35,877 nt of DNA, taken from a virus. Under the pieces are notes generated by a model. That model saw only the letters and a program-made list of their open reading frames with translations. It made no database searches and was not told the origin of the DNA. The position numbers were made by a program, and so were the translations under genes. The number at the start of each line of letters is the position of its first letter. Within the stretch, counting starts at the first letter, position 1. Of the stretch, positions 1 through 35,877 are shown in pieces. Location of the stretch: positions 1 to 35,877 of the IMG/VR virus record IMGVR_UViG_3300024301_000040; one strand, written 5' to 3'.

Positions 1-465
1 CTTGGTTGCGTAAACACCTGGCGTGCGATTCATAATTTCTGGGAATTCTTGATTACCAGTCTTTAATGAAATCTCAGATGGTCTGATAGTTGATACAGCT
101 ACTGGGGTTTCCCTTACCTTAGCAATATCAATCACACCTGATGTTACTACTACTTCACTCAATGTATTTCTACTTGATATTAAAGTGTATGTAGTTCCAT
201 TCGTTAGTGTTCCTACTAAATTTTCGTATCCCAAAAATGAGATAACGATTTCACTACCTTCCGCAGCATCCACCGTAAAGTTACCTTCAAAATCAGAGAT
301 AGCTCCGATTGTGGTACCCTTTACAACAATTGCTGCTCCCGGTAATGGTTCATTTGTTCCAACTTCCACTACCTTACCAGTAGTTTGGCCGAATGAGGTT
401 AATGTGGTCAGTACCATCATTACCCCAACTAAAATTTGCTTCATAATTAAATTTGTTTTGTTCAT
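1..465 (-). CDS. TonB-dependent outer-membrane receptor, N-terminal part (runs off left edge)
   Basis: Reads leftwards out of the window; 155 codons are seen with no stop. A signal peptide (hydrophobic stretch about residues 10-24, ending FGQ) is followed by a carboxypeptidase-D-regulatory-like beta-sandwich (about 29-98, with GKVVEVGTNEPLPGA, SDFEGNFTVDA and ISFLGYEN). Next comes the start of a TonB-receptor plug (LSEVVVTSG at 102-110, RTPGVYATK at the edge). This order is typical of Bacteroidota receptors that import siderophores, glycans or other large nutrients across the outer membrane using TonB energy. The start at 465 follows a TTTG-N20-TATATTTG promoter; an in-frame ATG at 444 (MKQILVG) gives a more usual signal-peptide length and may be the true start. 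The barrel and substrate are outside the window. Such a gene is very unusual on a phage. Family assignment is firm; the role is unknown. Confidence 0.88.
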   Translation of the reverse strand, partial: MNKTNLIMKQILVGVMMVLTTLTSFGQTTGKVVEVGTNEPLPGAAIVVKGTTIGAISDFEGNFTVDAAEGSEIVISFLGYENLVGTLTNGTTYTLISSRNTLSEVVVTSGVIDIAKVRETPVAVSTIRPSEISLKTGNQEFPEIMNRTPGVYATK

Positions 466-517
466 TTTATTATAACCCAATACAGCTCAAATGTGAGTTG
501 TATCTTTTAATTGGTTA

Positions 518-549
518 CAAATATACAAAGAAATATTGAGCTAACCAAA
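518..549 (-). promoter_or_regulatory. Host-type promoter for the TonB-receptor gene
   Basis: On the minus strand TTTG(G) lies at 549-545 and TATATTTG at 525-518, with 20 nt between TTTG and TATATTTG. This is the Bacteroidota -33/-7 pattern and matches the plus-strand promoters in this window, so the receptor gene uses the same promoter class as the enzyme genes. It lies about 50 nt upstream of the start codon. Confidence 0.7.
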
Positions 550-606
550 TTTTTTTAAGAAAACTTTAACCATTGTTAATAACTTTTAAAAAAATATTAG
601 ATAAAG

Positions 607-638
607 CTTGTTTATTTAAAAAATTATTTGTATATTTG
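607..638 (+). promoter_or_regulatory. Host-type promoter for the helicase gene
   Basis: CTTG at 607-610 and TATATTTG at 631-638 are separated by exactly 20 nt. The site lies about 40 nt upstream of the helicase ATG and is back to back with the receptor promoter. The rest of the 476-678 gap is AT-rich spacer with no gene visible. Confidence 0.65.
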
Positions 639-678
639 TAATGTTTACACTATATAATAGTGTAAAAAATATTGTTAT

Positions 679-2055
679 ATGGAATTAAGACCCAATCAAA
701 TTGAACCAGTAAGGTTAGGTATTGAGTATTTCGATGAAAAGAAGCCAGTACCATCAATAATTGTTGCACCTACCGCATTTGGTAAGTCAATTGTTATTGC
801 CGCAATCGCTAAGGGAGTGGGTGAGAAGTTGTTAGTGATACAACCATCTAAAGAATTGTTGGAGCAAAACTATTCTAAATTTATTAATTTAGGTGGGGAG
901 GCTTCCATATATTCAGCTTCAATGGGTGAAAAGGAGATTGGTAATGTTACATATGCAACAATCGGTTCAATCGTTAACATTGCTTCTAAGTTCAAAGAAT
1001 ATGGGATTACAAAGGTTATAATTGATGAGTGTGATAGATTCCCCAGAGAACCAAACGGAATGCTTAGGCGTTTCCTAAAGGGTGCTGGTATCGTTCATAC
1101 GTTGGGTTTAACTGCTACACCTCTGAAATTACAAACCAATATGGGACAGGATGGTAGACCTTTCTCTAAATTAGTAATGTTAACCTCTCGTTCTAAGAAA
1201 GGTATCTTTTTTAAGAAGATTATTTACGTTGCCCAAATTCAAGAAATGGTTGAGTTGGGATTTTGGAGTAAGCTGGAATATCAATCTTATGATTTCAATA
1301 CTGGTGATTTAGTTTATAATACTACTGGTGCTGAATATTCCAACTCATCTATTAAGAAAGCATATAAAAACCAGAAAATCGGTGATAAGATTGCTAAAAA
1401 GGTGGAAGAACTATACAATAGAAAGTCAATCCTTATAGCTGTACCCACAATTGATGAAGCTATTGAACTAACAAAGAAGATTCCAAGTTGTAAAGCGGTA
1501 TATTCTGATATGCATCCGCAGGAGAGAAACGAAATTATTGAAGATTTCAAAGCTGGTAGATTGAGATGTATTGCACAAGTTAATATTTTAACAGTTGGAT
1601 TTGATTACCCAGAGTTAGATTGTATTATTACTGGTAGACCAACCGCATCTCTGAGTTGGTGGTATCAGTTTGTTGGTAGGGTTACCCGTATCCACCCTAA
1701 CAAATCCGAAGGATTGGTTGTTGATTTTGTAGGAGCCGTACCTAAATTTGGTAAGGTAGAAGATATCTACTTTAAAGATGAAGGTACAATGTGGAAAATG
1801 TATGGAGAAGGTAAGAAACTCCTTACTGGGATTCCTATTCAAGAGATTGGATTACATATAGAAGGTGAGAAATCTCCACATGAAAAAGCTGCTGAAGGTG
1901 GTAAAGTTTTAATGCCTTTTGGAAAGTTTGCTGGTAGAGAGGTTAGAGAAATTCCTGCATCATATAGAGATTGGATGTTAACTAATTTTAATTGGACACC
2001 ATTTAATCAAAAAATCAAAGATGAAATTTTAAGATTAAAATCCATTGGTATTTAA
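679..2055 (+). CDS. SF2 DEAD/DEAH helicase (UvsW/RadD-like) with C-terminal DUF3820/ExoX-C-like domain
   Basis: 458 aa. Superfamily 2 motifs are in order: a Walker A-like loop with GKS at 35-37, DECD (motif II) at 116-119, TATP (motif III) at 145-148, and QFVGRVTR (motif VI) at 330-337, so both RecA-like lobes are present. Relatives unwind or anneal branched DNA; in T4, UvsW handles recombination intermediates and stalled forks. The overall pattern (VGFDYPELD, RPT, GRVTR) is closer to RadD/SSL2-type enzymes than to T4 UvsW itself. Residues about 411-437 (MPFGKFAGREVREIPASY, then W) look like the small DUF3820/ExoX C-terminal domain found on some exonucleases, an unusual addition. The gene stands alone behind its own promoter. 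The helicase call is firm; orthology to UvsW is not. Confidence 0.88.
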   Translation: MELRPNQIEPVRLGIEYFDEKKPVPSIIVAPTAFGKSIVIAAIAKGVGEKLLVIQPSKELLEQNYSKFINLGGEASIYSASMGEKEIGNVTYATIGSIVNIASKFKEYGITKVIIDECDRFPREPNGMLRRFLKGAGIVHTLGLTATPLKLQTNMGQDGRPFSKLVMLTSRSKKGIFFKKIIYVAQIQEMVELGFWSKLEYQSYDFNTGDLVYNTTGAEYSNSSIKKAYKNQKIGDKIAKKVEELYNRKSILIAVPTIDEAIELTKKIPSCKAVYSDMHPQERNEIIEDFKAGRLRCIAQVNILTVGFDYPELDCIITGRPTASLSWWYQFVGRVTRIHPNKSEGLVVDFVGAVPKFGKVEDIYFKDEGTMWKMYGEGKKLLTGIPIQEIGLHIEGEKSPHEKAAEGGKVLMPFGKFAGREVREIPASYRDWMLTNFNWTPFNQKIKDEILRLKSIGI

Positions 2056-2065
2056 TACTTAGTTA

Positions 2066-2074
2066 TACTTATAT
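2066..2074 (+). promoter_or_regulatory. Candidate late promoter for cassette 1 (TACTTATAT)
   Basis: TACTTATAT, the variant also found before cassette 2 (20741-20749). It lies 108 nt before the first gene of cassette 1, leaving room for a structured leader. It belongs to the TAYTTATAT family found before structural operons here. AT-rich background lowers certainty for any single site. Confidence 0.45.
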
Positions 2075-2182
2075 AAAAACTCATTGATTAGTATCTTTTA
2101 CTCAATGATTCCAATCGTTATCTCAACATAGTCTACATTATTAAGTTATTCAATTGTTACTTTAACAAAAAAGTATCATTAC
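2075..2182 (+). promoter_or_regulatory. Structured 5' leader of cassette 1
   Basis: Holds a perfect 7-bp inverted repeat (TCATTGA 2081-2087, TCAATGA 2102-2108, 14-nt loop) and a second hairpin (TACTTT 2158-2163, AAAGTA 2170-2175) ending 8 nt before ATG. The leader of cassette 2 has the same plan and a similar final segment (GTTACTT...AGTA). There is no T-run after the first hairpin, so it is not an ordinary terminator. It is probably a translational or stability element; the function is inferred. Confidence 0.45.
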
Positions 2183-2665
2183 ATGAGTGCTTTAAAGTTT
2201 ATAGGAATTTATCTATTCCTATTATGTGGGATTATTCATCAATCCCATTCACAAGAAATTAAAATAGGGGAAGTTACTAACGAAATTCGATTAGGTCCTT
2301 TCGCTGGTAATTCTAATCTTTCTATGGGAGTTCGTAATATATTAGAAGAACTCTTAATAGATTTAGATTATGATTTATGGGATGGTGCAGATACTCAAAT
2401 TAATATTCGTTTAGTCTTTTTTGATGTAAAGAATATTGGAAAAAGTATTGGTATCTATCATAACAAAGTTTCAGCAACTCAAATTATAGCAATTGGAGAA
2501 CTCCAAGAAGGAAAAAAAGTAAAGAAGAGAGTTACGAAAAAGGGAGTGAGTAAGGAGATATCAAACTCAACACTCGTAGTTGCATCCGATGGTAGTTTTA
2601 ACCAACAAACTGCCTCCAGTGCTTTAAAGAAAGTATTGGTTCAAATAGTTGAGGATTTACTATGA
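2183..2665 (+). CDS. Secreted cassette-1 accessory protein (CsgE-position, paired with 26639-27037)
   Basis: 160 aa with a signal peptide (hydrophobic residues about 7-20, then HSQ). I do not recognise a named family. It resembles the protein at 26639-27037: GVRNILEE here and GVRQITEE there, then DG, an I-x-V/I-x strand, K-x-I-x-(I/V)-G and a lysine-rich strand in the same order. Both sit at a cassette edge, first here and last in cassette 2. Small periplasmic proteins encoded beside CsgG in curli operons include CsgE, which gates the pore; that role is only a positional guess. Its stop overlaps the next start (ATGA), so translation is probably coupled. Confidence 0.6.
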   Translation: MSALKFIGIYLFLLCGIIHQSHSQEIKIGEVTNEIRLGPFAGNSNLSMGVRNILEELLIDLDYDLWDGADTQINIRLVFFDVKNIGKSIGIYHNKVSATQIIAIGELQEGKKVKKRVTKKGVSKEISNSTLVVASDGSFNQQTASSALKKVLVQIVEDLL

Positions 2666-4416
2666 AAAAAATTTTAACTCTTTTAGTATGTGTACTAAGT
2701 ACACTAAGTGTGTACTCACAAGAAATTAATATATCGTTAGATTATGCAGGGTTGATTAACGAACCTGTGCAAGGAGAAACAACACCAGTTACCGATTTGG
2801 AAATTGGTGATGAGTTTTATTTAGATATCACAATTGGTAATACCGATAACTCAGAAAGAATAGTGACTTATGCTGATATTTGGTTAACCTTTAAAAATGA
2901 TGCATTTGAATATTTGGGAGTTGATAATCCAAATACTAATGGTAACTGGTACACCAATCAATGGCCTTCATCTTATATCTTTCATAATTCAACTACCGCA
3001 GATGTAGATGATTTATATGGACAATATTACACCGACCATTATTGGGAATATGTAGGAGATGAAAACTCAGATGATGCTCCGATGGTAATAACTTCACAAA
3101 CAACAGGTGAATTGGATGGTGTTGTGGCAAGATTAAAGTTTAGGTATAAGCAAGTTCCAAACGGATTTGATTTTAATCAATCTACTATGCTAAGAAAGGC
3201 ATCGGTTAGAGATAATACTACTTCATATAACTTTACAAGTATTACCGCATTTCCAAATCAATCATTTGATAATGTTCCACCATCTACAACTGTGAGTGCA
3301 CAATTCAAAGTCTTATTTCCTGCTAGTTTAGACCCAATACTATTTGATGGTGGGTTATATACACCAGACCCAAATGAACCAAATAGTTGGTATCAGCCAC
3401 AATATGCAACATATGGAAATCTATCTTCAACTGGAACATTGGATATTACTCAAGGTTTTAATAGAACTGATGATTTTGCGGTAATTGTAAATTGGGATGG
3501 TTATGTAGTTGATACTGAAAATGGTGATTACACAATTCCATTCTCAGAACAATATGATGAGATTGTAACTATATCAGATGTTGCCCTTGCTTTCGCTGAA
3601 TTAAACAATGGTGGTATTGGTGGTAACGAAGTTGGAAATGAATTCAACTATGGTGTTCAATTTATGAATGCTGATGTTAACCAAGATGGTACATTCAATT
3701 CCGATGATACCTATCAGATGTTATTGCATGTAATTGAGGGTACGAGTTATTTAACAGACCCAGAAGCTATGGTTTATGCATCTAAGTTCTATCCAAAAGC
3801 ACAATATGATACGATAACAAATGAAAACTATCCTCAAATTGTAAATGGAACTACATTGATGACGGAGTTGGATAATAAGGATAACACCACATTACAATTT
3901 GATTTTGAAACAGCAATAACTTGGAGAGGTGATGTAAATCTATCACACTCTACCGAACCCGATGTTAGTGGAGCAGACCCTGCTGCGGCTCAACAAGCTA
4001 AAGAGTTTATTCCATCATATGCTAAGGCAACCAATAAAGAGGAAAGGCAGATATCTACTACATTAGTTACTGAATTAGTGGATGGTAAAGTTGTAGTAAC
4101 GATTACAATGGAACCAGGTACTCAAAAGGTGATTGGTGCACAATATAAACTTGGGTTTGATTCAAATCGATTAGTATTTGATGATATCAATTTTAAAACA
4201 AATAACACATCTACTAACTTTAGTAATCTAAAAGGTAATAATATTAATATTGGGTCATTAGTACAAATTCAAAATCAATTTTTGGATTCATCAACAAAGT
4301 ACACCTTAACATTTACACCAACAATCCAGTTACAAAACACATTAGGATTGGTTATTCTTTCAACAACTGATGCGGTTAACGCAAGAGGTGAACAACTTAA
4401 AATGAATATAGAATAA
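2662..4416 (+). CDS. Large secreted protein with cohesin-like and dockerin-like modules
   Basis: 584 aa. Signal peptide 1-20 (ends VYSQ). Residues about 22-200 look like a cohesin/Ig-type beta-sandwich (EIGDEFYLDITIGN, ADIWLTFKNDAFEYLGV). Two dockerin-like half-repeats follow: IVTISDVALAF (301-311) and a calcium-loop sequence DVNQDGTFNSDD (338-349). A further cohesin-like domain ends the protein (about 475-584; VVVTITMEPG, GAQYKLGFDSNRLVFDDI). In cellulosomes cohesin binds dockerin; both in one chain would permit head-to-tail polymerisation (inference). It has no C-terminal T9SS sorting domain of its own, unlike its counterpart at 20851-22782; a sorting-domain-like protein is encoded immediately downstream, overlapping by one base. 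It may be a phage-encoded surface fibre or adhesin. Confidence 0.7.
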   Translation: MKKILTLLVCVLSTLSVYSQEINISLDYAGLINEPVQGETTPVTDLEIGDEFYLDITIGNTDNSERIVTYADIWLTFKNDAFEYLGVDNPNTNGNWYTNQWPSSYIFHNSTTADVDDLYGQYYTDHYWEYVGDENSDDAPMVITSQTTGELDGVVARLKFRYKQVPNGFDFNQSTMLRKASVRDNTTSYNFTSITAFPNQSFDNVPPSTTVSAQFKVLFPASLDPILFDGGLYTPDPNEPNSWYQPQYATYGNLSSTGTLDITQGFNRTDDFAVIVNWDGYVVDTENGDYTIPFSEQYDEIVTISDVALAFAELNNGGIGGNEVGNEFNYGVQFMNADVNQDGTFNSDDTYQMLLHVIEGTSYLTDPEAMVYASKFYPKAQYDTITNENYPQIVNGTTLMTELDNKDNTTLQFDFETAITWRGDVNLSHSTEPDVSGADPAAAQQAKEFIPSYAKATNKEERQISTTLVTELVDGKVVVTITMEPGTQKVIGAQYKLGFDSNRLVFDDINFKTNNTSTNFSNLKGNNINIGSLVQIQNQFLDSSTKYTLTFTPTIQLQNTLGLVILSTTDAVNARGEQLKMNIE

Positions 4417-4772
4417 TGAAAAAGATATTTTACATATTACCACTTTTATTAGTGTTTGGATGTACTGCTGATTTGATGGAGGTTGAACCATATGGTAACG
4501 ATACTGAATTACATATGGATATTTTCGAAGTACAAAATACAGTTGTAAGTGATGGGGATGAGTTTATTATAAACTTCGATTCTAATGGTGAATATACATT
4601 ATCTTTAATAGATGATTTTACTAACATAACTTACACAAATGAAAAAGTTAATGGTAAAGCTGGTGTGAATTCATTACAAATTTACACTAAAGCATTACCT
4701 AAAGGGAGTTACAAATTTTTGGTTAAAGATAACCAAAGCAAAATCATTAAACAAACAATTATAAAATTATGA
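4416..4772 (+). CDS. Small lipoprotein resembling a free-standing T9SS sorting domain
   Basis: 118 aa. Signal peptide with a lipobox-like FGC (Cys16), so probably lipid-anchored. The rest (about 55-118) has the strand pattern of a type A T9SS C-terminal domain: GEYTLSLIDD, then LPKGSYKFLVKDNQSKII and a basic/hydrophobic end. The last 60 residues align by eye with the end of the cassette-2 fibre protein (LPNGMYLVRLV...KVYRIIKK). This suggests that the sorting domain is split off in cassette 1 and fused in cassette 2. Starts on the last base of the preceding stop codon and overlaps the next gene by 4 nt. The lipoprotein call is good; the sorting-domain likeness is tentative. Confidence 0.6.
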   Translation: MKKIFYILPLLLVFGCTADLMEVEPYGNDTELHMDIFEVQNTVVSDGDEFIINFDSNGEYTLSLIDDFTNITYTNEKVNGKAGVNSLQIYTKALPKGSYKFLVKDNQSKIIKQTIIKL

Positions 4773-5086
4773 GTAAAGAAGCAGAAAACAATGGTGGATT
4801 CTTTTCAAACATGAAGAATCAAATTGCAACTGGTGCTGGAGTTATCTTAACTGGTATCGGTACAATGTTTATGGATGAGGTAAAAACGTTCATTGGTATT
4901 GCGGATGAAGAAGATGAGAAAACTGAGCAGGTTGAGGTTAAGGCTGAACAAAATCAATCAGTTAATGTAACTGGACCTGAAATTATCATCAATATTCCAG
5001 AACAAAAACCAACAGAAACTAAAACAATTATTAAAGAAGTTCCGGTTAAGAGGAAAAAAGAAAAAGAGGAAGAAATAGATTGGTAA
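4769..5086 (+). CDS. Small membrane tether protein, cassette 1 (paired with 22795-23193)
   Basis: 105 aa, no signal peptide. A short N-terminal segment is followed by one hydrophobic glycine-rich helix (about 19-35), an acidic stretch, then IIINIPEQKP, KTIIKEVP and a lysine/glutamate tail. The cassette-2 protein at 22795-23193 has the same plan (helix, then VIINIPAQQ, RTIIRETVKEVP). Both lie directly upstream or nearly so of a CsgG-like gene. The conserved NIP/TII-EVP motifs after the helix suggest an inner-membrane protein reaching into the periplasm, perhaps contacting the pore. No known family recognised; role inferred from position. Confidence 0.6.
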   Translation: MSKEAENNGGFFSNMKNQIATGAGVILTGIGTMFMDEVKTFIGIADEEDEKTEQVEVKAEQNQSVNVTGPEIIINIPEQKPTETKTIIKEVPVKRKKEKEEEIDW

Positions 5087-5105
5087 ATCAATTAAATTAA
5101 ATTAT

Positions 5106-5339
5106 ATGAAAAAGTTTTTAAAATGGTGGAGAGTGTGGGGTCAAATATGGGGTTTCGTACTTCACATAACTTTACTGAATTTTATATTGTTAAATGATAA
5201 TATTCAATCGTATGCAAAAGATAATGAGTGGGTTGGTATTGGATGGATAGTATTGTTTTTTGGCGGAGCTATTTGGTATGCGTGGCAAAGTAAATTATAT
5301 GGATGGAGATTACCAAAAGATATTAAAGAAACACATTAA
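5106..5339 (+). CDS. Small two-helix membrane protein
   Basis: 77 aa with a basic, Trp-rich N-terminus (KKFLKWWRVWG) and two hydrophobic segments (about 12-30 and 43-60). It has no counterpart in cassette 2. It lies between the tether and the CsgG-like gene and is co-oriented with a short spacer, so it is probably co-transcribed. A holin-like role is possible from size and topology, but nothing specific supports it. Confidence 0.55.
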   Translation: MKKFLKWWRVWGQIWGFVLHITLLNFILLNDNIQSYAKDNEWVGIGWIVLFFGGAIWYAWQSKLYGWRLPKDIKETH

Positions 5340-5352
5340 ATATAAACAAAAA

Positions 5353-6069
5353 ATGAAAAAATTATTACTATTATTGATATGTGTATTTCTAACACAAATC
5401 ACCTTTTCACAAGTAGGAAGTATAAAAGCAGAAGAATATGTTGCAGAATTTGAAAAGAAAAAATCTATCGATGATGTTTCCGATTATGATGGGGATATGT
5501 TACCTGTTGCATTGCTCGATGTAGGTATCTCAGATGAGTTGTACGGAACTTATCCAGAGTTAAGGGATGGTAGAGTAGGATTGGGATTAACTAACATTGT
5601 AATCGAATATTTGGATTGGACAAATAGATTTGAGTTTGTAGAAGAAAAATCTACAATTAAAGATAGAATGAAATCACAATGGGTTGCATCTCGTAAGGGT
5701 GTATCTGAAAATAAAGTATATGGTGTGGGTAAGATTACTCTTGCTGAATACTTTGTAACGATTGAGATTTACGATTTCTCAGTTTCAGAAGATGAGGTAC
5801 TTTCTCTTAAAGACGGTTCTAAACAAACTTCTACAACTCGATTAGGATTGCAAGTTCGTTTTACTGATGCTGAGACTGGTAGATACTTAGTGGGGTCTGG
5901 TTTAGGGGATGCTAAGACTGTTAAAACTCAAGAAGGTTTAATTGGTTTAGATGTGGATGAAATCGCATTTAGAGAATCAGGTATAGGAGTTGCTACTCGT
6001 AAAGCATTGGAAACTGCTTCAGCGAGAATTGTGGCAAGAATGATTAAGAAGGGTATCTTCGAAAACTAA
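5353..6069 (+). CDS. csgG: CsgG-like outer-membrane secretion pore, cassette 1
   Basis: 238 aa from ATG at 5353, chosen because a clear signal peptide (MKKLLLLLICVFL...FSQ) begins there after an A-rich leader; an upstream in-frame start at 5260 would bury it. The mature part follows the CsgG fold order: RVGLGLTNIVIEYL then NRFEFVEE (helix and strand before the pore domain), YFVTIEIYDF, a strand with LQVRFTDAETGRYL (E. coli CsgG has LRVVNVSTGEIL), and a final helix with ATRKALETASARIVARMI. CsgG forms a nonameric outer-membrane channel that exports curli subunits. E. coli CsgG is a lipoprotein; this copy has no lipobox Cys, unlike the cassette-2 copy. Somewhat shorter than E. coli CsgG. Family call strong; substrate unknown. 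Confidence 0.82.
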   Translation: MKKLLLLLICVFLTQITFSQVGSIKAEEYVAEFEKKKSIDDVSDYDGDMLPVALLDVGISDELYGTYPELRDGRVGLGLTNIVIEYLDWTNRFEFVEEKSTIKDRMKSQWVASRKGVSENKVYGVGKITLAEYFVTIEIYDFSVSEDEVLSLKDGSKQTSTTRLGLQVRFTDAETGRYLVGSGLGDAKTVKTQEGLIGLDVDEIAFRESGIGVATRKALETASARIVARMIKKGIFEN

Positions 6070-6072
6070 TGA

Positions 6073-7422
6073 ATGAAAAAACTTCTTATAATATTATTTC
6101 TGATTATAAGTGGTTCAACTTATGCACAAACAACCTTTACTCAAACATTTGTAGATAGATGTACGGGAGAAGTAAAGGTTGTTACTGCTAACTTTGTAAA
6201 TGGTTCGGCTACTGTAGCATTTTATAATAAGATACGAACCTTTACTTATACGGAATTTACAAATGGTACATTAAACCAATGGTTGATTGAAACTTACGAA
6301 TGGTGGAATACATTATCACCATGTTCTCAATCAACTCAACAAGCACAACAAGCACAACAAACAGCCCAAAATGCTACTCAGGCGGCATCTACGGCATCTA
6401 CTGCTGCTTCAACTGCTACATCCGCAACAAATGGAGGGACAACAAATGCAACAAATCAAACAACAAATGAGGTTACTTCTACTGAGGGTACTGATACTAA
6501 TTCATCAAATTCAACTGAATCTAATGAGAGTGAAGGTAAATCAACGGAGAGTGAAGGAGGCGATGGTGAATCAACAAATGAAGAATCATCGGAAGAAGGA
6601 ACTGATGATGAGAATAGTTCAGATGATGGAGATGGAGAAGAATCTGAAGAAGTAGAAGAAGAAAAGAAAAAGAAGAAAACTGAAATGTTACCAATTCAAC
6701 TCAGAGCAGATATGATGGTTAATCAAGCTCTATTAGGTAACTATGATGCGGTAATATCATTTGGGGTAACCCAATCCTCAATCTTTGGAGATGTAACCTA
6801 TGGAGCAACTGCTATGATTTATTCTAATCTAAAACAATTTGCTCTTAATGGTTCTTATACCAAAGTTCACATGCAGAAATTTAATGTATCTCAATTAATA
6901 CATCAAGACCATTCACATTATGCAAAGGGTAGTGTTGTAACTACAAAAGACCCAATAACACCACCTCAACCTAAAGTATCATCAATTACATCCGCAAGTG
7001 TGGGATATATGAATAACTTTGGTAATGGTACAATTGTTGCTTCGGTAAACAAATTAAAACCAATGGGTAAGTGGGGAACAGCTGGAGTTGGTATAAGTAT
7101 GGTAAATATGTTTAGTGAGGGTAAGTATCAAATGACAATGTTAGGATATAACTTACTTTATACGAATATGGTTATGATATCACCTAGAATACAATATACA
7201 CCTGCATTCATTTGGACACAATCACCATATATGGGTAGGTTTGATTTACAAAATCAACTGAAGGGAACTCGGATAGATGGAATGGTGATTCTTGCAAATT
7301 CATTCACATTACAATTAACAAAAAGGTTCTCAGTTAATGTGGGAGCAACATTTATTAAATCTACAAACCCAATCATACCACTTATCAAATCTTTTATGAT
7401 AGGTACAAAACTACCTTTTTAG
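6073..7422 (+). CDS. Cys-module / acidic low-complexity linker / outer-membrane beta-barrel protein, cassette 1
   Basis: 449 aa. Signal peptide ends YAQ (19). The mature N-terminus TTFTQTFVDRCTG begins a module of about 55 residues bounded by Cys30 and Cys84. A linker (about 85-205) runs Gln/Ala/Thr, then Ser/Glu/Asp-rich, ending in a Lys run (KKKKK). The remaining ~240 residues alternate polar and hydrophobic residues in strands with aromatic girdles, as in an outer-membrane beta-barrel, and end in PF, a typical barrel C-terminus. The protein at 23926-25446 has the same architecture with a Gly/Ser linker. Follows the CsgG-like gene by 3 nt in both-copy order. E. coli CsgF, which plugs CsgG with its mature N-terminus (TFQF...), is a possible functional analogue; not proven. 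Confidence 0.7.
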   Translation: MKKLLIILFLIISGSTYAQTTFTQTFVDRCTGEVKVVTANFVNGSATVAFYNKIRTFTYTEFTNGTLNQWLIETYEWWNTLSPCSQSTQQAQQAQQTAQNATQAASTASTAASTATSATNGGTTNATNQTTNEVTSTEGTDTNSSNSTESNESEGKSTESEGGDGESTNEESSEEGTDDENSSDDGDGEESEEVEEEKKKKKTEMLPIQLRADMMVNQALLGNYDAVISFGVTQSSIFGDVTYGATAMIYSNLKQFALNGSYTKVHMQKFNVSQLIHQDHSHYAKGSVVTTKDPITPPQPKVSSITSASVGYMNNFGNGTIVASVNKLKPMGKWGTAGVGISMVNMFSEGKYQMTMLGYNLLYTNMVMISPRIQYTPAFIWTQSPYMGRFDLQNQLKGTRIDGMVILANSFTLQLTKRFSVNVGATFIKSTNPIIPLIKSFMIGTKLPF

Positions 7423-7423
7423 A

Positions 7424-7432
7424 TATTTATAT
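7424..7432 (+). promoter_or_regulatory. Candidate late promoter (TATTTATAT)
   Basis: TATTTATAT lies 17 nt before the ATG of the 78-aa gene, directly after the cassette-1 stop codon. Member of the TAYTTATAT set that may be read by the gp55-like sigma factor. Confidence 0.5.
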
Positions 7433-7449
7433 AAAATAAAGAAATCACA

Positions 7450-7686
7450 ATGAAAGAATACGCAGTACAAAAACAATTAGTAGCAGTTGATACAAACGCT
7501 GGAGACCCTAATTGGGCTAAAAGACAAATATGGGTTTATAAACTAAACGCAGAAGATACGTTAGATGAATATGATACTATTGAAGAAGCTCAATCTAAAA
7601 GAGATGAGTTGGATAATGAGGACCCATCTGCAAGAGTTTATAGAGTAGTAAGAAGAATTGATAAATTCTCTTATGAAGTGCTTTAG
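7450..7686 (+). CDS. Hypothetical small soluble protein
   Basis: 78 aa, charged, no signal peptide or membrane segment. Family not recognised. It reads as a compact alpha/beta protein (YAVQKQLVAVDT, RVYRVVRRIDKFSYEVL). A late-type promoter directly upstream and a non-coding gap downstream suggest a single-gene late transcript. Confidence 0.6.
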   Translation: MKEYAVQKQLVAVDTNAGDPNWAKRQIWVYKLNAEDTLDEYDTIEEAQSKRDELDNEDPSARVYRVVRRIDKFSYEVL

Positions 7687-7703
7687 TTGTCTTGTCTAAA
7701 TTT

Positions 7704-7844
7704 TTATTTTAATTTATTTCTTATAAACAGTTTAAACAGTGTCTTGTCTTGCACCGTGTCTCTGTTGTCTGAAGATTCAAAAATAAAAAATGTATCTGAA
7801 CCAACAATCGTTTCTGATTGAAGTTTGGAAGCGTTTAAACTCAT
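7704..7844 (-). CDS. Possible 46-aa minus-strand gene in a 318-nt gap
   Basis: The gap 7687-8004 has no plus-strand gene. On the minus strand an ATG at 7844 opens a 46-codon frame (MSLNASKLQSETIVGSD... ending IRNKLK). It is preceded by AAGGTGAAGCT, which resembles a Shine-Dalgarno site and is unusual in this window, and by a weak promoter at 7902-7871. Codon choice (several GAC, ACG, CTG) differs from neighbours. It could instead be a small RNA or decayed sequence. Low confidence. Confidence 0.3.
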   Translation of the reverse strand: MSLNASKLQSETIVGSDTFFIFESSDNRDTVQDKTLFKLFIRNKLK

Positions 7845-7870
7845 AGCTTCACCTTAGAGTATGTTATTTC

Positions 7871-7902
7871 AGTATATATAGATATACCCCAGTTTCCCCA
7901 AA
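7871..7902 (-). promoter_or_regulatory. Weak host-type promoter on minus strand
   Basis: TTTG at 7902-7899 and TATATACT at 7878-7871 with exactly 20 nt between, the same spacing as the well-matched promoters here, but the -7 box departs from TATATTTG. It points at the possible 46-aa gene. Confidence 0.3.
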
Positions 7903-7953
7903 CGATAAAAAAAAATCAAATAATTTCACATTTAGTAAATTTAGTTGAAAAGG

Positions 7954-7985
7954 CTTGGAACTCTCAATTATTTTTTGTATATTTG
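7954..7985 (+). promoter_or_regulatory. Host-type promoter for the DUF1599-dCMP deaminase operon
   Basis: CTTG at 7954-7957 and TATATTTG at 7978-7985, 20 nt apart, ending 19 nt before the ATG at 8005. Four genes follow with overlaps or very short spacers. Confidence 0.7.
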
Positions 7986-8004
7986 TTCATAAACATTAAA
8001 TAGT

Positions 8005-8367
8005 ATGAGCGAAGAAACACCACAATACGGAGAATCCGCAGTTGAATTTTGTGAGAGAATGTATCCCAACACAACGGATGAATTCAAAAAGATTCAAGAA
8101 GAAATGTATATCACCTTTTGTAAGAAGCAAAGGAACTACGGACCTGGTAACATTTCAGTAGGAACTCCATTGGAAACTGATGATGATGTGAAACTATCCT
8201 TAACTGGTTTATGGTTTCGTATCAACGATAAAGTGCAACGATTAAAACAATTGGTAGTATTAGGACAGCCCGATGAAGTGGGTGAATCAATCCAAGATAC
8301 TTATGAAGATTTATCAGTATATGGTATCATCGCACAAATTGTTCAACGAGGAAAATGGGCAAAATAA
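8005..8367 (+). CDS. DUF1599 / Nmad1-type nucleotide-modification-associated protein
   Basis: 120 aa. The C-terminal two-thirds fit DUF1599: CKKQRNYGPGNIS, then LWFRINDKVQRLKQL and a Asp/Glu-rich helix DTYEDLSVYGIIAQ. The family is all-alpha and occurs in phages near DNA- or nucleotide-modification genes; a MazG-like nucleotide-binding fold has been proposed, but its reaction is not established as far as I know. First gene of an operon with a metallophosphoesterase and dCMP deaminase, which supports a nucleotide-pool role. Confidence 0.72.
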   Translation: MSEETPQYGESAVEFCERMYPNTTDEFKKIQEEMYITFCKKQRNYGPGNISVGTPLETDDDVKLSLTGLWFRINDKVQRLKQLVVLGQPDEVGESIQDTYEDLSVYGIIAQIVQRGKWAK

Positions 8368-8501
8368 AATTTGAAATATGTTCAGTATGGGGGCAGATGT
8401 ATATCTTACCCTTTGTGAAGTTAACACACAATAGAAATCTGAATGGTGATTTAGAACTCATCATTGGTTGGTTAAACAAAGAATTAGTAATAGGAATTTA
8501 G
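8355..8501 (+). CDS. Small hypothetical protein overlapping the DUF1599 gene
   Basis: 48 aa from ATG at 8355 (MGKIKFEICSVWGQMYILPF...), overlapping the upstream gene by 13 nt and ending 2 nt before the metallophosphoesterase ATG. It fills a gap otherwise empty in a compact operon, which is the main reason to accept it. No family recognised. Confidence 0.45.
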   Translation: MGKIKFEICSVWGQMYILPFVKLTHNRNLNGDLELIIGWLNKELVIGI

Positions 8502-8503
8502 TT

Positions 8504-9184
8504 ATGAGAATCTGGCACATATCAGATACACACACTTATCACAATTTGTTGGAAGTTCCAGCAAATATTGATATGGTGATTTTTAGTGGGGATTGTTCTA
8601 ATCCAAGAGACCCTTATAACAACGAAGTTGAGGTAAGAGGTTTTATTGATTGGTATCGTACACTAAAGATTCCGTATAAGATTTTTGTTGCCGGAAATCA
8701 CGATACTTCTATTGAAAACAAATTCGTAACCTCAGAAGATTTCGCAAGACACAATATCCTCTACTTAGAAAACGAAGATGTTATCATTGATGGAATTAAA
8801 ATCTTCGGTTCACCACATACTCCAACATTTGGATATGGGTGGGCTTTCAACAAAGATAGAAATAAGTTAGAAAGATTTTGGAGAAACTATGTTGATGAAG
8901 ATGTGGATATCATTGTTACTCACGGACCTCCAAAAGGTATCTTAGATTTATCTTTGGATAGAAGTGGTAACTTAGAAAGATGTGGTGATAAATCACTACT
9001 CAATAGAGTAATGGAAGTAAATCCTAAATTGGTTTTATTCGGACATATCCACAATCACCAAGATATCATCAATCAGGGAACTATGAAATTAAGTGGATTA
9101 GATACAATCTTCTCAAATGGTTCAGTAATGAAAGATGGTAGATTTGGTAAATTAACATCTAACGGAAATGTGATTGAAATATGA
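8504..9184 (+). CDS. Calcineurin-like metallophosphoesterase
   Basis: 226 aa from ATG 8504; this start puts the first metal-binding motif at residue 8, as usual. Motifs in order: DTH (8-10), GD (29-30), GNHD (64-67), THGPP (139-143) and GHIH (180-183). Together they bind two metals and cleave phosphomono- or diesters. The set resembles the MPPED/UPF0046 branch (cyclic-nucleotide or small phosphodiester substrates), but the phage substrate is unknown. The stop overlaps the dCMP deaminase start by 4 nt. Confidence 0.85.
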   Translation: MRIWHISDTHTYHNLLEVPANIDMVIFSGDCSNPRDPYNNEVEVRGFIDWYRTLKIPYKIFVAGNHDTSIENKFVTSEDFARHNILYLENEDVIIDGIKIFGSPHTPTFGYGWAFNKDRNKLERFWRNYVDEDVDIIVTHGPPKGILDLSLDRSGNLERCGDKSLLNRVMEVNPKLVLFGHIHNHQDIINQGTMKLSGLDTIFSNGSVMKDGRFGKLTSNGNVIEI

Positions 9185-9621
9185 ATTGGGATGAATACTT
9201 TATTAACATTGCCGAACAGGTTAAGTTAAAATCAAAAGATGAGAAAACTCAAATAGGTGTAGTTGTAGTTGGTAAAGATAATGAGATTGTTTCTACCGGC
9301 TACAACTCATTTGCAAGGGGTATAAACGATGATATTAGTGAAAGGCAAGATAGGCCTGAGAAATACTTTTGGTTTGAACATGCGGAAAGAAACGCTATTT
9401 ACAATGCCGCAAGAATCGGAGTATCTACATTAGGGACTACAATGTATATGACTTGTGGAATGAGTTGTTCAGATTGTGCTAGAGCAATTATTAATAGTGG
9501 TGTATCCAAAATAGTATTACGAAAAGGTAAAGGAGCTAAAGGTGATAAATGGGATGAATCATCTATTCGTTCAATGAAGATGTTTAAAGAAGCAGGAGTA
9601 ATCGTAGAATATTACGATTAA
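9181..9621 (+). CDS. Deoxycytidylate (dCMP) deaminase family protein
   Basis: 146 aa. Zinc site: HAE at 67-69 (His ligand, Glu proton shuttle) and CSDC at 96-99. The N-terminal NWDEYFINIAEQVKLKSKD...TQIGVVVV pattern matches dCMP deaminases, which convert dCMP to dUMP for thymidylate synthesis in the cytoplasm. A CG-x-x-C replaces the usual PC before the second ligand pair. Last gene of the 8005-9621 operon. No allosteric insertion can be judged by eye. Confidence 0.82.
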   Translation: MNWDEYFINIAEQVKLKSKDEKTQIGVVVVGKDNEIVSTGYNSFARGINDDISERQDRPEKYFWFEHAERNAIYNAARIGVSTLGTTMYMTCGMSCSDCARAIINSGVSKIVLRKGKGAKGDKWDESSIRSMKMFKEAGVIVEYYD

Positions 9622-9624
9622 CAA

Positions 9625-9633
9625 TATTTATAT
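9625..9633 (+). promoter_or_regulatory. Candidate late promoter (TATTTATAT)
   Basis: TATTTATAT lies 15 nt before the ATG at 9649. An ATG at 9642 is out of frame with the gene. Confidence 0.5.
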
Positions 9634-9648
9634 CTAAACAAATGATTA

Positions 9649-10542
9649 ATGGCTTCAATAGTATCAGATGGTAATATAAGTATTAACTCTACACCAATCC
9701 CAGCAATAACTCCATCTAACATAAATTTACGAAGAGGTATTATTGATGGGGATACTGTAACTATTAAAGTAGGTGATTTTGAATCATCTGATGTTATTAC
9801 ATTATATGGTGATTATCAACAAAATTCGGTTGATATCCCTAAGTTTGATTTATCCAAAATCAATACCCTTCCAAATGATGTAGCTGATTTTAAATTTATA
9901 TTATCGATAAAAGATGGTGATGCTGGTGAACCTACATTATACTCATCTGATAAAGTTAGGAAAGATTTGATTAGTAAGTATGGTGATGACAATCCAATAC
10001 CAGTAAACTACTTAATAAACGAACGAAAAATTGTAGTTGTTAATATAGCACCCTTTAAGGAATTGATACAAAAAATGAGAGATGCTGAGTTGAGTATCAA
10101 CTTAAATAGAAATGAGATTAATGGACAGGTTGAGGTTACTAAAAACTTATTTTCATACTCAAATTATAGTACAACTGATGCTGGTAGTTTGGTATCTAAT
10201 CCAACTTATGATTTAAATGAATTAGTAAGATACATTAGTTGGGTTGTATCTAAACCAAATAAAAATTACGATGATAGATTAATACCTGCAAACGAATTAG
10301 GTGAGTGGAATGGCTCTATACCCGAAACACCAACTGTGGATACTCCATCTACTGATACCACAAATTCACCACCACCATCAAATCAATATCCACCTATCGG
10401 ACGAGCTGGTATTGAAGATTCGGAGGAAGTATTCAAAAACGGAGAATTATATGTATGGAATGCTGAATTCAATGAATGGAAACTTAACACTCAATCAAAT
10501 GATGATGTGAGTAGTGGTGGTGGAGGTGGTGGTAGTTATTAG
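9649..10542 (+). CDS. Putative structural protein, Pro/Thr-rich and Gly-tailed
   Basis: 297 aa, no signal peptide. Residues 1-215 look beta-rich with no family I can name. A Pro/Thr/Ser-rich linker (about 224-250) follows, then a short WNAEFNEWKL segment of the kind seen in phage appendage proteins (VWN-x4-W), and the end is SSGGGGGGSY. The late-type promoter and the virion-like composition favour a structural or decoration protein. Tentative. Confidence 0.5.
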   Translation: MASIVSDGNISINSTPIPAITPSNINLRRGIIDGDTVTIKVGDFESSDVITLYGDYQQNSVDIPKFDLSKINTLPNDVADFKFILSIKDGDAGEPTLYSSDKVRKDLISKYGDDNPIPVNYLINERKIVVVNIAPFKELIQKMRDAELSINLNRNEINGQVEVTKNLFSYSNYSTTDAGSLVSNPTYDLNELVRYISWVVSKPNKNYDDRLIPANELGEWNGSIPETPTVDTPSTDTTNSPPPSNQYPPIGRAGIEDSEEVFKNGELYVWNAEFNEWKLNTQSNDDVSSGGGGGGSY

Positions 10543-10569
10543 ATTTAACTAATTAATAACCATACATAC

Positions 10570-10578
10570 TACTTATAC
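10570..10578 (+). promoter_or_regulatory. Weak candidate late promoter (TACTTATAC)
   Basis: TACTTATAC, one base off the TAYTTATAT family, 26 nt before the TTG start at 10605. Confidence 0.3.
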
Positions 10579-10604
10579 ATAATAACGATTAAACATTTTA
10601 TACT

Positions 10605-10949
10605 TTGAAAAAAAGACCATTATTAAATGTTGACTGGAGAAAATATATCTCACCTACCAATACTACATTGAATAGTTATTTATGGGATAATGGTGATGAG
10701 TTTCTTGGAGAAATATTCGAAACAATACAATCCGCACAAAAGATGAAACTCCAATCGGTAATATTAATAGAGTTCACAAACGTAGATGCTGTATCAGTAT
10801 TGGAAAAATCAGATTATAAATTGGCTTTAAAAAAACTTCTCAACCTATGTGAAGTGTTGGAACGATATGAATTATGTGCTAGTATTGTTAAACATGAGAA
10901 ATCATTATTAAAGAAAAGAAACACACAAACGAATAGGACTTTAATTTAA
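10605..10949 (+). CDS. Hypothetical protein upstream of phoH
   Basis: 114 aa using a TTG start at 10605, because the first in-frame ATG would remove much of the protein. Mixed alpha/beta (VILIEFTNVDAVSVLEKSDYK), soluble and basic at the C-terminus. Family not recognised. It ends 5 nt before phoH, so the two are probably co-transcribed. Confidence 0.6.
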   Translation: MKKRPLLNVDWRKYISPTNTTLNSYLWDNGDEFLGEIFETIQSAQKMKLQSVILIEFTNVDAVSVLEKSDYKLALKKLLNLCEVLERYELCASIVKHEKSLLKKRNTQTNRTLI

Positions 10950-10954
10950 AACAA

Positions 10955-11620
10955 ATGGCTGAAAATATTACAAAAACTCCTCCAAAGGGGAAAATTAAAT
11001 TTAATATTACCTTATCAGATGAACAAAAGTTAGCTAAATCAAATATCCTAATACATCCTTATAATTTTGTATTGGGTAAAGCTGGTTCCGGAAAAACATT
11101 ATTAGCAGTTCAAGTTGCATTGGATATGTACTTTACAAGAGCAGTAAATAAAATTGTTATAACAAGACCAACAGTATCCAATGAGGATAACGGATTCTTA
11201 CCCGGTTCTTTAGAAGAAAAGATGGAACCTTGGTTAGTTCCAATTCGTTCTAATATGAGAAAGGTTTACAACAAACCACCTATCTTAGAAAAAATGGAAA
11301 AGGATGATAACATTGAATTGGTATCTCTTGCTCACTTTAGAGGTAGAACATTCGAAAACGCAGTTGTTATTGTTGATGAGTTCCAAAACTTAACTAAACC
11401 ACAATTAGGAATGGTGTTGGGTAGATTGGGTAAAGGTTCAACTATGATACTAACTGGAGACCCACAACAAATTGATTTGAAGTTTTCAAATGATTCAGCT
11501 ATACATGATGTACCAAAGATTAAAGATTCACAACACGTACATGCAATCAGTTTGAAAGATAACCATAGACATGAAGCACTAAATGAAGTGTTGAAAATGT
11601 TATACGATTCGTATAACTAA
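10955..11620 (+). CDS. phoH: PhoH-like P-loop ATPase
   Basis: 221 aa, a PhoH ATPase domain with almost no extension. Walker A GKAGSGKT at 41-48, the RPTV signature about 71-74, Walker B VIVDEFQN (138-145) and LTGDPQQID (166-174). PhoH-like genes are very common in marine and T4-like phages; RNA-helicase/nuclease-linked or phosphate-stress roles have been suggested, with no settled function. A clear terminator follows. Confidence 0.9.
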   Translation: MAENITKTPPKGKIKFNITLSDEQKLAKSNILIHPYNFVLGKAGSGKTLLAVQVALDMYFTRAVNKIVITRPTVSNEDNGFLPGSLEEKMEPWLVPIRSNMRKVYNKPPILEKMEKDDNIELVSLAHFRGRTFENAVVIVDEFQNLTKPQLGMVLGRLGKGSTMILTGDPQQIDLKFSNDSAIHDVPKIKDSQHVHAISLKDNHRHEALNEVLKMLYDSYN

Positions 11621-11656
11621 AGATATCCTTGACGGCAGCTACCTTAGAGGTGTACT

Positions 11657-11697
11657 TCCCCACTTTTGATTAAGTTCATTAGTGGGGATTTTTTTTT
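11657..11697 (+). terminator. Rho-independent terminator after phoH
   Basis: 8-bp stem (TCCCCACT 11657-11664 with AGTGGGGA 11681-11688), 16-nt loop, then nine T. The strongest terminator in the window; it separates the phoH operon from the next promoter. Confidence 0.85.
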
Positions 11698-11716
11698 CAA
11701 AAAAGTTCTTCATACA

Positions 11717-11748
11717 TTTGGATATGTGAAATATATTTTGTATGTTAG
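11717..11748 (+). promoter_or_regulatory. Host-type promoter, TATGTTAG variant
   Basis: TTTG at 11717-11720 and TATGTTAG at 11741-11748, 20 nt apart, 21 nt before ATG 11770. The -7 box and downstream bases are repeated exactly at 12129-12157. Confidence 0.6.
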
Positions 11749-11763
11749 TACTGTAATTGAGAG
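11735..11763 (+). repeat. 29-bp direct repeat, copy 1 (promoter/leader)
   Basis: ATTTTG followed by TATGTTAGTACTGTAATTGA and GAG is identical to 12129-12157. It spans the -7 box and the first transcribed bases, so it probably sets shared initiation and leader properties, or it marks a recent duplication of a promoter. Confidence 0.85.
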
Positions 11764-11769
11764 ATAGAT

Positions 11770-12099
11770 ATGAAAAACCTTAAAACCTACGAACGATTAG
11801 TTAAGAAAGCCAATTTAGGAATTTGTGAAAACTCACGGATGCCAAACCTTAACAAAGTTAGTGAACTACTAACTGAGTTGGGAATCCAAAATAATTGTAT
11901 GAATTGGAGTGAAACTAAATGGAGTTCGGCCGCTGGTTGTAGATACTACACTTCTGGTGGTAGTAGAGATTACAATGGTTACCGATTGAGTGTTCCTGAA
12001 ATCAATATGAGTATTGTTTCAACTCAAACTTATTACTCTTGGAATACGAGAGGATACGCTAAGGAGTTGGTAAATTTGATTGAAAAATATCAAAAATAA
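11770..12099 (+). CDS. Hypothetical protein
   Basis: 109 aa, soluble and basic, with a Ser/Gly/Tyr-rich centre (CRYYTSGGSRDYNGYRLSV). No family recognised. It is transcribed from its own promoter between the phoH terminator and the next promoter, as is usual for small early phage genes that act on the host. Confidence 0.6.
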   Translation: MKNLKTYERLVKKANLGICENSRMPNLNKVSELLTELGIQNNCMNWSETKWSSAAGCRYYTSGGSRDYNGYRLSVPEINMSIVSTQTYYSWNTRGYAKELVNLIEKYQK

Positions 12100-12110
12100 T
12101 CATCAAAAGA

Positions 12111-12142
12111 CTTGCATAATTCAAAATTATTTTGTATGTTAG
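12111..12142 (+). promoter_or_regulatory. Host-type promoter, TATGTTAG variant (second copy)
   Basis: CTTG at 12111-12114 and TATGTTAG at 12135-12142, 20 nt apart. Transcription would begin about 12149-12150, which argues against a TTG at 12151 as a start codon. Confidence 0.6.
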
Positions 12143-12157
12143 TACTGTAATTGAGAG
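12129..12157 (+). repeat. 29-bp direct repeat, copy 2 (promoter/leader)
   Basis: Identical to 11735-11763; the bases upstream differ (CTTG box and spacer), so identity is limited to the -7 box, the start site and the early leader. Confidence 0.85.
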
Positions 12158-12175
12158 TAAGAGTTAAAACGATTA

Positions 12176-12185
12176 AAACCCTAAA
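12176..12185 (+). promoter_or_regulatory. AAACCCTAAA leader motif (also 12503-12512; variant 12811-12821)
   Basis: AAACCCTAAA lies 4 nt before ATG 12190 and again (12503-12512) 4 nt before ATG 12517, followed by AGAT or CGAT. AAACCCTTAAA lies 8 nt before ATG 12830. Three neighbouring genes thus share a short element at the ribosome-binding position although none has a Shine-Dalgarno site; a translational role is inferred. Confidence 0.4.
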
Positions 12186-12189
12186 AGAT

Positions 12190-12501
12190 ATGAAAAGTAA
12201 ATTTGATTTGTGGCTCGAAAAAGTTAACGAAGAGCGTAAAGAGTATTGGGAAAGTAAATTCGGTTACAAACCCTACGAACCCCTAAGAGTTGATAAAGGT
12301 AGAAAATACATCCGTTTGTGGGATGGTAGTTCTGCTTGGGGATTTGTTTCTATGGTTGATGGCGTTAACAAAGGAGTTCCAATTAAGAAAGGTGATTTAA
12401 TGAAACCCGCTGGTTGGCAATCTCCTGCTAAACATAGTAGAGGTAACATCTTCGAAGGAACTGATAAATGGGAATACTACGGCCCAACTTACTTAATCTA
12501 A
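12190..12501 (+). CDS. Hypothetical protein
   Basis: 103 aa from ATG 12190. An in-frame TTG at 12151 would add 13 residues but lies at the predicted transcription start, and the ATG is preceded by the shared AAACCCTAAA leader motif. N-terminal charged helix (KFDLWLEKVNEERKEYWESK), then a small beta domain with YIRLWDGSSAWGFVSMVDG. Family not recognised. Confidence 0.6.
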   Translation: MKSKFDLWLEKVNEERKEYWESKFGYKPYEPLRVDKGRKYIRLWDGSSAWGFVSMVDGVNKGVPIKKGDLMKPAGWQSPAKHSRGNIFEGTDKWEYYGPTYLI

Positions 12502-12516
12502 TAAACCCTAAACGAT

Positions 12517-12744
12517 ATGACACTTAAAGATTTTTATTTGAACACTTACCCAACCGATGAGTTGGGAACTGAAATTACTGAGAACACTCACTTCGCTGGT
12601 TTGTTAAATATACTTTACACTAATGGTGATGTTTATGAATACATTGGAGTTGGTGATAGTATCGTAAGAGAACGATTGTTCTCAGAACTTGCTAATTCTT
12701 TGGAAGCGAGTTACGATTATATTTACAATCTTTGGTTAAATTAA
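12517..12744 (+). CDS. Small conserved phage/plasmid-type protein
   Basis: 75 aa. The signature YPTDELGTEI... and DVYEYIGVGDSIVRERLF...YDYIYNLW is one I associate with small hypothetical proteins in Bacteroidota phages and mobile elements; function unknown. Predicted mostly helical and acidic. Co-transcribed with the preceding gene (15-nt spacer). Confidence 0.6.
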   Translation: MTLKDFYLNTYPTDELGTEITENTHFAGLLNILYTNGDVYEYIGVGDSIVRERLFSELANSLEASYDYIYNLWLN

Positions 12745-12755
12745 TTCACAAAACA

Positions 12756-12787
12756 TTTGGTAGTTACAAATATATTTTGTATATTAG
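12756..12787 (+). promoter_or_regulatory. Host-type promoter for the 12830-14923 operon
   Basis: TTTG at 12756-12759 and TATATTAG at 12780-12787, 20 nt apart. Four genes with overlapping stops and starts follow. Confidence 0.65.
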
Positions 12788-12829
12788 ACCTGTTAATGAG
12801 TGAGAATGTTAAACCCTTAAAATAATTAA

Positions 12830-13312
12830 ATGAATAAAAAAATAGTTTATATCGATATGGATGGAGTCTTAGTTGACTTAACTCATGCGATAAATCAATG
12901 GTTTCTAAATCATCCTCATTTGTATGAACGATACAAAGAAAACCCCGACCATATAGCTGGTATCTTCCGAAACCCACCTCCAATTAAAGGTGCTATCGAA
13001 GCTGTAAAGAAATTAGCTGAGAGTGGTAAGTATGAATTGTATATCGCTACTTCTGCTCCTTGGGGAAATCCCGAATCACTAACTGATAAAAGATATTGGA
13101 TTGAGAATCACTTCGGTGAATTATTCCACAAACGAATCGTTACTACTCACCAAAAAAATATGTTGATGGGTGATTACCTAATTGATGATAGAAAGAAAAA
13201 TGGAGCTGGTGAGTTCAAAGGTGAGTTGTTACAATATGGATTGGATTGGGAAAACGATAATAAACCAAACGAATATCCAAATTGGGAATCAATTTTAGAA
13301 AAACTACTATAA
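12830..13312 (+). CDS. 5'(3')-deoxyribonucleotidase-like HAD phosphatase (NT5C type)
   Basis: 160 aa. HAD motifs: DMDGVLVD (9-16; nucleophile Asp9, acid Asp11), ATSAPW (73-78), Lys109 and LIDDRKKNG (117-125). This arrangement matches the NT5C family, which removes phosphate from deoxynucleoside monophosphates; in a phage it may tune dNMP pools or salvage host DNA. Its stop overlaps the lipoprotein start (TAATG). The upstream leader carries AAACCCTTAAA. Confidence 0.82.
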   Translation: MNKKIVYIDMDGVLVDLTHAINQWFLNHPHLYERYKENPDHIAGIFRNPPPIKGAIEAVKKLAESGKYELYIATSAPWGNPESLTDKRYWIENHFGELFHKRIVTTHQKNMLMGDYLIDDRKKNGAGEFKGELLQYGLDWENDNKPNEYPNWESILEKLL

Positions 13313-13869
13313 TGAAATTGTTACGAGGATTACTAATACTGATATTGGGAATTGCGTTTGTAAGTTGTGAAGATAATGTTATTGAGCCAATTCCAACATA
13401 TACCTTATCAATTGATTCACTTTTAACTGAAGATGGTTCTCAATCATTATTCATTGATTCAAACGGATACTATCGATTAACATTGGATAGTTTATCAGAA
13501 AATAAACAAACTGTTCGTAGAATTACTGGTATAGTTTTAAAGGATGAGATGGAACCAACACCGTCTGAATTAGTTGAGTGGGAATCATCTCACAATTGGG
13601 TTACTGGTGATAATAATGAATCTTATGTTGTACGAAGTACTATAAACGTATTAGGAGAATGGGTTGTAATCGATACGATTCAACTAAATATACCAGCTGG
13701 TCTTATTGTACCAACTGTTAATTCATCATCATATAGTGGAACCAATGGTGAGATAAATACAATGATTGCACCAATCTACGATATGAAAGGTGATACAATG
13801 ATTGTTACCGCAAGAATGTGGACAGAATATAAAACATATTACGATACACTTAAAGTTATATTAGAATGA
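13312..13869 (+). CDS. Predicted lipoprotein of unknown function
   Basis: 185 aa from ATG 13312, chosen because it begins a lipoprotein signal (MKLLRGLLILILGIAFVSC, Cys19, then ED) and overlaps the previous stop. The mature part looks beta-rich with a fibronectin/Ig-like pattern (YTLSIDSLL, YRLTLDSLS, WVVIDTIQLNIPAG, DTMIVTARMWTEYK). Sandwiched in an enzyme operon behind a host-type promoter, so probably made early. Early phage lipoproteins often block superinfection or adsorption; that role is a guess here. Confidence 0.65.
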   Translation: MKLLRGLLILILGIAFVSCEDNVIEPIPTYTLSIDSLLTEDGSQSLFIDSNGYYRLTLDSLSENKQTVRRITGIVLKDEMEPTPSELVEWESSHNWVTGDNNESYVVRSTINVLGEWVVIDTIQLNIPAGLIVPTVNSSSYSGTNGEINTMIAPIYDMKGDTMIVTARMWTEYKTYYDTLKVILE

Positions 13870-14240
13870 TAAGAACTGCTAAGTTAAGAGCAACGCCAAT
13901 AACTGAAGAAACGTTTATCAGACAGGGTTGGAAAAAGTATTCAGCTGATGAGTTTTCTTCAATAGAAGATGTGTATGAGAATGGTGATGATGAAGCTGAT
14001 GATAATGAAGATGGCCCTTTCTTTTACACACTACCAGTACCAAAAACTAATATCGATAAATACACACCAATGTTGGTTTCAAATGCAACTGATGAAGTGC
14101 ATGAACTAAAAGCATTGGGTTTAAATGATGGTGAGTTCTTCATTGAAATGTTAGATACCGATGGATTGGGATTTTGTGCAACTGAAGAAGAATTAGAAAT
14201 ACTATATAAAGCATTAACTGGAAAATACATAGAAGAATGA
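13866..14240 (+). CDS. Hypothetical acidic protein
   Basis: 124 aa, strongly acidic in the middle (EDVYENGDDEADDNEDG). Residues 1-30 (PITEETFIRQGWKKYS) resemble the start of short phage proteins that pair a W-x-K/R strand with a C-terminal helix (ATEEELEILYKALTGK). No function known. Overlaps both neighbours by 4 nt. Confidence 0.6.
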   Translation: MIRTAKLRATPITEETFIRQGWKKYSADEFSSIEDVYENGDDEADDNEDGPFFYTLPVPKTNIDKYTPMLVSNATDEVHELKALGLNDGEFFIEMLDTDGLGFCATEEELEILYKALTGKYIEE

Positions 14241-14923
14241 TTAGAAATTACAATGAACAACAATTAGAAGATAACTACAATAGATTTATTGAAGCTATCA
14301 AAAAAGTATTTACTGGAGAACGTTTGGATAAGTTATTACATATGTATTCTCCAAACGAATTGGGAACTGAATTGGCTATGGCACCTGCGAGTGGTAAACT
14401 TAATTTCCACTCAGCATATCCGGGTGGTTACATAGACCATGTTATGAATGTTGCTACAAACGCTTACAAAATCAAAAAGATGTTTGAAGCAAGTGGTGGT
14501 TACATTAATTTTACCGATGAAGAATTGCTATTCGCAGCATTCCATCATGATTTAGGAAAGTTGGGGGATGGTAAAGAACCTTACTACCTACCACAAGAAT
14601 CAGAGTGGCATCAAAAAAACAAGAAAGAGTATTTTACTCATAATCCAAAACTACAATACTTTGATGTAACCGATAGAGCGTTTTGGTTATTGAATCAGTA
14701 TGGAATCAAATATACTCAAAAAGAACAATTGGGTATCCATATGGCTGATGGATTATATAATGATGCTACTAAGAAATATTTTATTTCTTACAACGAAGAT
14801 TTCCAAGTAAAAACGGATTTACCCTACATTCTACATTGGGCTGACCATATGAGTACTCGAATAGAAAATTCAGAATACCGAAAAGCAACTGGAATGTATG
14901 ACAATATTTCCGAAAACTTTTAA
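14237..14923 (+). CDS. HD-domain phosphohydrolase
   Basis: 228 aa. His68 in GGYIDHVMNV, the HHDLGK motif (103-108), His168 and Asp203 (WADHMS) give the HD metal-binding order H...HD...H...D. HD proteins of this type hydrolyse nucleotides or act as 3'-5' exoribonucleases (YhaM-like); the substrate cannot be told by eye. Last gene of an operon starting with a nucleotidase, which favours nucleotide metabolism. Confidence 0.78.
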   Translation: MIRNYNEQQLEDNYNRFIEAIKKVFTGERLDKLLHMYSPNELGTELAMAPASGKLNFHSAYPGGYIDHVMNVATNAYKIKKMFEASGGYINFTDEELLFAAFHHDLGKLGDGKEPYYLPQESEWHQKNKKEYFTHNPKLQYFDVTDRAFWLLNQYGIKYTQKEQLGIHMADGLYNDATKKYFISYNEDFQVKTDLPYILHWADHMSTRIENSEYRKATGMYDNISENF

Positions 14924-14929
14924 TAAAAC

Positions 14930-14942
14930 TGACTAAGTGTCA
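14930..14942 (+). promoter_or_regulatory. Short inverted repeat upstream of hsp20
   Basis: TGAC (14930-14933) and GTCA (14939-14942) flank 5 nt in the 54-nt gap before the Hsp20 gene. No TTTG-N20-TATATTTG promoter or late motif is present there, so this could be an operator or a different promoter element. Arms are only 4 bp; weak. Confidence 0.2.
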
Positions 14943-14977
14943 TAAAATAATAAATGGAACAAATTTGGTAATATGGG

Positions 14978-15379
14978 ATGTATATGTTTAACTTAAAAAA
15001 TACAAATGACATGACTTATTCGTTTAACAATTTATTTGATGATATCCTAAAGGATTCACTTTACACACCAACAATGCCTCATCGTAATGAGGGACATTAT
15101 TCCATTAACAAAACCAAAGAAGGTACGATGGAACTTATTGTGAATGTAGCGGGGCATAATCCTAAAGATGTAGAATTAAATGCTACTGAAAATGAAATTC
15201 ATATTAAAGCAACTACTGAAAGGGTAAACGCTGTAATTGGTAATGTAAATCTTAAATTTACGGTTGGTAAAGATTATGATGGAACATCTTCAGATGCAAC
15301 TATTGAGAATGGTATTCTTACCATCGTATTAGATAAGAAAGAAGAGCAAAAAGGGAAAAAAGTTAAAATCAAATTTTAA
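14978..15379 (+). CDS. hsp20: Hsp20 / alpha-crystallin small heat-shock protein
   Basis: 133 aa. The alpha-crystallin domain covers about 42-133: MELIVNVAGHNPKDVELNA, IHIKA, then ATIENGILTIVLDKKEE and the terminal KVKIKF. ATP-independent chaperone that holds unfolded proteins; Hsp20 genes are known in T4-like marine phages, where assembly chaperoning is assumed. Start could be 14978, 14984 or 15011 (MTYSFNN). A terminator follows. Confidence 0.87.
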   Translation: MYMFNLKNTNDMTYSFNNLFDDILKDSLYTPTMPHRNEGHYSINKTKEGTMELIVNVAGHNPKDVELNATENEIHIKATTERVNAVIGNVNLKFTVGKDYDGTSSDATIENGILTIVLDKKEEQKGKKVKIKF

Positions 15380-15402
15380 CTTAGGTTACGGAAATCAAAT
15401 AG

Positions 15403-15430
15403 AGGGAGGGTTGTTAAATTCTCCCTTTTT
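15403..15430 (+). terminator. Rho-independent terminator after hsp20
   Basis: AGGGAG (15403-15408) pairs with CTCCCT (15421-15426) around a 12-nt loop, followed by a T-run. Confidence 0.7.
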
Positions 15431-15440
15431 GGTTTTTTGA

Positions 15441-15449
15441 TATTTATAT
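15441..15449 (+). promoter_or_regulatory. Candidate late promoter (TATTTATAT)
   Basis: TATTTATAT directly after the hsp20 terminator and 23 nt before ATG 15473. The clean terminator-then-motif arrangement makes this one of the best examples of the class. Confidence 0.55.
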
Positions 15450-15472
15450 ATACATTAAAAATAATAAGTTTT

Positions 15473-15652
15473 ATGAAACCAGCATACAAAGAAAAAGCAT
15501 TAAATCACATTGAGGGTATTGAAAATAGATTAAATACCATTCAAGAAATGTTAGAAGGTAAACGACCATCTAACCAATCGGATGCGATTAAGTTAGCAAA
15601 TGAAATTCAATATTTGTTGAATCTATCAAAAAATATAGTGGAGTTATCATAA
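15473..15652 (+). CDS. Small helical hypothetical protein
   Basis: 59 aa from ATG 15473 (MKPAYKEKALNHIEGI...); an in-frame ATG at 15437 lies on or before the late promoter motif and is unlikely. Predicted two-helix hairpin, charged. Ends 1 nt before the GTG start of the membrane protein, so probably co-translated. Unknown function. Confidence 0.6.
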   Translation: MKPAYKEKALNHIEGIENRLNTIQEMLEGKRPSNQSDAIKLANEIQYLLNLSKNIVELS

Positions 15653-15653
15653 G

Positions 15654-17138
15654 GTGAAATTCAGAACTTTCTTATTAGGCTTAGCAGCGTTGTTAATAGC
15701 ATCCGCAGCTGCTTTCTTCTCAGTAACTGGTCTATCCAAATTATTCGCAGGAGCAAGTACTGCCGTTATCCTAATGGCAAGTTCTTTAGAATTTGGTAAA
15801 CTTATATCTGCTGGATTCCTTTACAATTATTGGGATAAGATTAATAAAGCACTTCGTACTTATTTATTAGTAGGTGTATTTGTACTAATCTTAATCACTT
15901 CAGCAGGTATCTATGGATTCCTAACATCAGCATATCAAATAACCGCAGACCAATTAGGTGTTGTAGATAAACAGGTTGAGTTAGTTGAACTAAAGAAGGG
16001 AAGATTCCAAGAACAATTAGATGGGTACACATCTGAGAAAAAACAATTAGCAGAATCTATATCTGAATTATCAAAAGGATTATCAAATAATGTAATTCAA
16101 TATAAGGATAAGGAAACGGGTGAGATAATCACTACAACCTCATCATCTACTCGTAGAGCATTAGAAAGACAACTAAACGATGCTAAATCGGAAAGAGAAC
16201 GAGTATCAAAAAAAATAGAAGTACTATCCGATTCAATCACTTCATTGGATATCAAAGTACTTAGTATTCAACAAAGTTCAGAAGTAGCAGGTGAAGTTGG
16301 TCCTCTAAAGTTTATAGCAGAGGCAACTGGTAAACCAATGAATACTATTGTAAATTGGTTTGCATTATTTATCGTATTTGTATTTGACCCATTGGCAGTA
16401 ACATTAGTAATCGCATTCAATACCGCATTAAAAGTTGATAAAGGTGAAAAGGATAAAAAGAAAGTAGTTGAGAAAAGAGAACTCTATGGTGAAGAAACTG
16501 AAGAAGAAGAATCCGATTTATGGGATAATACTTTACAAGATGGGTTAGAAGATGAAGAACTAAAGAACTTTTATGAAACTAAAGCTAATGATAGAGAAAA
16601 GTTTGTTGATGAAGAATGGGATGAAGACCACACATTAGACCAAGTAATGAATGATATGGTATCCGATATGGATATGGAAGAACTCAACGAAGATTTATTT
16701 GGTGAGGAAGATGGTGAAGAAAACCTTAAAGAACTCATTGAGGAACTTGCAGGGATTATGGAAGATGAAATTGAGGAATCTGAAGAGTGGGAAGAGGAGG
16801 ATGAATCAAGTGAAATTATAAAAGAAAATGTTATAGTTGATGAATTTACTAATCTAAAAAGAGATACATCTCGTAGGGGTATTGATATTGATGGTGATGG
16901 AACTATTGATGGATATGATAATAATGGAGATGGTCTAATAGATGAACCAGTACCATCCTCATCAAAGAGAGCACAATATGTAATGAATGAAAGACCATTC
17001 TACGCTAGACCTAACTTTAATTGGGGTGATACTTCTAAGTGGATTAATAATCAAAACGCAGTTAATTATTGGTTAACTCATATAAAAAACGAATCGGATA
17101 ATTCATATCCAACGGACTTTAGTTCAAAAACCTATTAA
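15654..17138 (+). CDS. Large phage membrane protein with coiled coil, acidic region and Asp-Gly calcium-type repeats
   Basis: 494 aa, GTG start immediately after the previous stop. Hydrophobic segments at about 5-25, 35-60 and 70-90, a long charged coiled coil (about 105-205), and another membrane segment (about 232-255; VNWFALFIVFVFDPLAV). A very acidic region (about 280-390) leads to DIDGDGTIDGYDNNGDGLIDE (split here as DIDGDGTIDGYDNN and GDGLIDE), which looks like calcium-binding Asp-Gly loops. I associate proteins with the first half (LSKLFAGAS, SSLEFGKL) with marine T4-like phages; function unknown. The late promoter suggests a virion-linked or lysis-stage role. Confidence 0.65.
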   Translation: MKFRTFLLGLAALLIASAAAFFSVTGLSKLFAGASTAVILMASSLEFGKLISAGFLYNYWDKINKALRTYLLVGVFVLILITSAGIYGFLTSAYQITADQLGVVDKQVELVELKKGRFQEQLDGYTSEKKQLAESISELSKGLSNNVIQYKDKETGEIITTTSSSTRRALERQLNDAKSERERVSKKIEVLSDSITSLDIKVLSIQQSSEVAGEVGPLKFIAEATGKPMNTIVNWFALFIVFVFDPLAVTLVIAFNTALKVDKGEKDKKKVVEKRELYGEETEEEESDLWDNTLQDGLEDEELKNFYETKANDREKFVDEEWDEDHTLDQVMNDMVSDMDMEELNEDLFGEEDGEENLKELIEELAGIMEDEIEESEEWEEEDESSEIIKENVIVDEFTNLKRDTSRRGIDIDGDGTIDGYDNNGDGLIDEPVPSSSKRAQYVMNERPFYARPNFNWGDTSKWINNQNAVNYWLTHIKNESDNSYPTDFSSKTY

Positions 17139-17142
17139 AACA

Positions 17143-17174
17143 TTTGTTTAATTCAAATATATTTCGTATATTTG
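17143..17174 (+). promoter_or_regulatory. Host-type promoter for the 17193-19687 operon
   Basis: TTTG at 17143-17146 and TATATTTG at 17167-17174, 20 nt apart; closest to consensus of the plus-strand sites. ATG follows 18 nt later, and six closely spaced genes follow. Confidence 0.75.
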
Positions 17175-17192
17175 TGTATAAACAAATAAAAA

Positions 17193-18116
17193 ATGGATTT
17201 AGGATACGCTTGTATTAATATGACTCTATCGGCACAAAAGCCAAAGATTACCACAAATCGTTCTATGATTAAAAAAACCTTCAAAGAACGGGGTTTGGAA
17301 TATGCTGGTGAATTGGGTTTAAAAAACGCTAGAGATTTATTTCACATTCTTAAATGGAATAATGAAAATGGAATTAAATTCTTCAGATTATCATCTGAAT
17401 TTTTTCCATGGGCATCTGAATATAAGTTTGAAGATTTACCACAATTCAATCGTATCAAAACTTTGTTAGAAGGATGTGGTAATTATGCTAAGAAAAATGG
17501 TATCCGTATCACTTCTCACCCAGGCCCATTCAATGTATTAGTTTCACCTCGTGAAAATGTAGTACAAAATACAATTACTGATTTGGAAATACATGGTAGG
17601 GTATTTGATTTAATGGGGTTATCACAAACACCTTACAACAAACTTAACATTCATTGTAATGGTGTGTATGGTGATAAGATTTCTGCTATGGATAGATTTT
17701 GTGAGAACTTCAAAAGGTTATCACCATCAGTACAAAGTAGATTGACTGTTGAGAATGATGATAAAGCATCAATGTATTCAGTAAAAGATTTAATGTACAT
17801 ACATGAAAAGATTGGTATTCCTATTGTATTTGATTACCATCATCACAAATTTTGTACTGGTGGGTTGAATGAAGAAGAGGCTCTTAAATTAGCTGTATCA
17901 ACGTGGCCAGAAGGTATCACACCCGTTGTACATTATTCTGAATCAAAATCACTACATGAGGAAAATAATAAACTAAAACCACAAGCTCATTCTGATTATA
18001 TTAATTCGGTTCCAAATACATATGGAATGGATGTTGATATTATGGTAGAAGCCAAAGCAAAAGAACTTGCTATACTTCCATTCATAAATAAGGTGAGTAA
18101 ATTAATAAACGGATAA
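17193..18116 (+). CDS. uvsE: UV-damage endonuclease (UvdE/UvsE family)
   Basis: 307 aa, the usual length of the family. LGYACINMTL near the N-terminus, FFRLSS (63-68), TSHPGPF (107-113), LNIHCNGVYGDK (151-162), VENDD (186-190) and DYHHH (214-218) are the conserved metal-binding and substrate segments of the TIM-barrel nuclease. The enzyme nicks 5' to pyrimidine dimers and starts alternative excision repair. HPGPF has Pro where relatives usually have Gln. T4 uses DenV for this task, so this is a different solution to UV repair. Confidence 0.88.
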   Translation: MDLGYACINMTLSAQKPKITTNRSMIKKTFKERGLEYAGELGLKNARDLFHILKWNNENGIKFFRLSSEFFPWASEYKFEDLPQFNRIKTLLEGCGNYAKKNGIRITSHPGPFNVLVSPRENVVQNTITDLEIHGRVFDLMGLSQTPYNKLNIHCNGVYGDKISAMDRFCENFKRLSPSVQSRLTVENDDKASMYSVKDLMYIHEKIGIPIVFDYHHHKFCTGGLNEEEALKLAVSTWPEGITPVVHYSESKSLHEENNKLKPQAHSDYINSVPNTYGMDVDIMVEAKAKELAILPFINKVSKLING

Positions 18117-18117
18117 T

Positions 18118-18504
18118 ATGATTATAGATACTAATATTACAACTCCTAAGAGAGTAGAAAAGGGATGGGGTTATGAACTTTGGATTCATAACGATTCAGA
18201 ATATTGTGGTAAACTTTTAGTTTTCACAAAAAATAGAAATAGATTTTCAATGCATTACCACCTTCAGAAAAAAGAAAGTTGGTATGTGCAGGAAGGAAGA
18301 TTTCAATTCAATTGGTTGGATGTTGAAAGTGGTAAATTAGAAGGTACTCAATTGGAGAAAGGACAATCGGTTCTTATCGAACGAGGATTACCACATCAGT
18401 TGATTGCATTGGAAGATAACTCAATCGTATTTGAGGTATCAACCGAACATTTTGATGAAGATAGTTATAGAGTTTATAGAGAAACGCCCGAAGATTTATT
18501 ATGA
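18118..18504 (+). CDS. Cupin-fold protein (phosphomannose-isomerase-like)
   Basis: 128 aa single cupin. Motif 1 with His46, His48 and Glu53 (HYHLQKKESWYV) and motif 2 His93 (GLPHQL) supply metal ligands. The opening EKGWGYELWI is typical of the type II phosphomannose isomerase/GDP-mannose cupin domain. Substrate in the phage is unknown; sugar isomerisation or surface-sugar change is possible. 1-nt spacer from uvsE, and a 4-nt overlap with the next gene. Confidence 0.75.
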   Translation: MIIDTNITTPKRVEKGWGYELWIHNDSEYCGKLLVFTKNRNRFSMHYHLQKKESWYVQEGRFQFNWLDVESGKLEGTQLEKGQSVLIERGLPHQLIALEDNSIVFEVSTEHFDEDSYRVYRETPEDLL

Positions 18505-18680
18505 GCTATGTAAAGGTACATTTACCTGAGTTAGACGAATTAAAAAATAGAATTGAATCAAACTATGATAAGTGGATTCCTTTTTATGGAAAGTACGGAG
18601 CAGTGGTGGGTAGTACTGAATCAGTAGAGTATTTGGATAAAAAATTAAAAGAATATTATGATAGTAAAGAGAATAAATAA
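18501..18680 (+). CDS. Small hypothetical protein
   Basis: 59 aa (MSYVKVHLPELDELKNRI...YYDSKENK) with ATGA overlap to the cupin gene and a 23-nt overlap into the next. Predicted helix-rich, Lys/Glu/Tyr-rich. Accepted because it fills the only gap in a tightly coupled operon. Function unknown. Confidence 0.55.
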   Translation: MSYVKVHLPELDELKNRIESNYDKWIPFYGKYGAVVGSTESVEYLDKKLKEYYDSKENK

Positions 18681-19230
18681 AACTGAAGTTAGCAACGAAG
18701 ATTTAACACAATATAAAAATGCAATATCTAAATTAGATGGTATTACTTTTAGTGGTAATGATGTTGGTATTGATAAAAGAATTATCACACTTAGATTTGG
18801 TGGTGAGTATGATGAACTAACTTTAGTAAATCCAGTTATAATTGAACGTTCTGATAATATGGTTGTTTATTATGAAAAGGATTCTGTAAAAAATAAGACC
18901 AGAAGGACTGTAAGACATTCATCATTTTCAGTTGAAACTGATAACTTAGGTGTAGTTGAGTTTAAGGCAGATAAATCATCTTGGAAAAACAATGATGAAT
19001 ATATGGAGGATATTGGATTGTTTGAATGTGTAATTGCACAACGATTAATTGATTCAATCGATGGTATTGATATCACACATCCAACTAGGAGATATACTAC
19101 TCAGATAACTGCTGATAAGAAGCCGGGTAGAAATGAGAGAGTAATGTTACAATCACCAGATGGTGAAATGGAATTTGTTAAATATAAAAAAGCAGAATCT
19201 CTTTTATCTAAAGGATATCAATTAGTATAA
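18658..19230 (+). CDS. Peptide-deformylase-like protein lacking the metal-binding residues
   Basis: 190 aa. The order of features matches peptide deformylase: VGIDKRIITLRF (enzyme: VDIHQRIIVIDV), LTLVNPVIIERS (LVLINPELLEKS), and near the end VIAQRLIDSIDGI (CIQHEMDHLVGK). The three zinc ligands are gone: the EGCLS Cys region reads YEKDSV, and HExxH reads RLIDS. The GLAAxQ motif is also lost. If homologous, it cannot deformylate peptides by the known mechanism. A C-terminal extension (GEMEFVKYKKAESLLSKGY) is added. Active deformylases are common in marine phages. Reads as an intact, coupled gene, not decay. Homology is by eye. Confidence 0.5.
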   Translation: MIVKRINKTEVSNEDLTQYKNAISKLDGITFSGNDVGIDKRIITLRFGGEYDELTLVNPVIIERSDNMVVYYEKDSVKNKTRRTVRHSSFSVETDNLGVVEFKADKSSWKNNDEYMEDIGLFECVIAQRLIDSIDGIDITHPTRRYTTQITADKKPGRNERVMLQSPDGEMEFVKYKKAESLLSKGYQLV

Positions 19231-19478
19231 TGGCAATACTCACATACACTTCAGAAGAACCCACTAATAGGGAGGCTATGAGTATATCATTTGATATGCC
19301 CGATGATATGAACATATATGAATTTAAAATCATGTGTGTTCGTTTAGCAAGTTCTATGGGGTATCACCCAGATTCAATTAAAAGAGCATTTGGTGAAACT
19401 GAAATTAGAACAGAATTGGATAATGAATTAGCTGAGTTAATTAATTCAATGAATGTAACAACCGGTTCATTAGTATGA
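19230..19478 (+). CDS. Hypothetical small protein
   Basis: 82 aa, acidic; N-terminal beta strand (SISFDMPDD) then helices (EFKIMCVRLASSMG, LDNELAELINSM). Starts on the last base of the previous stop codon and overlaps the next gene by 4 nt. No family recognised. Confidence 0.6.
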   Translation: MAILTYTSEEPTNREAMSISFDMPDDMNIYEFKIMCVRLASSMGYHPDSIKRAFGETEIRTELDNELAELINSMNVTTGSLV

Positions 19479-19687
19479 TAGATGAAACTATATTACACAA
19501 ACTATTAACTTTAGAAGTAATAGTTGAAACCATAATGGATACTTTGATAGAAAATGAATTAATAGATGTTGAGGAATTTGATGATAATCTTATAGCTAAG
19601 ATTAAAGAGTTGGATAGTATTAACCACACTCAAAAAGCTGAATTTGATTATTCAACTTTTTTAATGGGTCCGAAAGGAGAAGCCTAA
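19475..19687 (+). CDS. Hypothetical small acidic helical protein
   Basis: 70 aa, very acidic and helical (LLTLEVIVETIMDTLIENELI). Resembles short helical proteins seen in marine T4-like phages next to structural or regulatory genes, but no name can be given. Last gene of the operon starting at uvsE. Confidence 0.55.
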   Translation: MIDETILHKLLTLEVIVETIMDTLIENELIDVEEFDDNLIAKIKELDSINHTQKAEFDYSTFLMGPKGEA

Positions 19688-19694
19688 AAATAAA

Positions 19695-19726
19695 TTTGGA
19701 AAATTGAAATATTTTTCGTATATTTA
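19695..19726 (+). promoter_or_regulatory. Host-type promoter for the late sigma factor operon
   Basis: TTTG at 19695-19698 and TATATTTA at 19719-19726, 20 nt apart, 16 nt before ATG 19743. It places production of the late sigma factor under host-polymerase control, as expected for the early-to-late switch. Confidence 0.65.
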
Positions 19727-19742
19727 CATTATCTTTTATATT

Positions 19743-20006
19743 ATGGAAATTTTATATATTATATTAGGGGTATCAATCATACTGAATATCTTTCTTTTTT
19801 GGAGAGGTATTCGTTTGGTTACTCAAGTAGAACAATCTCAATTAAACGTTGTTAACAACGATTATAATACTCTGCAAACATTGGAATCTATGTTAGATGA
19901 AATGAGGCAGTTGGATTTAAAGGGTTCATTTGAATCCGATGATGAAGTGGGTGTAGTATTCTCAGAATTAAAAGATGTTATTAAGAAATATAAAGATAAC
20001 ATTTAA
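19743..20006 (+). CDS. Small single-pass membrane protein with coiled coil
   Basis: 87 aa from ATG 19743 (MEILYIILGVSIILN...); an in-frame ATG at 19704 overlaps the promoter and is rejected. One N-terminal membrane helix (about 3-24) and an acidic helical tail (LQTLESMLDEMRQLD). Located 3 nt upstream of the late sigma factor gene. Function unknown. Confidence 0.6.
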   Translation: MEILYIILGVSIILNIFLFWRGIRLVTQVEQSQLNVVNNDYNTLQTLESMLDEMRQLDLKGSFESDDEVGVVFSELKDVIKKYKDNI

Positions 20007-20009
20007 ATT

Positions 20010-20735
20010 ATGGCAAAACAGAGAAAAAAGAAATCAAAGATATACTTCGGAACACCAGCACAAGAAGCTATTATAGAATATAATGCAAGTACTGACCCGC
20101 ATGAAAGAAATAAAATATATAAAGAAAGAATTCAATTTCCATTTGAAAAACTAGCTGAAAATATTTTAAATACATTTAAGTTTTCATACTTTGATGTGCC
20201 TAAATCTGATATACAAAGTGAGGTTGTATCTGTATTGATACAAAAAATTCATATGTATCAACCTGATAAGGGTAGAGCATTTTCATATTTTTCTATTGTT
20301 GCAAAAAATCATTTAATTTTACAAAATAACGGAAATTACAAACGTTACAAAAAAACTGATTTATTATCTCAGATGCCTGAAGCTTGGAATCCTGAAGATA
20401 ATTTTTATGATGATGAAATTGGTACTGAGTATGGTGAGTTTAAAGAATTAATGTTAGCATATTGGGAAAAGAATCTAACAAAAGTATTTACAAAAAAAAG
20501 AGATATTCAGATAGCGGATGCAATCTTAGAACTATTTAGAAGAAGTCAATTCATAGAGAACTTTAACAAAAAGCATTTATATCTTTTGATACGAGAAATG
20601 ACTGATTGTAAAACTCATTATATTACCAAAGTTGTTAACGTAATGAAAGAACATCAAAAACGAATGTTAAATGAATATTTAGATTATGGTGAGGTATCCG
20701 ATAATCCAGATGAAGATGAATTCTTTTCCTACTAG
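20010..20735 (+). CDS. 55: T4 gp55-like late sigma factor
   Basis: 241 aa (T4 gp55 is 185 aa). Residues about 70-115 resemble the sigma region 2 of gp55: an acidic helix, then MYQPDKGRAFSYFSIVAKNHLI and a basic segment NYKRYKKTDLL (T4: [20 protein letters not shown]...KKERK). gp55 redirects host RNA polymerase to late promoters with a TATAAATA-type -10 box. Late-region genes here carry TAYTTATAT upstream, which fits a shifted specificity. The C-terminal end is acidic, as in gp55, where the tail contacts the sliding clamp. Start at ATG 20010; no competing start. Confidence 0.78.
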   Translation: MAKQRKKKSKIYFGTPAQEAIIEYNASTDPHERNKIYKERIQFPFEKLAENILNTFKFSYFDVPKSDIQSEVVSVLIQKIHMYQPDKGRAFSYFSIVAKNHLILQNNGNYKRYKKTDLLSQMPEAWNPEDNFYDDEIGTEYGEFKELMLAYWEKNLTKVFTKKRDIQIADAILELFRRSQFIENFNKKHLYLLIREMTDCKTHYITKVVNVMKEHQKRMLNEYLDYGEVSDNPDEDEFFSY

Positions 20736-20740
20736 CATAA

Positions 20741-20749
20741 TACTTATAT
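20741..20749 (+). promoter_or_regulatory. Candidate late promoter for cassette 2 (TACTTATAT)
   Basis: The same TACTTATAT variant as cassette 1, 101 nt before ATG 20851 (108 nt in cassette 1). Confidence 0.45.
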
Positions 20750-20850
20750 TTAGATAAATTAGGAAACACTACAAATTCCTAAAACAGTTCCACCAATTAC
20801 TTCAGTTTTATTAATAGGTTATAGTTACTTAATCAAAGAGTAATTATCTT
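20750..20850 (+). promoter_or_regulatory. Structured 5' leader of cassette 2
   Basis: Perfect 7-bp hairpin (TTAGGAA 20759-20765, TTCCTAA 20776-20782, 10-nt loop) and a second hairpin (TTACT 20825-20829, AGTAA 20839-20843) ending 8 nt before ATG, as in cassette 1. The first hairpin has entirely different bases from that of cassette 1 but keeps 7 perfect pairs, as expected if structure matters. Confidence 0.45.
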
Positions 20851-22782
20851 ATGAAACGATTTTTATTAGGCCTGATACTAATGTTACCATTTGTGTCTTA
20901 TGGTCAAAATGGGGCTAATGAAATACTTACAGCTCCTAACTCAAACTCTCCACACATTCTTGTGGATACTCTATTTACTTTAGAGCAAGATATTTCGGTA
21001 GGTTACACCGAAATTTATTTACACTACGCTAACCCAACACTATCCGATATATTCTCAGCTGTTCAGTTCAGAATCTTCTATGATAATACATCATTCACAA
21101 CTCCTGAGATTTATTGGGGACCAACTGCTACTCCGATTACGGATAAGTATGGTTCGTACTTCGCTAATTCCGATTATGTGAATGTTATCGCATCTTATAC
21201 AGGTACGAATAGTGGATTTGATTGGGCAGATGGGGCAATGTTCAAACTAAGATTGTATCACACAACTACATATGATGGTGTTGTAGATTCAATCGCAGTT
21301 GCTGGTTCAACAACTTACAACAACTTAGCAACTACAACTTCTGGTTTAGATGTTCCATTAGCAATGCACAATTATGGTGGTAATTTCCAAATGGATACCT
21401 TAGAGTTCCCAATCATCGCAAGAAACGCAGATGGAACTCCAGCACAAGGTATGTGGTTTACCGCTCAGAAAAGATTAAAATCAGATGTTTCTGGTTTATG
21501 GACTCCAATCGGAACTGATTCAACAAACTCAAATGGGTTGTTCGTTGTACAAGACCAATTGGATACTGCATTTTGGAATTTAAGAATAACCGCACAATCG
21601 GATACGATGAGTGATGGATTCGCATTATCCGTAACTGATGCATATAAATTAGCAAACCAATCTTCTCAACAAGACACACTTTCGGGAATCGAATGGTACG
21701 CTGGTGATATCAACGAAAGTAACGATGTAACCATTTCAGATGCATTCGCAATGTTCAATAGATTGGCATTACAATCTACAACTTGGACATCCTTATTTAG
21801 TGGTGTGAACAATGTGGCAATCTTATGGCCAGATGAGTACACATCAGCATTAGCAGCAACCGCATCTCCAACTTGGACAAACACTCCAAGAGTTTATTCA
21901 ATTGATACAATCGTAAACTCAATGGATTCACTTAAACCTTACATATATGTAGTGGGTGATGCAACTACAACTGGATACAACAACCCTGGTGTGTTAGTTG
22001 CTAAAATGGCTGACCCTGGTATTGGAACTGATTACATCTTAGACCCAGCGGTGTATCTTTCTAACAAACCTGATACTGTTGAATTTAGAATTCCTAAGTT
22101 AACAATGACAGCTGATAATAAGATGAGTGTACCTGTAACTCTTTACACATTTGGTAACCAATTAGGTGCAATTCAAATGGGTATTGAATTCGATACTGCA
22201 ATCTTTAGATTTGAATCAATCGAAATGGGAGAAGCAACATCAAAGTGGACTTCAGTTCTTTCGGTTGAAAAGGGAAAAGTATTTTGGGCTGGACACGAAG
22301 ATAGATTAAACCCCTCATTGGTTGATGATATGACAACTCAGTTCACTTTCAACTTTGAGGTAATTGACCCATTGGGTTGGAATCAATCACCACTAAAAAT
22401 AGTTGAAAAAATGGCAGGTGATAGATATGCACAAGATGTTAGTGTTAAGCCTTCACCAAATGATGGTTCAGTTGTTAATAGAACCTCAATAGACCCTGAA
22501 TTAGATTTAATGATGAATGGATTCAAAGTTTATCCAAACCCAACAACTGAATTAATGGGACATTGGATTGTATTTGAATACCATACATATTTGGATGATG
22601 GTAATATTAACGCAATGGTTTACGATATGAATGGTAGAGAAGCTATGAGATGGTCTGACAAGATTTATCAAAGTGGTTTCCAATTCCAAGGTTTCACAAT
22701 GGAAAACTTACCAAACGGAATGTATTTGGTAAGATTGGTTACGGCTGATAGAGATAAGGTTTATAGAATTATTAAAAAGTAA
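20851..22782 (+). CDS. Large secreted cohesin/dockerin-like protein with T9SS C-terminal sorting domain
   Basis: 643 aa. Signal peptide to about 19 (VSYGQ). Cohesin-like sandwich about 38-180, an Ig-like segment about 185-255, two dockerin-like half repeats (SVTDAYKLANQ 260-270 and DINESNDVTISDAFAMFNRL 286-305), a second cohesin-like domain about 424-545 (MSVPVTLYTFGNQLGAIQM). The last 87 residues form a type A T9SS sorting domain: VYPNP at 560-564, NAMVYDMNGREAM, LPNGMYLVRLV and the basic end KVYRIIKK. T9SS moves such proteins across the outer membrane and attaches them to the surface. The phage would borrow the host T9SS; none is seen here. Counterpart of 2662-4416. Confidence 0.82.
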   Translation: MKRFLLGLILMLPFVSYGQNGANEILTAPNSNSPHILVDTLFTLEQDISVGYTEIYLHYANPTLSDIFSAVQFRIFYDNTSFTTPEIYWGPTATPITDKYGSYFANSDYVNVIASYTGTNSGFDWADGAMFKLRLYHTTTYDGVVDSIAVAGSTTYNNLATTTSGLDVPLAMHNYGGNFQMDTLEFPIIARNADGTPAQGMWFTAQKRLKSDVSGLWTPIGTDSTNSNGLFVVQDQLDTAFWNLRITAQSDTMSDGFALSVTDAYKLANQSSQQDTLSGIEWYAGDINESNDVTISDAFAMFNRLALQSTTWTSLFSGVNNVAILWPDEYTSALAATASPTWTNTPRVYSIDTIVNSMDSLKPYIYVVGDATTTGYNNPGVLVAKMADPGIGTDYILDPAVYLSNKPDTVEFRIPKLTMTADNKMSVPVTLYTFGNQLGAIQMGIEFDTAIFRFESIEMGEATSKWTSVLSVEKGKVFWAGHEDRLNPSLVDDMTTQFTFNFEVIDPLGWNQSPLKIVEKMAGDRYAQDVSVKPSPNDGSVVNRTSIDPELDLMMNGFKVYPNPTTELMGHWIVFEYHTYLDDGNINAMVYDMNGREAMRWSDKIYQSGFQFQGFTMENLPNGMYLVRLVTADRDKVYRIIKK

Positions 22783-22794
22783 CATTAATTTATT

Positions 22795-23193
22795 ATGAAA
22801 GAAGAAATCAAAGAAGGAATGAGTTCCTTAAAGAAAGGTATCATTGGTTTGGCTGGAACAATGGTTGCAGCTGTTGGTACATTTGTAACTACTCAATTCA
22901 ATTCAATATTGGGTATTGAAGAAGAATCGGATGCTCCAACTGAGTTGGTAGTGCCTGTTGAGAATAATAATTTCAATAGTAATGAGAATAACAACTCAAA
23001 CACTAACACTCAGAATCAGAGTGTAATTATTAACATTCCTGCTCAACAAGCTCCTGCTCCTACGAGAACAATCATCAGAGAAACTGTAAAGGAAGTACCT
23101 GCTGCACCTGTTGAAGTGGTAGAAGAGAAGCCAGAAACTCCAATGGAAAGAATGGCTAGATTGAAGAGAGAAAGAGCAGAAAAAAATAAATAA
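22795..23193 (+). CDS. Small membrane tether protein, cassette 2
   Basis: 132 aa, counterpart of 4769-5086. Amphipathic start, a glycine/alanine-rich hydrophobic helix (about 15-31), an Asn/Glu-rich linker (NNNFNSNENNNSNTNTQNQS), the shared VIINIPAQQAP and TRTIIRETVKEVP motifs, then a Pro/Glu stretch and a basic end. Immediately upstream of the CsgG-like gene (2-nt gap). Probable inner-membrane anchor with a periplasmic tail; partner unknown. Confidence 0.6.
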   Translation: MKEEIKEGMSSLKKGIIGLAGTMVAAVGTFVTTQFNSILGIEEESDAPTELVVPVENNNFNSNENNNSNTNTQNQSVIINIPAQQAPAPTRTIIRETVKEVPAAPVEVVEEKPETPMERMARLKRERAEKNK

Positions 23194-23195
23194 TT

Positions 23196-23936
23196 ATGAG
23201 AACGAGAAAAGATGTAATTTTAGAATGGACAGTAGCACCTTTGATGCTCATCCTTACTGCTTGTGCTTTAGTATTCGTTGGTACATTCGCAACCTCATGT
23301 TCTTCATCAGTTGGTGTGGTTCAATACCAAGCTGATTTTGAGAAAGCAGAACCATTGAATACTATGCCACCTTTTACAGGTGAGAAACAAATTGTTCAAT
23401 TATCAAAACTTAACGTAAATAAAGAACTTTGGGAAATGTTCCCTGAGTTGAGAGATAAGAGAGTTGGTTTAGGTGTATCTAATAGAATCATTGAGAACTT
23501 TGAAATGACTCAACGATTCTCATACGCTGAAGAAAAGGAAGCCATCCAAAATCAAATGTTAGATGCTTGGGAAGCCGAACTCAATGGAATGGGTGATGGA
23601 CAAACTGAGTTAAAGATGGAGGGTATTGCTTTACCTAAGTACATCGTATATGCTGAGATTTATGATTTCGCAGTATCATATGGTGAAAATTATGTAAGAG
23701 GTAAATCAGAAATAACTAACACTACTATTATGGGTATCCAAATCAGAATGGTCAATGTAGATAACTCACAATACATCGTAGCGAGTGGACAGGGAACTGC
23801 AACTCAAGTAGGTGAGGGATTCTTCAAAAATCCTCAAATGGGATTTGATAATTCTACTGTTGGTATTGCTACCCAACGTGCGTTAGAGGTTGCTACGGTA
23901 AACCTTGTTAAACGTATGGAAGCATATGGATGGTAA
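23196..23936 (+). CDS. csgG: CsgG-like outer-membrane secretion pore, cassette 2 (lipoprotein form)
   Basis: 246 aa. Longer hydrophobic leader (about 12-32) with a lipobox-like ATSC (Cys35), so probably lipid-anchored like E. coli CsgG. The conserved core repeats that of cassette 1: WEMFPELRDKRVGLGVSN (cassette 1: YGTYPELRDGRVGLGLTN), QRFSYAEEKEAIQNQM, YIVYAEIYDFAVS, IQIRMVNVDNSQYIVASG, and VGIATQRALEVATVNLVKRM. The two pores are clearly related but well diverged. Ends inside the next gene (11-nt overlap). Confidence 0.82.
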   Translation: MRTRKDVILEWTVAPLMLILTACALVFVGTFATSCSSSVGVVQYQADFEKAEPLNTMPPFTGEKQIVQLSKLNVNKELWEMFPELRDKRVGLGVSNRIIENFEMTQRFSYAEEKEAIQNQMLDAWEAELNGMGDGQTELKMEGIALPKYIVYAEIYDFAVSYGENYVRGKSEITNTTIMGIQIRMVNVDNSQYIVASGQGTATQVGEGFFKNPQMGFDNSTVGIATQRALEVATVNLVKRMEAYGW

Positions 23937-25446
23937 GAAATGGTTAATAGTATTATTACTTCTTATAGGGTTTAAGGGTTTTGGACAATCGTTCCAATAC
24001 ACTTATGTTGACCCTTGTACGGGTGTTCCTAATACTGTAACTATTTCACAACCTTCAGGTTCGGTAACTCTTTTTTACGCAGGACAATATCAAAACTTTA
24101 CAGCAACCCAACTTCAGACCGGTGGTTATGAGGCTTGGGTTGCTTCTATTAATGCCGCATCTCCTCCCGGTTCAAATCCTTGTGCTGGAAATGCTGGAGT
24201 AGTAAGTGGAACAACCTCATCAGCGGTTGGTACGAACGTAACTAATACTGTAACTAATATAACTGGTGCGTTAGCCACATTAGGTTCATCAACATCCGGT
24301 GGTTCTTCATCTGGTAGTTCATCATCTTTATCTTCTTCAAATAGTGGAAGTTCTTCATCTGGTGATGGTGGTGGTTCATCCAACGATAACACTGGTACTT
24401 CATCTGGTGATGGTGGTTCATCATCTTCTGGTAGTGGAGATACTGGTGGAGGTAGTGGTGGTAACACTGGTGGTGATACTGGAGGTTCTGGTGGTTCATC
24501 TGGTAGTGGAGATAGTGGAAGTGGTTCTACTGGTGGAGGTTCATCAGGCGGAGGTTCTGGTGGTTCTGGTGGAGGTGGTGATTCCGGCGGTGGTTCTTCT
24601 GGTGGGGGAACTGGTGGTGGTTCTTCTGAAGGCGGACAATCTACTGATGGTGGTGGAGCAACTTCCGATGGGGATGGTGGTTCATCAAGTGGTGGTGCTA
24701 TTGGTGATAAAGATATTGATGCAGAATCGGGCGGCCAATCATCTGATTCCGAAGATGACTCCGGTGGTGGAGGTGGTGGGAAGAAAAAGAAAAATGGTGC
24801 AAGAGCAAGAAAGGGTTCTTTGATTGCAAGTGGTGATATGGTAGTTGTTCGTAATGGTTCAGATTATAAAGAAAGTGGTAACGATAACCTTAAATTTAAT
24901 ATGGGTGTTACTTGGGCAAATACCGAACAAACAATTACCGCTGGTGGGTTGTTGAATTACACAACTGGACAAAATGAAATATCTCTAACGGGATATGGTT
25001 CTTTTAAGATTGAGGAATCAATGATTATTGCATCTAATTCGTTCCTTTATAATGTATCTCAAGAAACTTGGTTCAATACGGGCAATGTGATGTACGCATT
25101 TAAACAAAGTAAGTATCTAACTACATTAATGGGAACAAACTTTTCAGTAGGTCAATTGGGTGATGAAACATTCTCAAATTGGGCAGCAAATGTTGGTACA
25201 TTCACTACCTTTAATGGATATAGAGGATTTGCGATGAACCTTATGGGAATTGCAATGTACTCACCTTATACTTTCTTCTATGAAGGACAATGGTTCAAAG
25301 GGGGATTCCTTTTTGTACCTCTAACAAGTTTCGATTTTAATGTTACAAAAACCTTTAAGTTTAACATATCTACCTCAACTGTATATTTAATGGGTGAGGG
25401 TATATTAAACTTTCAACTAATGACTGGTACGAAGATGTTGTTATGA
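23926..25446 (+). CDS. Cys-module / Gly-Ser linker / outer-membrane beta-barrel protein, cassette 2
   Basis: 506 aa from ATG 23926, where a signal peptide starts (MDGKKWLIVLLLLIGFKGFGQ); an upstream start at 23905 only adds part of the CsgG gene read in another frame. Mature N-terminus SFQYTYVDPCTG; Cys31 and Cys86 bound a 54-residue module (53 residues between Cys30 and Cys84 in the cassette-1 copy). A Gly/Ser linker of roughly 190 residues follows, then KKKKNGARARK, then about 200 residues of beta-barrel-like strands. The linker composition differs entirely from cassette 1 (Thr/Ser/Glu), while the ends are alike, so the linker is probably a flexible spacer. The N-terminus resembles the CsgG-binding start of CsgF (TFQF); not proven. 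Confidence 0.7.
   Translation: MDGKKWLIVLLLLIGFKGFGQSFQYTYVDPCTGVPNTVTISQPSGSVTLFYAGQYQNFTATQLQTGGYEAWVASINAASPPGSNPCAGNAGVVSGTTSSAVGTNVTNTVTNITGALATLGSSTSGGSSSGSSSSLSSSNSGSSSSGDGGGSSNDNTGTSSGDGGSSSSGSGDTGGGSGGNTGGDTGGSGGSSGSGDSGSGSTGGGSSGGGSGGSGGGGDSGGGSSGGGTGGGSSEGGQSTDGGGATSDGDGGSSSGGAIGDKDIDAESGGQSSDSEDDSGGGGGGKKKKNGARARKGSLIASGDMVVVRNGSDYKESGNDNLKFNMGVTWANTEQTITAGGLLNYTTGQNEISLTGYGSFKIEESMIIASNSFLYNVSQETWFNTGNVMYAFKQSKYLTTLMGTNFSVGQLGDETFSNWAANVGTFTTFNGYRGFAMNLMGIAMYSPYTFFYEGQWFKGGFLFVPLTSFDFNVTKTFKFNISTSTVYLMGEGILNFQLMTGTKMLL
24280..24790 (+). repeat. Low-complexity Gly/Ser-coding tract
   Basis: About 500 bp of irregular repeats of GGTGG, TCATCT and GGTAGTGGA units coding the Gly/Ser linker. 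Repetitive and GC-richer than surroundings; prone to slippage and assembly error. Long open frames seen in other frames here come from this composition only. Confidence 0.8.
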
Positions 25447-26642
25447 TACGATGGTTGAAAATTTTATTGTTGTTTCCAATAGGTTTGTTTGCACAAAACA
25501 TTACCTTTGCTACTGTTGGTGTTCAAGATATGAGTGGTATCGAAGTAACGGTAATTCACTCACAACCGGGTGGAACGATTGGTAGTATAACTCAAATGAC
25601 AAATGGGATACCTTCGGATAGAGGTCAAGGTACATCTACAATATTCTCAACTACCAATTCAGACCAAGGTTCGGTAATAGTAAACATCCCATCGGGGTAT
25701 CAACCGTCAATTGGAGGAACAACTTACTCAACGGGTAAACTCCACGCTAATGCTTGGATGGCATTTCCAACCACAACCTATAATAGTTATAATAGTTCAG
25801 CATCTGCGCCAAATGTACCCACTCTACACTTTACTTCCGTTAACAATGGCTCTACGGATAATAATATGTCGCATGTATCTACTGAAACTTATAATGACCC
25901 ATCATTAGGAGATGTATTTAGAATTAGATATGAAGGAAGTTACAAGTATAATGTGACCGGTATCAATACAAAGATTGATATTTACTTTACTAAAAACAAC
26001 AACGAAGAAATATTAGTAGTACTCAGACAATTCCTTGCTGATGGTTCTAATATAGAACAAATAGGATTATCAAATGGTTCAAGTTGGATAGCCAGTAATT
26101 TGATAAGTAGTGGTAACTATACCAACGGACAAGCGTGGTTGATTGAAAACAATGTTCAACCTGGTATAAGTGATACATTAGCAACTCAAACTACAACATT
26201 AACTGGTACTGTTTCATTTTCTAATCCCAATAACTATGATTATGAAGTAATTGTTGATGCTTCTAATATGGTAAATACATTCACACAATCTGAAATGAAT
26301 TACCTTGCATATCTTAGGATGTTCCCCAATGAAATCTCATCGTGGGATTATCACACAATGAACTTCTATGAACCCGATAGTTCGGATATTGTAACTTATT
26401 CGGATGTATTTTCTGCATATCAAATTTATAATTTGGGACAACTCTTTAATTACACATACAATCATAACTATGTTTATTCACAATCGGAAAAGGATGATGT
26501 TGAAGTAAACGCTAATAGTTTAACTTATCACTTAAAATATCCAAAATCTGCGGTTAGAACTTTTAACAATTTGGATAGGTTTTATATCGTTTCTTTGGGA
26601 AAACACCGAAGGACAGTTAACTCAAATACTATAACACAATGA
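25443..26642 (+). CDS. Secreted protein with a dockerin-like motif, cassette 2
   Basis: 399 aa. Signal peptide ends LFAQ (18). Beta-rich, Ser/Thr/Asn-rich body with no named family. Residues 313-330 (SSDIVTYSDVFSAYQIYN) match the dockerin-like half repeat of the two large cassette proteins (IVTISDVALAF; DVTISDAFAMF). The end is basic (GKHRRTVNSNT) and lacks a clear T9SS domain. ATGA overlaps on both sides. May be a minor subunit that docks on the cohesin-like domains; inferred from the motif only. Confidence 0.65.
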   Translation: MIRWLKILLLFPIGLFAQNITFATVGVQDMSGIEVTVIHSQPGGTIGSITQMTNGIPSDRGQGTSTIFSTTNSDQGSVIVNIPSGYQPSIGGTTYSTGKLHANAWMAFPTTTYNSYNSSASAPNVPTLHFTSVNNGSTDNNMSHVSTETYNDPSLGDVFRIRYEGSYKYNVTGINTKIDIYFTKNNNEEILVVLRQFLADGSNIEQIGLSNGSSWIASNLISSGNYTNGQAWLIENNVQPGISDTLATQTTTLTGTVSFSNPNNYDYEVIVDASNMVNTFTQSEMNYLAYLRMFPNEISSWDYHTMNFYEPDSSDIVTYSDVFSAYQIYNLGQLFNYTYNHNYVYSQSEKDDVEVNANSLTYHLKYPKSAVRTFNNLDRFYIVSLGKHRRTVNSNTITQ

Positions 26643-27037
26643 ATACAATAGTATGCTATTTCGTAGCAAGTGTAATCTCACTTGCATCTCTTAAAGGAAT
26701 TCCTGAAGAGAAATTTACCTTTGGTGTAAGACAAATCACCGAAGAAATCGTTGGACAATCTGCTCCATTATGTGAAGATGGTTCACCAATCTATGTTACC
26801 GTTGAATCAATCAAAGCACCAACCAAAGGAATTCAAGTTGGACCATTTAAGTTCAAACAAAAGAAAACTTTAGTAACAGTAAAAGTTGTGAAAGATGGTG
26901 TTGAAACAATTGGCATAGGTTCAGCAAAGATGAATGTATCGGCAACACTTCTTCAACTTCAAGATGAGAACTTACCATTTGAACAAACCGAATTTTCAGT
27001 TGCAATGAAAAAGGCAATTGAGGATGCGATGAAGTAG
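26639..27037 (+). CDS. Cassette-2 accessory protein (paired with 2183-2665)
   Basis: 132 aa with a weak signal peptide (about 3-17). FGVRQITEEIV, CEDGSPIYVTVESIKAP, KGIQVGPFKFKQKKT and VKDGVETIGIG parallel the first gene of cassette 1 in order and spacing. Single Cys at 44. Last gene of cassette 2. No known family; position beside CsgG-like genes suggests a periplasmic partner of the pore. Confidence 0.6.
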   Translation: MNTIVCYFVASVISLASLKGIPEEKFTFGVRQITEEIVGQSAPLCEDGSPIYVTVESIKAPTKGIQVGPFKFKQKKTLVTVKVVKDGVETIGIGSAKMNVSATLLQLQDENLPFEQTEFSVAMKKAIEDAMK

Positions 27038-27065
27038 ATACCTCCGTTACTTTTTAGTTTATTGA

Positions 27066-27074
27066 TATTTATAT
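27066..27074 (+). promoter_or_regulatory. Candidate late promoter for the baseplate region (TATTTATAT)
   Basis: TATTTATAT 23 nt before ATG 27098, at the boundary between cassette 2 and the tail genes. Confidence 0.55.
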
Positions 27075-27097
27075 ATTGAATACAATATCAATATGCT

Positions 27098-27493
27098 ATG
27101 TCAAATGATTTCGAAATATTTCCTGGTAAAAGCTTAAGTGGACTCTTTGAAGATATCTACAATAACCAAATTAATAAGAAGAGACATATCTCTGAAGTAA
27201 TTGCTGAACTACGAAAGTTAGTTCGTAATCCTAACGATATGCGATATATTGGACCACTTATAAAAGATTTAATAGATACATCAGTTCGTAACGATGAATC
27301 ATTGATTAAATTGGCTACAATTGCACAACGAATTATGATTGCCGGAACTAGAAGTGAAGGTGAAGAAGGTTACTTATCTGAAGCAGAGCGAGAACAATTA
27401 CTTTCTCAAATCGATGAAGTTCAAATGGAAGTTCAAAGAATGGATGATATTCAAAATGAAATCGAAGAGGTAAAGCAAAAATTGGAAAAGTAA
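27098..27493 (+). CDS. Hypothetical tail/baseplate-region protein with coiled coil
   Basis: 131 aa. N-terminal FEIFPGKSLSGLFEDIYNNQ, a middle helical part, and a C-terminal coiled coil (QLLSQIDEVQMEVQRMDDIQ). I associate similar short proteins with a position just upstream of the hub gene in marine T4-like phages; probably a baseplate assembly or structural factor. 1-nt spacer to the hub gene. Confidence 0.6.
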   Translation: MSNDFEIFPGKSLSGLFEDIYNNQINKKRHISEVIAELRKLVRNPNDMRYIGPLIKDLIDTSVRNDESLIKLATIAQRIMIAGTRSEGEEGYLSEAEREQLLSQIDEVQMEVQRMDDIQNEIEEVKQKLEK

Positions 27494-27494
27494 A

Positions 27495-28712
27495 ATGGGA
27501 ATAGGTAACGCAAGGAATCAAAGCATACAATCAAACCAAAACAAAAGACACTTTAAAAAAGGTGATAAGAGGTCTGGTGTTGTCTATGAAGTAATATTGG
27601 ATGAAGAAAATCCAATTATACCAGAAGTAGAAGTTGATAATCCTACTACTCGTTTAGTGGGTGCTATTAGATTTAGATTAACAACAGATACATCCGCTAA
27701 TACTGGAAAACTACAAACCGCATATCCTAAGAATTTAAATTTTAAATCACTACCACTTAAAAACGAAATTGTAACAATAACAACTGGTGCAACTGGTAAC
27801 TTCTTTTATGAAAGAAGTGGTACTGAACTTACTCCAAATAATAATGCGGATGAAACAACCATAAAAACAACATTTGGTACTGATTCTAAAGCTAAGGTTA
27901 GTAATAGTTCAACATATCAAAGTGTAAGTACTACTGGTATAGCTAGAAGTACTAATGATAGTAGTAACGAATATGATGGGTATGGTGATTACTTTGAAAC
28001 CGATGAGTTTGTACATAAGTTAAAATTATATGAGGGTGATTCTTATATAGAAAGTAGATTTGGACAATCAATACGATTTAGTGGATACAATAATCCAGAA
28101 AATGAATTGAATCCAACTATAACAATTAGAAATGGTGAAAATGCTGAATCTAAACAAAACGATGAATCATTTACAACAACTGAGGATATAAATAAAGATG
28201 GTAACATAATATTTTTAGGTAGTGGTGAGTATTTGTTACCATATACATTACCAACTGAAAATTCACGTGCATCTTTTAAAAACTACCCATCTGAATTAAA
28301 AGGAAATCAAATTGTATTAAATTCGGATAGAATTGTACTATCAGCTAAAGCAGCTGAAATGGTATTTGCATCTAAAAAAGATGTTGGGTTTATAACCGAT
28401 GGTCAATTCTCAATTGATGCAACTAATGGTATAGATGTAACTGTTGATGGTGATACAAATATCACAACGAATAATAGAAATGTAAATATCAATAGTGGTA
28501 ATGGTAAAATTAACTTAGGTGATGCAAACTTAGAATCATTGGTAAAGGGTGAAACATTGGTACAATTAATGACTGAACTAATTACAGCAATAGAAGTGAT
28601 GACCGTAGCAACTGGAGCTGGTATATCTTCGCCACCACTCAATGTGGCATCTTTCACTACAGTCAAAGGTAAGTTGAGAACAATGTTGAGTAATCTAAAT
28701 AAAACATCGTAA
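27495..28712 (+). CDS. Baseplate hub/needle protein (gp5-like, without lysozyme)
   Basis: 405 aa. N-terminal region (about 24-110; GVVYEVILDEE, GAIRFRL, LKNEIVTITTG) fits an OB-fold as in T4 gp5 or phage gpV spikes. The C-terminal third is a repetitive beta-helix pattern (IVLSAKAAEMVF, GFITDGQFSIDATNGIDVTV, NITTNNRNVNINSGNGKINL). T4 gp5 carries a lysozyme domain between these parts; none is seen here, so peptidoglycan cutting must come from another protein. Followed by an ATG sharing the stop codon. Confidence 0.72.
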   Translation: MGIGNARNQSIQSNQNKRHFKKGDKRSGVVYEVILDEENPIIPEVEVDNPTTRLVGAIRFRLTTDTSANTGKLQTAYPKNLNFKSLPLKNEIVTITTGATGNFFYERSGTELTPNNNADETTIKTTFGTDSKAKVSNSSTYQSVSTTGIARSTNDSSNEYDGYGDYFETDEFVHKLKLYEGDSYIESRFGQSIRFSGYNNPENELNPTITIRNGENAESKQNDESFTTTEDINKDGNIIFLGSGEYLLPYTLPTENSRASFKNYPSELKGNQIVLNSDRIVLSAKAAEMVFASKKDVGFITDGQFSIDATNGIDVTVDGDTNITTNNRNVNINSGNGKINLGDANLESLVKGETLVQLMTELITAIEVMTVATGAGISSPPLNVASFTTVKGKLRTMLSNLNKTS

Positions 28713-29617
28713 TGTCTTGGTCTCTCTTCAAAGCAAATATAATTCGAAAAACCAATCCATATACAACTAATAATACTATTGATGATGTTGCAACCATTTG
28801 GGCTGATGAATATGATGCCGCTGTAAAGCGTGGTAAGGATTTCATAAACCTTGAATCGGTACAAGGGGGAAATAAAGAAATAATGAAAACTCTTTTTAGG
28901 GTTTCTTTATTAAAAGGATTAGCAACTCCATCTGGTCAAAACTTTTCATTAATAAACGAATTTGGTAATGGTGTAAAAGCATATTGGGCAGGTGCACAAA
29001 TGAGGCCATTTCCAATACCACTAATACCAGCTCCAGGTTCAATTCAGAACATAGCTGTAAATTCTAATGTGGTAATCAATACTGGAACTTGGCCACAATA
29101 TCCACCATTAATACCTGTTAGTAAGCCGGATATAATGGTAGATTTGTTTATACTTGCTGCATTAATTCATTTATTTAGTATTGGTGGTATTATACAAACA
29201 ACATCTTTATATCCATCCATACCAGCACCAATACCAGCTCCAGGTATTATCCCATGGAGTGGTTATTTAGTACCACCAGCGATTCCAATACCAAATATCA
29301 ACTTCCCATCTGAGGATGGTAGTGAACCACCTGTGATTGAACAAAGTGATGGGAGTGATGGTAACGCTATTACACCAACTGACCAAATTGATGATGATAC
29401 CAATAATGGGCAAGATAATGGGCAAGGTGTTGGGCAAGATAATGGACAAGGTGATGGACAAGGTGATGGGCAAGGTAATATATTAGGTGGGGATACATCA
29501 TTACAAAACGTAATAAATGTATCATTGCCTGATATGAGTGTTGATTCATTTGATGTAAAGGCTTACATAGCCAGTTTCCAAAAACAACTTACCGATGATG
29601 GGTGTTGTTGTGATTAA
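28712..29617 (+). CDS. Putative structural protein with Pro-rich and Gly-Gln repeat region
   Basis: 301 aa. N-terminal helical domain (DDVATIWADEYDAAVKRGKD), a Pro/Ile/Ala-rich middle, and six GQ-type tetrapeptide units coded by 12-bp repeats at about residues 233-256. Ends in a Cys cluster (DDGCCCD). Lies between hub and wedge genes, so a baseplate or tail role is likely. No family recognised. Confidence 0.55.
   Translation: MSWSLFKANIIRKTNPYTTNNTIDDVATIWADEYDAAVKRGKDFINLESVQGGNKEIMKTLFRVSLLKGLATPSGQNFSLINEFGNGVKAYWAGAQMRPFPIPLIPAPGSIQNIAVNSNVVINTGTWPQYPPLIPVSKPDIMVDLFILAALIHLFSIGGIIQTTSLYPSIPAPIPAPGIIPWSGYLVPPAIPIPNINFPSEDGSEPPVIEQSDGSDGNAITPTDQIDDDTNNGQDNGQGVGQDNGQGDGQGDGQGNILGGDTSLQNVINVSLPDMSVDSFDVKAYIASFQKQLTDDGCCCD
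29408..29479 (+). repeat. Six 12-bp tandem repeats (GGRCAAGRTRWT)
   Basis: Units at 29408, 29420, 29432, 29444, 29456 and 29468 code GQDN, GQGV, GQDN, GQGD, GQGD and GQGN. In-frame unit length allows copy-number change without frameshift. Confidence 0.85.
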
Positions 29618-29640
29618 AAAATGAAAATACTTAATTTAAA

Positions 29641-29649
29641 TATTTATAA
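29641..29649 (+). promoter_or_regulatory. Candidate late promoter (TATTTATAA)
   Basis: TATTTATAA followed by GGAGAG, 26 nt before ATG 29676. Likely start of the 29676-35877 baseplate transcript. Confidence 0.5.
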
Positions 29650-29675
29650 GGAGAGTAAATATAAAAGATAATAAA

Positions 29676-30272
29676 ATGAATACTGATAAATTAGTAAAGG
29701 CAATTCAAATTATTGTAGAGAGTGAGATTAAATCAGTTCTACCTGAGTTGGTAAAAGCGGGTGTTAAGAAAGAAATGGCTAAGTTGTTGAAAGAAAACAA
29801 ACAGCTAAGAGAGGCATTAAAACCAACTAATGAAATGGTTCCAACTCAACCTACATTTATGGATGAGCCGGTTATTTATAACGCATTAAACCAACAACCA
29901 ACCCAACCCCAAAGAGTGTTGAGTAAGAATCCAGTATTAAATCAAATACTAAATCAAACTCAACCACTTAGTATAAGTGAAAATACAACAAAAAGTGTGT
30001 TGGATAATGTACAACAAACACCAACCTATGCTGGTGCACCAACTGAGGTATCTGAAAGGACTATGGAATTTGGTACACAAAGTACTCATACATTGGGACA
30101 ACAAAGTATCGTTGATAAAATGGGATATGGTGATATGCAACCTGCTGGTAAAAAGCAAGGATTGGGTGTAACAACTGGATTAGCTGGATTAGATAGAATT
30201 TTAAATAGAGATAACTCTGAGTTAATAAAAGCTTGGGATAAATCAAAAGGTCCTTGGAGACCGGGAATGTAA
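29676..30272 (+). CDS. Hypothetical structural/assembly protein
   Basis: 198 aa. N-terminal helix and coiled coil (VKKEMAKLLKENKQLREAL, about 34-52), a Gln/Thr/Pro-rich linker, and a short C-terminal motif (LAGLDRILNRDNSELIKAWDKSKGPWRPG). It is 7 nt upstream of the gp25-like gene. The shape suggests a linker protein of the baseplate; no family named. Confidence 0.55.
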   Translation: MNTDKLVKAIQIIVESEIKSVLPELVKAGVKKEMAKLLKENKQLREALKPTNEMVPTQPTFMDEPVIYNALNQQPTQPQRVLSKNPVLNQILNQTQPLSISENTTKSVLDNVQQTPTYAGAPTEVSERTMEFGTQSTHTLGQQSIVDKMGYGDMQPAGKKQGLGVTTGLAGLDRILNRDNSELIKAWDKSKGPWRPGM

Positions 30273-30279
30273 ATAAATT

Positions 30280-30708
30280 ATGGCAGTTGAATTAGGTTCT
30301 AAGATAGTAAAGGATACGCAATCATTCAATGATTATGCGATTGGTATATCTTTGCCTATTCAAATTACAAATACCGCATTTTCTCAAACTTTCCAAACAT
30401 CGGAACAAGTAAAATCTAACATTAAAAATCTTCTATTAACAAAAAGAGGTGAACGAATATTACAACCCGAATTCGGAAGTGGATTGCAGGAATTATTATT
30501 TGAACCAAACGTTGATGATTTTGAGGGTAGAATTGAAGATACTATAAATGAGAGTTTGGAACAATGGTTACCATATGTAACCGCTGAAGAAATTGTAGTT
30601 GATTCATCTGATACATTACGAGATAATAATAGAATAAATGTTTCAGTTAAATTTAGAATTGGTGATAATACTGATTTAAACGAAGTAACATTTACAGCAC
30701 AGGGATAA
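30280..30708 (+). CDS. 25: Baseplate wedge subunit, gp25-like (GPW/gp25 family)
   Basis: 142 aa (T4 gp25 132 aa). Family pattern: QVKSNIKNLLLTKRGERI, LQPEFGSGLQELLFEPN (the conserved P-x-F-G-S/C-x-L motif), then LPYVTAEEIVV and a terminal strand. gp25 sits in the inner baseplate and is thought to help start sheath assembly. 4-nt gap to the gp6-like gene, as in other contractile systems. Confidence 0.9.
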   Translation: MAVELGSKIVKDTQSFNDYAIGISLPIQITNTAFSQTFQTSEQVKSNIKNLLLTKRGERILQPEFGSGLQELLFEPNVDDFEGRIEDTINESLEQWLPYVTAEEIVVDSSDTLRDNNRINVSVKFRIGDNTDLNEVTFTAQG

Positions 30709-30712
30709 CAAT

Positions 30713-32743
30713 ATGGCTATAACAAAAACAAATAAAAACTTTAAGAATAGAGGTAAAGATATAAAATACCTTAATAAAGATTTTGCTCAATATAGAGGAA
30801 ATCTAATTGAGTTTGCTAAAACATATTTCCCAAAAACCTATTCTGATTTTAATGAATCATCACCAGGTATGATGTTTATAGAGATGGCATCTTATATTGG
30901 TGATTCCCTTTCATATTACATTGATGATACACTTAAAGAATCCTTAATGGTTCATGCGGAAGATATTGAAAATGTAATTGCACTTGCACAATATTTAGGA
31001 TATCAACCAAAGGTAACATCACCTGCGGTAACAACTCTTTCAGTTTATCAATTGGTTCCATCTACTGGGGTAGGTGGTAGTAATACATATGATGAAACCT
31101 ACTTACTTACTATTAAAGAAGGTATGCAGGTTTCCGATGGTGAAACTACATTTATAACAAAAGATGTTGTTGATTTTTCGGATGATACTGATAGGGAGAT
31201 AACTATATACGAAACTGATAGTGTGAGTGGTGAAACAACATTCTATTTGGTAAAAAAATATGTTGATGTTATTTCAGCTGAAATTATAACTAAAGAAGTT
31301 GAATTTGGTTCTTATGAATCATTTCAAACTATTGAGTTATCAGAAACAAATGTAATTGATATCTATGATGTAAGAGATTCAAATGGAAATAAATGGTATG
31401 AGGTTCCTTATTTAGGGCAAGAGATGGTATTTGAAGATTATCCAAATACTGAAACAAACGACCCGGAATTATATCAGTTTAAAACAACAGTACCTTACAT
31501 CTTAAAAACAATAAAAACACCACGTAGATTTGTTAAGAAGGTAAATGGTGATAGTACAACTACTATCCAATTTGGAGCTGGAGACCCAACTGCTAATGAT
31601 GAACAACTGATTCCTAACTTAAAAAATGTTGGATTGGGGTTACCTAATTCAATTAGTAAGTTAAATGAATCATTTGACCCAACCAACTTTTTGAAAACAA
31701 AAACATATGGAACATCACCATCCAATACAACTATAACTGTTAAGTATTTAGTTGGTGGTGGTATATCATCCAATGTGGCAAAGGGTACGTTAGTTAAAAT
31801 AAACTCAATTGAGTTTGAAGAAGATATTCAATTATTAAATCCAGCCGCATTAGCATTATATAACGCAACCAAAAACTCAGTAGCAGTTGAAAATGAAGTT
31901 CCTGCAACTGGTGGTAAGGGTGGTGATACTATTGAAGAGATTAGAGAGAATTCATTAGCAAACTTTGGTGCACAAAATAGAGCAGTAACTGCAAAGGATT
32001 ATCAAGTAAGGGTGTTATCAATGCCAACTAAATATGGTTCCATTGCAAAGGCTTACGCTACGGCAGATGGTACATTGGATAACAACTCACCTTCATCTAT
32101 TTTAAGTTCCCCTAAAGCTCTGCAAGAGTTTACTGATTTGGTAATGGGGTTTGTGGATAAGCCTGATAGTGAGGAACCTGATAGAAGGAGTGTTCAAAAA
32201 GAACTACAAAAATTCTTGATTGGTAAAACCTCAAATGAAAACGAAAAGAATAACCCATTTGCAATCAATCTTTATTTATTAGGGTATGATGGTAATGGTA
32301 AATTATCTACATTAAATTCGGCTGTTAAAGAGAATTTAAAAACATATTTAAATGAATACAAAGTTTTAACTGATGGTGTTAATATATCTGATGGATTTAT
32401 TATCAATATTGGTATTAACTTTGAGGTAATAACTTTAAAGAATTATAATAAAAGTGAAGTTGTTACTGAATGTATTAATGAAATGAAAGATTACTTTGAT
32501 ATTAATAATTGGACATTTAATAATACAATAAATATTTCAGAATTGGAACTACTATTAGCAAACGTTGATGGTGTAAGTTCGGTTCCAAAATTAGAAATAG
32601 TGAATAAGTGTCATGATAATTATGCACCAAATTCATATAACATAGAAGCGGCTATTAAAGATAAGATATTGTATCCATCTTTGGACCCTTCTGTTTTTGA
32701 AATCAAATTCCCAGATGTGGATATAAAAGGAAGAGCTAGATAA
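30713..32743 (+). CDS. 6: Baseplate wedge subunit, gp6-like (gpJ family)
   Basis: 676 aa (T4 gp6 660 aa). N-terminus DIKYLNKDFAQYRGNLIEFAK, then FNESSPGMMFIEMASYIGDS and an acidic/hydrophobic helix, typical of gp6. The central part has GGKGGDTIEEIRENSLANFG and RAVTAKDYQVRVLS, the gpJ-like core. gp6 forms the wedge ring around the hub and drives baseplate opening. The next gene starts immediately after its stop. Confidence 0.9.
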   Translation: MAITKTNKNFKNRGKDIKYLNKDFAQYRGNLIEFAKTYFPKTYSDFNESSPGMMFIEMASYIGDSLSYYIDDTLKESLMVHAEDIENVIALAQYLGYQPKVTSPAVTTLSVYQLVPSTGVGGSNTYDETYLLTIKEGMQVSDGETTFITKDVVDFSDDTDREITIYETDSVSGETTFYLVKKYVDVISAEIITKEVEFGSYESFQTIELSETNVIDIYDVRDSNGNKWYEVPYLGQEMVFEDYPNTETNDPELYQFKTTVPYILKTIKTPRRFVKKVNGDSTTTIQFGAGDPTANDEQLIPNLKNVGLGLPNSISKLNESFDPTNFLKTKTYGTSPSNTTITVKYLVGGGISSNVAKGTLVKINSIEFEEDIQLLNPAALALYNATKNSVAVENEVPATGGKGGDTIEEIRENSLANFGAQNRAVTAKDYQVRVLSMPTKYGSIAKAYATADGTLDNNSPSSILSSPKALQEFTDLVMGFVDKPDSEEPDRRSVQKELQKFLIGKTSNENEKNNPFAINLYLLGYDGNGKLSTLNSAVKENLKTYLNEYKVLTDGVNISDGFIINIGINFEVITLKNYNKSEVVTECINEMKDYFDINNWTFNNTINISELELLLANVDGVSSVPKLEIVNKCHDNYAPNSYNIEAAIKDKILYPSLDPSVFEIKFPDVDIKGRAR

Positions 32744-33808
32744 ATGTATTACTTTTTAACAGCATCAAAAGATGCATCGGTTTACTTACAACAACCTGAC
32801 CAGAATACTGGATTAGATGAAGTATTGGAAGTAAGTAAGGTATATTATGGTAACATCAAAGATGTATCCAGAGCACTCCTTAAATTTGATTTAAATGGGG
32901 TATCTCAAAGTATTGTAGATGGTGATGTTAGGTTAGATGAGGCAACTCTTATATTAAGAGAAACTGATTCTGAAGAACTACCATTGGAATTCACATTAGA
33001 AGCATATCCGATTTCACAAAGTTGGGAAATGGGTAATGGTACTCGATTTGATGATATATCAACCGCTGGTGTAACTTGGAATAATAGAGAAGGTGATACA
33101 ATCCAACGTTGGTTACAAACCGCTGAGTTCTCTGAAGTATCCACTGGTTCATATGCTGGATTGGGTGGAACATTCTATGATTCGGTTTTTGCTACTCAAA
33201 CTTTTGAATATCTAACATCTGATGTTAATATGGATGTTAAGGATATCGTTGAAGATTGGATTAGTGGTTCAATACCAAATGATGGATTAATACTTAAACT
33301 ACCATTTGCAAGTGAATCCGATTCTACTGATTATGGTATCTTAAAATTATTTAGTAAAGAAACTCATACAATTCACCAACCCAAATTAAGAATAGGTTGG
33401 GATGATACTTCGTTCACAACAGGTTCATTAACTGAACTAAGTTCGGAAGAAATAAAAGTTGGAATCCGAAACTTTAGAAAAGAATACAAAGTAAATACAA
33501 CTCCAAAGTTGAGAGTGATAGGTAGAGATTTATATCCATTGAAATCATTTACATCTACGGCACAATATGGTATAAGTAAATTTTTACCAACAACTTCATA
33601 TTATCAGATAAAGGATTATCATTCGGATGATGTTATCGTTCCGTTTAGTGATTATACAAAATTAAGTTGTGATAGTGATGGTAATTACTTCAAATTAAAT
33701 TTATCTAACTGGGAAGTTGATAGAATATATAAAATAGAATTCAAAGTTGTTATTGATGGTACACCTCAATTCTTCGATGAAGATTATACATTTAGTGTAA
33801 TAGGGTAA
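32744..33808 (+). CDS. Structural protein with DNRLRE-like jelly-roll domain
   Basis: 354 aa. Residues 1-220 fit the DNRLRE/CBM-like sandwich: KDASVYLQQPDQNTGLDEVL, SRALLKFDL, DEATLILRET, YPISQSWEMGNGTRFDDIS, GVTWNNREGD and GLILKLPF. These modules usually stabilise surface or adhesive proteins. The C-terminal part (IKVGIRNFRKEYKVNTTPKL) is different, perhaps for baseplate attachment. It sits where T4-like phages encode wedge or fibre-socket proteins, so a host-contact role is plausible. Confidence 0.62.
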   Translation: MYYFLTASKDASVYLQQPDQNTGLDEVLEVSKVYYGNIKDVSRALLKFDLNGVSQSIVDGDVRLDEATLILRETDSEELPLEFTLEAYPISQSWEMGNGTRFDDISTAGVTWNNREGDTIQRWLQTAEFSEVSTGSYAGLGGTFYDSVFATQTFEYLTSDVNMDVKDIVEDWISGSIPNDGLILKLPFASESDSTDYGILKLFSKETHTIHQPKLRIGWDDTSFTTGSLTELSSEEIKVGIRNFRKEYKVNTTPKLRVIGRDLYPLKSFTSTAQYGISKFLPTTSYYQIKDYHSDDVIVPFSDYTKLSCDSDGNYFKLNLSNWEVDRIYKIEFKVVIDGTPQFFDEDYTFSVIG

Positions 33809-33809
33809 G

Positions 33810-34970
33810 ATGAAAAAACAATCTGGTTTAAAAAACGAACAAAAAGTTCAAAAGATATTAGTATCTGGTTCAGCTGTTTTACCACAGAAGAATTCGGCTG
33901 GAGTTCGTGTTGCTAAAAAGAGAAAACCTATGCCGGATTCTCCCATCGTAAAGGGATACCCTGATTTATCCGATATACCAACTGATTCATATGGAAATTT
34001 AAGTGAAGCTGGTAAGATTAATACTAATGATTTAGATGGTGGTATTGTTAGTGGAAAATTGGTTAGAGCTAAATATGATAATGCTCAGATAAAAAAATCA
34101 ATAGATACTAACATATTTGAATTAATACCACAAATTCCAATTGAATTACCCGATACAGTATTACGTTCAGTTTATAATACAGTAACACAATCGGTAAATG
34201 ATTTAACATTAGAGGTACAATCACTAACAAATGAAGTATCAACTTTAAACTCAACTATATCCGAATTAGAAATCGTAAATGAGAGTTTGAAAATAGAAGC
34301 TGATAATGAAAGATTGAAAGCTAATATTGCAGAACAACAATCAACTACGGCTAATGAACAAGTAGCAACAACAACTATTGATTTATCAAACGCTATTCAG
34401 AACTCAATTAATGAAGCAATTCAGAGAGTATCATTAACCGCAAGAAATGAATCATTATTGCAAGAGAATACTTCATTAAGAGAACAACTATTCGGATTAG
34501 CCGCTCAAACTGCCGAAGGAGCTATTAGTGGTGGTGATAATAATTTTACTGTTAAGGTTAATGGTAACAAAGGAGATGCGGAACAACAATCCGCTGATAT
34601 CTTCATAAGGACTTCAGCTGAGCAGGGTAATAATCGTATTATGGGTGTTAGTTTAGAAGTTAGTAATGTTACTACTGATAAAACAATAACCTCAATTAAT
34701 TTCGATGTAACTGATAACAAATGGTTTACAGTTTCAGGTCCATCTACAATTGATTCGGAGAGTTCTGAGGTATATGAGTTAAAATATAATAATTTTGTAA
34801 TTAATACATTAGAACCATATAAGAAAAAAAATTGGTTAGGTATATCATATTGGAAAGGTTCGGCTACAAACTATTCGGATAGTAAATTAAAGGTTACCGT
34901 AAAATTTAGTGATGGTTCAACTGATAACGTAATATTGAGTACTGATTTAAGAAAAAATAGAAAAGGCTAA
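33810..34970 (+). CDS. Coiled-coil tail/baseplate structural protein
   Basis: 386 aa. A basic N-terminus (VAKKRKPMPDSPIVKGYPDL), a long coiled coil (about 125-230; VNDLTLEVQSLTNEVSTLNS and onward), then a beta domain (about 240-386) with NRIMGVSLEVSNV and SYWKGSATNYSDSKL. The shape suits a trimeric fibre or wedge connector. Between the jelly-roll protein and the next structural gene; last stop base shared with the next ATG. Confidence 0.6.
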   Translation: MKKQSGLKNEQKVQKILVSGSAVLPQKNSAGVRVAKKRKPMPDSPIVKGYPDLSDIPTDSYGNLSEAGKINTNDLDGGIVSGKLVRAKYDNAQIKKSIDTNIFELIPQIPIELPDTVLRSVYNTVTQSVNDLTLEVQSLTNEVSTLNSTISELEIVNESLKIEADNERLKANIAEQQSTTANEQVATTTIDLSNAIQNSINEAIQRVSLTARNESLLQENTSLREQLFGLAAQTAEGAISGGDNNFTVKVNGNKGDAEQQSADIFIRTSAEQGNNRIMGVSLEVSNVTTDKTITSINFDVTDNKWFTVSGPSTIDSESSEVYELKYNNFVINTLEPYKKKNWLGISYWKGSATNYSDSKLKVTVKFSDGSTDNVILSTDLRKNRKG

Positions 34971-35877
34971 TGGCTATTAAAACATTTAAAGATATTATAA
35001 ACGATAAGGGTTATCGTATTTCATCAAAAGATAGAGCTATCTTTGAGGAAGGTACTTTACAATCATTCTTTGGATTTACGGATTCGGATATGATTGAGTT
35101 TATCTTATATGATGTTAATGATAACCAATTACCACAAGGTGAGTTTGGTGAATTGAGTAGATATATTCCAATGAACTCTAATAATATCAAAGATTATTTC
35201 TTAATCGCTGATGGTACAACATTCCAAGCTTTTCAATTTCCATCTGAGTATTTTATAGATGTTGAACGATTGATAAATGAAGCTGGTTATGATAATGGTA
35301 TTTTCAAAACACAAATTACATTATTAAATAAAAGAGTTGGATATGAATCCCCAAATGAAAAATTGTGGATTAAGGAGATATCTCCATCTAGAACCGAAGT
35401 AAAACTTTTACCACTTAGAAATGAGATTGCTGATAAAACTGATTTACTTAGGAGATTTAACGTTATGGTTAATGGTAGAGATTTTAGAGAAGATATCATT
35501 CCATATATTTCTGAATTTATAGAAAGTATAACACCATCTACAATTGATTCATTTATAAAAAAGATTTATACTGATAAATGGTATAACAAAATGGTAGCTG
35601 AATTTGGTATTGCTGGGTTTGATAGATTAATGACACAAATCCATAGTAAATTCAGAGAAGCTATGTTTAATGAATTTTCTAATAGATATTCATCGATAAC
35701 TGATAATAATTATGGAAATCCGAAATCAACCGGATTATCCCTATCTTTTTCAAAAGATGATGTATATAAAGTAGCTCAGAGAATAATTGTAGAATGTATT
35801 GATTTTTATTTACCAAAACGAACTATACAATCTCAAACCGAATTAGATACAATTTTTGATGAAAGTTATGATAAGGT
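34970..35877 (+). CDS. Phage structural protein, N-terminal part (runs off right edge)
   Basis: 302 codons seen, open at the edge. MAIKTFKDIINDKGYRIS, a strand-rich region, LLNKRVGYESPNEKLWIKEI and SPSRTEVKLLPLRN; the ISPSRTE segment is one I associate with tail/baseplate structural proteins of marine T4-like phages. Helical part near the edge (DRLMTQIHSKFREAMFNEF). No stop, so total length and C-terminal domains are unknown. Last visible gene of the baseplate transcript. Confidence 0.62.
   Translation, partial: MAIKTFKDIINDKGYRISSKDRAIFEEGTLQSFFGFTDSDMIEFILYDVNDNQLPQGEFGELSRYIPMNSNNIKDYFLIADGTTFQAFQFPSEYFIDVERLINEAGYDNGIFKTQITLLNKRVGYESPNEKLWIKEISPSRTEVKLLPLRNEIADKTDLLRRFNVMVNGRDFREDIIPYISEFIESITPSTIDSFIKKIYTDKWYNKMVAEFGIAGFDRLMTQIHSKFREAMFNEFSNRYSSITDNNYGNPKSTGLSLSFSKDDVYKVAQRIIVECIDFYLPKRTIQSQTELDTIFDESYDK

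Follow-up and report, generated by a model that had tools for sequence, protein, structure and literature searches.

The window (the whole stretch of viral DNA that was analysed, 35,877 nucleotides) contains two runs of open reading frames on the same strand, which confirms within one genome the two multi-gene cassettes that a first-pass annotation had proposed at these places. Cassette 1 (2183-7422) has the gene order A1-B1-X1-C1-D1-E1 and cassette 2 (20851-27037) the order B2-C2-D2-E2-F2-A2, with the following genes:

2183..2665, + strand: A1, small, secreted accessory protein, remote CsgG-fold relative (profile pair with A2; signal peptide by eye)
2662..4416, + strand: B1, large secreted protein with a dockerin-like repeat and a cohesin-like end (Pfam Dockerin_1 below cut-off; profile pair with B2)
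4416..4772, + strand: X1, small lipoprotein, possibly a detached sorting-domain-like fold (lipobox by eye)
4769..5086, + strand: C1, putative inner-membrane tether (BLASTP and profile match to C2)
5353..6069, + strand: D1, CsgG-like protein of cassette 1 (identity to D2 and to gp017 of phage immuto)
6073..7422, + strand: E1, Cys module, low-complexity linker and C-terminal part read as a barrel (N-terminal module pairs with E2)
20851..22782, + strand: B2, cohesin protein ending in a type IX secretion sorting domain (Pfam Cohesin; NCBIfam TIGR04183)
22795..23193, + strand: C2, putative inner-membrane tether of cassette 2 (pair with C1)
23196..23936, + strand: D2, CsgG-like lipoprotein (lipobox by eye; AlphaFold2 model, Foldseek)
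23926..25446, + strand: E2, Cys module, helix, Gly/Ser linker and predicted 12-stranded outer-membrane barrel (AlphaFold2 model)
25443..26642, + strand: F2, secreted protein from the variable position that follows E (lectin-type domains in relatives, no match for F2)
26639..27037, + strand: A2, accessory protein, remote CsgG-fold relative (profile pair with A1; iterated profiles)

The order B-C-D-E is common to both cassettes and the A gene has moved, in agreement with the earlier claim that order is kept for four of five components; X1 has no counterpart gene in cassette 2. By eye, every component starts with a signal peptide, a lipobox or a membrane stretch. A helicase gene adjoins cassette 1, and baseplate genes lie a few genes past cassette 2. 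The D1 frame is also opened by a TTG at 5260. No long DNA repeat joining the cassettes was found, the direct repeats returned by that search being mostly linker-coding and promoter-like sequence. A scan with the Bacteroidota-type promoter consensus gave 4 matches versus 2.1 expected (17 of 100 shuffles gave as many), and a looser motif gave 11 versus 5.9 (4 of 100 shuffles). Comparison of ten cassette proteins (A-E of cassette 1; A-D and F of cassette 2) with a defence-system library yielded weak matches at three places (E 0.0037-0.0049): one covers the beginning of A1, and the other two fall within or close to the low-complexity region of E1.

Five component pairs were backed by profile comparison: the CsgG-like protein, the tether, the Cys module of the barrel protein, the cohesin protein and the small accessory protein. 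All five pairs claimed earlier therefore have profile support, except that for the C-terminal barrel parts of E1 and E2 no relation was detectable (hhalign 2.2%). D1 and D2 share 36% identity (BLASTP E 1e-44; hhalign 100%, reversed controls 2.8 and 2.1%). Iterated profiles recruited reversed decoys (23 with C1 as seed, 8 with C2, 0 with E1 and 30 with E2), and therefore iteration was not used for the C and E pairs, which were compared with trimmed profiles and reversed controls instead. C1 and C2 matched at 4e-9 in BLASTP and at 98.5% in hhalign (E 3.6e-15), with reversed controls reaching up to 66% because of composition, and the N-terminal Cys modules of E1 and E2 matched at 5e-9 and 98.7% (reversed controls 0.2 and 0.4%). 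B1 and B2 gave no BLASTP match; their wide profiles aligned at 99.4% (E 1.8e-21 over 494 columns) and their narrow profiles at 73%. For A1 and A2 the BLASTP E-value was 0.017, the profiles gave 95.1% (E 3.4e-8), and with narrow profiles the value was 63.5%, versus 2.1 and 0.9% in the reversed controls, while an A2-type protein of one other locus (L010) was found from the A1 seed at 1e-5. In a tree of phage D proteins the two copies sit in two separate clades. This tree and the low identity rule out a recent duplication of one cassette; the two copies belong to two old phage lineages that were brought together, with duplication in this phage not their source.

The relationship of D to CsgG is remote. 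Neither D1 nor D2 matches Pfam CsgG (PF03783), nor does any of 22 D family members at E <= 1; a PHROGs search returned no CsgG, and a profile search of PDB sequences gave no match. A PDB sequence search with one bacterial relative (L122) yielded a single chance-level match (E 0.52). The AlphaFold2 model of D2, of moderate confidence (pLDDT 73.1), has CsgG as its best fold in the PDB (Foldseek E 1.6e-7; Z 13.9 versus 10.4 for the next family) and its alignment with membrane-bound CsgG spans 188 residues. The fold assignment of D comes from this model, D1 being linked to it by its 36% identity and not folded itself. Thus the earlier label "CsgG-like" for 5353-6069 and 23196-23936 finds no match in Pfam or among PDB sequences, which, taken literally, is the outcome that the first-pass annotation had named as refuting it; the kinship holds only through bacterial intermediates and the predicted fold. 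On iteration, the A profiles pick up D proteins and the D profiles A proteins, with zero reversed decoys, and A is on this basis a smaller remote relative of D.

The D relatives on bacterial genome contigs (L115, L119-L127) come from KSB1, Chitinispirillum, Desulfo-type and other bacteria, at a profile E-value of 1.2e-51. A second CsgG-like gene is found near them, and in L115 and L123 D is followed by a gene read by eye as module-linker-barrel, which the phage Cys-module profile did not find. Pfam CsgG scored over cut-off in nine of the ten scanned bacterial relatives (out of 13; L116, L118 and L125 were outside the scan). The tenth, L117, has phage gene order. Unlike in the phages, the second hairpin segment of the bacterial proteins has a median of 17 residues (8 rows), with 34 in L115.

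The segments corresponding to the CsgG hairpins are polar in D and measure 28-29 and 34-38 residues (35 phage rows), versus 34 and 46 in E. coli CsgG and 34 and 47 in CsgG of HTVC008M and Melnitz. A shortened hairpin of this kind could still insert in the membrane. PelC has a CsgG fold without the long CsgG hairpins and works with a separate barrel, PelB. D may resemble it, having hairpins of intermediate length and a predicted barrel encoded by the next gene; PelC entries score lower than CsgG against the D2 model (Z 8.6-10.1 versus 13.9), and exopolysaccharide genes were not recognised in the window. Partner proteins of curli were sought with eight profiles (A, B, C and E module of both cassettes): the best probability was 11.4% for CsgF or CsgE, the latter represented by a single E. 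coli sequence, and 3.5% for curlin subunits. Since none of these profiles revealed a counterpart of CsgE, CsgF or curlin, the description "curli-type" is unsupported, and the gene set appears only distantly like the bacterial curli machine.

B2 matches Pfam Cohesin above cut-off (24.9 bits; cut-off 24.1), and the type IX sorting domain NCBIfam TIGR04183 above its own (33.2 bits; cut-off 23), with Pfam Por_Secre_tail under cut-off (24.9 bits; cut-off 27). The sorting domain is present in 50 of 51 B2-type proteins at E <= 0.01. Profile scans found no such domain in B1, so that export by type IX may not apply to cassette 1. Pfam Cohesin was detected in 3 of 16 B1-type proteins at E <= 0.01 but not in B1 itself, whose Dockerin_1 score (17.0 bits) stays below the cut-off of 22.9. 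Because it carries the sorting domain, B2 probably leaves through the host's own type IX secretion system rather than through a phage pore. X1, whose Cys16 is invariant in 17 rows, might substitute for the missing sorting domain of B1, a weak suggestion: the alignment of its profile with the sorting region at the end of B2 has E 0.0017 but a probability of only 15.5%.

Inspected by eye, C1 shows a single hydrophobic stretch at its N-terminus and a polar tail bearing the NIP motif. In the AlphaFold2 model of E2, 12 long strands lie between residues 298 and 504, and 16 of the 21 ten-residue blocks from residue 301 onwards have a pLDDT of 84-92. The fold search was topped by outer-membrane barrels, with the best Z-score (19.0) to the NalP translocator, and a linker of about 170 residues, rich in Gly and Ser, separates the barrel from the Cys module and helix. 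Together with a signal peptide seen by eye, this makes E2 a predicted 12-stranded outer-membrane barrel, which a long and flexible linker connects with the small Cys module, and by analogy the C-terminal part of E1 is read as a barrel. Among 22 members of the F family, Lectin_C was found in 10, PA14 in 3 and Laminin_G_3 in 2; F2 itself gave no lectin-type or other match.

Of the first-pass reading, one part is supported: the phage encodes a multi-gene envelope or surface system, in two versions, that includes a CsgG-fold protein and partners of cohesin type. The first-pass annotation also had the phage exporting surface material through its own pore. The short hairpins of D, the predicted barrel of E and the sorting domain of B2 leave this unsupported. 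The corresponding model, in which D would be a real CsgG-type outer-membrane secretion pore and B, F or the E linker its exported substrates, draws on CsgG being the best structural match, on the D2 lipobox and on the existence of true phage curli (PMC7029224, PMC9599517, PMC9004378). We consider it unlikely, given polar hairpins shorter than those of E. coli, HTVC008M and Melnitz CsgG, the lack of a curli partner among the eight profiles, and the other export signal on B2.

A single cassette is carried by Flavobacterium phage immuto (genus Immutovirus, NC_055915), cultured on Flavobacterium sp. LMO8; D was found once in this phage (G021), unlike the two copies here. Its cassette comprises gp013 (annotated as lectin), gp014 and gp015 (together like B2), C (gp016), D (gp017, 55% identical to D1), E (gp018) and A (gp019), with gp014 and gp016-gp019 annotated as hypothetical. 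The literature search found no paper on immuto itself.

Curli (type VIII) genes, CsgG included, are reported to be carried by pelagiphages and the methylophage Melnitz, with superinfection defence, sibling capture and lysis as proposed uses (PMC7029224, PMC9599517, PMC9004378). These phages resemble the present one in carrying several genes for host envelope proteins including a CsgG-type fold. However, the CsgG of HTVC008M and of Melnitz shares 37-40% identity with its E. coli counterpart, has full-length hairpins and lies beside CsgF and curlin-type genes. An E. coli CsgG query finds HTVC008M and Melnitz but not immuto, and a D1 or D2 query finds immuto isolates alone. The earlier statement that CsgG-like genes occur in marine myophages is correct, but these genes form a true-CsgG lineage, other than D.

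Phage-encoded type IX cargo has been described in Cryophage, where the authors suggest competition or superinfection (PMC7468147), and sorting-domain proteins are reported near BACON genes in gut phages (PMC6949934). The likeness lies in sorting-domain phage proteins, cargo varying between variants and a PA14 domain; the available text of both papers describes no set of CsgG-like platform, tether and barrel, and in that on Cryophage the words CsgG and cohesin occur 0 times. A search for Bacteroidetes-phage CsgG together with type IX, whose scope did not extend to subscription journals and preprints, gave no match, and no paper on this gene set was found in the literature on phage type IX, phage CsgG or curli, and phage TonB receptors. 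Both curli and type IX cargo have thus been published for phages before, and the combination of platform, type IX and lectin slot was not found in the literature searched.

D relatives occur in at least 587 viral-contig stretches, 80 of which were retrieved. Among 71 distinct phage D proteins, 52 came with enough flank for a neighbour count. A, B, C and E all lie beside D in 48 of the 52 loci (E in 52, A in 51, B in 50, C in 48, and F in 30). The profiles behind the C and E labels pick up reversed decoys as well, so that for these two genes position adds to the evidence. In a comparison with the sister phage G008, D1 has 95% identity across the aligned residues, and A1 (82%) and C1 (80%), taken over their full length, also exceed the median of the 33 other genes that are shared (68%), whereas B1 (30%), X1 (34%) and E1 (40%) fall below it. 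The contrast is smaller versus sister phage G024 (median 72% for 33 other genes), with B1 at 74%, X1 62%, E1 58%, B2 64%, E2 51% and F2 66%, versus D2 85%, A2 77%, C1 67%, A1 66%, C2 65% and D1 68% (77% over aligned residues). The A, B, C, D and E genes stay together and the exposed-type proteins vary most in sequence. In sister phages G008 and G009 the place of cassette 2, between the same neighbours, holds four genes without a match in the window, and cassette 2 therefore behaves as a unit.

In this genome, as in G024 and G008/G009, cassette 1 is adjoined by an intact TonB-dependent receptor gene, and a receptor gene lies near a cassette in three other loci (L159, L160, L209). The cassettes might accordingly serve as an aid to nutrient uptake, with surface lectins and cohesins gathering polysaccharide for the adjoining receptor; a study of phage SusC proposes raised carbohydrate uptake (PMC9723777). 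Against this, no enzyme was recognised in either cassette, and in the flanks retrieved for 80 receptor loci D turned up only 6 times. Of 21 long records that contain D, just one has the receptor in its CarbopepD form, and of 23 that contain the receptor, 5 have D. By these counts the receptor gene is not a constant component of the system; the uptake role is distinctly improbable. One record counted as a miss among the 21 (G003) encodes a receptor relative without the CarbopepD domain.

In a further alternative, the tether C, ring D and barrel E would open the envelope at the end of infection. An inner-membrane tether with outer-membrane parts would be a spanin-like layout, and the CsgGF pore of phage Melnitz has been proposed for lysis (PMC9004378). 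However, no role in lysis is known for parts of the cohesin, type IX or lectin kind, the cassettes lie by a helicase and before baseplate genes, and immuto has a separate annotated endolysin; such a device is unlikely. Lectin domains also occur in phage receptor-binding proteins, and these domains, along with the baseplate genes near cassette 2, could suggest virion or adsorption proteins misread as envelope proteins. The signal peptides, lipobox and membrane stretches fit the envelope and not a virion, and with the type IX tail and predicted outer-membrane barrel they are so ill-suited to cytoplasmic assembly that we regard this as highly improbable.

The explanation that we prefer, with a probability of about one half, is that each cassette encodes an envelope assembly, built by the infected Bacteroidota cell from phage genes, that displays variable adhesin-like proteins. 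D and A would form periplasmic ring parts beneath the outer membrane, C would tie them to the inner membrane and E would be the membrane-inserted part, while B, exported via the host type IX system, and F would be displayed on the surface. The outcome would be an altered surface on the infected cell, and its most likely benefit would be either the exclusion of competing phages or the cohesion of cells and progeny. Since the two cassettes come from two old phage lineages, they would give two different coats. More tentatively, at somewhat less than even odds, we propose a dedicated non-curli envelope machine derived from a bacterial operon of paired CsgG-fold and linker-barrel genes, which together with host type IX secretion shows exchangeable lectin and cohesin proteins, some phages having two coats.

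If the preferred explanation is true, many Bacteroidota phages rebuild the host surface before lysis, with a conserved platform and fast-changing surface parts. It would also caution against annotating each CsgG-like gene of a phage as curli, and with immuto and Flavobacterium sp. LMO8 as a cultured pair, the purpose of these phage envelope genes can be tested by gene removal.

Both cassettes lie on the plus strand of the window, a virus record of 35,877 bases, and the longer record of a near-identical phage (G001, 47,287 bases) contains both as well. Their genes are designated A (accessory protein), B (cohesin-type), C (membrane tether), D (CsgG-like), E (Cys module, linker and barrel), F (variable slot behind E) and X1 (small lipoprotein, cassette 1 only), the suffix denoting the cassette:

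2183-7422, plus strand: cassette 1, gene order A1-B1-X1-C1-D1-E1
20851-27037, plus strand: cassette 2, gene order B2-C2-D2-E2-F2-A2

Read by eye, each cassette product starts with a signal peptide, a lipobox or a membrane stretch. The neighbouring genes, among which a helicase and two baseplate-wedge proteins were recognized (PHROGs), mark the window as DNA of a tailed phage that has a baseplate. Another lipoprotein-like gene (13312-13869; Cys after a hydrophobic start, by eye) had no match in a Pfam scan and is, at 44 and 46%, one of the less conserved genes common to the window and both sister phages (G024 and G008/G009). A TTTGTATATTTGT-like motif recurs 5′ of genes (517-530, minus; 626-639, plus; further sites at 7973, 11736, 12130, 12775, 17162 and 19714), pointing in both directions between the receptor and helicase genes; these motifs, whose count is only weakly above chance, are perhaps promoters.

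D1 and D2 share 36% identity (E 1e-44), and BLASTP also connects C1 with C2 (4e-9) and the N-terminal modules of E1 and E2 (5e-9), while profile comparison was needed for B1-B2 (99.4%) and A1-A2 (95.1%). The pairs were retested with narrower alignments, taking the first reversed comparison as control figure, which gave 100% for D (control 2.8), 98.5% for C (66), 98.7% for the E module (0.2), 73% for B (0.1), 63.5% for A (2.1) and 2.2% for the E barrel halves (0.7). The five paired components proposed in the first-pass annotation are therefore upheld for A, B, C, D and the E module, the barrel half of E falling away; for the C pair this comes with a caveat about composition. The top cross-component values (69% and 48%) came from the E modules against B over 18-19 columns, which we read as signal peptides in common.

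The CsgG fold of D is well supported by profiles and modelling, because bacterial intermediates provide profile links and CsgG is the best PDB match of the D2 model. Thirteen D relatives were found in genome contigs; nine of the ten scanned exceeded the Pfam CsgG cut-off, the tenth having the phage gene order and no CsgG match over the cut-off. Phage D matched bacterial D profiles at E 1.2e-51 and bacterial D matched true CsgG at 92.8% (E 3.9e-7), whereas phage D against true CsgG directly gave just 10.8% (E 0.0029), yet across 192 columns. The D2 prediction (46 sequences, pLDDT 73.1, pTM 0.60) matched CsgG with a Foldseek E of 1.6e-7 and a Z of 13.9 (174 residues at 3.8 A), compared with Z 10.4 for the next non-CsgG entry.

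The same annotation had called the cassettes curli-type, a designation that is not supported: the phage D proteins (D1, D2 and family members) gave no direct match to CsgG profiles, their hairpin segments are shorter, and the eight component profiles compared (A, B, C and E module of both cassettes) showed no resemblance to CsgE, CsgF or curlin. The segments compared, which we take to be the transmembrane hairpins of CsgG, measure 28-29 (hairpin 1) and 34-38 residues (hairpin 2) in 35 phage rows versus 34 and 46 in E. coli, unlike the true CsgG of phages HTVC008M and Melnitz, where they are retained (34 and 47); the phage D hairpins contain many charged and polar residues. An E. coli CsgG query of 50,697 phage records found seven, from Pelagibacter and Methylophilales phages and one Salmonella record, the cultured Flavobacterium phage immuto being absent from these matches; D1 and D2 queries returned immuto records only. 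Phage D is a lineage separate from published phage curli. The record filed as Salmonella phage (OR851715.1, 1,499 bases) shares 95.7% identity with E. coli CsgG along the entire protein and probably represents host DNA.

The A and D families merge in iterated searches with zero reversed decoys, and D against A2-type proteins reached 73% (E 3.1e-5) in profile comparison, narrow profiles giving only 0.7 and 19.7%; A is a remote D relative. The E2 model starts with a small N-terminal module and a helix (90-123), followed by ~170 residues modelled for the most part at very low confidence and then a barrel of 12 strands (298-504). In structure comparison it comes closest to autotransporter translocators (NalP, Z 19.0) and other barrels of the outer membrane, and the amyloid exporter FapF is also among the matches (Z 14.1); such barrel matches do not tell the function of E2. 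B2 carries a Pfam cohesin domain slightly above the cut-off and a type IX type A sorting domain far above the NCBIfam cut-off, the Pfam model of that domain staying below its own. The sorting domain was matched by 50 of 51 B2-type proteins at E <= 0.01 and was absent from B1 when scanned; X1, behind B1, aligned weakly with the B2 sorting-domain region (15.5%). In the F family (22 members), Lectin_C was found in ten, PA14 in three and Laminin_G_3 in two, and a domain scan of F2 gave no match. The slot behind E in relatives often codes for C-type lectin, laminin-G-like or PA14 domains, and immuto gp013 is annotated as a lectin. Diversity-generating retroelements are known to target folds of the C-type lectin kind.

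Searches with D2 and with D1 found 21 and 12 viral loci, respectively. An alignment search with D1/D2 yielded, among 600 candidate stretches, at least 587 relatives, the best 80 being retained, and 71 distinct phage D proteins were compared (immuto included, a few nearly identical). For 52 of the 71, the flanks reached 4 kb or more upstream and 6.5 kb or more downstream of D; here D had E as a neighbour in all 52, A in 51, B in 50 and C in 48, all four being present in 48, and an F-type gene lay downstream in 30. Immuto has one cassette. D occurred twice in two of 28 records searched whole (G001, the present phage, and G024) and once in the other 26, as in five of 23 further records picked for another gene; many records being fragments, a single copy is not proof that a second is absent.

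A midpoint-rooted tree of 51 D proteins, some of whose branches are long, separates the clade of D2 (11 rows, support 100/99) from that of D1 (26 rows including immuto, 100/100), and each clade includes records with a single D found. The window and G024 are collinear, and G024 likewise carries both cassettes. G008/G009, two records of the same kind of phage, retain the genes flanking cassette 2 on both sides, and its place is occupied by four genes without a window match:

L133 9298-12108 (G008): four genes at the cassette 2 site, one starting like a response-regulator receiver (by eye)

Gene exchange may have a hot spot at this site. Because the D clades are separate and cassette 2 is replaced in G008/G009, the two cassettes are a combination of old lineages, cassette 2 behaving like an exchangeable unit.

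Against G008, D1 reaches 95% identity across the aligned residues and A1 and C1 reach 82% and 80% at full length, versus 30% for B1, 34% for X1 and 40% for E1 and a median of 68% across 33 other genes in common. The conserved-core trend is weaker against G024, where A1, C1 and C2 (65-67%) are not above B2 (64%) and F2 (66%), and B1 (74%) is an exception.

A phage-borne receptor gene lies at the left edge:

1-480, minus strand: TonB-dependent receptor, cut by the edge (whole gene, L022 2384-5128, minus strand)

The protein (914 aa; CarbopepD_reg_2, Plug and barrel) is encoded at the corresponding position in G024 and G008/G009, and relatives occur in 124 viral-contig stretches. Ten genome contigs (L115, L119-L127) have a D relative near a second CsgG-like gene, a pairing for which we know of no function; the six examined in full look chromosomal by eye. 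In L115 and L123, D is followed by a gene with an N-terminal module, linker and C-terminal barrel, the latter matching OMP_b-brl above the cut-off in L123, while a Pfam scan of the L115 gene found no match. The phage E-module profile does not find these genes, whose likeness to E is by eye only; a bacterial operon of this kind is a possible source of the phage system.

In the account with most support, A, C, D and E would form an envelope platform, and B (in cassette 2, via host type IX export) and F would be surface proteins, with ring formation, contacts and display as we infer them. The changing surface parts fit superinfection exclusion or clumping of cells or progeny best, compared with lysis control or nutrient binding. 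Superinfection defence, sibling capture and lysis are proposed for phage curli (PMC9599517, PMC7029224, PMC9004378), and where phage type IX cargo varies, competition between strains or effects on superinfection have been suggested (PMC7468147). Because publications already describe curli, type IX cargo and a SusC-like receptor in phages, and the literature searched on CsgG/curli in phages and on phage type IX yielded neither this gene set with a non-curli CsgG-like core nor two versions of it in one phage, we rate the gene set as a form of phage-encoded envelope remodelling.
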